Positions 1 through 64,000 of a stretch of 64,000 nt of DNA are shown one piece after another. Below the pieces are notes generated by a model. The model saw nothing but the letters and a program-made list of their open reading frames with translations, was not told where the DNA came from and searched no databases. Numbering within the stretch: the first letter of the stretch is position 1; each line of letters begins with the position of its first letter. A program made the translations under genes and the position numbers. The stretch is taken from NCBI GenBank assembly GCA_033344815.1, contig JAWPMR010000001.1, positions 234,136 to 298,135 of the forward strand, written 5' to 3'. This DNA is from Paracoccaceae bacterium. Its GTDB lineage: Bacteria > Pseudomonadota > Alphaproteobacteria > Rhodobacterales > Rhodobacteraceae.

Positions 1-813
1 CGGTACATCCGCGTAAACCGGATCAGACGCCGCGCGCGCGTTCCAATCGGTTTCCAACTGCTCAAGCGCATGGATCAAATCGTATGCCGCCAGAATGGCA
101 TTGGACCCGTCCCGTGCCACGGCAACATGCACAGGCTTTCCGCGCACTTCCAGGCGAAACCACAGCGCGCCGATCTGCGCGCGGTTGATGGCAAAATCCG
201 AAGGTTCCGGCAAGACAGCGACATCTGCCTGGTAGCCGCGCTGCAAGGTTGAAAGCGCACCCAGCCCCGTGCTTTCCTCTTCGATGACAGATTGAAAGTG
301 GACGCGGGCGGCGGGCTCGAACCCTGCCTGTCGCAATGCATCAAGCGCGAATAGAGCAGCAACCGTCCCAGCCTTCATGTCGCCTGCGCCGCGCCCATGC
401 ATCCACCCTTCCTTTATGACGGGATCGAATGGGGGATGGGTCCACATCTCCACGGGACCAGTGGGAACCACATCAAGATGCCCTTGCAGGATCAATGAAC
501 GGCCCTTGGTTCTTTTGGGATGGTGCGTTCCGACAACGCTGCGTGCCCGCGAGAAATCACCATGGATCGCGCCATATCCGCTCAAGTGTTCCAGATCCGC
601 TGTTCTGATCGTCCAGTCATCCACCTTGTAGCCTCGCGCGCCAAGCGCGGCGGCGATGAAATCCTGCGCGGGACCTTCCTGAAACCGCAGACTGGGAATG
701 GCCACAAAATCCGCCAGGAACCGGGTCTGGGTCTCGAAATCCGCATCGACCGAACGGGTGATCCGCTGGATTGTCTGTGCACCAAGTGGTGCTTGGTCGG
801 GCTCGGGTGACAT
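1..813 (-). CDS. M20 family metallopeptidase (ArgE/DapE-like), C-terminus outside window
   Basis: This is a zinc-dependent amidohydrolase of the M20 family that releases an acyl or amino group from an N-substituted amino acid or small peptide in the cytoplasm. The reading frame is open from an ATG at 813 to the left edge (271 codons visible), so the C-terminal part is missing. Visible family signatures are GHLDVVP (His112, Asp114), RGAGDMKAG (Asp145) and IEEES (Glu178-180), which are the metal ligands and catalytic acid of M20 enzymes. A weak GAG lies upstream of the ATG. It is divergent from the DMT exporter at 968, with 154 bases between them. Substrate cannot be told; acetylornithine deacetylase or succinyl-diaminopimelate desuccinylase labels would be over-precise. 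Confidence 0.9.
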   Translation of the reverse strand, partial: MSPEPDQAPLGAQTIQRITRSVDADFETQTRFLADFVAIPSLRFQEGPAQDFIAAALGARGYKVDDWTIRTADLEHLSGYGAIHGDFSRARSVVGTHHPKRTKGRSLILQGHLDVVPTGPVEMWTHPPFDPVIKEGWMHGRGAGDMKAGTVAALFALDALRQAGFEPAARVHFQSVIEEESTGLGALSTLQRGYQADVAVLPEPSDFAINRAQIGALWFRLEVRGKPVHVAVARDGSNAILAAYDLIHALEQLETDWNARAASDPVYADVP

Positions 814-967
814 GAGTGCTCTTTTTGGTTGGTTGCACCACCTTCAAATGCACCGACCCCGTCGTCAAGACCGATCCGATGGTGGTGGTCAACGCAAGAT
901 GCACCTGCTACCGACGGTATCAACCGCATCAGATGAGTGCGCTGCAAGTCGCTGAACGCGAGGGAAC

Positions 968-1888
968 ATGAAGACGCACGCCTCCCTAATCACCGGGTTC
1001 AGGCAAATCTGGCAACGGCAAAGCCCGGCAATGCTTGGCATCATCCTGATGTGTCTATCAACGGTTGCCTTTTCGATCATGCATGGGTTAGTGCGTTTTG
1101 TGTCTGATGTCTTGCCGCCGTTTCAGATTGCGTTCTTTCGCAATATATTCGGCTTGCTGTTCCTATTGCCCCTTCTGATGCGTTCGCGTTTTGCCGTTTT
1201 ACGCACGCAGCGGATCGGATTGCATGCGTTGCGCGGTGCGATCAATATTGTGGCGATGCTGATGTTCTTCACCGCGCTCTCCATATCACCGCTTGCGAAA
1301 GTCACTGCGCTCAGCTTCACCGCACCGATATTCATGGCTGTTCTCTCTGTTCTGTTCTTGGGAGAACGCTTCCGCATCTTTCGATGGCTTGCCATCTTGA
1401 TGGGGTTCAGCGGTATGCTGATCATTCTGAGACCGGGGTTTGTCGCCATAGACGCTGGCGCATTGCTGACGACAGGCGCCGCCGGACTATGGGCGGTCGC
1501 AATGTTAATCATAAAGCTACTGTCGCGCACGGAATCGGCCCTTACAATCGTTGCCTACATGGGAATCTTTCTGGGGGCGTTCTCTATCATTCCAGCGCTC
1601 TGGGTTTGGCAACCCTTTGGGCTTGAAACACTTGGATGGCTGCTTCTGATTGGCCTTTCCGGCACCATCGCACAGATGTCGTTGAGCCAGGCATTGAAGG
1701 AGACCGACCCCACAGCGCTGATGCCTTTCGATTTTCTCAAACTGATTTGGACCGCCCTGATCGGAGCGTGGTTCTTTACCGAAATACCCGACATCTTCAC
1801 ATGGATCGGCGCGGCGGTGATCTTTTCCTCGGGCCTTTTCATCGCGCTGCGCGAACGACGTGCCGAGCGCTTGAGAAAGCGAGCTTAA
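968..1888 (+). CDS. DMT superfamily transporter (EamA domains)
   Basis: A 306-residue integral membrane protein with about ten hydrophobic segments arranged as two EamA repeats, the usual architecture and length of drug/metabolite exporters in the inner membrane. The first repeat follows a short charged N-terminus (about residues 20-150) and the second fills about 160-295; a basic tail (RERRAERLRKRA) is expected to be cytoplasmic. The ATG is preceded by GAGGGA. It stands alone: the gene to the left is divergent and no intact gene follows for 2.7 kb. Substrate unknown; an amino-acid or metabolite export role is common for this family. Confidence 0.88.
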   Translation: MKTHASLITGFRQIWQRQSPAMLGIILMCLSTVAFSIMHGLVRFVSDVLPPFQIAFFRNIFGLLFLLPLLMRSRFAVLRTQRIGLHALRGAINIVAMLMFFTALSISPLAKVTALSFTAPIFMAVLSVLFLGERFRIFRWLAILMGFSGMLIILRPGFVAIDAGALLTTGAAGLWAVAMLIIKLLSRTESALTIVAYMGIFLGAFSIIPALWVWQPFGLETLGWLLLIGLSGTIAQMSLSQALKETDPTALMPFDFLKLIWTALIGAWFFTEIPDIFTWIGAAVIFSSGLFIALRERRAERLRKRA

Positions 1889-4596
1889 CAGGCGCTTGTC
1901 GTGGTGTTCTGCGTCGTATTGTTAGTCTTCAACTGCCCGAACGAGGGTCATATCCGGCGCTTTGATGTGTCGACGGGCGGCCACTAGCAAACAGCCTCCG
2001 AAGTGGCATAAATCAATTTGAAAAGGCTAACCTGAGAGAGTCAGCATGTTTAGGTATCATTAAAATCCTCCTTGGCGGCCTGCTGCTTGTACGACGGCGG
2101 CCGGGGGGGGGTATAAACACATGCACGCATTGCTGAAGATAACATAATCGATACCGTACTGTGGTGCGAAACTCCGTTAGATGAAACGATCACGAAAACT
2201 GACGCCATGACGCGGTTCGGCTGACGCGCGCCCCGGCCCGGTCCGGTTTGACCCGGACGGGGTAAGATGGCTGGACGATACAACACGCGAACACCGGCCG
2301 GCTGGTTCTGCCATTCACAGGTATTTTGATTGGTCAGATTGCAGGGGCCCGCAAGGTCGCTGAAGCCATCTATTCAGATTTGGAGATGGGCCAATATGCC
2401 CGTAACCAGATGGCCAAACAGACGTCATTCGTTGACAGTTGAGTGAGTTGTTCGGTCCGCGTCAACGGTTGTTCGCAGTCTTAAATGAACAGAACTGCAA
2501 ACACACTGACGGGCGCAACCAACCTGTTCACAACGTGTCATTTGCAAAGGCTTTGGCGCCCAATGGTCTGCAGCGCCCGGTTTCTGGAGTATCCCACCAA
2601 AAATCGCGTATTTCGCCACGAAGATTCCGCCGATCTGATCAAGGCAGTTCTCGCGCAGGACAGTATAGCGGTCTGAGATTCACGTTTTGCCCTCATCGAT
2701 GTCCAATGGGCGATCAGTGTGGGACTGCTAAACAGTGATATTCCTGACGTCTGCGGGATGACGCGGCGCGCGAGATATGCGGCCGAACATACAGGCGAGA
2801 GGCAGGGACTTTTGCATCAAAGCTATACTGGTGGCGGCTGTCCTTGCCGCAGGTGATCGCGGCGTATCGGTAACGCTGTCGCGCGACGATGCTTATCGAG
2901 GCCACAAAGGCCCGTTTGAAAGGGCCATTTCCGACACAATGGCCGACCCTGTGACGGGTTTTCTGTTCTCCACGCTGGCACTGCAGCTATGGCGGTCTCC
3001 GTCTACGCAGGCGCGGTAGCCCAGCTTGCGACGAATTACGCAATCAAAGTGCTTTGAGCGCCAACAGACCGCGTCGGACACATGGATTCAAACCCGGACG
3101 CCGCCCTTTGAAGCTCTTGACATGCGCCACGCGGCCAGTGCGCGATCAATCATCTGGGCATCACCGAAGGCCTGTTGCGAGCAGTGAAATGCAGATGGCT
3201 CAAAGGGCCAGTCCGACCCACTTTGGCTACAACCCCGATGTGCCCAAATTTGCGTATGAACTGGATGCGGACAAAGCGATTGCCGCAGCCAACCCTGATC
3301 TGTCGGCGACCATGGCAATGCTGGCCATGGCGTTCGTGATTAATCGAGGGATCGCTCAGGCGCTTAAACCAATGCGGAATCAGGCAGGTTTTGGCATTTC
3401 ACTCAGTGGGCGAATTCCCGGCTCATCCAGGCACTGTGCGTTCGGATTGGCCTGAAAAAAGCACATGGAGTTTTGGCCCTCGGTCATACAAAGGTCAGGG
3501 TGCGGATGGCATCACCGATCCGGCGCCGTATTCCACAAATAGCCAGAGCCATGTAAACATGCCCGAGTTGGAGGTCTTGCTGCAACAGGCTCATGCGTCA
3601 CGTGAGGTCAAAGTACGTCAGGCCGCCGGGAACAGGGTCCATCACATTATGCGCAGAGCTTCGACACCTTTTCGCTCCAACAGATTGCCTCTATCATTGG
3701 GGCATCCGCAAAATAGTGTTTTGAGCCTGAAGCATAGGAACGGAAGTTCCTCCATCGCGTGAGCCGGTCGGAACAAATGCTTCGGTTTCTGCTGCAACAC
3801 GGCGGACTGGCGCTTGTCGTGTTTTTCAGTGCGATGCCTCAGGTGTTCTTTACCAGCGCCTCACCTGTTACACGACGCCCCTGCTGCTGCCCAAAACGTC
3901 CATGCAGGCGGATACCAAAAGCACGTGCGCAGCATTAGGGCTCGACGGTCAAAACTAGACGTAATACTCCGTTTTTATGAAGTAAATCAAATACTAAGTC
4001 CGTGGCCGAACTCTATTAAAAACTTCTTAGTCCAGGATATAATTGTTAATCGCACATCCGAGACACCACAAATGGCAGGGTCGCATTTTGCGTAGCACCG
4101 CGTATGGGTCTACTATTGAAGCTGTTGATCACCTTGACGCGGGGCCGTGCCGAGCCGCGCTGTATCATGGGTCTGACTTTGGCCTGTCAGACGATGCTGG
4201 CGCTCTGTTTGTGGATCATGATGATCCCTGTTTTTGGTGTCTGGTTGCACTGGCTCCCGTCTCTGGGCAACGGCGCGCATCCGTCCTGGCATGCCCTCCA
4301 TCGCGCCTGATCCGCTGTCCTTGGTCACCAACGTGAGAATTGCATAGTTCGCAGTCATCGACGCGTTTAGCAAAGACGACGCGCACTCACGGCGTTCACA
4401 CGGGTCGGCCAGTGCAAATCGATCTGATAGGTATTGCGCCGGTCAATATCATTTTGATCAAGGCGTATAAAATTTCATAGCTTCTGGTGCGTAACGTGAT
4501 TGACTAAACGGGTTTAACCGGTCGGGTCATCCAATGTTATTTGCGACGTGTCTGAGCATCACGCCCGCGTATCAAACTAAGCCAACGCGGGCGATT
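1889..4596. other. 2.7-kb region without an intact gene
   Basis: No reading frame here longer than about 130 codons resembles a known protein, and none has a convincing ribosome site. The stretch between about 2300 and 3800 contains coding-like fragments in changing frames (listed separately). A nine-G run (2103-2111) and a GTCCGG/CCGGAC inverted repeat (about 2249-2266) lacking a T tract are present. A short hydrophobic frame at 4104-4310 encodes 68 residues with one possible membrane segment but no recognisable family. No tRNA, IS end or promoter could be supported. Confidence 0.5.
2300..3800 (+). pseudogene. probable decayed coding region, family not recognised
   Basis: Protein-like fragments occur in order on the plus strand but in different frames and are separated by stops. 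One reads TGILIGQIAGARKVAEAIYS near 2317-2376; another reads RFLEYPTKNRVFRHEDSADL near 2579-2638; a third, GDRGVSVTLSRDDAYRGHKG, lies near 2853-2912; a fourth, ELDADKAIAAANPDLSATMA, near 3259-3318. Their composition (Ala, Gly, Asp, Glu rich, few rare codons) is typical of alphaproteobacterial coding sequence rather than random translation. I could not assign the parent family. Frames may belong to one large gene or to several small ones. Confidence 0.35.
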
Positions 4597-5457
4597 TCAA
4601 AACCATTTTCGACGCAACGCGCTTTGCGAACCACTTGCCAAAAGACCACAGACAACAATGACAGTCGCGCCCAAGACTGCGCGTGGTGATACGGTTTCGC
4701 CAAAGATGAAATAGCCCACCACAAGTGCAAAAAGGATCCGCACATAGGGAAACGTGGCAAGCGCTGATACCTCGCCAAACCTGTAGGCCTCAACAGTGAA
4801 AAGCATGCCCACCGTGGCAAGTGTTCCCGCCGCAACCAGCACTCCAAAATCCGAAAACCCAAGATCGTGCCAGCCCACAAGGGCTGCGGGCGTCGTCCCA
4901 AGACTGGCCACCAGCCCGATCCAGAACATGATTGTCGCTGTATGTTCTGTGCGCGCAAGCACCCGGTTTTGAAAGATCAGGATCGCCGCAACAAATGCGG
5001 AGCCTATACCAAACAATACACCTGTATCGACGGCTAATCCGGCAACCTCACTGGCAAGCATGACCCCGGCAAATCCCATCACAGCGGTCAGCCAACGCAA
5101 AATGCCAATGCTTTCCCCCAGGACAAAGGGGGCCATTGTCACCGCAAACAGGGATGTGGTGAACGTCAGTGTGGAGGCGAGCGCCAAGTCAAGTCTCTGA
5201 AAACTCGCGTAGTACAACCACCAGCACAGAAGGCTGGTCAGGCCGCGCAGCATCAGTTTTGGCCACCCTGCAGAATGAAATAAAGCGGGATTCTTGACGC
5301 CAATCCACAGTGCAACAATCACCAATTGGCACAGGGATCGGAAAAAAATGATCTGCGAGAAAGGAACATCGGGGGAGAGGAAACGCAACAGGGTGACATC
5401 CGCTGTAAAGGCGGCAGCTGCCGCGATCAAAAGGGCAGCGCCATAACGATTGTTCAT
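4597..5457 (-). CDS. DMT superfamily transporter (EamA domains)
   Basis: A 286-residue inner-membrane protein with about ten hydrophobic segments in two EamA repeats, likely a metabolite exporter. I chose the ATG at 5457 (MNNRYGAALL) because it starts 14 bases after the stop of the upstream dipeptidase and directly before the first membrane helix; a longer form starting at 5541 would overlap that gene and add a non-conserved polar tail. It is the last gene of the leftward unit that begins with the MarR regulator at 9939, so its substrate is probably a product or analogue handled by that pathway. It differs clearly from the exporter at 968. Confidence 0.88.
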   Translation of the reverse strand: MNNRYGAALLIAAAAAFTADVTLLRFLSPDVPFSQIIFFRSLCQLVIVALWIGVKNPALFHSAGWPKLMLRGLTSLLCWWLYYASFQRLDLALASTLTFTTSLFAVTMAPFVLGESIGILRWLTAVMGFAGVMLASEVAGLAVDTGVLFGIGSAFVAAILIFQNRVLARTEHTATIMFWIGLVASLGTTPAALVGWHDLGFSDFGVLVAAGTLATVGMLFTVEAYRFGEVSALATFPYVRILFALVVGYFIFGETVSPRAVLGATVIVVCGLLASGSQSALRRKWF

Positions 5458-5471
5458 GGCAGGCTGCAGTG

Positions 5472-6884
5472 TCACTTGCGCTTGAAGGGGGTAAAAGCGT
5501 CCGTCGGGATGTCGCCAATCAGGTGCATGATCCGCACCCATGCGGTCAGACCGTCAGAGATTGATGAGAGACGAAAAAACTCATTCGGTGCATGAAAGTT
5601 CTCATCTGACAGGGCAAAGGAGAACATCACCGTATCCAGTCCCAGCACCCGGCTGACGATTTCCGTCAGCGGAAGCGATGCGCCAATACGCACTTTCAGA
5701 GGCACCTGATCTGTCGTTTGCTCAAGCGCGCTGACCGCAGCACCGAGCAGCGGATGATCGACAGGTACATGATAGGCACCACCCTGCCCGCGATCCCCAT
5801 AGATCTCCAGTGTCGCGACATCCGGCAGCAGGGATTTGAGGTGATCCATCACCGCTTGTTTTGCGTGACTTGGATCCTGCCCGGGCACCAGCCGCATTGT
5901 CAGTTTCGCAAAGGCTTCGTTGGGGATCACGGTCTTGGACCCCGCACCGGTATACCCGCCCCACATGCCATTGACGTCCAGTGTGGGCCGCACCCAAAGA
6001 CGTTCCAGCGTGGAATATCCCGCCTCGCCCATCGGTTTGGCGGCAATCGCTGCAAATGCGCTTTCCTCATCATATGGGATATCCGCGATCTCTTCACGTT
6101 CTGCCTGAGTGGGTTCTGTGACACCATGATAAAAACCGGGCGCTGCCACACGCCCCTTCGCGTCATGCAGACCAGCAATAAGGCCAGACATGACATGCAG
6201 CGGATTGGCCACGATCCCGCCATAGCGCCCGGAATGTAAATCCTGCCCTGCGGTCTGAACCCGGATTTCAAACCCGGCATTCCCTCGCGAGCCGACATTC
6301 AAGGAGACCAGATCAGGCCGCCAGCGCGCACCATCCGCAGATAAAACAGCATCAGCGGCCAAGAGTTCGCGATGTGTTTCCAATATCCCAGGCAAAGAAG
6401 GTGAACCGGTTTCTTCCTCGCCTTCGATCAAAAGCTTGACGTTGATCGGTAATTTGCCATCCACCGCAACAAATGCCGCCAGCGTTTCAAGGGCGATGAT
6501 CATCGGGGCCTTATCGTCAGAAATCCCCCGTCCATAGAGCCTGTCGTTCTCTTGCACGACTTCAAACGGCGGCGTGTTCCACTTCTCCACGGGATCGGCG
6601 GGCTGCACATCATAGTGAGCATAAACCAGCATCGTGGGCTTGCCGGGCGCATCCATGCGCTGCGCAAAGATCGCGGGCTGGCCGCTGCCATCGGCCGGTG
6701 TCAGGCGCTGTCGGTTTTCAAACCCTATGGCATCAAGGCGGGCCTCGATATGGCGACGCGCATCTTCCATCCCTTGGGCCATCTCGGGATCCGCGCCCAC
6801 CGAAGGGCATGCGACAAGCGTTTTCAGAAAGCGGATCAACTGCGGTTGTTGCGCGAGGGCGTATGTCAGGATGGGATCGGTCAT
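5472..6884 (-). CDS. M20 family dipeptidase
   Basis: A 470-residue cytoplasmic metallo-dipeptidase of the CNDP/carnosinase-like M20 branch, which cleaves dipeptides or pseudo-dipeptides with a di-zinc centre. Family residues are visible: YAHYDVQP (His90, Asp92), GRGISDDK (Asp123/124), EGEEETGS (catalytic Glu156-158), LSADG (Asp184) and the late ENFHAPNE with its ligand histidine. Length is normal for the branch. The ATG has GAGG a few bases upstream. It sits 11 bases downstream of the SDR gene. Together with the creatininase-like enzyme and the dipeptide ABC importer it suggests that this locus takes up and hydrolyses an amide or peptide-like compound. Confidence 0.93.
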   Translation of the reverse strand: MTDPILTYALAQQPQLIRFLKTLVACPSVGADPEMAQGMEDARRHIEARLDAIGFENRQRLTPADGSGQPAIFAQRMDAPGKPTMLVYAHYDVQPADPVEKWNTPPFEVVQENDRLYGRGISDDKAPMIIALETLAAFVAVDGKLPINVKLLIEGEEETGSPSLPGILETHRELLAADAVLSADGARWRPDLVSLNVGSRGNAGFEIRVQTAGQDLHSGRYGGIVANPLHVMSGLIAGLHDAKGRVAAPGFYHGVTEPTQAEREEIADIPYDEESAFAAIAAKPMGEAGYSTLERLWVRPTLDVNGMWGGYTGAGSKTVIPNEAFAKLTMRLVPGQDPSHAKQAVMDHLKSLLPDVATLEIYGDRGQGGAYHVPVDHPLLGAAVSALEQTTDQVPLKVRIGASLPLTEIVSRVLGLDTVMFSFALSDENFHAPNEFFRLSSISDGLTAWVRIMHLIGDIPTDAFTPFKRK

Positions 6885-6895
6885 TGGCGCCTCGT

Positions 6896-7639
6896 TCAGG
6901 TAATGCCGCCATCAACGCTCAAAATCTGGCCCGTGATCCACGCGGCCTCTTCCGAGGTCAGAAAGGCCGCAGCAGCTGCTATGTCTTCGGGAGCCCCAAG
7001 CCTGCGCGTATGGATACGTTCGATCAACCGCGCCTGACCCTCAGGTCCGTAAGCCGCCCATTGGCGACGCGTCGCGGGATTGGACAGAATAAATCCGGGC
7101 GCGATTGAATTGACAGTAATTCCATGTTGACCCAGCTCGAGGCTCAGCTGTTTCGTCAGCCCGACAAGCGCATGTTTGGCGGCCGTGTAAGCATGAATGC
7201 CGGTCAAGCTGGGACGCAAGCCGGCACCTGAGCTGATTGTGACAATCCGCCCCCACCCTGCGGTCTTCATATCCGGAACCAAGCATTGGGACAGATAGAG
7301 GGTGGCATCCACATTCACCGCAAAAATGCTATGCCATGCATCCGGGTCAACCTCCTCGAGCGGTGTGCCAACTTGCTGGCGCACCCCTCCTGCGGCATTG
7401 ACCAAAATATCGGGCGCACCGTGGGCCGCTTTGATGTCGTGCACCATGGATGTGACCGACGCAGGATCTCCCAAATCACCTGAAACGGCCGGCAATCCAA
7501 GTTTACCTGCAACGTCCGCCAAGGCCTCCCCCGGCAGGTCGCTGACAATCACGCGGGCGCCATCACTGGCCAGACGCGCCGCAATGGCGGTACCGATCCC
7601 GCCGACAACACCCGTCACAAGCGCTGTTTTAGCGCTCAT
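6896..7639 (-). CDS. SDR family NAD(P)-dependent oxidoreductase
   Basis: A 247-residue classical short-chain dehydrogenase that oxidises or reduces an alcohol/ketone with NAD(P). The nucleotide motif is TGVVGGIG (residues 9-16; the usual TGxxxGxG), followed by NAAG (81-84), a conserved Asn109, Ser136/137, and YTAAK with Tyr151 and Lys155. Asp34 after the second strand (SDLPG) favours NAD over NADP. The ATG overlaps the stop of the upstream ketopantoate-reductase-like gene by four bases (ATGA), so the two are co-translated. Substrate is unknown. Confidence 0.93.
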   Translation of the reverse strand: MSAKTALVTGVVGGIGTAIAARLASDGARVIVSDLPGEALADVAGKLGLPAVSGDLGDPASVTSMVHDIKAAHGAPDILVNAAGGVRQQVGTPLEEVDPDAWHSIFAVNVDATLYLSQCLVPDMKTAGWGRIVTISSGAGLRPSLTGIHAYTAAKHALVGLTKQLSLELGQHGITVNSIAPGFILSNPATRRQWAAYGPEGQARLIERIHTRRLGAPEDIAAAAAFLTSEEAAWITGQILSVDGGIT

Positions 7640-8655
7640 GTCAGCACCTTGGTCAATTCGTGAAACGTCTCAGATGACATGTCGCGGCGGCCCTCTTCGA
7701 TATCATGGATCAGCTCCACCAGACGCAGCAGCAGTGGCGTCTCAATACCGTGGCGCGCCGCGATAGCCGCCACAGCGCCAACCTGAGGGTCGACTTCGGT
7801 TTTTCGCTTACGCACGGCTAAATCTCGATAAATGCCGGTATGAGTCTTGGCGGTTTTGGAATTGAATGTCGCGAGATCTGCAAGGCTTTGGGCAGCCGCC
7901 GCATCATCTGCATCCGGCATGAAAGCTTTAGGTTCAAAACCATTGAAAGGTTTGGGATCAACGCCTTCTGCAACCGCGGCGCGCATCACTTCGCGCGCCA
8001 GCCCCATCAACGCAGGCCCCCGCAAAGGATCAGCAAAATTGGCTGTCATACTGTCAGGTGTCAGTGCTGTTGCAAACAACATCGCGCCATAGCCCAGTTT
8101 GCCCCAGAGATACGCCCAGATATCCGGCGTCAGAACGGCGTCCGGCTCAAATACCTGCAATAATTCATGCATCTCTGATGTTCGCGCGCGGATCACGCCA
8201 TCAAGCTCTCCCACCACAACCGCTCCGCGGTTTCCAAACAGGATGCGCCCCGGCCCGGTCCAATCGGCCCCATAGTTCACGAACGCCCCCATGGTCCGCT
8301 CAGCGCCCACATGCGCGGCAATGGTGTTTTCATTCAGTCCATTCTGCGCGGAAAGGACAAACCCTTCTGGATGCAGATGCGGTAGCAGTTGCATCATAGC
8401 TGTTTCAGTTGCCTGCGCTTTTACCGCCAACACGACCTTTCTGTAGGTGCCGCTCAATTGCGCAGGCGTGACGCAGGGAACGATTTGCGTGAAGTCTTCG
8501 ACCGGCCCGTGGATGCTCAAACCTTCCGTTGAACAGGCAGCGGCATGCTCGGGAACAATATCGACCATCTGAACCGGTATGCCCGCCCGCATCCAATAGG
8601 CGCCCAAAATGCCGCCAATGGCACCTGCGCCCCAGATCAGAACCGGTTCAGCCAT
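7636..8655 (-). CDS. 2-dehydropantoate 2-reductase-like (ApbA/PanE) oxidoreductase
   Basis: A 339-residue NADP-type oxidoreductase with the N-terminal Rossmann motif GAGAIGG (residues 9-15) and a C-terminal all-helical ApbA domain. PanE itself reduces ketopantoate for pantothenate synthesis, but paralogues in catabolic operons act on other 2-keto or hydroxy acids. I chose the ATG at 8655 (MAEPVLIWGAG) because it places the Rossmann motif at the N-terminus and overlaps the creatininase stop by eight bases; an upstream start at 8775 would add 40 residues of out-of-frame neighbour. Its location inside a MarR-headed degradative unit argues against the housekeeping pantothenate role. Confidence 0.88.
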   Translation of the reverse strand: MAEPVLIWGAGAIGGILGAYWMRAGIPVQMVDIVPEHAAACSTEGLSIHGPVEDFTQIVPCVTPAQLSGTYRKVVLAVKAQATETAMMQLLPHLHPEGFVLSAQNGLNENTIAAHVGAERTMGAFVNYGADWTGPGRILFGNRGAVVVGELDGVIRARTSEMHELLQVFEPDAVLTPDIWAYLWGKLGYGAMLFATALTPDSMTANFADPLRGPALMGLAREVMRAAVAEGVDPKPFNGFEPKAFMPDADDAAAAQSLADLATFNSKTAKTHTGIYRDLAVRKRKTEVDPQVGAVAAIAARHGIETPLLLRLVELIHDIEEGRRDMSSETFHELTKVLT

Positions 8656-9364
8656 CGCCAATGGCCGCCCATGGGCCCTCAAGTGCAGCGCGGGTTTCCA
8701 TGACGCCGGCCTCCCAAATCGTCGACATATCCGCATCAGAGCGTTGCCAAGGCCCGCCAAACGAACCATCGCCAAGGATGTCGCGCACTAAAGCCGGAGG
8801 TGAGGCTTTCATCACGTCCATATCAACCGCCTGTTTTTGGCCATCAGGCGCCGCGGCATGCGCCAGCCGGGTCCATGGGAAATTTTCCATCCAATTTGCG
8901 TGTGATCCGCTGGAGTCTATGGATTGGATCGTGGCCCATGTTTGCGGTGCGTTCCACCAGTTGTGAAACTTGATCGACATATCTTCATGCGCCACCATGA
9001 GTTCCTGCGCCAGCGCACCCACCGGGTTGTTGCCCCCGTGACCGTTGACGATCAAGACCCGGCGGAACCCGGCACGATGCAGGGACGTTACCACGTCCCG
9101 GATCACGGCCATCAATGTTTCAACCTTTAAACTGATGGTGCCCGGATAGGCCGTGAAATAAGGGGCGAGACCATAAGGCATGACCGGAAAAACCGGAATG
9201 CTGAGCGGCTCTGCCGCGTCAATCGCGACCTTTTCGGCCAAAATCATGTCAACGCAAAGTGAGAGTTGCGCGTGTTGCTCGGTCGAGCCGATGGGAAGGA
9301 TGCACCGTGTATCGCGCGCCGCCGCGGCCTCAACGTCGCGCCAGTTCATATCGGCTATTTTCAT
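8648..9364 (-). CDS. creatininase family amidohydrolase
   Basis: A 238-residue protein of the creatininase family, metal-dependent amidohydrolases that open cyclic amides or cleave small amides. Two family signatures are visible: GSTEQH (Glu29, His31) with Asp39 shortly after, and the NGHGGNN loop near residue 115. The usual HGPHLP stretch reads HAQLSL, so one of the second-metal histidines is replaced, which suggests a substrate other than creatinine. The gene overlaps the MarR gene upstream by ATGA and the PanE-like gene downstream by eight bases. It may open a lactam or hydrolyse an amide imported by the adjacent ABC system. Confidence 0.88.
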   Translation of the reverse strand: MKIADMNWRDVEAAAARDTRCILPIGSTEQHAQLSLCVDMILAEKVAIDAAEPLSIPVFPVMPYGLAPYFTAYPGTISLKVETLMAVIRDVVTSLHRAGFRRVLIVNGHGGNNPVGALAQELMVAHEDMSIKFHNWWNAPQTWATIQSIDSSGSHANWMENFPWTRLAHAAAPDGQKQAVDMDVMKASPPALVRDILGDGSFGGPWQRSDADMSTIWEAGVMETRAALEGPWAAIGDG

Positions 9365-9939
9365 TGCAGTTTTCCTTTGTTCCGGGCACTCGGTTCTGGT
9401 GCGGTTTCAGGCGGTAAATCACCGGCCCAATCCTGCGCGGCAAGCACGACCTTTGACATCAGTTCAGACAGCATCTGACGTTCGCCATCTGACAAAACCT
9501 TCAACATTTCCCGCTCCTGCGCTTCAAACATCGGGCGGGTCTCGTGGATCAGTGCCCAGCCTTTCTGAGACAAATGCAGCGCTTGGCGACGTCCACCACC
9601 GGGGGCTTTGGTGCGGGCCTCGATCAGCCCCATCAGTTCCAGTCGCTTGATGGCGCGGCTCAGAGTGTTTTTGGGAAATCCCGACGTGCGCGACACATCG
9701 CGGGCACTGCCGCCATCCGACAGCGCAAGCGAATAAAGCACCACATATTCCGGGCGCTTCAACCCGAACGCATCCTGAATCCAGCTGTAGAGAGGCGTGT
9801 TATAGAGCAACGCAAGATAATTTATGCGGAACGTAAAGGGGCAAGGATTGGCCCATAGTTTCGCCTCCAGCATGTCCGGGCTTGGTGTTACGTGCTGTTT
9901 GCCGAATTCTTCATCGTCTGCAGCCTGTGACCCTGACAT
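9361..9939 (-). CDS. MarR family transcriptional regulator
   Basis: A 192-residue winged-helix regulator. The helix-turn-helix is around GGSARDVSRTSGFPKNTLS, followed by a wing region containing KAPGGGRRQ and a long C-terminal dimerisation helix ending in a polar tail. MarR proteins usually repress their own and a divergent operon and release DNA on binding a small aromatic or acidic ligand. I chose the ATG at 9939 because AGAGG lies five bases upstream; a longer frame to 10104 would run through the divergent promoter and the operator repeats. Its stop overlaps the creatininase start (ATGA), so it heads the leftward operon and faces the dpp-type operon at 10103. Confidence 0.92.
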   Translation of the reverse strand: MSGSQAADDEEFGKQHVTPSPDMLEAKLWANPCPFTFRINYLALLYNTPLYSWIQDAFGLKRPEYVVLYSLALSDGGSARDVSRTSGFPKNTLSRAIKRLELMGLIEARTKAPGGGRRQALHLSQKGWALIHETRPMFEAQEREMLKVLSDGERQMLSELMSKVVLAAQDWAGDLPPETAPEPSARNKGKLQ

Positions 9940-9969
9940 ACCTCTGGTATTCCCCTGCTTCGCGACAGT

Positions 9970-9987
9970 GAGTTCCAAATTGAACTT
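9970..9987. promoter_or_regulatory. candidate MarR operator 1
   Basis: The 18-bp sequence GAGTTCCAAATTGAACTT is an inverted repeat with AGTTC/GAACT arms. It lies 31 bases upstream of the MarR start and 116 bases upstream of the divergent transporter. It matches operator 2 at 15 of 18 positions. The size, the dyad symmetry and the position between a MarR gene and its divergent neighbour are typical for this regulator family. Confidence 0.65.
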
Positions 9988-10023
9988 GACTGGCCCCATT
10001 ATCTCGACCCATTCTGGGAAAGC

Positions 10024-10041
10024 AAGTTCCAAATGGGACTT
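10024..10041. promoter_or_regulatory. candidate MarR operator 2
   Basis: AAGTTCCAAATGGGACTT is an inverted repeat with AAGTtCC/GGgACTT arms. It starts 54 bases from operator 1, close to five helical turns, so two dimers could sit on the same face of the DNA. It lies 62 bases upstream of the transporter start and is followed by an AT-rich TTAAAATAA stretch that may hold the promoter. Confidence 0.62.
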
Positions 10042-10102
10042 AAAATAAGCAACAACATAAGGATGAGGGTTGCTGCCTCCTCCAGAACGGGAAGGGAAAA
10101 TC

Positions 10103-11689
10103 ATGAAGCTCCAGAAATTCCTAACACCCCTGGCTTTTGCTTTGGGACTGACGGCGGCGGGTGCTGCATCGGCTCAAACGCTGACCATGGGCGTGCGCGG
10201 CGGACCTGAATCAATGGATCCGCATTTCTCCGCACTCGGACCCCATGCTGAGGCCGCCAAACACATCTTTGACACGCTGGTATGGTCCGGCACGGATTTA
10301 CAGATCGAACCGGGCCTTGCCACGAGCTGGACCCCGGTGGACGAGGACACCTGGGAATTCAAACTGCGCGAGGGCGTGAAGTTTCACGATGGCTCAGATT
10401 TTGACGCTGAGGATGTGAAATTCTCGATTGAACGCATTCCGGTTGTGACCGGGCCGACGACAACGGCTATTTACGTGCGGCGCGTGGCAAGCGTGGAGAT
10501 CATTGATCCCTATACAATCCACATCAACACGGACGGTCAGGCGGCGACATTGCCAAATGATTTCATTCGCCTGTTCATCGTTTCATCCGAAGCCGCCGCA
10601 GATTTTTCAACGCCAGAGACCGCAGCTGAAGGGTTCAACTCAGGCGCTGCCACCATCGGGACCGGCCCTTACAAATATGTAGGTTGGGAACCAAAAGGCG
10701 ATTTGGTGCTGGAACGAAACGATGATTACTGGCGCGGGATGGGCGCATGGCAAACGGTGATCCGCAAGGAAATTCCGAATGACAGTTCTCGTCTGGCGGC
10801 GCTGAAGGCCGGACAGGTCGACGTTATCAACTATGTGTCTTCTGTGGATTATCTCGCGCTGGAGCGGGATTCAAACATCGACGCAGTCAAAGGCGACAGC
10901 GTTTACATCATGAACCTGCAACTAGACCAACGTGCGGACACGCCACTGGTGCGGGCCATTGATGGCTCTGATCTGGATGAAAATCCGTTTCGCGACCTGA
11001 AGGTGCGCCAAGCCATTGATCACGCCATTGATCGGCAAACCATGGTGGATATTGTGCTGGAAGGTCTCGGCAAACCCGCCAATCAGATGATGCCTCCGGG
11101 CTTCTTCGGATCCAGCGAGAGCATTCCAATGCCTGAGTATGATCCGGCAAAAGCCAAGGCTTTGTTGGCCGAGGCCGGATATCCAGATGGGTTTCAGGTC
11201 GATCTCTACTGCACCGCAGACCGCCTGCCGGGCGATGGTGCGATCTGTCAGGGTCTGGGTCAAATGCTGACGCAGGCCGGGATCAAAACCAATGTGAATG
11301 CGATTTCCAAAACGGTCTATTTTCCGGCACAGGCGCGTCTTGAGTATTCGATGTTCATGAACGGCTGGGGCACCTTGACGGGTGAGGCCTCTTACACGCT
11401 GGGTGGTCTGGCGCATACCAACAACCCGGACGTCAAACTGGGCGCCTACAACCGTATCGAATACACCAACGATGACGTGGATAAGCTGTTGCAAACCGGG
11501 GCACAGATGATGGATGCCGATGAGCGGCGCGCAACCTATGAACAGGCCATGGAAAAAGTAATGGCAGACAAGGCCTATATCTCCCTTGTGCAGCTTCAAA
11601 CGGTCTGGGGTGCCAAAGCGGGTATGTTGCAATTTGATCCGCGTTTTGACGAAGATACGCTTGCATTTTTCATCACACCCGCGTCCTGA
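10103..11689 (+). CDS. ABC transporter substrate-binding protein, dipeptide/oligopeptide family
   Basis: A 528-residue periplasmic binding protein of the SBP family 5 (DppA/OppA type), which captures peptides or peptide-like solutes and delivers them to the permeases encoded downstream. It begins with a classical signal peptide (MKLQKFLTPLAFALGL...) with likely cleavage after ASA at residue 24. The family sequence around ESMDPHF and the WEFKLREGVKFHDG motif near residue 80-95 are clear. I chose the ATG at 10103 because of GAAGGGAAA just upstream and because it gives the signal peptide; the frame extends 11 codons further upstream without a site. First gene of a five-gene importer operon under the MarR operators. 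Confidence 0.95.
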   Translation: MKLQKFLTPLAFALGLTAAGAASAQTLTMGVRGGPESMDPHFSALGPHAEAAKHIFDTLVWSGTDLQIEPGLATSWTPVDEDTWEFKLREGVKFHDGSDFDAEDVKFSIERIPVVTGPTTTAIYVRRVASVEIIDPYTIHINTDGQAATLPNDFIRLFIVSSEAAADFSTPETAAEGFNSGAATIGTGPYKYVGWEPKGDLVLERNDDYWRGMGAWQTVIRKEIPNDSSRLAALKAGQVDVINYVSSVDYLALERDSNIDAVKGDSVYIMNLQLDQRADTPLVRAIDGSDLDENPFRDLKVRQAIDHAIDRQTMVDIVLEGLGKPANQMMPPGFFGSSESIPMPEYDPAKAKALLAEAGYPDGFQVDLYCTADRLPGDGAICQGLGQMLTQAGIKTNVNAISKTVYFPAQARLEYSMFMNGWGTLTGEASYTLGGLAHTNNPDVKLGAYNRIEYTNDDVDKLLQTGAQMMDADERRATYEQAMEKVMADKAYISLVQLQTVWGAKAGMLQFDPRFDEDTLAFFITPAS

Positions 11690-11711
11690 TCGCGTCACAT
11701 GACATTGGGCT

Positions 11712-11731
11712 GGGCGGCTGATCGGCCGCCC
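11712..11731 (+). terminator. hairpin between binding protein and permease genes
   Basis: A perfect 7-bp stem (GGGCGGC/GCCGCCC) with a six-base loop follows the stop of the binding-protein gene by 22 bases, then GGTCTTCGTTTT. The T tract is interrupted, so it is more likely a partial terminator or an mRNA 3'-end stabiliser that keeps binding-protein message above permease message, as in many ABC operons. Confidence 0.5.
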
Positions 11732-11760
11732 GGTCTTCGTTTTGCCGCAACGGAGAGCTG

Positions 11761-12735
11761 ATGCTCGGGTTCATCATCCAGCGATTTTTGCAGGCCATCA
11801 TGGTTATGGCTGTAATGTCAGTGATCGTTTTCTGTGGGGTCTATGCCATCGGCAATCCCATCGACATCGTGATCCCGCCCGAAGCGACGCAAGACATTCG
11901 CGAAGAAGCCATCCGTCGGCTCGGCCTCGATCGCCCCCTCTATGAACAGTACTTTATATTTATAACCAATCTGTTACAGGGCGATCTTGGGCGGTCATTC
12001 GTCTACAATATCCCTGTGCTGGAACTGATTGGCGGACGCTTGCCGGCAACGCTTGAACTGGTTTTAATCTCGGTTATTTCGGCCACCGTTCTCGGCGTGA
12101 GCCTTGGCATTTACGCAGGCTACAAGCCCGACAGCTGGGTGTCCAAAACGATCATGGCTGTCTCTGTCTTGGGTTTTTCTGTCCCCTCTTTTTGGGTCGG
12201 GCTGATCCTGATCCTGTTTTTTGCGGTGAATTTGGGCTGGTTGCCCGCCGGAGGGCGCGGCGAGACCGTCATGATCTGGGGCGTCGCATGGTCCTTTCCA
12301 ACCCTGAATGGCCTCTCTCACATCATGCTGCCCGCCATCAACCTTGCCCTGTTCAAACTGGCGATGATGATCCGTCTGGCACGTGCAGGCACGCGCGAGA
12401 TTATGTTGACCGATACCATCAAATTCGCCCGCGCCGCGGGCATCTCCGAGGGCACAATATTGCGCCGCCATTTGCTTAAACTCATCTCCATCCCGATCAT
12501 CACGGTTTTCGGACTTGAGCTGGGATCGACGCTGGCATTTGCGGTTGTGACGGAAACGATCTTCTCCTGGCCCGGTGTGGGCAAATTGATCATCGACAGC
12601 ATCAGCGTGCTCGACCGCCCCGTCATGGTCGCCTACCTGATCCTTGTGGCGTTTTTGTTTGTGACCATAAACTTTGTGATCGATCTGGTGTTTGCCCTGA
12701 TCGATCCACGCGTGCGTCACGGAATATCTGCATGA
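11761..12735 (+). CDS. ABC transporter permease, DppB type
   Basis: A 324-residue inner-membrane permease with six hydrophobic segments. The N-terminal segment MLGFIIQRFLQAIMVMAVMS and the periplasmic loop with RLGLDRPLYEQY followed by GDLGRSF are characteristic of the DppB/OppB half. The cytoplasmic EAA loop (about residues 205-235) contains the segment RAAGISEGTILRRH. The first gene after the hairpin; the next permease overlaps by ATGA. Forms the pore with the protein encoded at 12732. Confidence 0.95.
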   Translation: MLGFIIQRFLQAIMVMAVMSVIVFCGVYAIGNPIDIVIPPEATQDIREEAIRRLGLDRPLYEQYFIFITNLLQGDLGRSFVYNIPVLELIGGRLPATLELVLISVISATVLGVSLGIYAGYKPDSWVSKTIMAVSVLGFSVPSFWVGLILILFFAVNLGWLPAGGRGETVMIWGVAWSFPTLNGLSHIMLPAINLALFKLAMMIRLARAGTREIMLTDTIKFARAAGISEGTILRRHLLKLISIPIITVFGLELGSTLAFAVVTETIFSWPGVGKLIIDSISVLDRPVMVAYLILVAFLFVTINFVIDLVFALIDPRVRHGISA

Positions 12736-13613
12736 GCGATAACAGCACGCCGATGAGCCGTTTCTGGGCGGAGTTCCGGGAAAACAAGATCGCACTTGTA
12801 GCTTTGATCGTCGTTTGCATCCTTATTCTGCTGGCGGTTTTTGCGCCGCTTGTCTCACCCCAAAACCCCTACGACCTCGCCAATCTATCGTTGATGGATT
12901 CTCGTCGACCGCCCGGTTTTGTCGGTTCTGGCGGGTATACGCATCTTTTGGGGACCGATCCACAAGGCCGCGATCTGCTATCTGCGATCTTTTACGGGTT
13001 ACGCATTTCCATTCAGATCGGGCTTGCTGCGGGGTTTGTGTCCCTCACCATCGGCACCGCGCTCGGCATCACCGCCGCCTATGTGGGGGGGCGACTGGAG
13101 TCCCTGATCATGCGGTTGGTGGACCTGCAATTGTCTTTCCCCGCCATCCTGTTGGCATTGGTCATTGTTGCCCTCTTGGGACAAGGCAAAGCGCAGCTCA
13201 TCGGGGCCCTCGTCGCCGCGCAATATGCCTATTTCGCGCGCACCGCATACGGCGCCGCCAAGGCAGAGCGCGGTAAGGATTACATTGAAGCAGCCCTTGC
13301 AACACCACTCAGCGGACGGCTTGTGGTGTGGCGTCATCTGCTGCCCAATTGCACACCTCCGCTGATCGTTGTGGCCACCGTGCAAATTGCCAACTCGATA
13401 TCGCTCGAAGCCACGCTGAGCTTTCTCGGCCTGGGCCTGCCCGTCACGGAACCATCGCTCGGCATGCTGATTTCAAATGGATTTCCCTATATGATGAGCG
13501 GTCGGTACTGGATTTCTGTCTATCCCGGCATTGCGCTTATCATCCTGATCGTTGCGATCAACATCGTCGGAGATCAGGTACGCGACCAGAACAATCCAAG
13601 GTTACGCAAATGA
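12732..13613 (+). CDS. ABC transporter permease, DppC type
   Basis: A 293-residue inner-membrane permease with a cytoplasmic N-terminus, a first helix at about 18-40 and the DppC signature HLLGTDPQGRDLLSAI around residue 75. The EAA loop reads EAALATPLSGRLVVWRHLLP. Five further helices follow. Its ATG overlaps the DppB-type stop and its own stop overlaps the next ATPase start, both by ATGA, so the complex is translated as a coupled unit. Confidence 0.95.
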   Translation: MSDNSTPMSRFWAEFRENKIALVALIVVCILILLAVFAPLVSPQNPYDLANLSLMDSRRPPGFVGSGGYTHLLGTDPQGRDLLSAIFYGLRISIQIGLAAGFVSLTIGTALGITAAYVGGRLESLIMRLVDLQLSFPAILLALVIVALLGQGKAQLIGALVAAQYAYFARTAYGAAKAERGKDYIEAALATPLSGRLVVWRHLLPNCTPPLIVVATVQIANSISLEATLSFLGLGLPVTEPSLGMLISNGFPYMMSGRYWISVYPGIALIILIVAINIVGDQVRDQNNPRLRK

Positions 13614-14593
13614 GCGATCCTGTCCTCAGCGTCAAAAATCTGAGCACGCATTTCTTTACCCGCGCAGGTATCGTGAAAGCAGTGGATGGCGTGTCTTTTG
13701 ATCTCGCTCAGGGAGAGATCATGGGTCTTGTGGGGGAAAGTGGTTCGGGAAAAACCGTAACCGGATTTTCCCTTCTGGGGTTGGTTGATCCACCGGGGCG
13801 CATTGTGAAAGGTTCAGTAAAGCTCAACGGGACGGAACTGACTTCACTCACTGAGACCGCATTGCGCGCCCGTCGCGGTCGGGAGATCTCGATGATCTTT
13901 CAGGACCCCATCGCCACGCTGAACCCAATGCTGACCATTGGTCAACAGATGAAACTGGCCATTGAGGCCCATGAGCGTCTGAGCAGCCGCGCATCTGCTG
14001 TACGAGCGGCTGAATTGCTGACACAGGTCGGCATTCCCGCAGCCTCCGCACGGTTGCGCGCCTATCCTCACGAATTCTCCGGCGGGATGCGCCAACGTGT
14101 GGCGATTGCCATTTCTTTGTTGCACCGCCCCGCCGTCCTTGTCGCAGATGAGCCAACGACGGCGCTTGATGTTTCAATTCAAGCGCAAATCCTGTTTCAG
14201 ATGCGCGATCTCGCCCGCGAAACCGGCACGGCGATGATCTGGATCAGCCATGATCTTGCGGTGGTCTCAAGCCTCGCCAGCAAACTGGCCGTCATGTATG
14301 CGGGCAGGATCGTTGAACAGGGCCCAACCGCTGACTTGCTCCGCGATCCCCGCCATCCCTATACTGCGGGCCTGATCGCCTCCCTGCCCGCGTCCGGCCG
14401 ACCACGCACCGCCCTCACCCAAATCCCCGGCACCACGCCGTCTTTGATGTCTTTGCCACCCGGCTGCCCGTTTGCACCGCGTTGTGACCGCAGGACCGAC
14501 GCATGCAACGATGCGCCTGAAATGGCCATGGAAAGCGCGCGCGGATGGCGTTGTTTTCACCCGGTGGGACGTGACGCAGAGGTCTCCGCATGA
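13610..14593 (+). CDS. ABC transporter ATP-binding protein, DppD type
   Basis: A 327-residue ATPase with Walker A GESGSGKT near residue 42-49, signature FSGGMRQR, Walker B VLVADEPTTALD and the H-loop WISHDLA. The C-terminal oligopeptide extension with its cysteine cluster (PPGCPFAPRCDRRTDAC) is present; in Dpp/Opp ATPases this binds an iron-sulfur cluster or metal. The ATG at 13610 follows the DppC stop by overlap and fixes the start; the frame is open for 94 codons further upstream inside DppC. Confidence 0.95.
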   Translation: MSDPVLSVKNLSTHFFTRAGIVKAVDGVSFDLAQGEIMGLVGESGSGKTVTGFSLLGLVDPPGRIVKGSVKLNGTELTSLTETALRARRGREISMIFQDPIATLNPMLTIGQQMKLAIEAHERLSSRASAVRAAELLTQVGIPAASARLRAYPHEFSGGMRQRVAIAISLLHRPAVLVADEPTTALDVSIQAQILFQMRDLARETGTAMIWISHDLAVVSSLASKLAVMYAGRIVEQGPTADLLRDPRHPYTAGLIASLPASGRPRTALTQIPGTTPSLMSLPPGCPFAPRCDRRTDACNDAPEMAMESARGWRCFHPVGRDAEVSA

Positions 14594-15603
14594 GCGCGTT
14601 TGTGCAAATTGACAAGGTAAGCCGACTGTTTGGCCCCAACCTCTCAACAGGTGAAAAGATCGCCGCAAAACTGGGCGCGCAAGTCGAAACCCGGTCGGTG
14701 CGCGCCGTTTCTGATGTTTCGTTGACGCTCAACAAAGGTGAAACGCTGGGACTGGTCGGTGAATCCGGATGTGGCAAATCGACGTTGGGCCGCGTTATCT
14801 CAGGGATCCTGCCCCCCACCACCGGCACCGTTTCAATTGACGGCGCGGCGGTCATGGCAGACGGCAAAAAGGTGACCACGCGCGTGCAAACCGTCTTTCA
14901 GGACCCTTTTGCGAGCCTAGATCCACGGATGAAAGTCGGCGATACGGTTTCAGAAGGGCCTATAGCTCACAGTCTGACAACCAAGTCATCCGCCCGCAGT
15001 TATGTCGCTGACTGGTTTGACCGGGTTGGGCTGGACCCCACTTGGGTTGATCGCTATCCGCATCAGTTTTCCGGCGGACAGCGCCAGCGCATTGCCATCG
15101 CCCGTGCGCTTGCGATGCAACCTGATGTTCTGATCTGCGATGAGCCGGTCGCCTCACTTGATGTGTCGATACAGGCGCAGATCATCAACTTGTTTCTACA
15201 ACTGACGCGTGATCTGAAACTGACCAGTGTTTTCATCAGTCATGATCTGAGCGTTGTTCAGCATGTCAGCGACCGCGTGGCTGTTATGTATCTGGGCCGG
15301 ATTGTAGAAATTGGGCCTGTTGCGCAAGTTTTTGATAGGCCTGCCCACCCCTATACGGCCGCACTATTTGGCAGTGTACCGAAACTGGTGTTGGATGCGG
15401 ACGAATTGGTGCGTTTTGATCCGATTGAAGGTGAAGTTCCCTCGCCATTGGCGCCACCGACGGGGTGCTATTATCATCCGCGTTGCCCGCTTGCGCAGGG
15501 TCCCTGCAGCGCGTCACAGCCGACTATGGAGCCCCTGTCGGACCTGCGCGCCGTGGCCTGCCATCATTTTGAAATGCAGCTGGCCCAAAAAGAACGGGCG
15601 TGA
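14590..15603 (+). CDS. ABC transporter ATP-binding protein, DppF type
   Basis: A 337-residue ATPase forming the second nucleotide-binding subunit of the importer. Walker A GESGCGKST, Q-loop VFQDPFASLDPR, signature FSGGQRQR, Walker B VLICDEPVASLD and FISHDLS are all intact, and the C-terminal cysteine cluster (GCYYHPRCPLAQGPC) is present. It overlaps the DppD gene by ATGA. It carries an unusual short N-terminal insertion (GPNLSTGEKIAAKLGAQVET) between the first two strands, of a kind often seen in DppF paralogues of Rhodobacterales. Last gene of the operon, convergent with the gene ending at 15708. Confidence 0.95.
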   Translation: MSAFVQIDKVSRLFGPNLSTGEKIAAKLGAQVETRSVRAVSDVSLTLNKGETLGLVGESGCGKSTLGRVISGILPPTTGTVSIDGAAVMADGKKVTTRVQTVFQDPFASLDPRMKVGDTVSEGPIAHSLTTKSSARSYVADWFDRVGLDPTWVDRYPHQFSGGQRQRIAIARALAMQPDVLICDEPVASLDVSIQAQIINLFLQLTRDLKLTSVFISHDLSVVQHVSDRVAVMYLGRIVEIGPVAQVFDRPAHPYTAALFGSVPKLVLDADELVRFDPIEGEVPSPLAPPTGCYYHPRCPLAQGPCSASQPTMEPLSDLRAVACHHFEMQLAQKERA

Positions 15604-15707
15604 TCGGCGCGATTTTCGGCACGTTGCGATTCGCAGGCAGGTTCTTGGTTGCAGATCCTGCCGATCATGCGACCGCGGATCACAACGCGGCCGCTTGGAC
15701 CCATTGT

Positions 15708-17303
15708 TCAACGAAGTGCCGCGATCGTGGCCGCCACCGTGCTCACAGCCGCCACATTCTGCATGCCATATTCGATTGAGGCGCGATGCCAGTCCGCATT
15801 CATTGTCGAACAAGCATCTTCGGGCACGATCATCCGAAACCCTTTGTCCGCCCCCGTGCGCGCCGTGTGCTCGACACTCATGTTCGTCCAACTGCCCGTA
15901 TTGATAATTGTATCCCTGCCCCCGCCATGCAGATAGGCTTCAAGCCGTGAGGTTTCCCAAGCGGACATGCTCATCTTTTCGACAATCAAATCACCGGGCT
16001 TCGGTTCCAGCCCCGGCACTGGCGCCACGCCCCATGTGCCGCGCACGAGCGCCTTGTGTTCCGCCAGACCCTGTTGCAGTGGCGCGTGTTGGCACAGATA
16101 CGGCGCGCCGGGTTCCAGAACCATCCAGACATGGATGATCATCACCCCCTTTGCGCGCGCCGCATCAGCAAGTTTTGCGACATTGCTCACAACGTTCTGT
16201 TGTCGCGCGTGATCAGGCGAACCGGTAAAGGCAAAGGCGCCCCCATCCATCATCACATCGTTTTGCAGATCCTGAATGATCATCGCCGCTCTTTTACCCT
16301 CAATGGGATCCACCGACGTTTGAACCATCGCGCTTTGCACCTGTGTCGTGCCCGTCGGTGTGTCTCGCGGTGACAGGGCGTGTGGGCTCATAAAGGGTTC
16401 AGGCCGACCCGTTGTTTTGGTGTCAAGCGCATAAAGTCCGGTGCTGGCGCAGACATAAAGCGTGTTCCACCCCTGCCCGCCCCAATGCATATTGGCGGTT
16501 TTCTCGGGGACCGCGATCTTGCCTATCAGTGCGCCATAGAAATCATAAACCCAAAGACCGCCGGGGGCCGTCACAAACAGATTGCCCTTGTCGTCAGCCT
16601 TCATGCCATCCGGCACACCTTCAAGCTGGCTGTCCTTGATGCCGCTGGCGAAGAGACGCCCGTTTACCAACCGCCCATCAGCGGCCACATCAAACATGCG
16701 AATATTGGCCTGATCCGTGTCATTCACCCACATCCAGCGCTGGCAGGGACTGAAAGTTAACCCATTGGGTTGGCTGAACATGTAGCGATCTGTGACGAGT
16801 TGCGGCTCATCTCCAGGCGCATGACCGGGCGGGATGCGGTAAACGCCTTGAAACCCTTGCTGGACAGGACGCGGCACGCCAAAATGTTCAAGACGGCCAT
16901 ACGTCGGATCGGTAAAGTAGATCGACCCGTCATTGCCAACAACGATATCATTGGGAGAGTTGAGTTCCTTGCCCTCAAAGTGCGAGCACAAAACGGTGCG
17001 GGTCCCGTCCGGCGCGATCCGCACAACGGAGCTGGTGGCATGTTCGCAGATCAATAAATTGAGCTGCGCGTCATAGGTCATACCGTTGCCCTTTTGCGAG
17101 GGGCGAGCAATTTCGGTGATGTCGCCGCTGGTCGGGTCATACCTGCGCCGCACATCCCCCGGCATATCCGAAAAGATCAGATCGCCATTGACCGGGTGCC
17201 ACAGTGGGCCTTCGGTAAAGATGAACCCCGATCCAATCTGGCGCACCGGGGCGTCCAGATCAATGATCTGGTGAAAGGCATCCTGCAGTGCTGTATGTGC
17301 CAT
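15708..17303 (-). CDS. fusion of SMP-30/gluconolactonase and isochorismatase-fold hydrolase
   Basis: A 531-residue two-domain enzyme. Residues 1-305 form an SMP-30/gluconolactonase/LRE-like six-bladed propeller with the metal ligands Glu31 (FTEGPLW), Asn118 (SPNDI), Asn180 and Asp232 (VPDGMK); these enzymes hydrolyse sugar or aromatic lactones. After a linker (305-335) residues 336-531 form a cysteine-hydrolase (isochorismatase-like) fold with Asp345 (IIQDLQND) and Lys443 (VEKMS). The nucleophile position, normally Cys in a TNxCVExTA motif, is Ser476 here (TNMSVEHTA). The start has GAGG upstream and lies nine bases after the preceding stop. Last gene of the long leftward operon. Confidence 0.88.
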   Translation of the reverse strand: MAHTALQDAFHQIIDLDAPVRQIGSGFIFTEGPLWHPVNGDLIFSDMPGDVRRRYDPTSGDITEIARPSQKGNGMTYDAQLNLLICEHATSSVVRIAPDGTRTVLCSHFEGKELNSPNDIVVGNDGSIYFTDPTYGRLEHFGVPRPVQQGFQGVYRIPPGHAPGDEPQLVTDRYMFSQPNGLTFSPCQRWMWVNDTDQANIRMFDVAADGRLVNGRLFASGIKDSQLEGVPDGMKADDKGNLFVTAPGGLWVYDFYGALIGKIAVPEKTANMHWGGQGWNTLYVCASTGLYALDTKTTGRPEPFMSPHALSPRDTPTGTTQVQSAMVQTSVDPIEGKRAAMIIQDLQNDVMMDGGAFAFTGSPDHARQQNVVSNVAKLADAARAKGVMIIHVWMVLEPGAPYLCQHAPLQQGLAEHKALVRGTWGVAPVPGLEPKPGDLIVEKMSMSAWETSRLEAYLHGGGRDTIINTGSWTNMSVEHTARTGADKGFRMIVPEDACSTMNADWHRASIEYGMQNVAAVSTVAATIAALR

Positions 17304-17312
17304 GATGCGACC

Positions 17313-18161
17313 TCAGACCGCAAACCAAGGACGATCAGGCAGCGTTTCCGTCATTGGACCGGGTACGGTCATGCCCAAACGTCCAACCACTTTCTGACGT
17401 TCGATTTTGGCAGGCTTGTCATGGATCGGCAGCAAGAACGTGTAGTTGTTCAACAGCTTTTTGATCGCGCCTTTTTCTTCGCGTTTGGACTGGGAATGGT
17501 TCCCTGTCACGCGTGGCTCCATCCAGTTGTTGGTGTGCACATGGTTCACGATTTGGTCGTTGAAGTCATAAATCACATCCCCGCAAATGCAGGCCAATCC
17601 CTCGGCGGTTTCCACGATCACGTTCATCGACCCTTCGGTATGCGCACCCGCATGTTCACACCACACACCGGGAATGATCTCTTCGGCGGTGGTGATGTCC
17701 AGATCCAGAAAGCGGATCGCTTCAGGCTCGTAAATGCGATCTACGAGGTGCTTGATATCGGGCTTGGGGTATTGCGGAAACATGATACCGGACACGGAAA
17801 ACTCCATCTCGCGCCGGTTCAAAACCACCGTTGTGTTCATGGGGAAAAGATCATCCTTGCCGGCATGATCGATGTGCAAATGGGTGTGCAGGATATACCG
17901 GATATCACCCAGTTTCAGGCCATGTTTTGCCAGTTGTTGTTCGATCATGTTCTCATGGAATTGCAACCCGCGCATGCCGAGGCTTTCCATGATCGCATTG
18001 TCGCGGTAGCCGGTATCCACAAGCACGGGGTATTCACCGCCGGTGATCAAGAAGCCGTAGACCGGTACACGGCGGACGCGCCCGCACTCATGCCCGAGCA
18101 CCAGAAAGCTGGTTTCCAATTCGATGTCGCCATAATCCAGAATGTGAATTTGCAAGGCCAT
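17313..18161 (-). CDS. metallo-beta-lactamase-fold hydrolase, N-acyl homoserine lactonase-like
   Basis: A 282-residue cytoplasmic hydrolase of the MBL fold with the di-zinc motif HTHLHIDHAG (His94, His96, Asp98, His99), a later ligand His in the EHAGAHTEGS stretch, Asp in CGDVIYDF and a final His near LPIHDKP. The arrangement is that of AHL lactonase-type enzymes, which open lactone rings. The ATG at 18161 has AGGGAGGA seven bases upstream; longer frames run into the amidohydrolase gene. A lactone-opening role fits the neighbours, an SMP-30 lactonase and an amidohydrolase of the lactonase type, better than quorum quenching. Confidence 0.9.
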   Translation of the reverse strand: MALQIHILDYGDIELETSFLVLGHECGRVRRVPVYGFLITGGEYPVLVDTGYRDNAIMESLGMRGLQFHENMIEQQLAKHGLKLGDIRYILHTHLHIDHAGKDDLFPMNTTVVLNRREMEFSVSGIMFPQYPKPDIKHLVDRIYEPEAIRFLDLDITTAEEIIPGVWCEHAGAHTEGSMNVIVETAEGLACICGDVIYDFNDQIVNHVHTNNWMEPRVTGNHSQSKREEKGAIKKLLNNYTFLLPIHDKPAKIERQKVVGRLGMTVPGPMTETLPDRPWFAV

Positions 18162-18174
18162 GTAGGTTCCTCCC

Positions 18175-19050
18175 TTAGAGCCGGTAGACCCGCTTTGCGG
18201 TGTCATTAAATATGAGTTTTTGTTGTGGTTTGGTGAGGCTGGATGCACCCTTTTGAAAGGCTGCGAATAGCTCCGCGTAGGTGGTCCAGATTTTTTCGAT
18301 TGGAAAATTGGACCCGAACATGCAGCGTTTCGCCCCAAAGATGGCCACGGTTTCGCGGATCATATCCGCAATCAGCGCCGGATCGTTTCGATGCACAAAA
18401 GTGCCAAAGGCGGACAGCTTGCTCACCACATTCGGACATTTCGCAAGCTTTTTCATCTGCACACGCCAATGCTCCCACCCTTCCGGGCTGAGATCCGTGA
18501 GCATACCGGCATGTTGCAAGATAAACGTGACCTCTGGGCATGCATTTGCCAGTTCGATCGCCCCATCCATTTGGTCAGGAAAGACTTGCAGATCAAAACT
18601 CCAGCCGTATTGCGCCAGATGTGCGATGTTCTTTTGCACAACCGGGTCACGGGCGACATCGCCATGGGGCGCGAAACGGTACATCGGCTTTTCGTGCCAG
18701 TGCAATTGCTGGCGAATCCCGCGCATCAGAGCAAAGCCTTCGAGCCTATCCAGCTGTGGGCGCACATCATCGACCCGGAAATCCGCATAGCCCACAATGC
18801 CGTGCGGCCAGCCATGTGTGTCCGCCACCGATTGGACCCAGGCGACTTCGTCCACAAACCAATTAGGACTCCAGTTGGCCTGCACATAGACCGATTTCGT
18901 AATCCCCGTCTCCGCGATATCCGCCAAATATTCGTCGATTTCATAGTCCCGCATGATGCTGCGGTAGCTGCCAAAAATGCGCGGCTGTTCGGGGCCCAGC
19001 AGCCAGGGCAGATCTTTTTGCAGCCAGATATGGTGGTGTGCGTCGATCAT
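18175..19050 (-). CDS. amidohydrolase family 2 (TIM-barrel lactonase/dicarboxylate hydrolase-like)
   Basis: A 291-residue TIM-barrel metal-dependent hydrolase of the amidohydrolase-2 family, which includes L-fucono- and L-rhamnono-lactonases and 2-pyrone-4,6-dicarboxylate lactonase. Visible features are the N-terminal MIDAHHHIW (HxH ligand pair), a central GIRQQLHWH segment, ILQHAGM with the strand-6 His, and FGSNFPIEK where the strand-8 Asp is replaced by Asn. The change of the usual GSDxP to GSNFP is shared by several lactonase-type members. It overlaps the VWA gene by ATGA and precedes the MBL gene by 13 bases. Confidence 0.88.
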   Translation of the reverse strand: MIDAHHHIWLQKDLPWLLGPEQPRIFGSYRSIMRDYEIDEYLADIAETGITKSVYVQANWSPNWFVDEVAWVQSVADTHGWPHGIVGYADFRVDDVRPQLDRLEGFALMRGIRQQLHWHEKPMYRFAPHGDVARDPVVQKNIAHLAQYGWSFDLQVFPDQMDGAIELANACPEVTFILQHAGMLTDLSPEGWEHWRVQMKKLAKCPNVVSKLSAFGTFVHRNDPALIADMIRETVAIFGAKRCMFGSNFPIEKIWTTYAELFAAFQKGASSLTKPQQKLIFNDTAKRVYRL

Positions 19051-20144
19051 GCGGCTCTCGCTAAGTTAAGGATATGGGTGGTGATGGCCTGTGTGTCCGA
19101 GCCGTCGCCGAGGGTATGGATGTGTGGCAGGATCGCTTTGAGCGCGTCCGTTTTAGGCGCGAAGTCCTCGGATGCCAGCGGTGTCAGCCAATCCACGCGC
19201 CAGGCCATCCGCGACAAACGGCTAACAGCTTCGATCATCGCATCAGGCGCGCCACGCTCTAACCCGTCCGATAAAACCACCACCGCAGCCCCGCGCGCAA
19301 ACCCCGCGTATCGTGGCACCGCGAGGTAGGCGAGCAGCGCATCGCCAATCCGGGTTCCGCCATCGAAATCGGCAACAGCTTGCGTCACGCGTGTCAGCGC
19401 CATGGCGCGATCCGCAGGTCTCAATGCCGTGGTGATCCGGGTCAACCGCGTGCCAAGCGTGAAAACCTCGGCGTGATCTGCCGCCTGCACAAGTGCATGC
19501 GCCAGCCGCATCGATGCATTGGAGCGATCCTTCATCGAGCCGGAGACATCCACCAACAGCAGAACACGCCGTTGGCGGGTTTTGCGCTTGGTTTCAAACA
19601 GATGGATTACCTCGCCGTCACGTTTGGCGGCCTCTTTCAGAATGCGGCGCATATCCATCGCGGTGCCATTCTTTGCGGATTGATTGCGATAGGACAGCCG
19701 TCGTGGCAAGGCGCGCGGCGCTTGGCGCGCAAATTGTTGCAAGGCGGCCTCCCCGCCTTGATCGGACAGGTCTCGCTGACCCAACCGTTCGCTTACCGTG
19801 GCTTCGCCGCCAATTTCTGACTCCTCATCGGGAGCCTCGACATCTTGCGTATCGCCTGTGGGCTCATAGGCTTCCACCGCAACATCGTCATCTTCTTCGA
19901 TTGGCGCGGCCACGGTCTGTCCTAAAAATACCGCGCGAAAGAGCGCGTCATACTGCCCACGCCGCTCAGGCTGCACCGAAAACACAGCCAGCCCGCTGCG
20001 GTAAATATCATCCATGTTGCGCGGGCCCAAAACACCCACCGCTGCAATAAAACCTTCGGTCTGATCCGGTGACACCGCAAAACCGGCGCGCCGCAGGGCT
20101 TGGGCAAAAGTAATAAATGGCTCCAAGGCTCGGGGCAGCGTCAT
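19047..20144 (-). CDS. coxE: VWA domain protein, CoxE type
   Basis: A 365-residue protein with an acidic central linker (residues 82-115, rich in Glu and Asp) and a C-terminal von Willebrand A domain containing the MIDAS motif DVSGSM (Asp199, Ser201, Ser203). CoxE works with the AAA+ ATPase CoxD in maturing the active site of molybdenum hydroxylases such as carbon monoxide dehydrogenase of Oligotropha carboxidovorans. The gene directly follows the MoxR/CoxD-type gene with ATGA overlap, and both follow the hydroxylase structural genes, so they presumably insert or sulfurate the cofactor of that enzyme. Confidence 0.9.
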   Translation of the reverse strand: MTLPRALEPFITFAQALRRAGFAVSPDQTEGFIAAVGVLGPRNMDDIYRSGLAVFSVQPERRGQYDALFRAVFLGQTVAAPIEEDDDVAVEAYEPTGDTQDVEAPDEESEIGGEATVSERLGQRDLSDQGGEAALQQFARQAPRALPRRLSYRNQSAKNGTAMDMRRILKEAAKRDGEVIHLFETKRKTRQRRVLLLVDVSGSMKDRSNASMRLAHALVQAADHAEVFTLGTRLTRITTALRPADRAMALTRVTQAVADFDGGTRIGDALLAYLAVPRYAGFARGAAVVVLSDGLERGAPDAMIEAVSRLSRMAWRVDWLTPLASEDFAPKTDALKAILPHIHTLGDGSDTQAITTHILNLARAA

Positions 20145-21022
20145 GCGGCTTCCCCCGGCAAGATACCCTCTAGGCGGGGAGCCATGTAAGTCAGGTCATC
20201 GTGATCCTTGAGCGCCACACCAATGGCCCGTGCAAACGCCTCTGGCCAGCGCACGCCTTGCGTGTTCAAAAGCGTGGCGGCTTCGGCCCACTCGATTGTT
20301 TCAGCCACGCCGGGTGGTTTCGCCAATGGTTCCGCACGCAATCTGTTCACCGAACCGACAACGGCGACGGCTGTCGCATGGGCCACCGATGAGGCCCGCG
20401 CCATCACGATTTCCGCCTCCAACGCGGGGTCCGGATAGTCGATCCAGTGATAAACGCAACGCCGCCGCAACGCTTCATGCAAGTCGCGCGTCCGGTTGGA
20501 TGTCAGCACCACAACCGGGGGGCGCACGGCGCGCACTGTCCCGGTTTCCGGGATTGAGATGGTAAAATCCGACAGGAATTCCAACAGGAAAGCTTCAAAT
20601 TCATGGTCTGAACGGTCGATTTCGTCGATCAGCAGCAGTGTATTGCCGGGATTTCGCAGCGTTTCTAACAAGGGGCGTTGGAGGAGAAAATCTTCGGCGT
20701 AAAGGTTGACCGGGTCTTGATCTGCCTGCCGGATCGCCAGCAATTGGCGTGGGTAATTCCATTCATAAAGGGCCGCAGCCGCATCAATACCCTCATAGCA
20801 CTGTAATCGGATCACGTTGCGCCCCAAAACGCCCCCAAGAGCTTTGGCGGCTTCGGTTTTCCCAACGCCCGGCGCCCCTTCCAGCAACATCGGTTTGCCA
20901 AGTGCCAATGACAAATATGCCGTCGTCGCCAAGGCATCATCCGCGAGGTATTGCGCCGCCACAAGCGCCTGCTGCAACGCTTCGGGCGAAGAAATGCCCG
21001 CGATATTTGACTGGACCGCCAC
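20141..21022 (-). CDS. coxD: MoxR family AAA+ ATPase, CoxD type
   Basis: A 293-residue AAA+ ATPase with Walker A GAPGVGKT (residues 49-56), Walker B LLLIDEIDRSD, and a sensor-1 LTSNRTRDLHEALRRRC stretch including the arginine finger region. MoxR proteins act as chaperones with a VWA partner, here the CoxE-type protein that follows. The start codon is GTG at 21022, immediately after the stop of the large-subunit C-part with no spacer; coupling of translation is therefore likely. Length is normal for the family. Confidence 0.92.
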   Translation of the reverse strand: MAVQSNIAGISSPEALQQALVAAQYLADDALATTAYLSLALGKPMLLEGAPGVGKTEAAKALGGVLGRNVIRLQCYEGIDAAAALYEWNYPRQLLAIRQADQDPVNLYAEDFLLQRPLLETLRNPGNTLLLIDEIDRSDHEFEAFLLEFLSDFTISIPETGTVRAVRPPVVVLTSNRTRDLHEALRRRCVYHWIDYPDPALEAEIVMARASSVAHATAVAVVGSVNRLRAEPLAKPPGVAETIEWAEAATLLNTQGVRWPEAFARAIGVALKDHDDLTYMAPRLEGILPGEAA

Positions 21023-22045
21023 TTAGCGCACGGCCTGGGGTTTTGCGCCGCCCAGGGCCTGAATGCCGCGCAGAACCTTCTCGGGCGTGATCGGCAAGGC
21101 ATCCACCCGCACGCCCACCGCATTGTAAACGGCGTTCGCAATCGCGGGCAAAACCGGGTTCGCGCACATTTCACCGGGCCCTTTACCTCCAAAAGGCGCA
21201 TCCTCTGCGGGGCGTTCAAGAACGGCGATGTTATGGGGCACCACCTCGCCCGGTCCGGGCATCAGGTAGGTGTTGAAGTCTTCTGGCCCGTGATCGCGCA
21301 CCGGATAATAGGGTTCGGTCGTTTCATACAGCGCGTGCGACACGCCCATCCACGCCCCGCCAATCAGTTGTTGTTCCACCAGTTTAGGGTTCAAGGCGCG
21401 GCCCACTTCGTAGGCGGAATTAATCTGCGTGACGGTGACTTCACCGGTTTCATCGTCCACCGTCAGATCGATCACCAAGGCGGCATGCGCGAAACAGCTG
21501 ACCGGGGTCATTTCGCCGGTTTCCGGATCGGCTTCAGAAGGCGGAATGAGGAATATCCCGCGCCCGGACAGAGTCCGTCCCTGTTTGAATTGCGCCGCTA
21601 TGGCGGTGTCCGCGACTGAAATGGACCGGGTTGGCGCCCCTTTGACGTGGATATTGCCCAGACCGTCCGTATCCAGATCAGAGGCGTTGACCTCCAATTC
21701 TTCTGCCGCCGCTTCGAGCATCTGCTGGCGCGCCTCGCTTGCCGCCCGGATGACCGCGTTGCCGACGCGGTGCGTGCCGCGCGAGGCAAAGGAGCCCATA
21801 TCATGTGGGCCGGTATCGCTGTCGGCGGTGTCCACATAGACATCCTCGACCGGTACGCCGATGGTTTCCGACGCGATCTGGCGGGTTACTGATTTCATGC
21901 CCTGCCCTAGATCGATTGCTGAGAGGGCCACCATGAATTTGCCATCCGGCGTCGAATGTACCAGGGCTTGAGACGGATCGCCGCCAAGGTTCATGCCAAT
22001 GGGATAGTTGATGCAGGCAAAGCCGCGTCCTGTATGGATGGCCAT
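21023..22045 (-). CDS. molybdenum hydroxylase large subunit, C-terminal part (split gene)
   Basis: A 340-residue protein that corresponds to the C-terminal half of a xanthine-dehydrogenase-family molybdopterin-binding subunit. It starts within the family sequence (RGFACINYPIGMNLGG), carries the cofactor-binding DLGQG (Gln48-Gly49), and ends with the catalytic-glutamate loop GGKGPGEMCANP (Glu292). Alone it lacks the first two cofactor-binding loops, which are encoded by the gene just upstream. Its ATG lies two bases after that gene's stop, in another frame, with AGGAGGAG as ribosome site formed by the last Arg codons of the upstream gene. The two products should assemble as one active subunit. 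Confidence 0.9.
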   Translation of the reverse strand: MAIHTGRGFACINYPIGMNLGGDPSQALVHSTPDGKFMVALSAIDLGQGMKSVTRQIASETIGVPVEDVYVDTADSDTGPHDMGSFASRGTHRVGNAVIRAASEARQQMLEAAAEELEVNASDLDTDGLGNIHVKGAPTRSISVADTAIAAQFKQGRTLSGRGIFLIPPSEADPETGEMTPVSCFAHAALVIDLTVDDETGEVTVTQINSAYEVGRALNPKLVEQQLIGGAWMGVSHALYETTEPYYPVRDHGPEDFNTYLMPGPGEVVPHNIAVLERPAEDAPFGGKGPGEMCANPVLPAIANAVYNAVGVRVDALPITPEKVLRGIQALGGAKPQAVR

Positions 22046-22047
22046 GG

Positions 22048-23904
22048 CTATCTCCTCCTCGAACCGGACAGGAACCGCGACACGCCCGGCTTGTTCACAC
22101 CGCGCGCAAAGGGTTTTTTGGGCGTGTAGGGCTCGGCCTGTTCTGGTGGTGGCGCCGAGTCGGCCGGTTCCGGGTCTGGTGGCGCATAGCGATAGGCGGG
22201 GGGTGCGGCGGCCGCAACAGATGGCACGGCCGGTGCTGGGGGTGTGGGTGCCAGACGGGGCGGTGTAATCGCGCCAGGAGGAGGCGCAGGTGCCGGATCG
22301 AGGGTCCCCCCCACGCCACTGCTGATTTTATGTCCAATCCGCTCCGCTGCGATCTGCATGTCTTCTCGCTGCACCGGTGCGGCCACCACGGCCTCCGATG
22401 CAGTTCCTGCCGGGACGCGCCCCGTGCTTTGTTGGGCGGGGGCTGTTAAGGGCGCGCGACCCGCCCGGCGTTCTGCGATCTTGCCTTCCTCGTCTGTAGC
22501 CGTCTCGGGGATTGCAACGCGCTCCGGCGTGCCCCCCCCCGTCAGCGAGGAGGCCGCCTGCGCTTCAGCCGATATTGCCCAACCTGATTTGCCCGCCGCC
22601 ACTTGGCAGCATTCGATCAACGCGGTGTTTTTCGCGACCCGCCGATGCGCTTTCATGTCGCCATCGCGATAGGCGTTTTTGATGCGCAGATCGATTGGGT
22701 TCATTCCAATCGTTTCCGCCACCCGGTCCATTTGAACCTCGATGGAAAAATCAACGCCGGTAATCCCGAACCCGCGCATCGCCGTGGCGGGCGTGCGGTT
22801 GGTGATACAACAATAGACGTTCGAGCTTACATTGGGGATCGTATACGGCCCCGGCAAATGCCCGGTTCCCTTTATAATCGCATAGGAACTGAGGCGAATA
22901 TATGCGCCGCTGTCAAAAAAGCCGGTGAATTCGCGCGCAACGATCCGCCCGTCATTCATCACCCCGTCTTTGATCCGCCAGCGTTCGGCACCCCTTGGCG
23001 CGCCCACCTGCATCTCTTCTTCGCGGTCCCAAGCGAATTTCACCGGCCGACCCGTTAGTACCGCTCCTAAAACGGCCGTGGGCTCCACGATGGAATCTAC
23101 CTTGCCGCCAAAGCCACCCCCTGCTGTGCCACCAATGAAGTGAAGCCGCGAAGATGGGATATCCAACAACTTCGCCGTGGTCCCAAGAGAGAAAAACAGC
23201 GCTTGCGTGTTGGTGTGACATACAAAACGACCGTTTTGTTCCGGGGCCGCAATCGCCCCGCAGGTTTCAATCGGGGCCTGTTCGATGGGCGACATCTGGT
23301 ATTCGGCTTCGATGATGTGATCGGCCTCGGCAAAGCCCTTTTGCACATCGCCAAAACGCAGCTTTTGGTGATCATATTTACCGTGATAGTCAAAGGTGTT
23401 GTTGGGATAGACCTCATTCACCACAGGGGCGTTTGGCGTCAGGGCTTCCTCCGGGTCGAGCACATGCGGCAGAATTTCGTAATCGACCTGCACCCGCGCT
23501 ACGGCATCACGCGCCAATCGTTCGGTATCTGCAATGATCCAGGCCACCGTCTCGCCCTTGTAGCGAACCTTGTCATGCGCGCACATCGGTTCATCATCGC
23601 GACCAAATCCGATCAGCGACAGCAGCGTGTTGAGATTATTGGGAACATCCTTCGCGGTTGCGACGCGGCGCACGCCGGGCATGTTTTCCGCAGCCGCGGT
23701 ATTGATCGATCGAATACGCGCATGGTGATGCGGCGACCGCACAGCGCGCATATGCAGCAGACCGTCAAAAAGATGATCGTCATAATACGGGGTTCGACCC
23801 GTGACATGCCCTAAAATATCCTGCCTTATCGTAGGCTTACCGATCTCTTTTAATGTATCATCGCGTTCGTCAGCAAAGAGGTCTTTGCGAAATTCGATGG
23901 GCAT
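22048..23904 (-). CDS. molybdenum hydroxylase large subunit, N-terminal part with Pro/Ala-rich tail
   Basis: A 618-residue protein. Residues 1-442 match the N-terminal half of xanthine-dehydrogenase-family large subunits, including GGGFGGK (262-268) and TAMRGFG (374-380). The latter resembles purine or aldehyde hydroxylases; the AYRCSFR loop of carbon monoxide dehydrogenase is absent. Residues 443-618 are a low-complexity extension rich in Pro, Ala and Glu ending in a basic GSRRR, with no counterpart in ordinary subunits. The stop follows directly, and the C-terminal half is encoded by the next gene. The ATG at 23904 overlaps the 2Fe-2S stop by one base (TGATG) with GGGAGG upstream; a GTG three bases earlier is possible. 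Confidence 0.9.
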   Translation of the reverse strand: MPIEFRKDLFADERDDTLKEIGKPTIRQDILGHVTGRTPYYDDHLFDGLLHMRAVRSPHHHARIRSINTAAAENMPGVRRVATAKDVPNNLNTLLSLIGFGRDDEPMCAHDKVRYKGETVAWIIADTERLARDAVARVQVDYEILPHVLDPEEALTPNAPVVNEVYPNNTFDYHGKYDHQKLRFGDVQKGFAEADHIIEAEYQMSPIEQAPIETCGAIAAPEQNGRFVCHTNTQALFFSLGTTAKLLDIPSSRLHFIGGTAGGGFGGKVDSIVEPTAVLGAVLTGRPVKFAWDREEEMQVGAPRGAERWRIKDGVMNDGRIVAREFTGFFDSGAYIRLSSYAIIKGTGHLPGPYTIPNVSSNVYCCITNRTPATAMRGFGITGVDFSIEVQMDRVAETIGMNPIDLRIKNAYRDGDMKAHRRVAKNTALIECCQVAAGKSGWAISAEAQAASSLTGGGTPERVAIPETATDEEGKIAERRAGRAPLTAPAQQSTGRVPAGTASEAVVAAPVQREDMQIAAERIGHKISSGVGGTLDPAPAPPPGAITPPRLAPTPPAPAVPSVAAAAPPAYRYAPPDPEPADSAPPPEQAEPYTPKKPFARGVNKPGVSRFLSGSRRR

Positions 23905-24386
23905 CACGCGGTCCTCCCTTGCAGGCGGGCGGCAGCGGTCAGGATTGCATCAATAATCGGCTCATACCCCGTACAGCGGCACAGATTACCGCTGATTGCT
24001 TCAGCCACGTCTTCGCGTGTTGGGTTCGGGTTGGCGGCCAGCAAGGCCTTGGCGGACATCAACATGCCTGCCGTGCAAAACCCGCATTGCGCGGCAAAAC
24101 CTTCCATGAAAGCGGTTTGCAAGGGGTGTAATTCCGGCCCATTGGCCAGACCGCCTGTCGTCTCAATGGCCTTGCCGTCCGCAGCCTCGGCCAGCGTCAG
24201 ACAACTCAGGCGAACTTCGCCGTCAATCAGAACGGTGCATGCGCCACAGGTCCCTTGACCGCAGCCATGTTTGGGCGTCAAATCCCCTGCCCCGCGCCGC
24301 AGAACGTCCAGCAGGTTCGCGCCTTCATCGACAAAAAGAGCTGCGTCCGCGTCGTTCAGTTTAAATTGAATGGGTCGTTTGGCCAT
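23904..24386 (-). CDS. molybdenum hydroxylase small subunit, 2Fe-2S (CoxS type)
   Basis: A 160-residue iron-sulfur subunit with a plant-type 2Fe-2S centre (Cys42, Cys47, Cys50, Cys62 in CGQGTCGAC and SCLT) and the second helical 2Fe-2S centre (Cys101 and Cys104 in CGFC, Cys136 and Cys138 in CRC). It passes electrons from the molybdenum site to the FAD subunit. I chose the ATG at 24386 (MAKRPIQF), two bases after the FAD-subunit stop; the frame is open further upstream but only inside that gene. All eight cluster cysteines are present, so the subunit looks functional. Confidence 0.95.
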   Translation of the reverse strand: MAKRPIQFKLNDADAALFVDEGANLLDVLRRGAGDLTPKHGCGQGTCGACTVLIDGEVRLSCLTLAEAADGKAIETTGGLANGPELHPLQTAFMEGFAAQCGFCTAGMLMSAKALLAANPNPTREDVAEAISGNLCRCTGYEPIIDAILTAAARLQGRTA

Positions 24387-24388
24387 CC

Positions 24389-25180
24389 TCAGCGCCCCCC
24401 GTTTAAAAGAAGACGTTTCAAATGCACTGGGGCGACTTCGCGACGATACCATGCGGTGGCCAGTGGATCGTCTTGTGGCTGCAAATCCTGCGTGCAGACC
24501 ACGAGCGCCGGCGCAATACCGGCTTCATCGAGCGATGCGTTGTTCAGCGCCGCTTCAGCCACCTTGGCCCGCAGCGGTGTTGGGCCCATCGCGCCAAAAG
24601 CCAGCCGCGTGTTGCTGGGACGCGCCACACCGGGGAGCCACGCCGCAATGGCCATGACGGAGATCCCTTTAGGCTTTACGCGACTGACCTTGGACCAGCG
24701 AAACTCGCCCGTATTGGGGCGCGCGATGGTCACCGCCTGCACCAACCCGCGCGCATTAGCGCGCCCGGCAAAGAAGGTTTCTATCGTTTCACTACGCCCA
24801 TCCGCCCAGATCACCTCAGCGTCCAGTGCAAGCAACGCCGTGGCCAAATCACCGTAAGGATGCGGCGCAAAAAGATTCCCCCCGACCGTCGCCATATTGC
24901 GAATGGCAGGTCCCCCAATCTGACGCGCAACGGGGTGCAAGAAATCCAGATCCCGTGCGGACAGCACATCGCACATGGTCGCGCCGGCGCCAATGCGGAT
25001 GCGCGCACCTTCTTGCTGTATGCGGGCATCAGGCTGCGTGACGCGCAGGATCTTATCAAACCGCTGATCGCCATAGTTGACGGCCCGCATCAAAAGCGTC
25101 CCGCCCGCCAGAAATTGCGATGTAGCCCCCACATGCGCGGCGGCCTGCGCCAAGGTTGGATAGGTCTCTACGCTCAACAT
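24389..25180 (-). CDS. molybdenum hydroxylase medium subunit, FAD-binding (CoxM type)
   Basis: A 263-residue FAD subunit of the CO dehydrogenase/xanthine dehydrogenase type. The two FAD-pyrophosphate loops are visible: AGGTLLMRA near residue 25-33, and TVGGNLFAPHPYGD near residue 100-113. It delivers the electrons from the iron-sulfur subunit to an acceptor, which in related systems can be a membrane quinone. The ATG at 25180 overlaps the stop of the SRPBCC gene by one base (TGATG). A TTG one codon earlier is less likely. Confidence 0.94.
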   Translation of the reverse strand: MLSVETYPTLAQAAAHVGATSQFLAGGTLLMRAVNYGDQRFDKILRVTQPDARIQQEGARIRIGAGATMCDVLSARDLDFLHPVARQIGGPAIRNMATVGGNLFAPHPYGDLATALLALDAEVIWADGRSETIETFFAGRANARGLVQAVTIARPNTGEFRWSKVSRVKPKGISVMAIAAWLPGVARPSNTRLAFGAMGPTPLRAKVAEAALNNASLDEAGIAPALVVCTQDLQPQDDPLATAWYRREVAPVHLKRLLLNGGR

Positions 25181-25620
25181 CAATTCAACCCCATATGTGA
25201 CCGGATCGCGTCGAACCCGGCTTGGTAAATGTCATTGCCCACAAGTGCCGCCATGCCCTCGGCTTGCCCCGCGGGCGTGTCGAACTTTGACTCCCACTCC
25301 CAGAACGTCTGATCGCCGTCGGTGACGGGCACCAGACGCACATGGGCGACGTAGTTGAACAGCGGAATTGGTGTCTCCAACAGGCAATAGCTGAACGCCG
25401 TTTCCATGTCCGAGAGGGTCAAAAGCTGTTCGCGCAATTCCGACCCATCCTCGAGGTGAAACTTGCGTACACATCCCACGCGGTCCGCGTCGCGGCCCCG
25501 TTCAATCTGGCTGTCAGCGACAGCAGGATGCCAGCGATCATGCCCGTTAAAATCGCGCAGTTCTTCCCAAACCGCCTCGATGGGTGCGTCCAGAACGGTG
25601 CTGCGGACCACGTGAACCAT
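25180..25620 (-). CDS. SRPBCC family protein, CoxG-like (copy 2)
   Basis: A 146-residue single-domain START/SRPBCC protein with a hydrophobic ligand cavity expected from the fold. It is clearly paralogous to the protein encoded immediately upstream: both share a VWExxRDFN segment, RWHP/KWHP, a DRVGCVRKF/DKVGCIRNF strand and REQLLxLSD. SRPBCC proteins of the CoxG type sit beside molybdenum hydroxylases and link them to the membrane or its quinones. The ATG at 25620 lies one base after the preceding stop. Whether the ligand is a quinone, a lipid or the substrate is unknown. Confidence 0.85.
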   Translation of the reverse strand: MVHVVRSTVLDAPIEAVWEELRDFNGHDRWHPAVADSQIERGRDADRVGCVRKFHLEDGSELREQLLTLSDMETAFSYCLLETPIPLFNYVAHVRLVPVTDGDQTFWEWESKFDTPAGQAEGMAALVGNDIYQAGFDAIRSHMGLN

Positions 25621-25621
25621 A

Positions 25622-26059
25622 TCAGCCCCCGAAATGCCGTTTGAGCGCATCAAACCCGCCCTGAAACACATTGGTCCCAATGCCTGCGACCAAATCGCTC
25701 TCATCCTTGGGATCGCAGGAAAACTCGGCGGACCATTCCGCAAAACACCGGGTGCCGTCGGTCACTGGCGTCAACCGAAGTGTCGCCACATAATCCGACA
25801 GCGGCATGGGCCCTTCGAGCATGCTGTAGGTGCAAAACATGTCATAATCGCTCAGCCCCAACAGTTGCTCGCGGATCATGTCACCCGATTGCAGGTTGAA
25901 ATTTCGAATACATCCCACCTTGTCTGAGGGCAGCGCGTCCTCAATCCGGCTGTCTCGGATGCGCGGATGCCACTTGGGCAATGCATTGAAATCACGTACT
26001 CTTTCCCAGACGGATTCCGCGGACGCGTTGATCACGCTTGATACAAAAACGCGTGCCAT
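25622..26059 (-). CDS. SRPBCC family protein, CoxG-like (copy 1)
   Basis: A 145-residue SRPBCC protein, first of a tandem pair that arose by duplication. It begins MARVFVSSVINASAESVWERV and has KWHPRIRDS and KVGCIRNF at the same positions as its neighbour. The pair lies between the flotillin-like gene and the hydroxylase genes, and its start overlaps the flotillin stop by one base (TAATG). The two copies have diverged mainly in the C-terminal half, compatible with a heterodimer or two ligands. Confidence 0.85.
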   Translation of the reverse strand: MARVFVSSVINASAESVWERVRDFNALPKWHPRIRDSRIEDALPSDKVGCIRNFNLQSGDMIREQLLGLSDYDMFCTYSMLEGPMPLSDYVATLRLTPVTDGTRCFAEWSAEFSCDPKDESDLVAGIGTNVFQGGFDALKRHFGG

Positions 26060-29000
26060 TACTTGTCATCCTTCTTTTGCTGAGCCTTGGCGCGCGCAAT
26101 CTCGGATGTGGACCGGGACATGTCGGATGCATTGCGAAAGATGTCCGACTTGGCGATGTTGGAGCCATCGATCCCGATGTCGGTCAACAAGCTGTCCACA
26201 AAGGGCGCTTGCACGCGGTAGCGCAGCGCTGAATTCATCACCTCGTCTGTGGGGCTCGCTCCGCCTCCTCCACCGGAGCCGCCATCCCCGCCCCCATTGG
26301 CCCAATCCAGCCCTTGGGTACCGGAGCCACCTAATTGCATGATCTTGATGTCGTTGATCTTTTCCAACGGCTTGGCCGAAGCTGTGACGATACCTTCGAC
26401 ATGTTCCAGCATCTTGCGTTTGAACAGGCTGTGGCGGGCCTCGTCGCTGAGAACATTTTCGGCCTCGTTAATTAGGCGCGCGGCCTCCGCTTCGACTGCG
26501 GCGCGGACCTTCTCGGCCTCGGCTGCAATGCGTTTTTCTTCAGCTTGCAGTTCGGCAGCAGTTACGCCCACGACCTTTTGACGAGACGCAATTTCCGTGT
26601 CAGTAGCCGTCTTGACCTTCTCGGCAGCGGCAACTGCACGCGCACGCGCATTTTCGGCTTCCACGGCGGCAGCACTTTCATCCAACGATTTCTGATATAG
26701 CGCTATGGCCTTTTCCATGCTGGCCTCTTCGACCGCTTTTTCGCGGGCGATTTCCAAACGACGTCGTTCGGTCTGATGCCCAATGCGTGCATCATCCAAT
26801 CCTCTCTCGGAGGCGATCTTGGCGCGCTCTACGTCCTCCTGGCTGGTGATTTCGGCCTCGCGCAACGCTTGAACGCGCGCGATTTCCAACTGCTCCAACA
26901 CCTTTTTGCGCTCCAGCTTCTTGGCATCGATTTCCTGCTCGGCCAGAATGCGTTCGGCATCAACTGTTTTCTCTTTGACCACACGGGCCGCCTCAACCGC
27001 CTCATCAGCGGCAATTTGGGCGGCATCCAATGCCTTGTTACGGGCGATCTCAAGATCGCGGATTTTCTGATCCCGCGCGATTTTATCCGCAGTGGTTTCG
27101 GCTTCTTTCTCAATGCGTTGGCTTTCCACCAAGCGGCGTGAACTGATTTCAGCGGCCTCCACCGCCTCGTTCTTCTCGATCTCGCGCGACCTCACTTCGG
27201 CCTCTTTCTCGATCTCAGCCGCCCGCGTCCTGGCCTCTTCGGCAATCCGCGCCGCGTTGACGGTTTCCTGCGCCGTCAAGTTGGCGACATCAACCGCGCG
27301 ATTTTTGGCGATCTCACGCTCCCGCATGTCCTGCTCATAGGCAATGCGTTCGGCGGCAACTTTCTTTTCCTTGGCAATACGACCGGCCTCGATGGCTTCG
27401 GCTTTGGCCGTTTCAGCCTTGGCTAACGCGCGGGTGCGTGCAACATCGCGTTCTTCTGTTTTCTCCTGCGCGTCGATGCGTTGAACCGCCAAAGCACGTT
27501 CCTGTGCAATCCGGGATTTCTCCACCTCTTCTCGCGCAGCAATCTCGGCTTCTTCCACGGCGCGATTGCGCGCGATTTCCAACCCGCGAATACGCTCTTC
27601 TTGCGCAATGCGTTCCTTCGACGTTTCTTCATGCGCGGCAATCTCGGCACGATCCAGCGTTTTACGTTGCTCAATCTCCAAAGCCCGTGTCGTTTGCTGG
27701 GATGCGATCCGTTCAGCGGCCAGCGCTTTTTCTCTGGCAATCCGGGCAGCTTCTGTCGCTTGCTGCGATGCAATCTCGGCCTCTTCAAGCACCTTCTGGC
27801 GCTCGATCTCCAACTGACGCGTTTCCTTATCTGAACTGATCCGCTCGCGGCTGATGGTCTGCTCCTGTGCGATGCGCAACCTTTCCGAGGCTTCGCGTGA
27901 CGCAATCTCGGCCTCCTCAATGGAGAGGTTCCGCGCAATCTCCGTTTCGCGGGTGGAACGCTCCAATTCGATCCGGGCCTGCGTCACTGCACGTTCCTGA
28001 GCAATACGCGCCTTTTCAATCACTTCCTTGGCGGAAATGTCGGCTTCATCAACGATGCGCTGGCGCTCGATTTCTTTGCTCTGGGTTTCCTGATCTCTGG
28101 CGATCCGCGCCTCGGTCAGGGTTTTCTCTTGTGAAATACGCGCCTTTTCTATCGTTTCCTTGGCGGCGATATCAGCAGCTTGCGTGTCTTTTTCCGATTT
28201 GATCCGCGTCTCAGTCAGGACGCGTTCTTGCGATATTCGCGCCTTTTCCACGGTTTCGCGGGTTGCGATTTCGGCCTCATCGATCACTTGCTGGCGCGCA
28301 ATCTCCTGCTGGCGGATCTTGCGCTCTGAAGCAATGCGGGCTTCGGCGATCTGTTCATCATTGGAGATGCGCGAGGTTTCAATGGCCTCTTTGGACAAAA
28401 GCGACGCCTGTTCCGCCTCCTTCTCCCTCTCCGCCCGCTCGCGCGTCAGTTCCGCGCGTTGTTGGGCACGTTGGAATTCGATGTCGCGTTCCTGATCCAG
28501 TCGCGCGGATTCGGACTCTCGTTCAATATCCAGTGACTTGCGTTCTGCTTCCAGATTGCGTTCGCGGATTTTGATCATCGTGTCCTGCTCGATGTCATTG
28601 CGCAGTTTGCGGCGCTCTTCCACGGCAGCAATCACCGATGTCAGGCCCTCGGCATCAAACCGATTGGAAGGATTAAAGTACTCAATATCCGTCTGATCGA
28701 TGTCCAAAACAGCAACGCTTTCAAGTTCCAGACCGTTGGCGTTCAACCCCTCCTGAGCGACCTCAATCACACGGTTGAGGTAATCGTTGCGCTGCATATG
28801 CAGCTCTTCCATCGTCATTTCGGCCGCCACTGTGCGCAGCGCCGAAATGAACCGACCCGACAGCAGTTGATGGATACGTTCCGGCTCCAGCGTGCGGCGC
28901 CCCAGCGTCGAGGCGGCCAATGCAACAGAGGCCTTTTCCTGTTTGACCCGCACGTAGAAAGACGCATCCACGTCCACCCGCATGCGATCCTTAGTGATCA

Positions 29001-29253
29001 GCGCGTTTTCCCGCTGGCGCACCAGGTTCATATCAAGCGAGTTCATATTGACCGGCGTGATGTCGTGAATGATCGGCCAGACGAATGCGCCGCCATTGAT
29101 CACGACCTTCTCGCCCAGGAAACCCGTGCGCACAAACGCGACTTCCTTGGTTGAGCGGCGATAGAGCCAGTTCATCACCCAATAGAGGATGAAAACGACG
29201 ATTACCGCCATGATCAGCCATAAAATCAGCTGTCCAATCAGTTCTCCGGTCAT
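26059..29253 (-). CDS. giant flotillin-like SPFH protein with long hendecad coiled coil
   Basis: A 1064-residue membrane protein. Residues 5-31 form one membrane helix; residues 33-215 form an SPFH (band 7) domain; from about 240 to 860 the chain is an unbroken charged helix, and a Gly/Ser linker (about 975-990) joins it to an Arg/Ser/Lys-rich tail. An aliphatic residue recurs at exactly every 11th position from Ile296 to Leu857. The architecture is that of flotillin/YqiK proteins, which oligomerise as membrane microdomain scaffolds, but the coil is about twice the usual length. The ATG has AAGGAGGAA upstream, 18 bases after the preceding stop. In this operon it probably tethers or clusters the molybdenum hydroxylase at the membrane; this role is inferred from context only. 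Confidence 0.9.
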   Translation of the reverse strand: MTGELIGQLILWLIMAVIVVFILYWVMNWLYRRSTKEVAFVRTGFLGEKVVINGGAFVWPIIHDITPVNMNSLDMNLVRQRENALITKDRMRVDVDASFYVRVKQEKASVALAASTLGRRTLEPERIHQLLSGRFISALRTVAAEMTMEELHMQRNDYLNRVIEVAQEGLNANGLELESVAVLDIDQTDIEYFNPSNRFDAEGLTSVIAAVEERRKLRNDIEQDTMIKIRERNLEAERKSLDIERESESARLDQERDIEFQRAQQRAELTRERAEREKEAEQASLLSKEAIETSRISNDEQIAEARIASERKIRQQEIARQQVIDEAEIATRETVEKARISQERVLTETRIKSEKDTQAADIAAKETIEKARISQEKTLTEARIARDQETQSKEIERQRIVDEADISAKEVIEKARIAQERAVTQARIELERSTRETEIARNLSIEEAEIASREASERLRIAQEQTISRERISSDKETRQLEIERQKVLEEAEIASQQATEAARIAREKALAAERIASQQTTRALEIEQRKTLDRAEIAAHEETSKERIAQEERIRGLEIARNRAVEEAEIAAREEVEKSRIAQERALAVQRIDAQEKTEERDVARTRALAKAETAKAEAIEAGRIAKEKKVAAERIAYEQDMREREIAKNRAVDVANLTAQETVNAARIAEEARTRAAEIEKEAEVRSREIEKNEAVEAAEISSRRLVESQRIEKEAETTADKIARDQKIRDLEIARNKALDAAQIAADEAVEAARVVKEKTVDAERILAEQEIDAKKLERKKVLEQLEIARVQALREAEITSQEDVERAKIASERGLDDARIGHQTERRRLEIAREKAVEEASMEKAIALYQKSLDESAAAVEAENARARAVAAAEKVKTATDTEIASRQKVVGVTAAELQAEEKRIAAEAEKVRAAVEAEAARLINEAENVLSDEARHSLFKRKMLEHVEGIVTASAKPLEKINDIKIMQLGGSGTQGLDWANGGGDGGSGGGGGASPTDEVMNSALRYRVQAPFVDSLLTDIGIDGSNIAKSDIFRNASDMSRSTSEIARAKAQQKKDDK
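26674..28386 (-). repeat. 52 tandem 33-base (11-residue) repeats within the flotillin-like gene
   Basis: The coding region for residues 290-860 is built from 11-codon units with pattern xxxI(A/S/E)xxxxxx. Ile, Val, Leu or Met occupies every 11th residue from 296 to 857 except Thr615. Units group into higher repeats of 33 or 44 residues marked by recurring EAEIA blocks at about 326, 404, 448, 492, 536 and 569. No insertion or deletion breaks the register. Confidence 0.9.
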
Positions 29254-29271
29254 GGTGTTTCCTCCTTCGGC

Positions 29272-30096
29272 TTAGCGGCCGATTTCCTTGAATCTCTTGG
29301 TTTGTGCGGTCAGCGCGACCTCGGTCGGCAAGCGTTCCATTGAGGATGCGCCGTAAAATCCGTGGCAGTATTTTGTATTTTTCAAAACGAATTCCGCGTC
29401 TTCGGGCATAGCAACAGGGCCCCCGTGCACCAACACGATGGCGTTCGGGTTCACGTCCAGCGCCGCCTTGGCCCATGCATCCGTCAGCGCCGGTGCCTGT
29501 TCCAGCGTGCAGCCGGTTTCCGCGCCAATTGATCCACCCGTTGTCAGGCCAAGATGCACCACGATGATGTCGGCTCCGGCTTCGGCCATGGCCTTTGCAT
29601 CCGCTTCGCTGAACACGTAAGGCGTGGTCAGCAGGCCCTTTTTATGGGCGGCGGCGATCATGTCGACTTCGAGTTGATAGGACATGCCCGTTTCTTCGAG
29701 GTTGGCACGGAAATTACCGTCGATCAGGCCTACAGTCGGAAAGTTCTGAACGCCGGAAAAGCCGGCATCCGCCACCTGATCCAGAAACTTATCCATCAAG
29801 CGAAATGGATCTGAAGCACAGACCCCAGCGAGAACGGGTGTGTGTTTGACCACCGGCAGCACTTCACCGGCCATTTCCATGACCACGCCGTTTGCATCCC
29901 CATACGGCATGAGCCCGGCAAGCGATCCACGCCCTGCCATACGGTAACGTCCGGAGTTATAGATCACGATCAGATCAATGCCGCCCGCCTCTTCGCATTT
30001 CGCCGACAGCCCCGTGCCAGCACCACCGCCAATGATGGGTTCGCCGGCATCACGCATGGCTCGGAAATTCTGCATTAAAGTGTCGCGGTCGATCAT
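29272..30096 (-). CDS. TIM-barrel protein of the PEP-hydrolase/Tm-1 C-terminal family
   Basis: A 274-residue TIM-barrel protein of the PEP-mutase-like family that forms the C-terminal domain of the tomato Tm-1 resistance protein (Pfam phosphoenolpyruvate hydrolase-like). Visible are [12 protein letters not shown] near residue 22-33, the [16 protein letters not shown] block, [10 protein letters not shown] and a late [10 protein letters not shown]. In bacteria this family is nearly always next to, or fused with, the UPF0261/Tm-1 N-terminal domain, which here lies at the end of the gene directly upstream. Biochemical function is not established. It starts three bases after that gene. Confidence 0.88.
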
Positions 30097-30099
30097 GGA

Positions 30100-32247
30100 T
30101 CAGGCTCCTTTCGCCAGGCGAGGTTGCGTGTGAAGCGACCGGAAAGTCTTGATCACAAGCGCTGAAAATTCAGGGTCATTGATGTTGTGAGGCGTGCGGA
30201 TCAATTGCCGGTTTGCCGTTGTGCGTACGGTCTGTTCGAGTGTCTCAAACAGGGCTCTATTCGCATCCGGATCCCAAAACGGTTGGTCTGGCGCATCCAG
30301 TGCTGACACGCCGCCCTCGGGTAGGAAAAACCGCACCACACCGTTCATATTGTTGATTTTTTCACCGATGAACCGCCCCATTGCGACGTTTTCGTCCACA
30401 GTCGTCCGCATCAGCGTAATCTGCGGATTGTGTTCGTAGAACAATCGCCCTTGAAATTTGGCAGGCACGGTTTCGGGCGCATTAAAGTTCACCATGTCGA
30501 GCGCACCGCAAGACCCGATGAAAGGCAAACTACTTTGTGCAGCGGCATCGAAACGAGTCTCATTGGCCGCAAAAACACCGCCCGCGACCATGTCGCAAAC
30601 CTCGGTTGTGGTCAGATCAAGCGCCCCTGCGAGCATGCCCGAGGACAGCAGTTTTTCCATCGACCGTCCGCCTGTCCCGGTCGCATGGAACACAAGGCAA
30701 TCGTAGTCGCTTTCCAGATCCGACACGATTTGCTGCACACAAAGCGTGGTCACGCCGAACATGGTGATCCCGATCGCGGGTTTGTCTGTTTGCGCGGCGC
30801 GCGTCTGTTGGCGGGCTTTGGTCATGCCAGCGATGGCATGCGCCGCATTCCCAAGCACCTCGCGGGTGATCGAATTGAGCCCCTGCACATCCGCCACAGA
30901 ATGCATCAGCGTAATGTCTGAAGGCCCCACGTATTGTTCGGTATTGCCGCTGGCGACGGTCGATACGATCAGTTTCGGGACCCCGACGGGTGGCACGCGG
31001 AACCCAGGGGCCACAAGCGCTGTACCGCCAGACCCGCCTGCCCCGATCAGCCCGGCAACATCGTGCCGTCCCGTCATCCAACGTTCAAATGCCACCGTCA
31101 TGCCCGCCACGGCCGTGCCACGATCACCCGTGAAGACGGCCGCGGAACCGCGCGGGTGAAAACCCGCGATTGCATGGGGCGGTACCTCTGCGCCCGACGG
31201 TTTGCCAGAGGTGGACAGATCGACAAGCGCGACCTTCACACCCTGGCCTATGATGATGTCACGCATAAAGCGCAACTCGTCTCCCTTGGTATCAAGCGTG
31301 CCGCAGACATAGACCGTGCCGCTTTTTGCAGCATCCACACGCACCGGTGCAGCCTGTTGAACACTGGCAACCTGCGTCACCGTGCGGGCAGAAGTTTCAA
31401 TGACATGCACCGGCACCGGCGGGGTCCAACGTGTCGGCACCTTGGGATTGGAAAGATACAGCTTCACCGGGCCTTTGTGGTGTTTTTCTTCCGTGGCAGG
31501 CGTTGCCGTCTGACCCGGTTCAGGCGTTTCATCATGCGCGTGGCGTCCAACGCCCAGAAGCGCCTGTTGCAAATCGCGGTCGGCGGCCAAGACACCTGCG
31601 TCCATGCTCCGGTTGATCTTGCCATTGACCATGATTGCGACCTGCTCAGCGACGGCACACGCCACGCCGATGTTTTGTTCGATCACCAGAACGTCGATGT
31701 CGCCTTCTTGACCAAGTCGGATCAACATTTCCTGTACTTGCGTGACAATCACCGGGGCGAGGCCTTCGGTCGGCTCGTCCATCACCAGCAGTTTCGGATT
31801 CAGCAACAGCGCGCGTCCAATGGCCAGCATTTGCTGTTCACCGCCCGACAATTGGCCACCGCCATTTGATTTACGTTCAGCGAGGCGCGGAAAAACCGAA
31901 TAAATCCGCTCAGGTGTCCAACTGCCACCCTTGATTGCCACCAGCCGCAGGTGTTCATCAACCGTCAAAGATTTCCAGAGCCGCCGCCCCTGCGGGACAT
32001 AGCCAATGCCCAGACGGGCGATTTCTGCGGGCCCAAGACCGGCCAGTGATTGACCATTGAAGCTGATTGAACCGGCGGCGGTTGGTTCCAACCCCATGAT
32101 CGCCTTGCACATGGTGGTTTTGCCCATGCCGTTACGCCCGACCACGGATAAAACGCCATGCTCCAGCGTCAGGTTCACCCCTTGCAGCGCGTGGGACTGG
32201 CCGTAATAGACGTTGAGGTCTTTGATTTCCAAAGTTGGGCTACTCAT
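30100..32247 (-). CDS. fusion of LivF-type ABC ATPase and Tm-1-like (UPF0261) domain
   Basis: A 715-residue two-domain protein. Residues 1-240 are a branched-chain-amino-acid-type ATPase (Walker A GRNGMGKTT at 38-46, signature LSGGEQQ, Walker B LLVMDEPTEGLAP). After a Pro/Thr-rich linker (240-310) residues 312-715 form a UPF0261/Tm-1-like ATP-binding domain starting with YVCGTLDTKGDEL and containing GAGGSGGT and the HATGTGGRSME loop. Plant Tm-1 uses the homologous domain to bind a viral replication protein; the bacterial function is unknown. The ATG overlaps the LivG-type stop by eight bases. The fusion physically links the importer to the Tm-1/TIM-barrel pair. Confidence 0.9.
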   Translation of the reverse strand: MSSPTLEIKDLNVYYGQSHALQGVNLTLEHGVLSVVGRNGMGKTTMCKAIMGLEPTAAGSISFNGQSLAGLGPAEIARLGIGYVPQGRRLWKSLTVDEHLRLVAIKGGSWTPERIYSVFPRLAERKSNGGGQLSGGEQQMLAIGRALLLNPKLLVMDEPTEGLAPVIVTQVQEMLIRLGQEGDIDVLVIEQNIGVACAVAEQVAIMVNGKINRSMDAGVLAADRDLQQALLGVGRHAHDETPEPGQTATPATEEKHHKGPVKLYLSNPKVPTRWTPPVPVHVIETSARTVTQVASVQQAAPVRVDAAKSGTVYVCGTLDTKGDELRFMRDIIIGQGVKVALVDLSTSGKPSGAEVPPHAIAGFHPRGSAAVFTGDRGTAVAGMTVAFERWMTGRHDVAGLIGAGGSGGTALVAPGFRVPPVGVPKLIVSTVASGNTEQYVGPSDITLMHSVADVQGLNSITREVLGNAAHAIAGMTKARQQTRAAQTDKPAIGITMFGVTTLCVQQIVSDLESDYDCLVFHATGTGGRSMEKLLSSGMLAGALDLTTTEVCDMVAGGVFAANETRFDAAAQSSLPFIGSCGALDMVNFNAPETVPAKFQGRLFYEHNPQITLMRTTVDENVAMGRFIGEKINNMNGVVRFFLPEGGVSALDAPDQPFWDPDANRALFETLEQTVRTTANRQLIRTPHNINDPEFSALVIKTFRSLHTQPRLAKGA

Positions 32248-33037
32248 CTTCGCCGCCCCCCAGATAAAGCGCCTGCACTTCTGGATCCTCTTCGATCTCG
32301 GCGGGTTTGCCCTCTTTGAAAATGCGCCCGTTGTGCATCATCGTCACCATGTCAGAGACGCGCAGCGCCACATCCATGTCGTGCTCAATGATGATGTAGC
32401 CGACATGGGCGGGCAGCCCGGTCAGGATTTCAATCAATTCCGTCCGCTCCGTTGGGCTTAGCCCGGCCGCAGGTTCATCAAACAGGATAAAGCGCGGCGC
32501 ACCGGATAACGCCATCGCGATCTCGAGTTGGCGCTGTTGGCCATAGCTCAAGGTGCTGACCATCGAGTCCTGGACATCGTCCAGATGCACCATATGCACC
32601 AGATCCCGCGCGGTCGCCATCAGCGCGTCATCATAGCGAGGCCGTATCAGGGAAAACCGCCCGCGCGAAACGCCCCGGCAGGCCAGATAGACATTGTCGA
32701 TCACGCTGAGACCGTGGAACAGCAACGAAATCTGATACGTACGGCGCAACCCCCGCCGAATCCGTTCCTGTGCAGGAAAAGCAGAGACGTCCTCGCCAAA
32801 AAACCGGATGGCCCCGGTTGAGGGCGGGAAATCCCCGGTGATGCAATTGAACAGGGTCGTTTTTCCGGCCCCGTTTGATCCAAGTACCGCGTGCCTTTCA
32901 CCTGGGTGTACGGTCATGTTGATATCAGCGAGCGCCACCAATGCGCCAAATTTCTTGGACACATTGCGCAATTCGAGTGCGAATTCGGTACCGGTCGATT
33001 TCATCCGGTCAGAGACATTTGGTACGGCAGCACTCAT
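32240..33037 (-). CDS. ABC transporter ATP-binding protein, LivG type
   Basis: A 265-residue ATPase of the branched-chain amino acid (HAAT) family with Walker A GSNGAGKTT, signature LSYGQQRQLE, Walker B FILFDEPAAGLSP and H-loop IEHDMD. The signature reads SYG instead of SGG, which is usual for LivG. I chose the ATG at 33037 because it overlaps the LivM stop by ATGA; a longer frame begins inside LivM. Partner of the LivF-type domain encoded next. Confidence 0.94.
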   Translation of the reverse strand: MSAAVPNVSDRMKSTGTEFALELRNVSKKFGALVALADINMTVHPGERHAVLGSNGAGKTTLFNCITGDFPPSTGAIRFFGEDVSAFPAQERIRRGLRRTYQISLLFHGLSVIDNVYLACRGVSRGRFSLIRPRYDDALMATARDLVHMVHLDDVQDSMVSTLSYGQQRQLEIAMALSGAPRFILFDEPAAGLSPTERTELIEILTGLPAHVGYIIIEHDMDVALRVSDMVTMMHNGRIFKEGKPAEIEEDPEVQALYLGGGEDE

Positions 33038-34095
33038 GGCGATGTACCAGTATCGCGCCCTGTCAGCGGGTCTTTTTGCCGGCTGTCTTTCAGGCGCTTC
33101 CACAGGCCCAGAAGGCCATCCGTTGAAAACAGCACGATGATCAGAAAGCCTAGGCCGATCAAAAGCTGGAATCGTTCACCGGACAAACCAAGCGCGATCA
33201 GCACATCAATGGCAAAGGTCTTGAGCAGAACATAGATAAAGGCCCCAAGAAACGCGCCGATGGGGTGCGACATCCCACCAATCACTGCGATCACAAGAAT
33301 GTCTATGGCTGCTTGGATGCCCACCGTTCCGGGCGATATCTGTGCAGATTGCCAGGTCAGAAGGATGCCACCGACACCAGCAGGGATCGCCGCAAGAGCG
33401 TAGGCTGCGACCCGGTGCGCGGTTACATTGTATCCAAGCGCTGCCATCCGGCGCGGGTTATCGCGCACCCCTTGCAGGGCCAAACCAAACGGCGCGCGCG
33501 AGATATAGAGCACGGCGAGATAACTCAGGACCGCAAAGAACAGCGTCATGTAATAAAACGCCTTGGGTCCGCGCCAATTCACCCCAAGAAGCTCTGGCGG
33601 GAACACCCCGTTGAAGCCCTGAAACCCATTGAAGAGATCGTAATTTTGCCGCGTGAAATAGAAAAATGCCGCTGCGATCGCGAGGGTAATCATGATCGTA
33701 TAAATGCCCTCAGTGCGCACGGCGAGCCAACCGATTGCGGTGGCAAACAGGACCGTCAAAAGCAACGCGAGCGGGATGGTCAGCCACCAGGGCATGCCCA
33801 TCGAAATCCCAGTGATGGCGCTGTCCCCGAAAATCGCAACGAGGTATCCGGCAAAACCCGCAAACGTCATCTGCGCCAGACTGACCATGCCGCCGTACCC
33901 GCCCAGAAACATCAAGCTCAGCGCGATCATGCCTAGAATGAAGGTCCAGCCAAAAATCTGGTACATCACGAAATTCGACGCAAAACTGGGGATGATCAGT
34001 AGTAAGACACCGCCAATCCAATAGGGTGCCGGAATGCGTTCGACCCATGTGCGATGATCACTGTTCTGTGCCGTATGGTTGTCTGCAACGGCCAT
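33034..34095 (-). CDS. ABC transporter permease, LivM type
   Basis: A 353-residue inner-membrane permease with about ten hydrophobic segments and the HAAT-family stretch GGYGGMVSLAQMTFAGFAGY near residue 65-85 and the cytoplasmic ALGYNVTAHRVAAYA loop. It starts one base after the LivH stop. It forms the transmembrane channel with LivH. The family carries branched-chain amino acids, but also amides, urea and aromatic acids, so the substrate is open. Confidence 0.94.
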   Translation of the reverse strand: MAVADNHTAQNSDHRTWVERIPAPYWIGGVLLLIIPSFASNFVMYQIFGWTFILGMIALSLMFLGGYGGMVSLAQMTFAGFAGYLVAIFGDSAITGISMGMPWWLTIPLALLLTVLFATAIGWLAVRTEGIYTIMITLAIAAAFFYFTRQNYDLFNGFQGFNGVFPPELLGVNWRGPKAFYYMTLFFAVLSYLAVLYISRAPFGLALQGVRDNPRRMAALGYNVTAHRVAAYALAAIPAGVGGILLTWQSAQISPGTVGIQAAIDILVIAVIGGMSHPIGAFLGAFIYVLLKTFAIDVLIALGLSGERFQLLIGLGFLIIVLFSTDGLLGLWKRLKDSRQKDPLTGRDTGTSP

Positions 34096-34096
34096 A

Positions 34097-35122
34097 TCAG
34101 GATTTTCCCATCAGGCCTTGGGGGCGGAAAGCCAGCACGATCACCATGATCAGAAAGGTCAGCACCACAGCGTAGGTCGGGAAATAGACAGAGCCAAACT
34201 GTTCCGCCAGGCCGATCAGCAGCGCACCCAAAGCGGCACCCGGGATCGAGCCCATGCCCCCCACGATCACAACCACAAGCGAAGCCAGCAGAAAACGAAT
34301 GTCCTCTCCCGGTGCGACGGATTGGAATGTGCCGCCGACAACACCCGCAATCCCTGCCAACCCGGCCCCAAAGGCAAAGACGGCAACAAACACCAGTTGG
34401 ATACGTGATCCGGTGGCTGACAACATGTCACGATCATCAACGCCTGCACGGATCATCATGCCGATCCGGGTTTTGTTTAGCGCAAGCCACATGCCAACAC
34501 CGACAACCACAGAGGCCACAAAAATCACGATGCGCACCATAGGGTATTTCATGTAAATCAGGTCACCCGAGGAGCGTTTTACGCCTGTCACGAAAAACGT
34601 TTCCATCGGGCCGGACAGCCACGCGGGCGGCGAAATATTGAAGAAATCCCCCCCAAACCCCCAAAGCATCAGATCAGCCATCACGATGGAAATACCAATG
34701 GTCACAAGAGTTTGGCGCAAATCATCGCCCTCCATACGGCGAAAGATCAGGATCTGCAGCAAGACGCCAAAGAACCCGACGACGACAAAGGCCACCGGGA
34801 ACGCCAGAAGCCAATATCCGGTTGCATCCGCGACAAAAAAGCCAACGTAGCCACCCAACAAATAGAGCGAGCCATGCGCCAGATTAACATTCCGCATCAG
34901 CCCGAAGATCAGCGTGAAGCCGGAAGCCACGAGGAAATACAGCCCGCCCAAGGTGATGCCGTTAAAGAGCGCGTTGAGGAATACTTTTTTACGACCAATG
35001 ACGTCGATCAACTCTGGCGGCCAGATCGCAAAAATCAGCCAAAGCAGAACGACCGATACAACAGCCAGCACGGCTGTCCACACCGGGTGGCTATTTGCGA
35101 AAGCTCTCACAAATATCCCCAA
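34097..35122 (-). CDS. ABC transporter permease, LivH type
   Basis: A 341-residue inner-membrane permease, longer than classical LivH by an N-terminal extension with one added hydrophobic segment (residues 14-35) before the typical NGITLGGLYFLVASGFTLIF start of the core. The first codon at 35122 is TTG; a GTG at 35110 with GGGGA upstream is an alternative start that removes four residues. First gene of the tightly packed leftward operon; the AraC gene ends 120 bases upstream and those 120 bases may hold a promoter. Confidence 0.9.
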   Translation of the reverse strand: MGIFVRAFANSHPVWTAVLAVVSVVLLWLIFAIWPPELIDVIGRKKVFLNALFNGITLGGLYFLVASGFTLIFGLMRNVNLAHGSLYLLGGYVGFFVADATGYWLLAFPVAFVVVGFFGVLLQILIFRRMEGDDLRQTLVTIGISIVMADLMLWGFGGDFFNISPPAWLSGPMETFFVTGVKRSSGDLIYMKYPMVRIVIFVASVVVGVGMWLALNKTRIGMMIRAGVDDRDMLSATGSRIQLVFVAVFAFGAGLAGIAGVVGGTFQSVAPGEDIRFLLASLVVVIVGGMGSIPGAALGALLIGLAEQFGSVYFPTYAVVLTFLIMVIVLAFRPQGLMGKS

Positions 35123-35242
35123 AGCACAGCGCTACCGCGTGCAGACAGGCTGCAATACACACAGGTCAATGATGTCCTCCCAACGCGCCGCTTTGAGTTG
35201 GCAAAATACGGCGTCTGTGATGTCAGCGTAGTGCGAGAACCG

Positions 35243-36118
35243 CTATCCCGGCATACCTGAAAGTCTTGTGGGTTGGCCCATCATCGCAAAAGTGGAGCCG
35301 CTCACATGCGCGACCCTGCGGTATTCGCTCGGGGCGATGCCCACATTGGACGAAAAGAAGCGTGTGAAGCTGGCCTGACTTGAAAAGCCCAGATCAAACG
35401 CAATATCCGTGACGGTCTTTTCGGTGGTCAGCAGATCGTCAATTGCCTGTTCAGAGCGCAGCGTGTTCATGTAAACGCTCGGCGTGACACCTAGCTGTTG
35501 TTTGAACAATTTGAAAAAATGCGGCCGCGACAGACCGACCGTGCGCGCCAGCTCTTCCATCTCGACATCTTCGGTCATGCGCTCCTGCATCACGCGCAGG
35601 GATTTGCGCACCCGAAAGTCGCTGAAACGATCACTGACATTGCACATCTGGGTGGCATTTGTGGTTTTCCACGACCAGTCAAAGCATTCGCGCGTCAGGC
35701 AATACAGCAGATTGTCGAATTGAGAATGCACCTCCTCTTCCAAAAGATGTGCGGTCAGACGCTTGATCAGATCCGAGATCGCCGGGGTAATTCGCAGCCG
35801 CGTCGATCCGAAATTCAACGCATATTCGGCAGAAACGCTGTTTTCCAGAAACCACATGGGTTTGATATAGAGCGTCAGGCAAATGGTTTCGCCGTTTTCG
35901 ACCTGATTATAGCTGTGCGGCGCCCAAGGGCTCACCGCAGTGGCGAATTCCGGGTTGTTTGGATGCGCTTCATCAGAAACAGTCACCGTGTTCGGTGTCC
36001 CGTCTATGTAGAAGATCAGATGCCCCTCCCGGTGGGCATGCGTAATAATCGGCTTGTTGAGTTTATAGAGAGCGGCACGACCGAACTCCCCATGTGAAAC
36101 TGCGATTGCATGGCTCAT
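35243..36118 (-). CDS. AraC family transcriptional regulator
   Basis: A 291-residue regulator with an N-terminal cupin-type effector domain (about residues 10-150, containing HAHREGHLIFY and PWAPHSYN) and a C-terminal double helix-turn-helix (about 185-280) with ELARTVGLSRPHFFKLFKQQ and DIAFDLGFSSQASFTRFF. I chose the ATG at 36118 because GGGAGGA lies just upstream; the frame remains open before it without a site. Placed between the dehydrogenases and the liv-type operon on the same strand, it is the most likely local activator of both. Confidence 0.92.
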   Translation of the reverse strand: MSHAIAVSHGEFGRAALYKLNKPIITHAHREGHLIFYIDGTPNTVTVSDEAHPNNPEFATAVSPWAPHSYNQVENGETICLTLYIKPMWFLENSVSAEYALNFGSTRLRITPAISDLIKRLTAHLLEEEVHSQFDNLLYCLTRECFDWSWKTTNATQMCNVSDRFSDFRVRKSLRVMQERMTEDVEMEELARTVGLSRPHFFKLFKQQLGVTPSVYMNTLRSEQAIDDLLTTEKTVTDIAFDLGFSSQASFTRFFSSNVGIAPSEYRRVAHVSGSTFAMMGQPTRLSGMPG

Positions 36119-36270
36119 GATGTCCTCCCAAACATCAGATCGCGCCTCTTGCGCGGGCGCTTGTCTGGCCCACAGTGCCGCACGAGTCAGGGGCACCTGG
36201 CAAGTACGTCGGGCCAAAAATCATACTTTGGGTTACTTCAAGAGATGCTGGGTGTGATCAAAAACGGCTC

Positions 36271-37701
36271 TCAAGGCGCGGTATATGCGGTTTTTATGGT
36301 CGTAAAAAACTCACGGGCATGGCTGCCTTGTTCGCGGGGGCCATAACTTGAGGCTTTGCGTCCGCCAAAGGGGACGTGATAGTCCACACCCGCCGTTGGC
36401 AGGTTCACCATGACCATTCCGGCTTCTGCTTTACGCTTGAAATCACTGGCATATTTCAGGCTTGTCGTACAAATCCCCGCTGTAAGCCCAAAGTCACAAT
36501 CATTGGCGACATGCAGCGCTTCATCATAGTCCCGCACGCGGATCACAGAAGCCACGGGGCCGAAAACTTCCTCCTTGTTGATGCGCATGTCCGGGACTGT
36601 TTCCGTAATTAACGCTGGCTCAAGAAAGAATCCGTCAGTCTCACGCGAAACGCGCGCGCCACCCCCTCTAAGCGAACCACCCTGACGGCATGCAACTTCA
36701 ATATACTCCAGATCCTGCTCTAACTGAGTCGCGTCAACCACTGGACCGATCTGCGTATCGGCATTCAATGCATGGCCCACTTTGAGGTCTCGCATCCGCT
36801 CGCTCAGCGCATCAACAAAGCGTCCATGAATGCCCTCGGTTACAATCAATCGCGATGACGCGGTGCACCGCTGGCCCGTTGAGAAGAACGTACCGTTCAG
36901 TGCCGCGTCTACTGCCACATCAAGATCCGCGTCATCCAAGACAACAAGCGGGTTTTTACCCCCCATCTCAAGCTGCATTTTGCGCATATGGGTTACGCAA
37001 GCCTGCGCCACCCGCGCGCCTGTGGCCTGCGACCCAGTAAAAGTGATCGCATCAATGCCCGGATCATCCAACATGGTTTGACCCACCACGGAGCCAAGAC
37101 CCATCAAGAGGTTGAGCACCCCATCTGGCAGTCCAGCGCGGTGCAGAATATCGGTAATTTCCCATGCGGTTGCAGGCACCAGTTCTGCAGGTTTGAACAC
37201 TATAGTATTTCCGAAACACAGCGCGGGTGCGATTTTCCACGCGGGGATTGCCGCAGGAAAATTCCACGGTGCAATGACCCCGATGACACCGACCGGCTCG
37301 CGGGTGATCTCAATCCCAATGCCCGGGCGCACGGAGGGAACGACCTCTCCCATCAACCGCAACGCTTCACCCGCAAAGAAGTGGAAAATCTGGCCTGCAC
37401 GCGTGATTTCAGCGATACCTTCGGACAGGATTTTGCCTTCTTCACGGCTCAACAGCGCACCGAGCTCTGTTTTTCGGGCGAGAATTTCATCACCGGCGAT
37501 TTTCAAGATATCATGGCGTTGCAGTGGCGTGGAAAAGGACCACGCGTCAAATGCCGCTCGCGCTGCGCGCACCGCAGCCTGTGTTTCGGCCACCCCAGCC
37601 TGAGCGTATTCATCAATCACATCTGAAATGTCGGAGGGGTTTATGTTTTTTGTACTGCTGGAGGTCACTACCCGGCTTCCCCCGATGAAAAGCGGCTTCA
37701 A
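36271..37701 (-). CDS. aldehyde dehydrogenase
   Basis: A 476-residue NAD(P)-dependent aldehyde dehydrogenase that converts an aldehyde or semialdehyde to an acid. Catalytic residues are intact: Asn147 (APWNFP), Lys170 (FKPAE), Glu245 (LEMGGKNP) and nucleophile Cys279 (STGQRC). Overall it is closest in style to alpha-ketoglutaric semialdehyde dehydrogenases. The start is TTG at 37701, overlapping the stop of the preceding gene, with GGAGG seven bases upstream; the next in-frame Met is at residue 117, inside the domain, so TTG is the real start. Coupled to the degenerate iron-ADH gene. Confidence 0.92.
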   Translation of the reverse strand: MKPLFIGGSRVVTSSSTKNINPSDISDVIDEYAQAGVAETQAAVRAARAAFDAWSFSTPLQRHDILKIAGDEILARKTELGALLSREEGKILSEGIAEITRAGQIFHFFAGEALRLMGEVVPSVRPGIGIEITREPVGVIGVIAPWNFPAAIPAWKIAPALCFGNTIVFKPAELVPATAWEITDILHRAGLPDGVLNLLMGLGSVVGQTMLDDPGIDAITFTGSQATGARVAQACVTHMRKMQLEMGGKNPLVVLDDADLDVAVDAALNGTFFSTGQRCTASSRLIVTEGIHGRFVDALSERMRDLKVGHALNADTQIGPVVDATQLEQDLEYIEVACRQGGSLRGGGARVSRETDGFFLEPALITETVPDMRINKEEVFGPVASVIRVRDYDEALHVANDCDFGLTAGICTTSLKYASDFKRKAEAGMVMVNLPTAGVDYHVPFGGRKASSYGPREQGSHAREFFTTIKTAYTAP

Positions 37702-38762
37702 AATACAGCCTCCATGATTTCCATGACGTCGCCACCGCCCGAGCGCGCGGGGAGCGTAAGCCGATCCGAGAGGTTGCTGGCAACCCTTACCATATCACTG
37801 CGGACCACGCCCAGTTCGGACAGAGATTGCGGCATCTGAATGCCCATGAGCAGTTTTGCCAGGCCTTCCGGCAAATGCGTTTCTTCCTCAAAGTTCAGCA
37901 TTTTCCGTGCCAGGTCGCGCTTGTCTTCCGTCGCGTCCTGAGAACGCAACACGCCCGGCAACAGCAAACCAGCAGCAAGATGCGCGTTCAGGTCACCATT
38001 GTGGATCGCCTTCAGAGCCTCGCCAATGACCTGCGCGGGTCCGACGCCCTTTTGCTGGCACAACATCGCGTTGAACGCGGCTGCCATCAATTCGCGGCGC
38101 ACCTCAAGGGTTTCATTCCTCAGATGCGGCAACATCTGCGCGACCCTGTGCAAACCATCCAACGCCATTCCGTCAGCGGGTGGATTGAACGCCGTCGACA
38201 GGTAAGCCTCAAGGCATTGCACCAGAGTGGTGACCGCAGCACGCGCACTCACCGCCGGGTCCGCGCCAAGTGTCACAGTTGGATCACAGATCAGTATCGT
38301 CGGCAGTCCCATGCGAATGGATAAATCAGACGGGAGCTCTCCGGGTTCACACCCTTTGCGGCAGGGTCCCGGCAACCCATCAACGCCAGGTATCGCAAAG
38401 AGATCAATGCGAGCTTTGGACGGATGATCCTGCTGCAGAACCTGACGGCATTTTCTGGCGTATTCGATCGCTCGCGCCGATCCATAAGCGATCAGGACAT
38501 TGGGCTGCTTGTAACTGGCAAGGGCCCGAACCTCCGATGCGGCATCCGACTTACGGGTATGCGCCGGGATCGCATAGTGCACCGGCTTGTATCCCCTCGG
38601 AAAACTGGAAAACAACCGCTCGCTGAATTCGCTCCCCGTCTCGGCCACATCGCTGATGACCAAGGGCGCATCAAAATGGTGAGTTTCCAATTCTGACCGG
38701 AGGGCCTCTTCAAGGACTCCATCGGCAAAATGGGCGCGCACAGGATATGTTATCAGCGTCAT
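37698..38762 (-). CDS. degenerate iron-containing alcohol dehydrogenase-like protein
   Basis: A 354-residue protein with the fold-level pattern of iron-containing alcohol dehydrogenases (about 380 residues), but the hallmarks are lost. The NAD loop GGGSxxDxAK reads AYGSARAIEYARK (residues 92-104), and the metal motif DAxxHxxE reads TTLVQCLEA (178-186), with Thr178 for Asp and Gln182 for His. The later histidines are also rearranged (AIHNGDLNAHLAAG). The reading frame is intact and coupled to an active-looking aldehyde dehydrogenase, so it is probably expressed but with changed or no redox activity. ATG at 38762; a TTG two codons earlier is possible. Confidence 0.75.
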   Translation of the reverse strand: MTLITYPVRAHFADGVLEEALRSELETHHFDAPLVISDVAETGSEFSERLFSSFPRGYKPVHYAIPAHTRKSDAASEVRALASYKQPNVLIAYGSARAIEYARKCRQVLQQDHPSKARIDLFAIPGVDGLPGPCRKGCEPGELPSDLSIRMGLPTILICDPTVTLGADPAVSARAAVTTLVQCLEAYLSTAFNPPADGMALDGLHRVAQMLPHLRNETLEVRRELMAAAFNAMLCQQKGVGPAQVIGEALKAIHNGDLNAHLAAGLLLPGVLRSQDATEDKRDLARKMLNFEEETHLPEGLAKLLMGIQMPQSLSELGVVRSDMVRVASNLSDRLTLPARSGGGDVMEIMEAVF

Positions 38763-38795
38763 GATCAAGCACCGCTGGCAGGGAAGGTCAAATTT

Positions 38796-38829
38796 GAAAA
38801 AAGACAGTCAGGCGACGTAAAACGCCGCC
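38796..38829 (-). terminator. intrinsic terminator after the liv-type binding protein gene
   Basis: Read leftward, GGCGGCG and CGTCGCC form a 7-bp stem (one G-U pair) around a five-base loop at 38811-38829, followed by TGACTGTC and six T residues. It lies 21 bases downstream of the binding-protein stop and 34 bases before the next start. It should end most transcripts there and keep the binding protein in excess over the genes further on. Confidence 0.65.
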
Positions 38830-38849
38830 CGACCATCAGGGAGAAACCA

Positions 38850-40118
38850 TCAGTAGGATGATTTACACACCGGAACTTCACGTCCCGGCAGACCGATGGC
38901 ATCAAAGGACTCTTTGCTCAGACCAAGGGTCTGGGTCACGCCTTCTTTCATCGACACCAGTTTGGTGGCCAATGTGCCGTCATCCTGCTCAAACACTTCC
39001 GTCACAAAGTTGGTACCGACAGCTTGCCGGTTGCCATCCAAAGTGATCTTGCCGTTTGGCGCATCAAGTTCGAGACCTGTGAGGCAAGCCCGGAACGCCG
39101 CGTGGCCGTCACTCAGATCCCCGCCAACTTCGCCAACACATGTGTGCATCGCTGTTGTGGCGTTGTAATACCCCGTGGCCAAAAGCGAGGGGCTTGGGAA
39201 CCGCTGATCGGGTTCAAACGTGTCTTGATACTTCTTGACATAGGCCTGCCATGCGGCGTCGTCCCATGTGTCTGCCTGCGGACCGGATGAGGGTACACCA
39301 ATCAAAGCGTCCTTGGCAGACCCTTTTGAGTTCAACACGGTGCCGTCGACCATGATTGAGCCACCGATCAGGTTCGCGTCCCCACCTGCCTGTTGGTACT
39401 GGTTCAGGAAGTTGACCGCATCACCGCCGCCAAGACCGAGATAGATGGCATCCACGTCATCTGGCAAAGCCGCGATGATCGAGCCGAAATCTTTGGTGCC
39501 AAGCGGTACCCAAAGACGATCCGTGATTTCACCACCGGCGGCGCAGAACTCCGTCGCAAACCCGAAGACCTGCGTGTAAATGAAGGAATAGTCTTCTCCA
39601 ACGGTGGCTACTGTTTCATAGCCTTTTTCGTTGAAAACGTAGTCCCCCAGACCGGCAGACCACTGTGAGCCGTCCGTGTTGAACCGGAAGAAATTGTCCG
39701 AGGGCGTTACATAAGTGGTTTCCATCGCGCCCGAGATGCCGTTGATAAAGGTCACTTGCGGCTGTGTTTTCGAATAATCCCGGATCGCGATCCCCTCGCT
39801 TCCCGAGAGCGGCCCGAGAACAATATCAACACCGTCTTGTTCGACCAGTTTGCGCGCGCCACGCACCGCAGAGTCCGGCGTTGTATCAGTTGAGGTGATG
39901 ATCAACTCGATTTCGCGCCCCCCGGCTTCATTGCCAAGCGTCGCCAGCGCTGTACGCAAACCGCGAATACCATCTTCGCCAAGGGCCGTGTAAGTCCCTT
40001 CAAGCGTTGCCAGAACGCCAACTTTCAGCGGTGCATTATGGCCGTCTGCGTAGGACGCACCGGCGGTCACAGCCATTATTGCGCCCACGGACAAGCTGTT
40101 TAAGAACGTCTTTTTCAT
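38850..40118 (-). CDS. ABC transporter substrate-binding protein, branched-chain amino acid/amide family
   Basis: A 422-residue periplasmic binding protein of the Peripla_BP_6 (LivJ/AmiC-like) family. It begins with a signal peptide (MKKTFLNSLSVGAIMAVTAG) with likely cleavage after SYA at residue 24, followed by PLKVGVLATLEGTYTALGED, the ligand-loop start of the family. A GPLSGSEG stretch near residue 100 contributes to the binding pocket. The ATG has a strong AGGGAGGA site. It presumably serves the LivHMGF-type genes at 32240-35122, the only such permeases in the window without another binding protein. First gene of the leftward set. Confidence 0.94.
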   Translation of the reverse strand: MKKTFLNSLSVGAIMAVTAGASYADGHNAPLKVGVLATLEGTYTALGEDGIRGLRTALATLGNEAGGREIELIITSTDTTPDSAVRGARKLVEQDGVDIVLGPLSGSEGIAIRDYSKTQPQVTFINGISGAMETTYVTPSDNFFRFNTDGSQWSAGLGDYVFNEKGYETVATVGEDYSFIYTQVFGFATEFCAAGGEITDRLWVPLGTKDFGSIIAALPDDVDAIYLGLGGGDAVNFLNQYQQAGGDANLIGGSIMVDGTVLNSKGSAKDALIGVPSSGPQADTWDDAAWQAYVKKYQDTFEPDQRFPSPSLLATGYYNATTAMHTCVGEVGGDLSDGHAAFRACLTGLELDAPNGKITLDGNRQAVGTNFVTEVFEQDDGTLATKLVSMKEGVTQTLGLSKESFDAIGLPGREVPVCKSSY

Positions 40119-40584
40119 TGAATCCTCCCTAAGATGAATCCGCTACGCGGCACGCGCAGCAATTCTGAGAACAGCGTCGCAGGCAAATTGACTTATACTG
40201 ATCTCGCAGAGTGCGGCCGCATATCAATGGGTCTTATTTTTCCAATTTTCGCGTTAGCGCATAGTGCAACACTGCAAAGGTTCTTAGGCGATAAGGGCCT
40301 CCCCTGCCAGACGCAACAGATCAGCGCATCACCTGTAACACCCGCATTCAGCTTGTTGGGCTCGGCGTCGCCGCGTTGCTTTTGCTTGCGCATCACGTTG
40401 TTGAATTTGCAGCGCGACCGTAACTCCTCACCAGATACCAGCAGATATAGGGGAGCAGCTTCAGCAATGATCTGAGAAAAACTGAACGCATCTCTTAAGG
40501 CCATGGAAAAAATGACGCGAGGGGTTGTATGGAATTGACGGATGATGTCCGGTAATTCAATCGGCCTACGCTCGAGAGGTTTGG
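40119..40584. other. intergenic region between binding protein and divergent GntR gene
   Basis: This 466-base interval contains no supported gene. The part next to 40118 holds the strong ribosome site of the binding-protein gene and should hold its promoter, and the part near 40584 the promoter of the GntR gene. Frames of up to 207 codons on the minus strand cross the GntR start and look like shadows. I see no clear palindrome that could be called the GntR operator. Confidence 0.5.
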
Positions 40585-41265
40585 ATGGACGTGAATTCGC
40601 ATAAAACAGTGTCGGACCGAGATGTGACCGCCGTCGCAGAGTGGGTGGCGGACATCTTGAGAGACCGTATTGTAAAGGGCGTGCTGCCGTCTGGCGCCCG
40701 CATCGTGGAACGCAAACTGTCGTCTGAATTGAACGTGTCGCGCACGCCGATACGCGAGGCATTGAAACTGCTGCGCGCCGATAATCTGATCGAGATTTCT
40801 CGTCATAAGGGAGCACAGGTGACTGAATACGCCCCGCAGCAGGCGCTTGATATGTTTGACGTCATTGCGTCCTTGGAGAGCCTCGCCGCTGAAAGGTTGG
40901 CAAATGTCATCAGCCCTGAGGATTTGCACACATTGGAATCGCTGCATGCACAGATGCTGGCGCACTATGACAAATCAGAGGCAGAGGCCTATTTCGACGT
41001 GAATTCTGCCATACACGACGCGATCCTGTCGATGTGTGGAAATCCTGTTCTACAGGAGACTCACGTCAAACTGATGGCGCGCGCACGCCGCGGCCGGTTC
41101 ATGGCAATCATGGATCCTGATCGGCTGAATGAGGCTGTCAGCGAGCATGAAAAACTGATGGTCGCCCTGCGTCGCCGGGATTCGGAAGCGGCGCGGCAGG
41201 TATGGCGCAGTCACTTGCTGAATACCGGCCGCACCGTCGCAACGGTCTTGAGCGCTGAAACCTAA
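40585..41265 (+). CDS. GntR family transcriptional regulator, FadR/FCD subfamily
   Basis: A 226-residue regulator with an N-terminal winged helix (residues 15-80; LSSELNVSRTPIREALKLL is the helix-turn-helix) and a C-terminal all-helical FCD ligand domain with the metal-binding pattern around NSAIHDAIL and SEHEKLM. FCD regulators respond to carboxylates or amino-acid derivatives. GAGAGG lies upstream of the ATG. It is divergent from the liv-type binding protein and convergent with an amidohydrolase pseudogene, so it may once have controlled that gene, the liv system, or the Pot cluster at 42555. Confidence 0.92.
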   Translation: MDVNSHKTVSDRDVTAVAEWVADILRDRIVKGVLPSGARIVERKLSSELNVSRTPIREALKLLRADNLIEISRHKGAQVTEYAPQQALDMFDVIASLESLAAERLANVISPEDLHTLESLHAQMLAHYDKSEAEAYFDVNSAIHDAILSMCGNPVLQETHVKLMARARRGRFMAIMDPDRLNEAVSEHEKLMVALRRRDSEAARQVWRSHLLNTGRTVATVLSAET

Positions 41266-41267
41266 CC

Positions 41268-42271
41268 TGCGGCGCGCGCCCAAAGACCGCTGGCCATATC
41301 TTGCGCCGCCCGGATCACCTCAGCCTTGTCCACCCGGGTAGGGTAACGATCCCGAACCCGTCGATAACCGGTCGCAGGTTGGGTGCTAGCGGGTCAAGCA
41401 ATACGAGATCAGCCAGCACGCCCGATGCGAACGTTCCGGTGCAGTCGTGTCCGCGCAGCGCATGTGCCGCATCTGCGGTTCCCCAGTCGAATGAGGTCTT
41501 TGCATCCAGTACAAAATCCATCTTTGCCAATCGGCGCATAGTTGATCATCGCGCGCGCCCGCCCCACCCGCCGGACGTCCGTCTCATCAATAAAAATGCA
41601 ATGCGCCGTGACCAGATCAGACATCAGCAAGCCGACGTCATCCAGAAACTCTGCAGGCGTCATTCCTTCGCGCGCCTTGACCTGTGCAACTTCCATTGCT
41701 GATTGCGCCAGATGGGTATGCGCTTGCTCACCCCTCTGTGATGCGAGATCAGACATCATCTTCAACAGATTACGCGAACAGGTGTCAGGTGCATGGAGCG
41801 CTAGAATGGTACTGATCCGCATGTTGTCGGATCTGTCCCAGACCTCGATCAGATCTAGCTCTGTCCGCAGTGTAACACCCCCAGTTAGGGATCATGTTCA
41901 AACGTGCCTGAAGCAAGCGCCGCTGTATCGACATCCATTACCCGCCCGCCAATCATTGCCCGGACGCCCAGAGCATCCGCTGCCCGGGCCAAGGCATCAG
42001 GCATGCGGTAGTGGTCCACAAACGTCGTTGCCCCGGCGCAAAGCATTTCCATTACCCCAAGTCCGGCCAGTATCTTCGTTTCTTCCTCGCAAAGCGAATG
42101 GCCCTGCGGCACTCCGGGCGTGTAAGCTGGCGCAAAGCCAAGGCCCTCCATCATGCCGCGCACACTCATCAACGACGAATAGTTGGGCGTGGTGATCAGC
42201 CCCGGCAAACAAAGTGCCCCTTTCTCATCTACAATGGTGTCACCGGGGCCGCGCAGGCTGGCCTATTTTAG
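41268..42271 (-). pseudogene. amidohydrolase (cytosine/guanine deaminase-like) pseudogene
   Basis: Read leftward, fragments of one amidohydrolase of the ATZ/TRZ (chlorohydrolase, guanine-deaminase-like) family appear in order but in shifting frames. LPGLITTPNYSSL (about 42210-42172) is the start-of-barrel metal site where functional enzymes have HxH. Next come SVRGMMEGLGF, GATTFVDHYR, then HTHLAQSAMEVAQ near 41718-41680, HCIFID near 41610-41593, FDWGTADAAHALR, and the C-terminal ADLVLLDP near 41415. Stops and frameshifts occur after 41889 and near 41530, the first ligand histidines are lost, and the N-terminus is missing. Not functional as it stands. Confidence 0.75.
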
Positions 42272-42347
42272 CGATAATCCCCTCACAAATGCGCAGAGTG
42301 CTTTGAGGAACGAATCCCTGGACCGGACACAGCAGGGATACATTTGC

Positions 42348-42363
42348 CAAATGGCATGCCATT
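42348..42363. promoter_or_regulatory. candidate operator A upstream of the Pot-type operon
   Basis: CAAATGGCATGCCATT contains the perfect 14-bp palindrome AATGGCATGCCATT. It matches the site at 42492 at 15 of 16 positions and lies about 190 bases upstream of the binding-protein start. The TGG-N4-CCA core resembles operators of FadR-type GntR regulators. Confidence 0.55.
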
Positions 42364-42491
42364 CCAGTTTCCAAAACGCTTACTCCTTGTGCAAACCACC
42401 TCGGCGCTGCAATTTTTCGCACCATTTTTCTGCGTGGAGGTCAAATGCAGGTGTTTCCTTCGCGATGCATTCCCTGAACGAGGCACCCTGT

Positions 42492-42508
42492 CAAATGGAA
42501 TGCCATTT
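42492..42508. promoter_or_regulatory. candidate operator B upstream of the Pot-type operon
   Basis: CAAATGGAATGCCATTT has AAATGG/CCATTT arms around a four-base-plus centre and lies 46 bases before the binding-protein start. It is a near copy of the site 144 bases upstream. The pair suggests cooperative control by one regulator, possibly the GntR protein at 40585. Confidence 0.55.
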
Positions 42509-42554
42509 AAGTTCGACGCCAGTTCGAACCTCATTTGACGGAGAAAGACAGTTT

Positions 42555-43607
42555 ATGACACATCGAACCCTTGCCGGATTGACGCGCCGTCGCCTTTTGA
42601 AAACATCAACTCTTGCGGCCATCGGAACGCTGGCAGCGCCTGCCCTCTTGCGCGCCCAAAGCAGCGAATTGGTTATCGGATGTGCCGGGTCTCATACGGC
42701 CTGGATGGAATCCATCGTGATACCGCACATGAAAGAAGCCATCGGCGCGGACATCTTGTTTGAAGGCACCAAATCCTCGGTGAACCTCGAAAAGATGTCC
42801 TCCAACAAGGATGCGCCCTATTTGTCGGTGGTGCAAATGGATGACCCTGTAATGATTCAGGCTGTCGAGGCGGATCTTCTGAGCCCGATTACCCCCGACG
42901 CGGTCCCCAATATGACGGACCTTCGGGCCGATGCGACGCATATGGAAGGCATGTGGTGCAACTACGTGCAGCCTTGGGCCGGGATTGCCTACAATACCGA
43001 CAAAGCCGAGGGCGTCCCTTCCTGGACGGCACTTTGGGATCCTGCAAATTCGGGTCAGGTGATCATTCCCTCGCTGCAGAACACTGAGGGTATGTGGACA
43101 TTGATGTCTGCTGCAATGCTGAGCTCCGGCAAGCCTTTCTCGGAAGCGCAATACGAAACGGATGCCGCATTCGCCAAGCTCGAAGAGCTGAAACCCAACC
43201 TGCTGACGGTCTACACGACGATGAGCCAGGCCTTTAACCTGTTGGAACAAGGTGAAATCTCGATGCTCTCGGGTAATTTCTCCTCCTATACCCTGCCCCG
43301 CAAAGCCGAAGGCGTCCCCGTTGACCTTGCAGCCCCTGCCGAAGGTATTTTCGCAATGCCATCTGGTATTTGTCTGGTCAAAGGCGGTCCGAACCCGGAA
43401 CTCGCACAGGCCTATGTCAACGAAATGCTGGGACCGGTGATGCAGGCCGCCATCGCGGATTTTGCCTCCTCCGTACCTGCCAATACGACTGTTACTGCGG
43501 GGGCCGTGGTGCCGGAAGGTGTCCCGATCTATGCGCCTGACTGGTCATTTGTAGCGGCCAACCGAGCGGCCTGGATTGATCGGTTCGACAAGCTGATGGC
43601 GCTCTGA
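42555..43607 (+). CDS. ABC transporter substrate-binding protein, spermidine/putrescine (PotD) type
   Basis: A 350-residue periplasmic binding protein with a twin-arginine signal peptide (LTRRRLLKTSTLAAIG, cleavage near LRAQ at residue 36), so it is exported folded. The rest matches family-1 polyamine/iron-type binding proteins, with the WAGIAYNTDKAEGVPSW segment. I chose the ATG at 42555 because it gives the Tat signal and has GGAG upstream; the frame is open well before it. First gene of a Pot-type importer leading into hydantoin-related genes. The ligand is probably an amine, amide or cyclic ureide rather than a polyamine. Confidence 0.92.
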   Translation: MTHRTLAGLTRRRLLKTSTLAAIGTLAAPALLRAQSSELVIGCAGSHTAWMESIVIPHMKEAIGADILFEGTKSSVNLEKMSSNKDAPYLSVVQMDDPVMIQAVEADLLSPITPDAVPNMTDLRADATHMEGMWCNYVQPWAGIAYNTDKAEGVPSWTALWDPANSGQVIIPSLQNTEGMWTLMSAAMLSSGKPFSEAQYETDAAFAKLEELKPNLLTVYTTMSQAFNLLEQGEISMLSGNFSSYTLPRKAEGVPVDLAAPAEGIFAMPSGICLVKGGPNPELAQAYVNEMLGPVMQAAIADFASSVPANTTVTAGAVVPEGVPIYAPDWSFVAANRAAWIDRFDKLMAL

Positions 43608-43612
43608 ACGCA

Positions 43613-44707
43613 ATGGCCACCAAGGCGACGGACCAGACCTTGAACGCACGGCATTACCTTGACGTTGTGGGCGTCGCCAAATCGTTCAAGGGCACCGTGG
43701 TAATGGATCAAATGGATTTCGCGGTCAACAAAGGCGAACTGGTTTCTCTGCTGGGGCCTTCCGGGTGCGGAAAAACGACGCTTTTGCGGATCATTGCGGG
43801 ACTGTTAGCTGCCGATACCGGTGATATTGTTTTGGACGGGCGAAACATAACCCGACAGCCGACCCATCGCCGGAATATCTCAGTTGTTTTTCAGAATTAC
43901 GCCTTGTTTCCGCATCTGACAGTGGCTGAAAACGTTGCTTTCGGGCTGCGGGCACGCGGGATGGCAAAGGCGGACGTGGGCGCGCCGGTTGAAGAAGCGC
44001 TTGCGCTTGTCCGGATGGAAGGGTTTGCTGACCGCCCGGTATCAGCGCTTTCTGGAGGCCAACAACAGCGCATCGCCGTTGCACGCGCGCTGGTGGTCTC
44101 GCCGGATCTGTTGCTGTTGGATGAGCCGTTTTCCGCGCTTGACCGCAAACTGCGCGAGACGATGCAGATCGAGCTGAAATCCCTGTTACGGGACCGTGGC
44201 ATAACAGCGGTTTTTGTTACCCACGATCAAGAAGAAGCAATGGGCGTTTCGGATCGGATTGCGGTAATGAATGCAGGCAAAATTGAACAATTTGCAGATC
44301 CATCGACACTTTATGCGGCACCCTCCTCTCTCTTTGTAATGGACTTTGTCGGCCTCTCGACACGCCTTGCCGGGCAGGTCACGGCACAAGAAAACGGGCT
44401 TGCAACGATAAAGACACGCACCGGGCAGATCCGGGCACGCACCGATTTTGATATTGGCGCAAATGTATGGGTCGGCGTGCGCCCTGAACTTATCACACCC
44501 ACTGTAACGACGGATATGAACGCGATAAATGTGCAGTTGAGCGATGTCATTTCGCTGGGGTCAAAGACCGTGCTGCATGGCGCGGCGACCTCCGAGGACA
44601 GGCTTTTGTGCGAACTGCCCGGTATACGGACCGGTTTTGCGCGCGGCGAAACCGTTCGACTTGGCTGGCCTGTCTCAGACACGCTTGTGCATGCGGTGCC
44701 TGGGTGA
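43613..44707 (+). CDS. ABC transporter ATP-binding protein, PotA type
   Basis: A 364-residue ATPase with Walker A GPSGCGKTT, Q-loop VVFQNYALFPHLTV, signature LSGGQQQR, Walker B LLLLDEPFSALD and H-loop VFVTHDQEEA, followed by a C-terminal TOBE domain (about 270-360). It follows the binding-protein stop by five bases. Energises the two permeases downstream. Confidence 0.95.
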   Translation: MATKATDQTLNARHYLDVVGVAKSFKGTVVMDQMDFAVNKGELVSLLGPSGCGKTTLLRIIAGLLAADTGDIVLDGRNITRQPTHRRNISVVFQNYALFPHLTVAENVAFGLRARGMAKADVGAPVEEALALVRMEGFADRPVSALSGGQQQRIAVARALVVSPDLLLLDEPFSALDRKLRETMQIELKSLLRDRGITAVFVTHDQEEAMGVSDRIAVMNAGKIEQFADPSTLYAAPSSLFVMDFVGLSTRLAGQVTAQENGLATIKTRTGQIRARTDFDIGANVWVGVRPELITPTVTTDMNAINVQLSDVISLGSKTVLHGAATSEDRLLCELPGIRTGFARGETVRLGWPVSDTLVHAVPG

Positions 44708-45534
44708 TCGCGCGCACCAACCGTATCGCGCTGCTTGCAGTACCTGGTCTTGCATTTCTGGCGGTCATCTACGCCTTGCCTCTGCTTTTGCTCCTGATCA
44801 AAAGCCTCCGGGGCGTGGAGGGCATGACTATTGTCACCTATGTCGAATTCTTCGCCGACAGCTACAACATGACGGTGCTGTGGCGGACGCTGCGCATTGC
44901 AACCCTGACGACGCTGCTTGCGCTCATCATTGCCTATCCAACCGCCTTCGCGATGGCCCGGGCCAAAGGCATCTGGCTCACGATGTTTCTGGTGGCTCTG
45001 GTCCTGCCCATGTCGCTCGGCGTCATCGTCAAGGCCTTCGCCTGGTCTATCCTGTTTCGCTCTAACGGCTTTCTGAACACCACATTACAAACGCTTGGAA
45101 TCACTGAAGAACCTGTCCGAATGCTTTTCACGGAAACGGCATTGATCATCGGCGCGGCAAACGTGTTTCTGCCATTCATGGTTTTGCCGATTTATTCGGT
45201 TGTGCGCCAGTTAAATGCCTCGCTCCCAGAGGCCGCATCCTCCCTTGGTGCATCACCTTGGTTCCGTTTCACAAGGGTCACGCTGCCGCTCTCTTTGCCG
45301 GGCGTGGTAGCGGGGTCAGCCTTTACTTTTTCGCTGGCCATTTCAATGTACGTCATCCCTTCACTCATTGTCGGCGAACGGCAGCAAACCCTGTCGATGT
45401 TGATCGCGCGATCCTTCCTGTATCTGCGTAATGAACCGCTTGGATCCACAATTTCAGCCATTTTGCTGGCAATCGCAATCTTCGTCGTTCTCTTTTCAAG
45501 CTGGCTTGTGGGCCGTCTGGGGGCGCGGCGATGA
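44704..45534 (+). CDS. ABC transporter permease, PotB type
   Basis: A 276-residue inner-membrane permease with six hydrophobic segments and an EAA loop around LPEAASSLGASPWFRFTRVT. The start is GTG at 44704, sharing GTGA with the PotA-type stop; a longer frame extends into the upstream gene without a site. Pairs with the PotC-type protein. Confidence 0.92.
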   Translation: MIARTNRIALLAVPGLAFLAVIYALPLLLLLIKSLRGVEGMTIVTYVEFFADSYNMTVLWRTLRIATLTTLLALIIAYPTAFAMARAKGIWLTMFLVALVLPMSLGVIVKAFAWSILFRSNGFLNTTLQTLGITEEPVRMLFTETALIIGAANVFLPFMVLPIYSVVRQLNASLPEAASSLGASPWFRFTRVTLPLSLPGVVAGSAFTFSLAISMYVIPSLIVGERQQTLSMLIARSFLYLRNEPLGSTISAILLAIAIFVVLFSSWLVGRLGARR

Positions 45535-46331
45535 CCCAGACCGACCGCATCACCATATGCATTGCCTGGATCATAGGCTTTGCCTGCGTCATCTTTCTGA
45601 TGCTGCCGATTGTGATTACGGTCCTCACGTCGTTTACTTCCTCTGCGGTCTATACATTGCCGCCGCCGGAATGGTCGCTGCGCTGGTATCAATCGCTGGA
45701 GCGGCGCAGCGGTTTGTGGGAGTCGGTGCAACTGTCCCTGAACCTTGCATTGGTCTCTACAGCTGTTTCAATCATCCTGGGCACCCTGGCCGCCATCGCC
45801 GTGACGCGGGGCGAGTTTCGCGGCAAAGAGGCCATCGCCACGTTTACGGTCTCCCCTCTGATGATGCCCGGGCTCGTTCTGGGGGTCGCCCTCCTGCAGT
45901 TTTTTCGTGAAATCGGATTGCGGGATGCTTACTGGTCGCTGCTTTTGGGTCATATCGTCATCACATTGCCATTTGTGATGCGCACTCTTCTGGCATCAAT
46001 GAGTGCCTTTGATTTCGCACTGATTGATGCAGCGCGCACATTGGGAATGAGCTATCCCCGCGCGATTTTCAGCGTCTTGATCCCCAATCTTGCGCCTGCT
46101 TATCTGACCGGCGGGCTCTTTGCGTTTTTGGCCTCAATGGACAACTACCCGATCTCGATCTTTCTGACGGATGCGCGCAACAAGACGCTTCCGATAAAGA
46201 TGCTGCAATACCTCGAAGAACAACCCGATCCGTCGCTGGCCGCAATTTCCACGGGCCTGATCCTGTTGGCGATTGTGGTACTGGTTGTGGCATCGCGCAC
46301 TGTCGGGTTGAACCGAATGGTGGATACATGA
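45531..46331 (+). CDS. ABC transporter permease, PotC type
   Basis: A 266-residue inner-membrane permease with six hydrophobic segments; the EAA loop contains DAARTLGMSYPRAIFSVLIP. Its ATG overlaps the PotB-type stop and its stop overlaps the deacetylase start (both ATGA), tying the importer to the catabolic gene that follows. Confidence 0.94.
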   Translation: MTQTDRITICIAWIIGFACVIFLMLPIVITVLTSFTSSAVYTLPPPEWSLRWYQSLERRSGLWESVQLSLNLALVSTAVSIILGTLAAIAVTRGEFRGKEAIATFTVSPLMMPGLVLGVALLQFFREIGLRDAYWSLLLGHIVITLPFVMRTLLASMSAFDFALIDAARTLGMSYPRAIFSVLIPNLAPAYLTGGLFAFLASMDNYPISIFLTDARNKTLPIKMLQYLEEQPDPSLAAISTGLILLAIVVLVVASRTVGLNRMVDT

Positions 46332-47209
46332 CGGATCAGCGCGATTTCAAAGAGTACTTCAGGGCGGCCCCTGCGCCGAACTGGCCAAATGGGGCGCGAC
46401 TGGCTGTGTCCTGCGTGCCGAAAGTTGAAAACGGCGCTGTGCTTTCAATCGCAGATGACACCCTGCGCAATGAGAGCAACTATGAGATCCGCGAAGAGGT
46501 TTTCGACCACCCCGATCCCTACATGGAAACACATTTTACCCATGGTACCCATCAGGGCTATGGCCGCATCGCAAAAGCCTTTGATCGGTTTGGCGGAACC
46601 GCGACTTTCTCGACCTGTGGACACGCTGCTGAGGGGTCGCCTTGGCTGTTGCAGGACGCTGTTGCGCGCGGCCATGTAATGTCCTGTCATAGAGGGCGAT
46701 GGGAGCGTCAGGCTGAAATGCCGATTGCCGAAGAACAGGCGATGATCGCAAAAACCCACACAGCCATTGCAAGAACCTTTGGCGTGACCCCTGTGGGCTG
46801 GCACACGCGTTCGGTGCCGTCCATGAATACCCGCGACTTGCTCTGTGCACACGGCGGTTTCGACTATGACAGCGATGTTTATGACGATGATACCCCGCGG
46901 ATTCATAACCGGCAGCACGCCATTTTACCCGATGCGTTTGACACCAATGACATGCAGTTTTCGCCTGGCGGCGGGTTTGTTCAGTCGTATGACTTTTCCG
47001 ACTACGGCATTGGCGCTTTTGAACGGCTTTACGCAGAGGGGTCTGAGACCGCGCGGATGATGTTCACCGGGTTGCACCTGAGATTGATCGGGCGGCCGGT
47101 TCAGATTGCCGGGCTGGAAAGTGTCCGCGAGCACATTAGCGCCAAACCTAAGATCTGGAGTGCTCAAATACGCCAGATCCCAGCGTATTGGAGGGCCGCT
47201 TCCTCATGA
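46328..47209 (+). CDS. polysaccharide deacetylase family protein, PuuE-like (divergent)
   Basis: A 293-residue NodB-fold protein close to the cofactor-free allantoinase PuuE and its relatives, which hydrolyse cyclic ureides. Family stretches are clear: FKEYFRAAPAPNWPNGARLA at the start, GWHTRSVPSMNTRDLL, FDYDSDVYDDDTPR, DTNDMQF and GLHLRLIGRP. However, the N-terminal acidic motif and the SHGWRW segment are altered (SCHRGRWERQ), so the active site may be changed. It overlaps the PotC-type stop by ATGA, supporting a cyclic ureide or amide as transported substrate. Confidence 0.82.
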   Translation: MTDQRDFKEYFRAAPAPNWPNGARLAVSCVPKVENGAVLSIADDTLRNESNYEIREEVFDHPDPYMETHFTHGTHQGYGRIAKAFDRFGGTATFSTCGHAAEGSPWLLQDAVARGHVMSCHRGRWERQAEMPIAEEQAMIAKTHTAIARTFGVTPVGWHTRSVPSMNTRDLLCAHGGFDYDSDVYDDDTPRIHNRQHAILPDAFDTNDMQFSPGGGFVQSYDFSDYGIGAFERLYAEGSETARMMFTGLHLRLIGRPVQIAGLESVREHISAKPKIWSAQIRQIPAYWRAASS

Positions 47210-47273
47210 AAATGACGGTCCGAAAACCGACTTTGTCTGATCCGGGCGCCGTTGTGTCTGAAAGGAAAATACC

Positions 47274-48026
47274 GTGAAAATTCTGCTGCTCAATCCAAAC
47301 ATGACGCAGTCCATGACCGATAACATGGCCGCAATTGCCCGGGCAACGGTCGGAGATTTGGCGCAGATACATCCTGTTACCGCAACGCGCGGCTTTCCTT
47401 ACATCGCCAGCCGCGCAGAGGCTCAGATCGCCGGGAATATCGTGTTGGAAATGATCGCAGAACATTCAGGCGATGTGGATGCGGTCATCATCGCAGCTTT
47501 TGGTGATCCGGGTTTGTCCGGGGCCCGCGATCTTTTTGACATGCCGATTGTCGGCATGGCAGAGGCTGCGATCATGACTGCGGGTTTGCTCGGCGAGACT
47601 TTTGCTGTGGTCACCTTCTCACCATTGATGAACCGGTGGTATGCCGATTGCGTGGCGCAAACCGGTCTGGCTTCAAGATTTCGCGGTGTGCACACTCCTG
47701 CGCTCAAATCTGTCGACATTGCGGCACTTCAAACTGACATGCGCGACGATCTGATTGATCTGGCAACCAACGCAACAGTGCATGACGGCGCAGACGTGAT
47801 CATACTCGGTGGCGCGCCACTGGCCGGCATGGCGCCTGAAATCGCGCCAAACGTCCCGGCTCTTGTGATTGATCCGATTGCCGCTGCTACGCTGCAGGCG
47901 CTTGCTCTCGCGCGGCTCACCAAACAGGCTGGTTTCGCGCATCGCGCTTGCAAGCCGGATGCCAAGACCTCAGCCGGACTGCCGCACTCGCTCGCGACTG
48001 CACTCAATCCGCAGCGCGCATCATGA
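47274..48026 (+). CDS. Asp/Glu/hydantoin racemase family protein lacking both cysteines
   Basis: A 250-residue protein of the hydantoin-racemase branch of the Asp/Glu racemase family. The two catalytic cysteines of active racemases are replaced: the first motif reads IIAAFGDPGL (Ala75 where Cys is expected) and the second ILGGAPLAGM (Gly for Cys). A two-base acid-base racemisation is therefore unlikely; such variants are frequent in alphaproteobacteria and may be isomerases or binding proteins. The start is GTG with AAAGGAAA upstream, 64 bases after the deacetylase. The broken hydantoinase begins inside its last codons (48023). Confidence 0.85.
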   Translation: MKILLLNPNMTQSMTDNMAAIARATVGDLAQIHPVTATRGFPYIASRAEAQIAGNIVLEMIAEHSGDVDAVIIAAFGDPGLSGARDLFDMPIVGMAEAAIMTAGLLGETFAVVTFSPLMNRWYADCVAQTGLASRFRGVHTPALKSVDIAALQTDMRDDLIDLATNATVHDGADVIILGGAPLAGMAPEIAPNVPALVIDPIAAATLQALALARLTKQAGFAHRACKPDAKTSAGLPHSLATALNPQRAS

Positions 48027-48705
48027 CACATGATCTCATCACGCGCGCCGCGCGCGTCGACACCGGATCGCCGGAAGAGGTCTGCGATATCGGAGTGCGC
48101 GAGGGAAAAAATTGCAACCCCAGGACATGGTCTTGGACCAGCGCATCAGGCTATCGACGCTGACGGGCTGATCGCATTGTTCAGTGGTGTCGACAGCCAT
48201 GTTCATTACGCGCACCCCTCGGGTTCGGGCATCGAAATGCCAGGTGATTTCGACATTGCCAGCCCCGCGGCTTGAGGTGAGAATACAACTGTCACGCCAC
48301 TCTGTCTGCCAGAGGGTGATGCGACCCCGCGCTAAGCGGAGCAAGCCTAGATCGGCAAAGTGGACGGCCAGTTTTTGTTGATCTTTCCTTTCACCTGATC
48401 ATCACGTCCACGGACGCGGAAACCTTGTGGCAAGACTTACCCGCGCTATTCCATGCAGGCTACACAAGCTTCACGGTCTCAATGACCTATGCCGGACTGG
48501 CCTTTTCTGAACGCGAATTTCTCGATGTCTTGGAGGTGCCGATGCCCATGGAGCCATGGTCATGGTCCACGCCGAAAATGAAGGCGGCATTGAATTTCCG
48601 CACGACAAAGCCAAAGCTGCTGGCACCAGCAGTCCAGTGCATCACGCCCGCGCCCGTTCTGTTCAGGTTGGACGGGAAGTAATCCATCACGCCAAACACG
48701 GGCCG
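48023..48705 (+). pseudogene. dihydropyrimidinase/hydantoinase pseudogene, N-terminal half only
   Basis: A degraded hydantoinase starts with ATG overlapping the racemase stop (ATGA) and shows family pieces in order: LITRAARVDTG, DIGVREGKN, then in other frames DADGLIALFSGVDSHVHY (around 48160-48215, with the first HxH metal site), GDFDIASPAA, DLPALFHAGYTSF (48430-48468), SMTYAGLAFSEREFLDVL (48479-48532) and VMVHAEN (48555-48575). At least four frameshifts or stops interrupt it. About 225 codons remain of the usual 460-490; the C-terminal half is gone. An intact relative lies at 56632. Confidence 0.85.
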
Positions 48706-48754
48706 AAATCGTAGATGTGCCGGTCACTATAGTGTTTTACAACCGGCCATTTTA

Positions 48755-49459
48755 TCAGCCCAAGATTTCTTTGAGCGACGCTGCGGTGGTGGGTATCTTG
48801 TGCAATTCCAGGGCGGAGTGCAGATCCACTAGATGACGTCGCATCAGGTCTTCTGCGGCGTTTTCGTCATTCCGGGCGATAGCCTGCACCAGTGCATTAT
48901 GCGCGTGGCTCTCACAGAGCGCGCTCTCCCGCTTCCAGTAAAGCGCCACAATCAGGGATGACCTTGCAATGAGCGTTTCAATAAAGCTGGCAATGGTCGC
49001 CTGCTCTGCAATGCGGGCAATATGCACATGAAGCTGGCCCGACAAGTAAAGCGCGTGGCCCCGATCCCCTTTTGACAGTGCTTCATGTTCCTGCGCGATG
49101 TGAGCGTTGAGGGTGGACACATCGTCCGCCGTCGCCTGTTGCGCGGCAGAGCGCGCCATGCGCGGCTCCAGAAGCTCGCGGGCCTCAAAGACTTCAAGCG
49201 CTTCTTTCGGCGTTGGCTTGGCCACAAATGCGCCCCGATTGCGGTGTATTTCGACAAGCTGCCGGTGAGCCAGAGTTTGCAGGGCTGTGCGTATGATCGT
49301 GCGCGACACGCCATATATCTCTGCCAGTTCGTCTTCGCCCAATTTGGTGCCGGGCAGCAGACGATGTTCATGAATTGCCCGGGACAAATACACAGAGACC
49401 AGCGCACCTGAGGGTGGCTTATCCTGTTTTGAAAACGCAACGTTGGCGGGCTCAATCAT
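48755..49459 (-). CDS. GntR family transcriptional regulator, FadR/FCD subfamily
   Basis: A 234-residue regulator with an N-terminal winged helix (helix-turn-helix near ELAEIYGVSRTIIRTALQTL) and a C-terminal FCD domain with the metal-ligand histidines in LHVHIARI and ESHAHNAL. I prefer the ATG at 49459 with AAGGA seven bases upstream; a TTG at 49492 would add 11 residues. It is divergent from the second Pot-type operon, with the palindrome TTGTATACAA between them, so it most likely controls that operon and itself. Confidence 0.92.
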   Translation of the reverse strand: MIEPANVAFSKQDKPPSGALVSVYLSRAIHEHRLLPGTKLGEDELAEIYGVSRTIIRTALQTLAHRQLVEIHRNRGAFVAKPTPKEALEVFEARELLEPRMARSAAQQATADDVSTLNAHIAQEHEALSKGDRGHALYLSGQLHVHIARIAEQATIASFIETLIARSSLIVALYWKRESALCESHAHNALVQAIARNDENAAEDLMRRHLVDLHSALELHKIPTTAASLKEILG

Positions 49460-49543
49460 CTGGATGTCCTTTGGGTCCCCTGATGCCAACAAAACAATAA
49501 ACGAACAAGAGCCGCTTGAATTGGATGCAAAAGCATGCTCAGG

Positions 49544-49553
49544 TTGTATACAA
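49544..49553. promoter_or_regulatory. candidate GntR (FadR-type) operator
   Basis: TTGTATACAA is a perfect 10-bp palindrome that fits the FadR-subfamily operator pattern tnGTatACna. It lies between the divergent GntR gene (start 49459) and the Pot-type operon (start 49699). Confidence 0.65.
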
Positions 49554-49698
49554 TAATACGCCTAATTATTGAGCATATACCCCTCTTGGTGGCTAATTTA
49601 CGTGCACACAAAGGGTTCGCTCTCTTTTTTGGCGGCGTTGGTCTTTCCGACTCAAGGCGCAAACGCCTTGCTGACGCCATCTGAGGGGAAGAATATTC

Positions 49699-50679
49699 GT
49701 GTCAAAGGACGATCTGGAACTGGTATCACTGACAAAACGGTATGGAAATACCGTAGCGGTGAACACCATCAACCACCACTTCAAGGCCTCAAGCTATACT
49801 TGCCTGCTTGGGCCTTCCGGATGCGGCAAGTCATCGACGCTGCGCATGATTGCTGGGCATGAGACTGTCAGCGATGGCTCTATTCTGCTGGGCGGACGTG
49901 ACATATCGGAATTGGCCCCGGCCAAACGCGGTACCGCGATGATGTTCCAGAACTATGCTCTGTTTCCGCATCTGAATGTTTTGGACAATGTGGCATTCAG
50001 CTTGAAAATGAAGGGCGTCGACAAGGGCGAGCGGCATGGCAAGGCCGCTGAGATGCTGGAATTGGTGGATTTGACTTCTTTGGCTGATCGATTGCCCGCG
50101 CAGCTGTCCGGCGGGCAACAACAACGCGTGGCACTGGCCCGCGCTCTGATCACCCGGCCGCAGGTTTTACTGCTTGACGAACCGCTCTCCGCGCTGGATC
50201 CGTTTCTGCGCATTCGGATGCGTAGCGAATTGCGCAAACTGCAAAACGAGCTGGGTATCAGCTTCCTGCATGTGACCCACGGGCAGGACGAGGCCCTCGC
50301 GCTTGCTGATGAGATTGTGGTGATGAACGATGCGGTGATTGAACAGGCCGGGCCCGCGCGCGAAGTGTTCAACGCTCCAAAAACGAAATTCGTGGCGCAA
50401 TTCATGGGCGGACACAATGTAATCGCCCTGCCCGAGGGTCACGTGGCCATCCGCACAGACGCCGTTTCAACCACGACCGTCAAGGAGGGTCGACTTGAAG
50501 CCAGCGTTCTGTCCATCGAATATCAGGGGACGCATGTCACCATCCTGACAAAAATCGCAGGGGATCAGGAAGTCACGGCTTTGATGCCCGATGGTGCGTT
50601 CTTTGCAAATCCGCACAATCCTGGGGACCAGATTGGTCTGAACTGGGACCAAAAGGATCAACATCAACTGACCGCGTGA
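49699..50679 (+). CDS. ABC transporter ATP-binding protein, PotA type
   Basis: A 326-residue ATPase with Walker A GPSGCGKSS, Q-loop MMFQNYALFPHLNV, signature LSGGQQQR, Walker B LLLLDEPLSALD and H-loop VTHGQDEA, where Gly replaces the usual Asp after His. A short TOBE-like domain (about 240-326) ends it. The start is GTG with GAGGGGAAG upstream. First gene of the second, intact, Pot-type importer and hydantoin operon. Confidence 0.94.
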   Translation: MSKDDLELVSLTKRYGNTVAVNTINHHFKASSYTCLLGPSGCGKSSTLRMIAGHETVSDGSILLGGRDISELAPAKRGTAMMFQNYALFPHLNVLDNVAFSLKMKGVDKGERHGKAAEMLELVDLTSLADRLPAQLSGGQQQRVALARALITRPQVLLLDEPLSALDPFLRIRMRSELRKLQNELGISFLHVTHGQDEALALADEIVVMNDAVIEQAGPAREVFNAPKTKFVAQFMGGHNVIALPEGHVAIRTDAVSTTTVKEGRLEASVLSIEYQGTHVTILTKIAGDQEVTALMPDGAFFANPHNPGDQIGLNWDQKDQHQLTA

Positions 50680-50712
50680 ACCGCGGCACTCACGACTGAC
50701 AAGGAGAGACGA

Positions 50713-51981
50713 ATGACACGATACACAAAACGAAATGGCCTGAGCCGACGCACATTGCTGAAAACAGGTGTGGCTACTGCGGCGGGAACACTGGCGGCAC
50801 CGATGGTTTGGGCGCAATCCAACGTCGTTCTGCGCCAGGCCGGTACAGGCGTTTCCGCATTTAACGAAATCGCGGAAAAGGCCTTTGACGATCTGGGCAT
50901 CACCATGGAAATGACCGCGCTGGATTCCGACAGCGTGACACAGCGTGTGGCGACCCAGCCAGACAGCTTTGACATCGCAGATATCGAGTACTGGATTTGT
51001 AAAAAGGTCTGGCCAACAGGCAATTTGCAAGCGATGGACACATCCAAAATCGCCAATTACGACAAGATTGCCGGGACGTTCCGGTCCGGGAAGCTGACAC
51101 CAACAAGCGAGATCGCCCAAGGCACAGCGCCCCATACCGTGGGTTTTGTGGAAGGCAAAGACGGCAAATCCTTTGTGGACAATGAATCCGGTTGGATGAC
51201 CCTGATCCCGACGATCTACAACGCTGACACGCTGGGCATTCGTCCCGACCTGATTGGTCGTCCGATCAGCAACTGGTCTGAACTGCTGAACCCTGAGTTC
51301 AAAGGCAAAGCCTCCATCCTCGACATTTCTTCCATTGGAATCATGGACATGGCGATGGTTGTTGAATCGATGGGTGAATATAAGTACCCCGACAAAGGCA
51401 ACATGACCAAAGAGGAAATCGACCTGACGCTGGGCATCTTTACCGAAGCCAAGAAAAACGGTCAGTTCCGCGCGTTCTGGAAATCATTCGATGAAAGCGT
51501 CAACCTGATGGCCTCGGGTGAAGTCGTGATCCAATCCATGTGGTCCCCGGCCATCACGGCTGTACGTTCACAAGGCATTCCGTGCGTCTATCAGCCTCTT
51601 GAAGAGGGGTATCGCTCCTGGGGCGGCGGCATGGGTCTGGCGGCGAGCCTGGAAGGCGCGAAACTGGATGCAGCCTATGAATACATCAACTGGTATCTCA
51701 GTGGTTGGGTTGGCGGCTTCCTGATGCGTCAGGGTTATTACTCCGCTGTTCCGGAAACCTCCAAATTGTTCATGTCCGATGACGAATGGGGCTTCTGGTA
51801 TGAAGGCAAGGAATCGCAGGGCGATATCGTCAGCCCAAGCGGTGCCGTGCTTGAAGGTCCGGGCGCTGTGCGTGATGGCGGATCGTTCATCGACCGCATG
51901 GGGGCTGTTGCCTGCTGGAATTCCGTCATGGATGAAAACCAGTACATGGTGCGCAAATGGAATGAATTCATCGCGGCCTGA
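50713..51981 (+). CDS. ABC transporter substrate-binding protein, Pot type
   Basis: A 422-residue binding protein with a twin-arginine signal peptide (LSRRTLLKTGVATAAG, cleavage near VWAQ at residue 35). The mature part matches extracellular solute-binding proteins of polyamine-type importers, with TIYNADTLGIRPDL and NWSELLNPEFKGKA. A ribosome site AAGGAGAG precedes the ATG. It is not closely similar to the binding protein at 42555, so the two importers probably have different ligands. Confidence 0.93.
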   Translation: MTRYTKRNGLSRRTLLKTGVATAAGTLAAPMVWAQSNVVLRQAGTGVSAFNEIAEKAFDDLGITMEMTALDSDSVTQRVATQPDSFDIADIEYWICKKVWPTGNLQAMDTSKIANYDKIAGTFRSGKLTPTSEIAQGTAPHTVGFVEGKDGKSFVDNESGWMTLIPTIYNADTLGIRPDLIGRPISNWSELLNPEFKGKASILDISSIGIMDMAMVVESMGEYKYPDKGNMTKEEIDLTLGIFTEAKKNGQFRAFWKSFDESVNLMASGEVVIQSMWSPAITAVRSQGIPCVYQPLEEGYRSWGGGMGLAASLEGAKLDAAYEYINWYLSGWVGGFLMRQGYYSAVPETSKLFMSDDEWGFWYEGKESQGDIVSPSGAVLEGPGAVRDGGSFIDRMGAVACWNSVMDENQYMVRKWNEFIAA

Positions 51982-51991
51982 TGCGATTTTT

Positions 51992-52013
51992 GGGGGCGCG
52001 GACATGCGCCCCC
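51992..52013 (+). terminator. hairpin between binding protein and permease genes
   Basis: A perfect 8-bp stem GGGGGCGC/GCGCCCCC with a six-base loop begins ten bases after the binding-protein stop, preceded by ATTTTT and followed by TACCTGCCCTTTATT. There is no continuous T tract, so it is better seen as an mRNA-stabilising or partial termination element. It occupies the same operon position as the hairpin at 11712. Confidence 0.5.
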
Positions 52014-52041
52014 TACCTGCCCTTTATTACGGCACTCAAAT

Positions 52042-52905
52042 ATGCAAAAAATATTTAAAAGCAATGCTGTAACCGGCTGGTTGATGGTTTCGCCGCTGGC
52101 AATTGTATTGTTTTTCTTTCTGGTTCTGCCGATCGCCATGATCACAATCGTCAGTTTCTGGCAGGCCACCGAATTTTCGATTATCCCGGCATTCCAGTTT
52201 GACAACTACGAATTCCTGTTTGGATCGCCCGTCACGTACACAGTCTTCGTCAACACGTTCAAATACGCCATCCTGACGTGGATATTCACCTTCCTCATCG
52301 GCTTTACCGTGGCCTATTATCTGGCCTTTCACATCCGAAGCCTGACCTGGCAAATTGCGCTGTTTTTGCTCTGCACCATCCCGTTCTGGACTTCCAACAT
52401 CATCCGCATGATCTCATGGATTCCGTTTCTTGGGCGTAATGGCATTGCCAACTCGACGCTGATGTCCTGGGGCGTCATTGATGAACCTGTGGAATGGCTG
52501 TTGTTCAGCGACTTTTCCGTCGTGCTGGCTTTCGTGCATATCTACACGCTGTTCATGGTCGTCCCGATTTTCAACACGATGATGCGGATCGACAAATCTT
52601 TGATCGAGGCCGCACGTGATGGCGGCGCAAATGGCGCGCAGATCCTTTGGAACGTCATTTTGCCACTGACAAAACCCGGTATCATGATCGGTACGATTTT
52701 TGTGGTCACCCTGGTGATGGGGGACTTCTTCACCGTCCGGATCATGTCCGGCAGTCAATCCGCCAATGTCGGACGTTTGATTTCCAACGATATCTCACTG
52801 CTGCAATACCCTTCCGCCTCAGCCACAGCGATTATCTTGTTGCTGACGGTTTTGATCGTGATCGGTATCCTGCTGCGCTTTGTCGATATTCGAAAGGAGC
52901 TATGA
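52042..52905 (+). CDS. ABC transporter permease, PotB type
   Basis: A 287-residue inner-membrane permease with six hydrophobic segments and the EAA loop EAARDGGANGAQILWNVILP. The first helix (MVSPLAIVLFFFLVLPIAMI) and the FQFDNYEFLF loop are typical. The ribosome site is weak, and the gene follows the hairpin, both consistent with low permease output relative to binding protein. Confidence 0.93.
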   Translation: MQKIFKSNAVTGWLMVSPLAIVLFFFLVLPIAMITIVSFWQATEFSIIPAFQFDNYEFLFGSPVTYTVFVNTFKYAILTWIFTFLIGFTVAYYLAFHIRSLTWQIALFLLCTIPFWTSNIIRMISWIPFLGRNGIANSTLMSWGVIDEPVEWLLFSDFSVVLAFVHIYTLFMVVPIFNTMMRIDKSLIEAARDGGANGAQILWNVILPLTKPGIMIGTIFVVTLVMGDFFTVRIMSGSQSANVGRLISNDISLLQYPSASATAIILLLTVLIVIGILLRFVDIRKEL

Positions 52906-52906
52906 A

Positions 52907-53746
52907 GTGGAACCGCGCTCCCGCTCCTTCTACGTGTTGACAGCATTTTTTGTGCTGTTCATCCTGTTCCTCTACGGCCCCACGCTCACCATCGGCATCC
53001 TGTCGTTTCAGGGTCCGGGCGGCGGGCTGACCTTCCCGATGCGCGGCGTGTCGCTCTATTGGTTCTACGATCTGTTCGAACAGCAGGCGGTTGGCGACAT
53101 CTGGGGCAGTTTCCGCCGCAGCCTCGTTCTGGGCCTTATGGTCATGGTTACCACAATTGTGGTTTCGGTGATGGGCGGCCTTGCGTTTCGAAAAAGATTC
53201 CCTGGCTCGGCCATCCTGTTCTATCTGATTGTCACTGCTCTTGTGATCCCTTCGATTCTGATTTCCCTGGGCGTGGGTTTGCTGTTCAGTCAGGCCGGGA
53301 TCAACGTGCATTGGGCAACATCGGGGTATGGTGCGCAACTGACGTGGACCCTGCCCTTTGGTTTGTTGATCATGTTTGCCGTCTTCAACCGATTTGACAA
53401 AAGCTTTGAAGAGGCCGCTCGCGATCAGGGGGCCAGCTCCTGGCAAACCGTCCGCTATGTGGTACTCCCGATTATCGCGCCATCGCTGATCGGTGTGGCG
53501 CTGTTCGGCTTCACCCTGAGCTATGATGAATTCGCGCGCACCTTGCTGACCTCAGGTAGCAAGAACACCCTGCCGCTTGAGATATATGGCATGACCACCA
53601 ATGTCACCTCGCCGGTTCTTTACGCTCTCGGCACGCTCACAACGGTGTTTTCACTGATTATCATCGGATTGTTTCTTGGGATTGCCGTCTGGGCCAACCG
53701 CCGCCGCGCCAATAAGGGAAATGATGCAGGCAAAGGGATGGTATGA
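52907..53746 (+). CDS. ABC transporter permease, PotC type
   Basis: A 279-residue inner-membrane permease with six hydrophobic segments and the EAA loop EAARDQGASSWQTVRYVVLP. I chose the GTG at 52907, one base after the PotB-type stop with AAGGAG seven bases upstream; a TTG at 52880 would overlap the upstream gene. Its stop overlaps the racemase start by ATGA. Confidence 0.9.
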   Translation: MEPRSRSFYVLTAFFVLFILFLYGPTLTIGILSFQGPGGGLTFPMRGVSLYWFYDLFEQQAVGDIWGSFRRSLVLGLMVMVTTIVVSVMGGLAFRKRFPGSAILFYLIVTALVIPSILISLGVGLLFSQAGINVHWATSGYGAQLTWTLPFGLLIMFAVFNRFDKSFEEAARDQGASSWQTVRYVVLPIIAPSLIGVALFGFTLSYDEFARTLLTSGSKNTLPLEIYGMTTNVTSPVLYALGTLTTVFSLIIIGLFLGIAVWANRRRANKGNDAGKGMV

Positions 53747-54378
53747 TTGTCATCATCAATCCGAATTCGACGGTGTCCATGACGCAATCCATGTTGGCGA
53801 CAGCACAGACCGCTTGTCCCGACGCGCGGATCGAAGCATGGACCTCGCATGACGGTCCGCCCGCGATCCAGGGTCCCGAAGACGGCGAGGCTTGCATACC
53901 GCCTCTGTTGAAACTCGTCTCAAAAGCCTCCGCACAAGGGGCGCGGGCTATAATCATAGGATGTTTTGACGATACGGGGCTGGCTGAGGCGCGCGAGGTA
54001 GCCGCCTGCCCCGTGATCGGCATTGGACAGGCGGCCTATCATCTTGCAGCACTTGCTGGACCACGCTTTTCGGTTGTCACCACATTGTCGGTTTCCACGC
54101 CCATCCTTGAGGACAACATCGAAAACTATGGTCTGGCGGGTCATCTTGGACGTGTGCGCGCCTCTGGTGTGCCGGTTTTAAAACTTGAAACGGATGTAGA
54201 CGCCTCAGCACATCAGGTCTTGCAGGAGATCACCCGCGCGCAAAATGAGGACGATGTGCAATCGGTCGTCCTTGGATGCGCAGGCATGTCACATATCCCG
54301 GCCCGCGCCGGGCCGGAGGTTACCGTGCGCTTGATTGATGGGGTCAAGGCTGCGGTGCAGATGGGGGAATTACTATGA
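53743..54378 (+). CDS. hydantoin racemase-like protein (Asp/Glu racemase family)
   Basis: A 211-residue cofactor-independent racemase with both catalytic cysteines: Cys74 in IIGCFDDTGL and Cys179 in VLGCAGMSH. It is expected to invert the chiral carbon of a 5-substituted hydantoin, or of a related amino-acid derivative, supplying the D-form to the D-hydantoinase and D-carbamoylase encoded downstream. ATGA overlaps at both ends bind it to the transporter and to the NTF2-like gene. Confidence 0.88.
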   Translation: MIVIINPNSTVSMTQSMLATAQTACPDARIEAWTSHDGPPAIQGPEDGEACIPPLLKLVSKASAQGARAIIIGCFDDTGLAEAREVAACPVIGIGQAAYHLAALAGPRFSVVTTLSVSTPILEDNIENYGLAGHLGRVRASGVPVLKLETDVDASAHQVLQEITRAQNEDDVQSVVLGCAGMSHIPARAGPEVTVRLIDGVKAAVQMGELL

Positions 54379-54794
54379 GCGATGAAGTTATTGCGCAGGC
54401 TTGTGCCGTGGTTGAAGCCTATCTGGAACGCTCCATGGTGCCCGACCCCGAAGGTGCCGCCGCTTTTGTCGCAAACGATCTGAAAATCACTTTTACCGGC
54501 GGGCGCGCCTTCACCGCCCCGGCAGATACCGCTGCTTTTAATGCCAAAAGGTATCAATGGGTCAAAAAACGCCTTGGGACGACCCATGCCGCATTGGATC
54601 CTGAGACGGGCGATGTTCATGTCTACAACAGTGGCCACCTATACGGCGCCTGGCCGGATGGCACGCCGTTTGATGGCAATCGATACATCGACACTTTTGT
54701 GATCCGCGGCGGGCTCATCGTCGAGACACAGGTCTGGAATGACAGTGCCGAATGGCTGCTGGATCGAGCCGGGCTGGGTGAGGCCCCGCTGTGA
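54375..54794 (+). CDS. SnoaL/NTF2-like small protein
   Basis: A 139-residue cone-shaped NTF2/SnoaL-like protein inferred from pattern: an N-terminal helix pair (VVEAYLERSMVPDPEGAAAF), then alternating strands ending in NRYIDTFVIRGGLIVETQVWND. Such folds act as small hydrolases, isomerases or lyases, or bind ligands. No catalytic residue can be assigned. It is translationally coupled on both sides (ATGA before, GTGA after), so it likely acts on the same pathway. Confidence 0.8.
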   Translation: MSDEVIAQACAVVEAYLERSMVPDPEGAAAFVANDLKITFTGGRAFTAPADTAAFNAKRYQWVKKRLGTTHAALDPETGDVHVYNSGHLYGAWPDGTPFDGNRYIDTFVIRGGLIVETQVWNDSAEWLLDRAGLGEAPL

Positions 54795-55693
54795 CACTGG
54801 CCGGGCATAACCGTTATGATTATGCGCCCATCACAGCGCGCCCTGCTTTCAAATGGCCCGAAGGCAAAGGGCTTGGCGTCTATCTCGGGATTAATCTGGA
54901 GCATTTTGCCTTTGGCGAAGGGCTTGGCGCAGAACTGGCCCCCGGTGGGCCACAGCCGGATGTACTGAATTATGCCTGGCGCGATTATGGCAATCGGGTT
55001 GGGGCATGGCGGATGCTGGAGATGCTGGACCACTTCGACCTACCCGCCACCGTGCTGATCAACTCTGCCATGTATGACTACGCCCCGGAACTGGTCTCGG
55101 CCCACAGTGCGCGAGGGGATGAAATCGCAGGCCACGGGATTACCAACTCCGAGCGTCAAAGCACAATGACGGAGTCTGAGGAGGCCGCGTTGATCGCGCG
55201 GGCGACAGCGGCCATTATCCAGTCCGAAAAACGCGCGCCCACAGGCTGGCTCAGTCCCTGGATCGCCGAAAGCCTCACCACGCCGGACCTGCTGCAGGAA
55301 GCCGGATACAGCTATACCATGAACTGGTGCATGGATGATCAGCCGGTTTGGATGCGGACGCGAAGCGGGGCGCTTTTGTCGGTGCCCTATCCGCAGGAAG
55401 TCAATGACATCCCCGCCATAGTCGCGCGCAAAGAGACTACGTCGGCTTTTGGTGATCTGATCATCGACACGTTCGATGAGATGTTGGAACAATCGCGCCA
55501 GCAGCCTTTGGTCATGGGAATCGCGCTGCACCCCTATATCGTTGGGCAGCCCGCGCGCCTGCGCCATCTGCGCCGCGCACTGAGCCATATTTGTGAGCAC
55601 CGCAAGGACATCTGGCTCACCACCGCCGGAGCCATTGCAGAGAGTTATGCCGCGCAAATCCCCCCACCGGATCGGAGAACCCATGACCCGTAA
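54791..55693 (+). CDS. polysaccharide deacetylase family protein (NodB fold)
   Basis: A 300-residue NodB-fold hydrolase of the PuuE-type group, which acts on cyclic ureides or amides rather than sugars. Recognisable are LGINLEHFAFG, the RVGAWRMLEMLDHFDLPATV segment, GDEIAGHGITNS with the strand-3 His, and TGWLSPWIAES. The usual second metal His is replaced by Asn in HGITN, which suggests altered or no metal binding. The start is GTG overlapping the previous stop; the end overlaps the carbamoylase start by 11 bases. Confidence 0.88.
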   Translation: MTLAGHNRYDYAPITARPAFKWPEGKGLGVYLGINLEHFAFGEGLGAELAPGGPQPDVLNYAWRDYGNRVGAWRMLEMLDHFDLPATVLINSAMYDYAPELVSAHSARGDEIAGHGITNSERQSTMTESEEAALIARATAAIIQSEKRAPTGWLSPWIAESLTTPDLLQEAGYSYTMNWCMDDQPVWMRTRSGALLSVPYPQEVNDIPAIVARKETTSAFGDLIIDTFDEMLEQSRQQPLVMGIALHPYIVGQPARLRHLRRALSHICEHRKDIWLTTAGAIAESYAAQIPPPDRRTHDP

Positions 55694-56618
55694 ACTGATC
55701 ACCGCCGCCGCCCAGATGGGGCCTATCGCCAAGTCCGAGACCCGCGCAGATGCCGTTGCGCGACTGCTGGAGATGATGCGCGAGTCCAAGGCCCGCGGCT
55801 GTGAGCTGGTTGTATTTACCGAACTGGCGCTCACCACGTTTTTCCCGCGCTGGATGATAGAGGACGACGCCGAACTCGACAGCTATTATGAAACCGATAT
55901 GCCCAGTGCAACAACGCAACCGCTCTTTGATGAGGCCAAGAAGCTTGGGATCGGGTTTTACCTCGGATACGCTGAATTGACTGTAATCAATGGTGTGAAA
56001 CGGCGTTTCAATACCTCGATCCTTGTGGACCAGAACGCTCAGATCATCAGCACCTATCGTAAGGTGCATCTACCCGGTCACAGCGAACCCCAGCCCGGGC
56101 GTGATTTTCAACACCTTGAAAAGCGGTATTTTGAGCCGGGCGATCTGGGTTTTCCTGTGGTCAAAGGGTTTGGTGGCAATATGGGCATGGCGATCTGCAA
56201 TGACCGACGCTGGCCCGAAACCTATCGCGTGATGGGGTTGCAGGACGTTGAGATGGTTATGCTTGGGTACAACACGCCCTTTGGGCATGTGGGCGAACAG
56301 GCAATGGACAGCCTGACCCTTTTTCACAACCACCTATCGATGCAGGCCGGGGCTTACCAGAATGCGACATGGGTCGTAGGAACAGCTAAATGTGGCGAAG
56401 AAGAAGGCTCCAAAATGGGCGGGCAAAGCGTGATCATCGCGCCATCGGGTGAGATCGTCGCGCAGGCGGTCACGGTCGAGGACGAAGTGATAACCGCCGC
56501 GTGTGATCTGGATATGGGCAAACGTTACAAGGAAACCGTGTTTGATTTCGCGGCCCATCGCCGCCCCGAACACTATGGTATCATCGTGGAACGGACCGGG
56601 GCAGTCGCGCCGAAATAG
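55683..56618 (+). CDS. N-carbamoyl-D-amino-acid hydrolase
   Basis: A 311-residue nitrilase-superfamily enzyme that cleaves N-carbamoyl-D-amino acids to D-amino acid, CO2 and ammonia. The triad is at exactly the positions known for the Agrobacterium D-carbamoylase: Glu47 (FTELALTTFFPRW), Lys127 (YRKVHLPGH) and Cys172 (AICNDRRWPE). The FQHLEKRYFEPGDLGFPV stretch is the family hallmark. The ATG at 55683 overlaps the deacetylase end; upstream in-frame codons have no site. It forms, with the hydantoinase that follows, a classical two-step hydantoin-to-D-amino-acid pathway. Confidence 0.95.
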   Translation: MTRKLITAAAQMGPIAKSETRADAVARLLEMMRESKARGCELVVFTELALTTFFPRWMIEDDAELDSYYETDMPSATTQPLFDEAKKLGIGFYLGYAELTVINGVKRRFNTSILVDQNAQIISTYRKVHLPGHSEPQPGRDFQHLEKRYFEPGDLGFPVVKGFGGNMGMAICNDRRWPETYRVMGLQDVEMVMLGYNTPFGHVGEQAMDSLTLFHNHLSMQAGAYQNATWVVGTAKCGEEEGSKMGGQSVIIAPSGEIVAQAVTVEDEVITAACDLDMGKRYKETVFDFAAHRRPEHYGIIVERTGAVAPK

Positions 56619-56631
56619 AGGGGGGAAAGAC

Positions 56632-58089
56632 ATGTCAAAAGTCATCAAAGGCGGCACAATTGTCGCCGCAGACCGTACTTACAAAGCCGATGTGCTGGTG
56701 GAGGGCGAACGCATCAGCGCCATCGGGCCCGATTTGACGGGCGACACGGTAATCGACGCGGCGGGGTGCTACGTGATGCCCGGTGGGATCGACCCCCATA
56801 CCCACCTGGAAATGCCCTTCATGGGCACGCGCACCGCTGAGACCTGGGAAAGCGGTACGTTCGCTGCAGCCTCTGGCGGGACCACAATGGTGGTGGATTA
56901 CATCATTCCCGGCGAGGATGGGATCATCGCGGCATTAGACGAATGGGAAGCGCGCGCCGCGCCGCAAGCCTCTTGCGATTACGGGTTCCACATGGCGATC
57001 ACCGGTTGGTCGGAACAGATATTCGATGACATGGCTTTGGTCGTGGATCGGGGTGTGAACAGCTTTAAACACTTCATGGCCTATAAGGGCGCCTTGATGG
57101 TGAATGATGATGAAATGTTTGCCTCCTTCTCGCGCTGTGCTGCTTTGGGTGCCCTGCCCTTTGTGCATGCGGAAAACGGTGATCTGGTAGCATTATTGCA
57201 GGAAAAACTACTGGCCGAGGGCAATAACGGACCCGAAGCGCATGCCTATTCCCGCCCCGCCGCTGTGGAAGGAGAAGCCACCAACCGCGCGATCACCATT
57301 GCCGATGCCGCTGGCGTGCCGGTCTATATCGTACACACCAGCAGCGAGGACGCACATGAAGCCATCCGGCGTGCCCGTCAGAATGGCCAACGGGTCTGGG
57401 GCGAACCTCTGATCCAGCACCTGTTGTTGGATGAGGGCGAATATGCGCATGCCGAATGGGATCACGCGGCCCAACGGGTGATGTCGCCCCCCTTCCGGAA
57501 CAAGAAACATCAGGACGGGTTATGGGCTGGTTTGGCCGCGGGGTCCCTGCAGGTTGTGGCGACGGATCACTGTGCCTTTACCACCGAACAGAAACGCATG
57601 GGGGTGGGTGATTTCACGCAGATTCCCAATGGGACGGGCGGGCTTGAGGATCGCATGTCCTTGCTATGGACCCATGGTGTTGAAACTGGGCGTCTGACCA
57701 TGAACGAATTTGTCGCGCTGACCTCGACGAATATCGCCAAGATCCTCAATATCTTTCCGAAAAAAGGTGCCGTGATCGTAGGTGCAGACGCGGATCTGGT
57801 GATTTGGGATCCCAAGCTGGGTAAGACAATTACTGCAAAAACGCAAAAATCAGCCATTGATTACAACGTTTTCGAAGGTTTTGAGGTCACCGCCCTACCC
57901 CGATTTACCCTGTCACGCGGGGATGTGGTCTGGGAAGCAGGCGCCAACAGCCAACCCCAGCCCGGTCGGGGCCAGAAAATCAGCCGCATGCCCTTTCCGT
58001 CCACCAGCACAGCCTTGAGCACGTGGAAAGAACTGATCGCGCCGCGCCCCGTCGCACGTGATCCCAAACATATGCCCATCGGCGTTTAA
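56632..58089 (+). CDS. hydA: D-hydantoinase / dihydropyrimidinase
   Basis: A 485-residue di-zinc amidohydrolase that opens 5-substituted hydantoins or dihydropyrimidines. Metal ligands are intact: His56 and His58 (DPHTHLE), the lysine to be carboxylated (Lys146 in SFKHFMAYK), His179 (VHAEN), His235 (IVHTSS) and Asp312 (ATDHCAF). The ATG at 56632 has GAGGGGGGAAAG upstream, 13 bases after the carbamoylase stop; an earlier in-frame start would overlap that gene. Length is normal. It is the functional counterpart of the pseudogene at 48023. Confidence 0.95.
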   Translation: MSKVIKGGTIVAADRTYKADVLVEGERISAIGPDLTGDTVIDAAGCYVMPGGIDPHTHLEMPFMGTRTAETWESGTFAAASGGTTMVVDYIIPGEDGIIAALDEWEARAAPQASCDYGFHMAITGWSEQIFDDMALVVDRGVNSFKHFMAYKGALMVNDDEMFASFSRCAALGALPFVHAENGDLVALLQEKLLAEGNNGPEAHAYSRPAAVEGEATNRAITIADAAGVPVYIVHTSSEDAHEAIRRARQNGQRVWGEPLIQHLLLDEGEYAHAEWDHAAQRVMSPPFRNKKHQDGLWAGLAAGSLQVVATDHCAFTTEQKRMGVGDFTQIPNGTGGLEDRMSLLWTHGVETGRLTMNEFVALTSTNIAKILNIFPKKGAVIVGADADLVIWDPKLGKTITAKTQKSAIDYNVFEGFEVTALPRFTLSRGDVVWEAGANSQPQPGRGQKISRMPFPSTSTALSTWKELIAPRPVARDPKHMPIGV

Positions 58090-58111
58090 CGGACCCTGAG
58101 GAGGAGACAGA

Positions 58112-59014
58112 ATGACCAAGAAAATTATGTGTGCCATTGGCACTGATATCGATTCCGTAGCCGGATGGATCGGATCCTATGGCGGTGGGGACAGTCCGTC
58201 GGATATTCAACGCGGTATCTTTGCCACCGAGGTCGGAATTCCCCGTCTTTTGCGTCTGTTCAAGAAGTACGACATGGAGACCAGCTTTTTCATTCCCGGG
58301 CACAGTCTTGAAACCTTTCCCAAGGAAATGCAGATGATCGTGGATGCAGGCCATGAGATTGGCGCGCATGGGTATATGCATGAAAACCCCGTGGCGATGA
58401 CGCCGACGCAGGAAGAGGATGTGTTGGTCAAATCCATCGAACTGATCGATAAGCTAACCGGGAAACCGCCCACGGGTTATGTGGCACCCTGGTGGGAGAT
58501 GTCTAATTCCACCGCCGCCCTGTTGCAGAAATACGGGTTTTCTTATGATCACAGTCAGGGATATCGCGATTTCCAACCTTATTATGCGCGTACCGGTGAC
58601 GAGTGGAACGTGATTGATTACACCAAGACAGCCGCGGAGTGGATGCACCCGCTGAAACACGGTCATGAGATTGATTTGGTGGACATTTCGGCCAATTGGT
58701 ATCTGGATGATTTGCCGCCGATGATGTTCATCAAGAAATCCCCCAACAGTCATGGGTTCGTGAACCCGCGCGACATCGAACAGATGTGGAAGGATCAGTT
58801 CGACTGGGTTTACCGAGAAATGGATTACGCGGTATATGCGATCACCATTCACCCGGATGTGTCAGGGCGGCCACAGGTCTTGCTGATGCTGGAACGGTTG
58901 ATTGAATACATCAACGGGCATGAGGGTTGCGAATGGATGACGTTTGACAGCATCGCCAATGACTTCCGCGCGCGCTTCCCTTTTGAAGGCGAGGCCCGGC
59001 CAGAGGTGATCTGA
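58112..59014 (+). CDS. polysaccharide deacetylase family protein (NodB fold, metal site intact)
   Basis: A 300-residue NodB-fold deacetylase with a complete-looking metal site: GTDIDSV (Asp near residue 11-13) and HGYMHENP (the HxxxH pair), plus APWWEMS. Strong ribosome site GAGGAGGAGA precedes the ATG, 22 bases after the hydantoinase. Unlike the other two deacetylase-family proteins of the window it keeps both histidines. It could hydrolyse an N-acyl or ring amide produced from the imported substrate. Confidence 0.9.
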
Positions 59015-59289
59015 TGTGTTCGGCCTGTGGTTTCCCCGCAGCCCCCGGTCACTGGACAGAAGCAGGGGCGGCCACACCGCATGACCGATTGCGCGAAAGG
59101 TTCCGCCGGGTACAGGTGTTGCAAAAGGTGCTGAAAGGCACTGGCGTTACAGCGCATGACGGCGGAATGGTGCCGGGCATTCAGGTGATGTCACTGAGCG
59201 GTGCGCAGAGCATTGTGCCGGATCTGGAGGCGCTCTGGCAGGAAGTCGAAACCCTGCGCGGGCGCCCTTTTGACCCGCTCGATCTGTGA
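59014..59289 (+). CDS. small CxxC protein, family not recognised
   Basis: A 91-residue hydrophilic protein that starts MCSACGFP, giving a CxxC near the very N-terminus, followed by a basic helix (LRERFRRVQVLQKVLKG) and a C-terminal acidic helix. I do not recognise the family. Its ATG overlaps the deacetylase stop (TGATG) and its stop overlaps the GTG of the CobW-type gene, so it is coupled to both. A metal-binding partner or target of the GTPase is the simplest reading. Confidence 0.8.
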   Translation: MCSACGFPAAPGHWTEAGAATPHDRLRERFRRVQVLQKVLKGTGVTAHDGGMVPGIQVMSLSGAQSIVPDLEALWQEVETLRGRPFDPLDL

Positions 59290-60245
59290 CCGAGACGACT
59301 GAGGGTCGGTTGCGGCTAACCATTCTGGGCGGGTTCTTGGGTTCCGGTAAAACAACCTGGTTGCGCCACCAGCTTCATACCGGCGCTTTTGGCCGGGTAC
59401 ATGTGATCGTGAATGAGGCCGCTGATGCCCCGGTGGATGATGCGCTGTTGCAAGCAGCGGATCAAATGACTCTGCTGTCGGGGGCCTGCGTATGTTGTAC
59501 CGGGCGGGATCAGTTGCGCGATGCTTTGTTGTCGCTGTGTGACGTGCGTAGCCGCAGGGCGGATCACGACACACGGCTTGAAAACATCGTGCTGGAAACC
59601 AGCGGTCTTGCGGATCCGGGCGCGATCCTTTCGGTAATCCAAGCCGATCCAATCCTCGTGCGCCAAATTGTGGTGGCCGAGACCATCGTTATTGTGGACG
59701 CCCTAAATGCACTGCAACAAATGCAACAAGAAACGCTCAGCCGGCGGCAGATCGAGGCTGCCGACAGGTTGATTTTAACGAAAACCGACATCTCTGGGAG
59801 CACCGACACGGCTGGTCTGCGCGCGACTCTCAGAGCGCTTGCACCGGGGGCGACGCAATCAGCGGCAAGTTTTGGTAGCGATATGCCCCTGCCCGCCTTG
59901 GCGTCTCAGCAAAAACCCCTCGCTTTACCCGACCTCGCCGATGACGACAGCGCGCCAATCATCGCCACACGTTTGACTCTAGGTCCAACGCCCGACTGGA
60001 CAGCTTTCACCGTCTGGCTTTCTGCCTTGCTGCACGCGCGTGGCGACCAAATCGTTCGAGTCAAGGGGGTGGTACGGACACCCGCCGGGCGATTGTTGCT
60101 GCAAACCGTGCGCAGATCGGTGCAATCCCCGGAGATCCTTCCCGAGCCCGATGTGCCCTGCGATACGGACAACACCATTGCCGTGATCGGACGCGGATTT
60201 ACGCAAGATCAATTGGCAGCTTCACTCGCTCGTGTTTCCGCCTGA
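59286..60245 (+). CDS. CobW/G3E-family GTPase, putative metallochaperone
   Basis: A 319-residue G3E GTPase with Walker A GGFLGSGKTT (residues 15-24), the CxCC metal motif CVCC (Cys68, Cys70, Cys71), a Walker B-type ETSGLADP, and a C-terminal CobW domain. G3E proteins load zinc, cobalt or nickel into client metalloenzymes. At the end of a hydantoinase operon it may metallate the D-hydantoinase or the deacetylase. Start GTG at 59286 shares GTGA with the 91-residue gene. Its last 37 bases overlap the 3' end of the convergent HyuB-type gene. Confidence 0.9.
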   Translation: MTETTEGRLRLTILGGFLGSGKTTWLRHQLHTGAFGRVHVIVNEAADAPVDDALLQAADQMTLLSGACVCCTGRDQLRDALLSLCDVRSRRADHDTRLENIVLETSGLADPGAILSVIQADPILVRQIVVAETIVIVDALNALQQMQQETLSRRQIEAADRLILTKTDISGSTDTAGLRATLRALAPGATQSAASFGSDMPLPALASQQKPLALPDLADDDSAPIIATRLTLGPTPDWTAFTVWLSALLHARGDQIVRVKGVVRTPAGRLLLQTVRRSVQSPEILPEPDVPCDTDNTIAVIGRGFTQDQLAASLARVSA

Positions 60246-61936
60246 GGGAACAACTTGCGCGCCGTTTCAGTTGTGATCAGACCGTCGGCCACGTCGCTCG
60301 CAATGGCATCTGTTGCCCGCAGTGACGCATCACCATATCCGCCGCCACAGGGCCCATAGGACACCAGCTTGTCCCCCGCCTTGACCTTGAAATACGGTAC
60401 TTTGGAGGGCAGTTCCTGCGCACTCCCATCCGGGTGAACCAGAGTCAAAGCGGCGGTATGACCGGCCGCGCCGCCATCAAACCCCCAGGGTTCAAACGCA
60501 TGACCGTCGCCTTCCAGCGAAAAGCCCGCATCATCCAGAAACGTAAATTCACGTATCGCGCCGATGCCACCGCGCCATTGACCCGGTGCCATCGCATCCT
60601 CGCGCAACTCGTACCGTTCCACGCGGATAGGGATGTGAGATTCGATATCTTCCACCGGATTATTCCGAGTATTGGCATAAAGCGTGTCGACCGCATCCAT
60701 TCCGTCCAGGCCAGAGCGACCGCCGTAGCTACCTTCCATGATTTCCATATGAACCCAATGGTTACCGTCCTTAAGCCCCGAAATCGCGATGACACGCAGG
60801 TTTCCAATACCCGCCGAGACCTGATCGGGCACAATCTGTGCAAAAGCTTTCATCACCGTGTCAGCCAATTGGTTACCGGGGCAGAACCGCGCAATGACAG
60901 GGGCAGGAAAGATCGGATTGGCAAGGCAGCCTTCGGGCGCGACGATCTCGATCGGTCGCGTCAGCCCCGAATTCTGCGGGATGGCGCCATAGGTGACCGA
61001 ATCCAGTAAAATCGAGCGGATTGTCAGCCAAACAGCGCAATCAACGGTCCCGATCAGCGGCATGTTGATCGGCTTGTCTGGCAATTGCGGCGCGGTGCCG
61101 GTTAAATCCACCACCAGATCATCACCACTCACGTTCAACGTCACCACCAACGGCAATCGGCTGCGCGCCGGGTCAGGATCGTCCAGAAAGCCATCGAGAT
61201 AAGTCGTTGCCGTATAGGACCCGTCCGGCAGCGCCCGGATCGCATCACGCATCAGGCGTTCGGAATAATCCATCAAGTCATGGAAGGCCGCTGTCACAGC
61301 TTTCAGTCCATGATGTTCGACCAGTTCCAAAAAGCGCGCCGCGCCAATACGGGCGGATTCGATCTGCGCCTCCATGTCCCCGACCACCAATTCCTGCGCG
61401 CGGATATTTGCCCGCAGAATGTGCCACACGGCGTCATTGCGAATGCCTTGATCATAGACTTTGATCGCCTTGAATTGCAGCCCTTCTGCATAGGTATCCA
61501 CTGCATCCACGATCCCGCAACTGCCTGGGGACAGGGCACCGATGTCAAGGTGATGGGCGGTTGTAACCGACCAACCGATCAAGGTCTTTTCCATAAAAAC
61601 AGGCACGCAAAACGCCACATCCGGGCCATGGCTCGCACCGCCATAAGGGTCATTGTGCATGATCACATCGCCGGGACGGATGGGATCATTGCGCTGCGCC
61701 AAGACTTCAAGCACATTGCGCACATAGCCGGGAATGGGACCGGATTGCAGCGGTGTGGACATCTTGCATTCACACATCTGCAGGCCCGACGCATCGGTGA
61801 GTGCCGCACCAAAATCTTCAGATTCGCGGATGATCGAGGAATAGGACATGCGCATCAGCTTATGGCCCATCTCGATGGCGATGTTTTCCAAACCACCCTG
61901 GATCACGGCGGCGGTGACGGGATCAATCCGGCTCAT
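60209..61936 (-). CDS. hyuB: hydantoinase B / oxoprolinase family protein
   Basis: A 575-residue cytoplasmic protein, the B subunit of ATP-dependent N-methylhydantoinase, 5-oxoprolinase or acetone-carboxylase-type enzymes. It begins SRIDPVTAAVIQGGLENIA and includes DVIMHNDPYGGASHGPDV, the family signature, and a late GPCGGGYGD. Its ATG overlaps the HyuA-type stop by ATGA, as expected for paired subunits. Convergent with the hydantoinase operon. Confidence 0.95.
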   Translation of the reverse strand: MSRIDPVTAAVIQGGLENIAIEMGHKLMRMSYSSIIRESEDFGAALTDASGLQMCECKMSTPLQSGPIPGYVRNVLEVLAQRNDPIRPGDVIMHNDPYGGASHGPDVAFCVPVFMEKTLIGWSVTTAHHLDIGALSPGSCGIVDAVDTYAEGLQFKAIKVYDQGIRNDAVWHILRANIRAQELVVGDMEAQIESARIGAARFLELVEHHGLKAVTAAFHDLMDYSERLMRDAIRALPDGSYTATTYLDGFLDDPDPARSRLPLVVTLNVSGDDLVVDLTGTAPQLPDKPINMPLIGTVDCAVWLTIRSILLDSVTYGAIPQNSGLTRPIEIVAPEGCLANPIFPAPVIARFCPGNQLADTVMKAFAQIVPDQVSAGIGNLRVIAISGLKDGNHWVHMEIMEGSYGGRSGLDGMDAVDTLYANTRNNPVEDIESHIPIRVERYELREDAMAPGQWRGGIGAIREFTFLDDAGFSLEGDGHAFEPWGFDGGAAGHTAALTLVHPDGSAQELPSKVPYFKVKAGDKLVSYGPCGGGYGDASLRATDAIASDVADGLITTETARKLFPQAETRASEAAN

Positions 61937-64000
61937 GACGGGTCCTCCAAAGTGATGATGAGACTGCCCGAGGAGTGAACCCGGACTGACGCGTTGGGGG
62001 GCACAACTGTTGTGCTGTCCTTTTGCAGCAGGATCGCCGGTCCTTGAAACGGTTTATCCACAGGCAGCCTATCGCGCCGGTAAATGCTGGTCTCGAGGCT
62101 TTCCAGACGTCCCGCCACCCTGAATACGCAGGCGCGTTTGTGTAGCAGTGCGGTTTCAAGAGTGCCGGTATCCAGAGCCGGCATTTGTTCGAGTTTTGAT
62201 AGATTGCCAAGCGCCGTAACACGCAGATTAACCAGTTCAATCGGGCTGGTTTGGAACGCATGACCATATTCGGCGGCGTGGATGTCGTGAAACTGAGACC
62301 AGACGCCCGCGAGGGCATCATCGTCCAAGTCGCCCTTCGGGAAAGGTACCTTGAGTTCATACCCCTGCCCGACGTAACGCAGATCCCCAAACCGTGTGAA
62401 ACTCACCCCGCTTGCATCAATCCCGTCATCGGCGAACCGTGCAGCAAGTTCCGCCTCCATCGTCACGAAATCGGCGTTGATCCGGGTGAGGTCGCAGGTA
62501 GTGGAGACCTGAAACTGCGTCCGAATTGCGTCATATTTCAGATCAGCCGTCAGTAAGCCCATCGCGGAGGTGATGCCGGGAAAGGGCGGTACGATCACTT
62601 CGGGAATTTGCAACATTGCGGCCACTTCGCAGCCGTGCAGCGGTCCGGCCCCGCCCATCGCCACAAGGGCAAATCCGCGGGGGTCTATGCCTTTTTGCAC
62701 TGTACGGGATCGTATGGCATTGGCCATGTTGGCGTTCAGAATGGTCAATACCCCCTCTGCAGTTTCCAATGTGTCCATCCCCAGTTGCATGGCCAAATCC
62801 GCAATCACCGTCTGCGAAGCCGTCGCATCCAATCCCATTTCACCTCCCAGAAAATCGTCCGGTTCCAAACGACCCAGCACCAGATTCGCATCCGTTACTG
62901 TCGGTTGTGTTCCGCCAGTACCATAGGCCGCAGGACCTGGCACCGCACCGGCACTTTGCGGACCAACGCGGAAAGCGCCGCCTTTGTCTACATGGGCGAT
63001 GGAACCGCCGCCGGCCCCAATGGTGTGAATGTCCAGCATTGGCATCAACAAGGGAAAACCAGCGATGGAAGTGGACCGGGCGTCTGTCTCGACAAATGCC
63101 CCATCCACCGCAATGCCAATATCGGCCGAGGTGCCACCAATATCAAAGGTGATCAACCGATCGCGCCCGCATTGCGACCCCACCCAGCCTCCACCCAGAA
63201 CGCCTGCTGCCAAGCCGGACATCAATGTCAGCGCAGGATTTTCGGTGACCATTCGCGGGGTCGCGACACCACCATTTGACGCCATGATGCGAAGATCTCC
63301 CTTGATCCCCAATTGCGTCAGCGCGCTGCCCAGATCGGTGATATAAGACCCGACTTTCGGGCCGACAAAACTGGCCAATGCCGCCGTGGTAAAACGTTCA
63401 AACTCACGAAATTGCGGTGAAATCGATTGCGATGTTGTGACAAAAGCCTTTGGCATCACCTCTTGCACAATGGCTTTGGCGCGCTGCTCATGCGCTGGGT
63501 TAAGATATGAAAACAGAAAGCAAATGGCGACCGACTCCACTCCTTCCGCCTGAAGCTGTTGCGCAGCAACACGCACCCCGGCCTCATCCAGCGGCACGAT
63601 TTCTGCTCCCGTGGGCGGGGTCAATCGACCCGCAACCGTCTTGCGGTATCGCCGCTGGATCAATGGTCGGTTTTGCCATGGCAGCTCCTGCATGATCGAA
63701 TAATGCTCAACCCGCTGATGCCGCCCGATGTGAAGCACGTCACGAAACCCGTCATTCGTGATCATGCCCGCGCGGGCACCCTTGCCCTCGAGAACGGCAT
63801 TGGTGGCGGTGGTCGTCCCATGAAAGACATGTCCGACATCGCCCAGATCCACCTGATTTTGATCGCATAATGCTTTGATCCCGGCGATGACACCGCGCGA
63901 CGGATCATCCGGGGTTGTCGCAACCTTATGTATGCCCAATTTCCCCTCTTGCTGATCAAAATAAATCAGGTCTGTGAAGGTTCCCCCCACATCAACACCT
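61933..64000 (-). CDS. hyuA: hydantoinase A / oxoprolinase family protein, N-terminus outside window
   Basis: The ATPase subunit of the HyuAB pair, visible for 689 codons and running off the right edge. The frame at the edge reads GVDVGGTFTD, the phosphate-1 loop of the actin-like ATPase domain near the true N-terminus, so only a few residues are missing. A second phosphate loop FDIGGTSADIG follows near 63150. Length fits the family (about 690-700). Together with HyuB it would open a hydantoin or 5-oxoproline-type ring with ATP hydrolysis, a route independent of the D-hydantoinase. Confidence 0.95.
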   Translation of the reverse strand, partial: GVDVGGTFTDLIYFDQQEGKLGIHKVATTPDDPSRGVIAGIKALCDQNQVDLGDVGHVFHGTTTATNAVLEGKGARAGMITNDGFRDVLHIGRHQRVEHYSIMQELPWQNRPLIQRRYRKTVAGRLTPPTGAEIVPLDEAGVRVAAQQLQAEGVESVAICFLFSYLNPAHEQRAKAIVQEVMPKAFVTTSQSISPQFREFERFTTAALASFVGPKVGSYITDLGSALTQLGIKGDLRIMASNGGVATPRMVTENPALTLMSGLAAGVLGGGWVGSQCGRDRLITFDIGGTSADIGIAVDGAFVETDARSTSIAGFPLLMPMLDIHTIGAGGGSIAHVDKGGAFRVGPQSAGAVPGPAAYGTGGTQPTVTDANLVLGRLEPDDFLGGEMGLDATASQTVIADLAMQLGMDTLETAEGVLTILNANMANAIRSRTVQKGIDPRGFALVAMGGAGPLHGCEVAAMLQIPEVIVPPFPGITSAMGLLTADLKYDAIRTQFQVSTTCDLTRINADFVTMEAELAARFADDGIDASGVSFTRFGDLRYVGQGYELKVPFPKGDLDDDALAGVWSQFHDIHAAEYGHAFQTSPIELVNLRVTALGNLSKLEQMPALDTGTLETALLHKRACVFRVAGRLESLETSIYRRDRLPVDKPFQGPAILLQKDSTTVVPPNASVRVHSSGSLIITLEDPS

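Follow-up and report, generated by a model that had tools for sequence, protein, structure and literature searches.

A conserved bacterial operon linking a Liv-type importer, a giant flotillin and a split molybdenum hydroxylase

A block of 17 genes in the window (the whole analysed stretch of 64,000 nucleotides, from contig JAWPMR010000001.1 of a Paracoccaceae bacterium) combines a Liv-type importer, a giant flotillin and a split molybdenum hydroxylase, and is inherited collinearly in many species. There is in our view an even chance that it encodes an import-and-oxidation assembly organised by the flotillin and anchored to the membrane, in which the oxidoreductase is interchangeable and the molybdenum enzyme is tethered by a tail. 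Among the 80 best flotillin matches with one genome per species (named loci), the genes from LivH to CoxE were complete and in order in 59; 18 were interrupted by contig ends and 3 deviated. Culturable carriers include Roseibium album, Jannaschia pohangensis and Shinella zoogloeoides. Because gene order is conserved, chance is ruled out, and the original observation is upheld.

All 17 ORFs lie in tandem on the minus strand from 35122 to 15708, with the coordinates and families originally predicted. Start codons were refined by eye using homology before the 16 junctions were measured. These span -8 to +18 nt, so that the predicted spacer limit of 18 bases is exact; that most genes overlap was overstated, because only 7 of the junctions do so. 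Between 15500 and 35400, 22 terminator-like sites were found versus 22.7 expected from shuffles, i.e. no excess. The block extends to 40118 once the upstream genes, also on the minus strand, are counted. They encode a LivK-type periplasmic substrate-binding protein (422 aa, 38850..40118; UrtA/LivK-like, below the equivalog cut-offs), the fast evolving iron-ADH-like protein FeADH (37698..38768; profile match), an aldehyde dehydrogenase, ALDH (36271..37701; top score for the ketoglutaric semialdehyde type, below cut-off) and an AraC-family regulator (35243..36118; family match, refined start). A consensus scan placed an intrinsic-terminator-like hairpin of 16 pairs with a T-run 3' of LivK (38803..38837, minus strand). 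The genes upstream of LivH are often part of the block: in the 58 named loci of more than 20 kb we detected LivK 55 times, AraC 51 times, FeADH 44 times and the variably present ALDH 31 times.

The importer belongs to the Liv/HAAT type, having two BPD_transp_2 permeases, LivH (34097..35122) and LivM (33034..34095), two ATPases and a type I substrate-binding protein. The gene for LivG (32240..33037; refined start) shares 4 nt with that for LivM. LivF, the second ATPase, is joined to the Tm-1 domain in a single protein of 715 aa (30100..32247; domain and structure matches), which corrects the layout originally predicted. This fusion was present in 27 of 27 flotillin-linked loci versus none of 15 others; the ORF exceeds 600 aa in 72 named loci, is truncated in 4, and is missing from 4 contigs. 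Both the N- and the C-domain of UPF0261 scored above cut-off (NF002673: 602.8 vs 520), and the Tm-1 domain matched PDB 3wry (3e-98). The adjacent gene encodes its PEP_hydrolase-like TIM-barrel partner (PF09370, 274 aa, 29272..30096; family and structure matches), which matched 2p10 (3e-112). A fold search with the TIM model ranked 2p10 first, followed by TIM barrels with diverse functions, methylisocitrate lyases among them, pointing to no clear function, and TIM and flotillin distances correlate at only 0.49. The same domains, judged by structure match, make up tomato Tm-1 and the bacterial UPF0261-PF09370 pairs, but here Tm-1 is fused to an importer ATPase, and only in flotillin-linked loci. 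UPF0261 and PF09370 are reported to co-evolve, and the tomato relative to block a virus (PMC5028733).

The flotillin (1064 aa, 26059..29253) comprises an N-terminal hydrophobic stretch recognised by eye, a Band_7/SPFH domain, a proline-free region of 681 residues (43% charged, presumably a coil) and a Flot domain. As in the bacterial flotillins FloT and YqiK, both domains score above the curated Pfam cut-offs (Band_7 59.3 bits, Flot 116.6 bits). It differs from FloT in scoring 27.5 on NF058507 against a cut-off of 700, from unlinked flotillins in its length, the open frames of the latter being mostly 510-620 aa, and from bacterial flotillins in lying inside an importer operon. A tandem-repeat search of the gene yielded one short row only. 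Across 398 genomes of the phylum (E <= 1e-30 and 1e-35 for the flotillin/PF09370 search), flotillins with at least 59% identity adjoin PF09370 in 12 of 15 cases, those with at most 55% in none of 36. A distinct group of flotillins is thus tied to this importer.

The molybdenum hydroxylase consists of a FAD subunit (24389..25183), a [2Fe-2S] subunit (23904..24386; refined start) and a large subunit split into the N-terminal part MoL1 (22048..23907; 619 aa including a tail) and the C-terminal part MoL2 (21023..22045). Genes for a CoxD/MoxR-type AAA+ ATPase (20141..21022) and a CoxE-type VWA protein (19047..20144) follow, and all these proteins other than the two large-subunit parts were assigned by family matches. 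MoCoBD_1, MoCoBD_2, [2Fe-2S] and FAD domains together with the GxGE motif, whose glutamate is present in 64 of 64 MoL2, place the enzyme in the XDH/Mo-hydroxylase superfamily. The split falls between MoCoBD_1 and MoCoBD_2 as in nicotinate dehydrogenase 3hrd (which we take to be Eubacterium barkeri NdhL/NdhM); this structure ranks first among the PDB matches of MoL1 (1e-55) and second among those of MoL2 (3e-39). Enzymes of that type catalyse nicotinate 6-hydroxylation at a selenium-containing Mo site; to our knowledge, importer, flotillin, SRPBCC and tail are by comparison specific to the present operon. Xanthine dehydrogenase is ruled out: of its presumed substrate residues, Glu at bovine E802 is replaced by Val in all 71 MoL1 sequences and Arg at R880 by Lys in all 70 (rows with letters there in a 72-row alignment). 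We also rejected 4-hydroxybenzoyl-CoA reductase (the beta profile TIGR03195 gave 38 bits vs 405 and matched only positions 11-104; on the alpha profile TIGR03194 the halves scored 226 + 197 bits vs 995) and aerobic CO dehydrogenase (on TIGR02416 the halves scored 176 + 98 bits vs 991); MoL1 shows AMRGFG where the latter presumably has its Cys loop. The cox cluster (coxBCMSLDEFGHIK) likewise contains XDH-family FAD, FeS and Mo subunits and CoxD- and CoxE-type maturation genes, and it includes CoxG, a putative membrane-recruitment factor; the present operon has flotillin and importer instead and its SRPBCC proteins lie outside the COXG family; no CoxF-like gene was recognised in it.

The operon is made up of two separable modules. 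Module A comprises the Liv importer, Tm-1, TIM barrel, flotillin and SRPBCC, module B the split Mo-hydroxylase, CoxD/CoxE and the amidohydrolase. The importer, Tm-1, flotillin and SRPBCC of module A occur without a linked Mo enzyme in G144, G007, G240, G306, G047 and Variovorax L196. In type II loci module A is combined with an SRPBCC-dehydrogenase fusion (zinc-binding-dehydrogenase family, quinone-oxidoreductase subtype judged by eye), FAH, an alpha/beta hydrolase and an amidohydrolase, again with no linked Mo enzyme, which rules out the flotillin as a scaffold dedicated to the Mo enzyme. Conversely, module B or its core was found with no flotillin nearby (L193, L194, L195, L209-L213), in other Alphaproteobacteria and Nonomuraea; in a haloarchaeon the split Mo enzyme is accompanied by SRPBCC. 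G240 and G306 have both modules on separate contigs. Blocks at unrelated loci had been named as an argument against one system, and this applies in part, namely to these separated modules. Single components are lacking, too: the TIM gene next to Tm-1 in G240, G306 and L164, CoxD/E in L166/L167, and in G497, where Tm-1 is degenerate, matches to both PF09370 and MoL2. Apart from importer, flotillin and SRPBCC, no component is therefore indispensable. For the GC-rich G149 and G306, whose gene calls include spurious long ORFs, loci were read from tblastn/blastp tags.

Downstream of CoxE lie genes for an Amidohydro_2 hydrolase (18175..19050; fuconolactonase-like, below cut-off), a metallo-beta-lactamase-fold hydrolase, MBL (17313..18161; AHL lactonase/4-pyridoxolactonase-like, below cut-offs, refined start) and an SMP-30/gluconolactonase-isochorismatase-like fusion (15708..17303). 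In L193 and L194, the loci in which this linkage was read (those of L209-L213 being only 4 kb long), the amidohydrolase is the only hydrolase that accompanies the Mo enzyme. Two type I loci (G493, L197) lack MBL. In the isochorismatase-like domain Ser replaces the catalytic Cys, which we assume to sit in a TN.CVE motif, in 17 of 17 sequences including the window, so that it does not qualify as a cysteine hydrolase. FeADH has a median identity of 34% and His in 13 of 52 sequences at what we take to be a metal-ligand position, i.e. a mostly degenerate metal site. Some of these "enzymes" may therefore not be enzymes.

Residues 444-619 of MoL1 (22051..22578) form a proline-rich tail (31 Pro in 176 residues) ending in FLSGSRRR-COOH. 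Such a tail was present in 76 of 76 flotillin-linked sequences (63 complete named loci, the window, and 12 further type I loci, L192, L197 and L199-L208, of which one or two genomes may duplicate the named set) versus none of 7 unlinked ones. The unlinked sequences represent about three lineages and show only 51-59% identity, so presence of the tail could reflect phylogeny; among their genomes, G240 and G306 do carry flotillin, on another contig. Tails are 85-202 residues long overall; in the 63 complete loci they measure 100-202 residues (median 167) with about 18% Pro, and the end reads R-[RK]-R in all 63, with Gly at -5 in 59, Ser at -6 in 55 and the full F.S..G.RRR-type motif in 54. The DNA pattern F.SG.RRR-stop has 4 matches in the own genome (reversed control 1), among which MoL1 alone has the Ser. 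Since the tail occurs, among the sequences seen, only beside flotillin, the predicted membrane-held Mo enzyme appears plausible. The terminal Arg codons, mostly AGG AGG CGN, overlap the Shine-Dalgarno sequence of MoL2 (GGAGG/AGGAG near the end in 57 of 63), and RRR conservation may therefore be translational, which weakens it as a pure protein motif. That the whole tail is a translation device carrying this ribosome-binding site and otherwise evolving neutrally is nevertheless quite improbable, as flotillin-free MoL1 is closely coupled to MoL2 without a tail, 85-202 proline-rich residues far exceed what a Shine-Dalgarno sequence needs, and the preceding F, S and G are conserved, with differing codons in the 25 rows listed.

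The two SRPBCC proteins, SRPBCC1 (START-like, 145 aa, 25622..26059; family and fold matches) and SRPBCC2 (25180..25620; family match, refined start), had been called CoxG-like. This identity was rejected: Polyketide_cyc2 matched in 30 of 30 SRPBCC1 orthologues with Pfam COXG absent among the families found, and the 50 Foldseek matches listed were XoxI-like proteins and abscisic-acid receptors, not CoxG. An SRPBCC protein might still act as CoxG does, bringing quinone or membrane to the FAD subunit and making the flotillin patch an electron-transfer rather than a substrate-channelling station. CoxG has been proposed as the factor that brings CO dehydrogenase to the membrane (PMC4240915), and SRPBCC stands beside an oxidoreductase in most contexts read: it precedes the FAD gene in type I loci and L193, follows MoL2 in L195 (adjoining flotillin-free module B in both L193 and L195), and is fused to the dehydrogenase in type II. 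Besides the family and fold results, the lack of a membrane anchor visible by eye in SRPBCC1 and of an SRPBCC match in Nonomuraea L194 speak against this role, which we regard as rather unlikely. A slightly stronger, though still doubtful, contender is a conventional catabolic operon that is co-regulated without physical assembly, its flotillin merely helping membrane transporters to be expressed at a high level. Flotillins can stabilise many membrane proteins, and translational coupling alone could explain the tight spacing. However, the importer-linked flotillin group is distinct, both the LivF-Tm1 fusion and the MoL1 tail vary in step with flotillin, and G014, G010, G008 and G007 have an additional, unlinked flotillin.

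For the flotillin-organised assembly, we infer the physical complex, tail docking, ligand-carrier role and reaction order as follows. LivK would catch a small ring compound, which LivHMG and the LivF half of LivF-Tm1 would import. The closest PDB structures of LivK are 4zpj, 4ey3 and 4evq, the latter two presumably R. palustris aromatic-acid binders, and the substrate class is perhaps a small aromatic or N-heteroaromatic carboxylate; the literature searched pointed to no substrate. Since Tm-1 shares a polypeptide with the importer ATPase and the TIM gene adjoins, the pair probably works at the inner membrane face, either acting on the substrate or gating the importer. The flotillin would delimit a membrane patch around the importer, from which SRPBCC1 and SRPBCC2 may carry small ligands to the oxidoreductase. 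In type I loci, that of the window included, this would be the split Mo-hydroxylase, matured by CoxD/CoxE and tethered to the flotillin/importer complex by the long, probably disordered arm of MoL1. Ring opening by lactonase-type enzymes, as originally suggested, would fall to the amidohydrolase acting on the hydroxylated ring, with MBL and the SMP-30/isochorismatase-like proteins further downstream; ALDH perhaps oxidises a fragment. In type II loci the same core would serve the SRPBCC-dehydrogenase fusion with FAH, alpha/beta hydrolase and amidohydrolase. More tentatively, and at less than even probability, the flotillin might cage the patch round one ABC importer as a catabolic compartment, with the ATPase welded to Tm-1, cargo passed to START-like carriers, and oxidoreductases docked by carrier fusion (type II) or by the disordered Mo-enzyme arm (type I).

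In the literature searched we found no description of this block of about 20 genes, whose order is preserved in 59 species from one collection. It bears on what bacterial flotillins hold together, on the function of the Tm-1/UPF0261 and TIM-barrel pair and on the membrane attachment of Mo-hydroxylases, with the MoL1 tail and the LivF-Tm1 fusion as concrete handles for testing. A flotillin-caged compartment, if true, would represent a new kind of bacterial metabolon coupled to transport and the first physiological setting for the orphan Tm-1/TIM pair. The operon is common to many bacteria, and its importer, giant scaffold protein and Mo enzyme probably constitute one membrane-bound machine for the uptake and breakdown of a small ring compound.

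The original prediction placed an operon of 17 ORFs at 15708-35122, and all of these were found there on the minus strand, with gene families confirmed by Pfam and NCBIfam. In gene order, the Liv/Tm-1/flotillin part carries the domains BPD_transp_2 (twice), ABC_tran, ABC_tran with UPF0261, PEP_hydrolase, and Band_7 with Flot. Both SRPBCC proteins match Polyketide_cyc2. The Mo-enzyme part comprises FAD_binding_5/CO_deh_flav_C, Fer2/Fer2_2, Ald_Xan_dh_C with MoCoBD_1, and MoCoBD_2, the downstream part AAA, VWA_CoxE, Amidohydro_2, Lactamase_B, and SGL with Isochorismatase. The predicted tight coupling holds for the spacing (16 junctions of -8 to +18 nt with refined starts), but only 7 of the 16 junctions overlap and not most of them. 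Terminator-like and promoter-like matches showed no excess over shuffles in 15500-35400. As the genes for the binding protein LivK, the iron-ADH-like protein FeADH, an aldehyde dehydrogenase (ALDH) and AraC lie upstream on the same strand, the block extends over 21 genes (40118-15708). A hairpin of 16 pairs with a T-run is located 3' of LivK and would suit extra output of the binding protein. Further N-heterocycle/amide genes, encoding a creatininase (8648-9364), an Asp/Glu/hydantoin racemase (47274-48026) and hydantoinase B (60209-61936), are situated less than 25 kb from the operon.

When one genome from each of 84,980 species was searched with the SPFH part of the flotillin (alignment A1), 527 relatives were obtained; the following counts use the best 80 of them (72-85% identity; "named loci"). 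Carriers among these 80 are e.g. Roseibium album, Labrenzia sp. THAF82, Aurantimonas coralicida, Hoeflea alexandrii, Jannaschia pohangensis, Roseisalinus antarcticus, Metarhizobium album, Acuticoccus yangtzensis and MAGs labelled Granulosicoccaceae and Arenicellales. The order LivH to CoxE is complete and collinear in 59 of the 80, interrupted by contig ends in 18 and deviating in three: in L164 (3-kb contig) no TIM barrel separates Tm-1 from flotillin, and L166 and L167 have no CoxD/CoxE after MoL2, the C-terminal part of the split Mo-hydroxylase large subunit. Median identity to the window is 70-84% for LivF-Tm1, TIM, flotillin, MoL1 (the N-terminal part) and MoL2. Among the 58 named loci longer than 20 kb, 55 have LivK, 51 AraC, 44 FeADH and 31 ALDH, counting any match at E ≤ 1e-8. 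FeADH (37698-38768) is the fastest evolving member (34% median identity) and retains the metal-site His in 13 of 52 sequences, with mostly Arg at this position; given both features, it is possibly no longer a dehydrogenase. Pairwise distances of 14 genes in the 59 loci holding all of them correlate at 0.39-0.83 (LivF-Tm1/TIM 0.79, LivF-Tm1/MoL1 0.80, TIM/flotillin 0.49), which is weak support for co-inheritance because a common species history alone could produce such values. In G081:C5 (L072, L073) the Mo-hydroxylase end of the operon lies at a contig end and several frames are broken, suggesting a decaying copy or a poor assembly.

LivF and Tm-1 are fused in all 27 flotillin-linked loci and separate in all 15 without linked flotillin (51 loci examined, 9 without a Tm-1 match, including G497). 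Among the 80 named loci the fused ORF exceeds 600 aa in 72, is truncated in 4 and is absent from a short contig in 4. UPF0261 and TIM-barrel proteins are reported to co-evolve (PMC5028733), with UPF0261 in 491 of 504 bacterial genomes having the TIM-barrel protein.

In 398 phylum genomes (G-numbers), PF09370, the TIM domain, occurs in 27 (E ≤ 1e-30). It adjoins 12 of the 15 flotillins at least 59% identical to that of the window and none of the 36 at most 55% identical (E ≤ 1e-35). MoL2 was detected in 16 of the 398 (E ≤ 1e-60), 11 times beside flotillin (G000 included) and 5 times on flotillin-free contigs. Type I loci, in which flotillin and Mo enzyme are linked, were also read in G517, G493, G395, G379, G513, G221 and G543, and on Yoonia and Shinella plasmids. 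On the 336-kb Yoonia plasmid (L192, 26418-32681), SDR, FAH and SDR genes and three tyrosine integrases follow the operon, a possible transfer route.

Type II loci, without a linked Mo enzyme, retain LivHMKGF-Tm1, flotillin and SRPBCC1. Their SRPBCC2 forms a fusion of 489-511 aa with a domain of the zinc-binding-dehydrogenase family (confirmed by Pfam in G007, G240 and Variovorax; 504 aa in G306); by eye this domain appears quinone-oxidoreductase-like. In G144, G007, G240 and Variovorax paradoxus VAI-C, genes for FAH, an alpha/beta hydrolase and an amidohydrolase lie nearby; the G306 stretch is too short to reveal such neighbours. G240 and G306 lack TIM at this locus, and in G047 the 18 kb hold just importer-Tm1 and TIM with flotillin and a single SRPBCC. 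G497 retains importer, flotillin, two SRPBCC, the metallo-beta-lactamase-fold hydrolase (MBL) and ALDH, with no match to PF09370 (E ≤ 1e-30) or MoL2 (E ≤ 1e-60). The degenerate Tm-1 region on its LivF (G497:C7, L184, 7644-9701) scores 23.9 bits for UPF0261_C (cut-off 27), hinting that Tm-1 may decay once its TIM partner is lost. In G118 and G096, flotillin-free Tm-1-TIM accompanies Liv genes; several further cases have other ABC ATPase genes near. Beside Tm-1/TIM genes of G112:C4 (L082, 16999-18747), PF09370 forms one protein with a sigma-54 activator domain and a Fis-type HTH, possibly a ligand-sensing regulator; G118:C8 and G144:C1 are similar, and in G096:C47 only the barrel was seen.

The Mo-enzyme module also occurs with no flotillin near. 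Sinorhizobium sp. BG8 has SRPBCC-FAD-FeS-MoL1-MoL2-CoxD-CoxE-amidohydrolase, Nonomuraea gerenzanensis the part from FAD to amidohydrolase with no SRPBCC match. The haloarchaeon Salinigranum rubrum carries FAD, FeS, MoL1, MoL2, a cyclase and SRPBCC, with neither CoxD nor CoxE adjacent. Five f78-family genomes have FeS-MoL1-MoL2-CoxD-CoxE in 4-kb loci; two of them, G240 and G306, have a type II flotillin on a separate contig. Among the operon hydrolases, only the amidohydrolase travels with this module in L193 and L194.

Nicotinate dehydrogenase (3hrd) is the best PDB match of MoL1 and the second-best of MoL2, and its large subunit is split in the same way. GGGFGGKV is invariant in MoL1 (71/71), and a Lys occupies (70/70) what we take to be the Arg880 position of xanthine dehydrogenase; therefore this identity was set aside and the Mo enzyme is not called xanthine dehydrogenase. 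The GxGE glutamate is retained in all 64 MoL2 and the HxHxDH motif in all 16 MBL sequences. In the isochorismatase-like domain the catalytic Cys is replaced by Ser in 17 of 17 (residue 476 of the 15708-17303 product, within TNMS[VI]EHT). The TIM model (pLDDT 76.8, four loops below 50) matches 2p10, then TIM barrels with many functions.

In type I loci, MoL1 has a proline-rich C-terminal extension. It was seen in each of the 63 named loci that are complete, where it runs 100-202 residues beyond the domain (median 167), and in L192, L197, L199-L208 and the window (85-174 residues), 76 sequences in total with one or two genomes possibly counted twice. All 7 evaluable MoL1 not adjoining flotillin end 13-25 residues past the domain (L193 was left out due to a broken frame). 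The tail ends in F.SG.RRR or nearly so: R-[RK]-R in 63 of 63, Gly(-5) in 59, Ser(-6) in 55 and the whole pattern in 54. A DNA pattern for this motif matched 4 times in the own genome vs once for the reversed control, and only the MoL1 match encodes Ser. The terminal Arg codons, mostly AGG AGG CGN, double as the MoL2 Shine-Dalgarno sequence (GGAGG or AGGAG in 57/63); in the window (22051-22059) AGG AGG AGA resembles it. That the tail merely carries this ribosome-binding site seems nevertheless quite improbable.

For O. carboxidovorans, PMC4240915 places CoxD and CoxE in the maturation of the cofactor and gives CoxG as a proposed factor for bringing CO dehydrogenase to the membrane. The SRPBCC1 model (pLDDT 93.8) has XoxI-like proteins as first fold neighbours, then abscisic-acid receptors, and CoxG was not among the 50 fold matches listed; a CoxG-like delivery of quinone by SRPBCC is accordingly doubtful in our estimate. 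Quinone delivery and the ribosome-binding site concern single parts and overlap with the readings of the whole operon, so these likelihoods need not add up to certainty. For the whole, the genes might be co-regulated without physical assembly, which we regard as rather unlikely. No paper on this operon was among the literature matches listed for Tm-1/UPF0261/PEP hydrolase, flotillin with molybdenum hydroxylase, and Variovorax/SRPBCC.

We favour over such co-regulation, at an even chance, that the operon encodes a flotillin-organised assembly for import and oxidation. Its substrate might be, at somewhat less than an even chance, a small (hetero)aromatic carboxylate, to which the presumed ligands of LivK's nearest structures, the nicotinate-dehydrogenase-like split and the hydrolases point.
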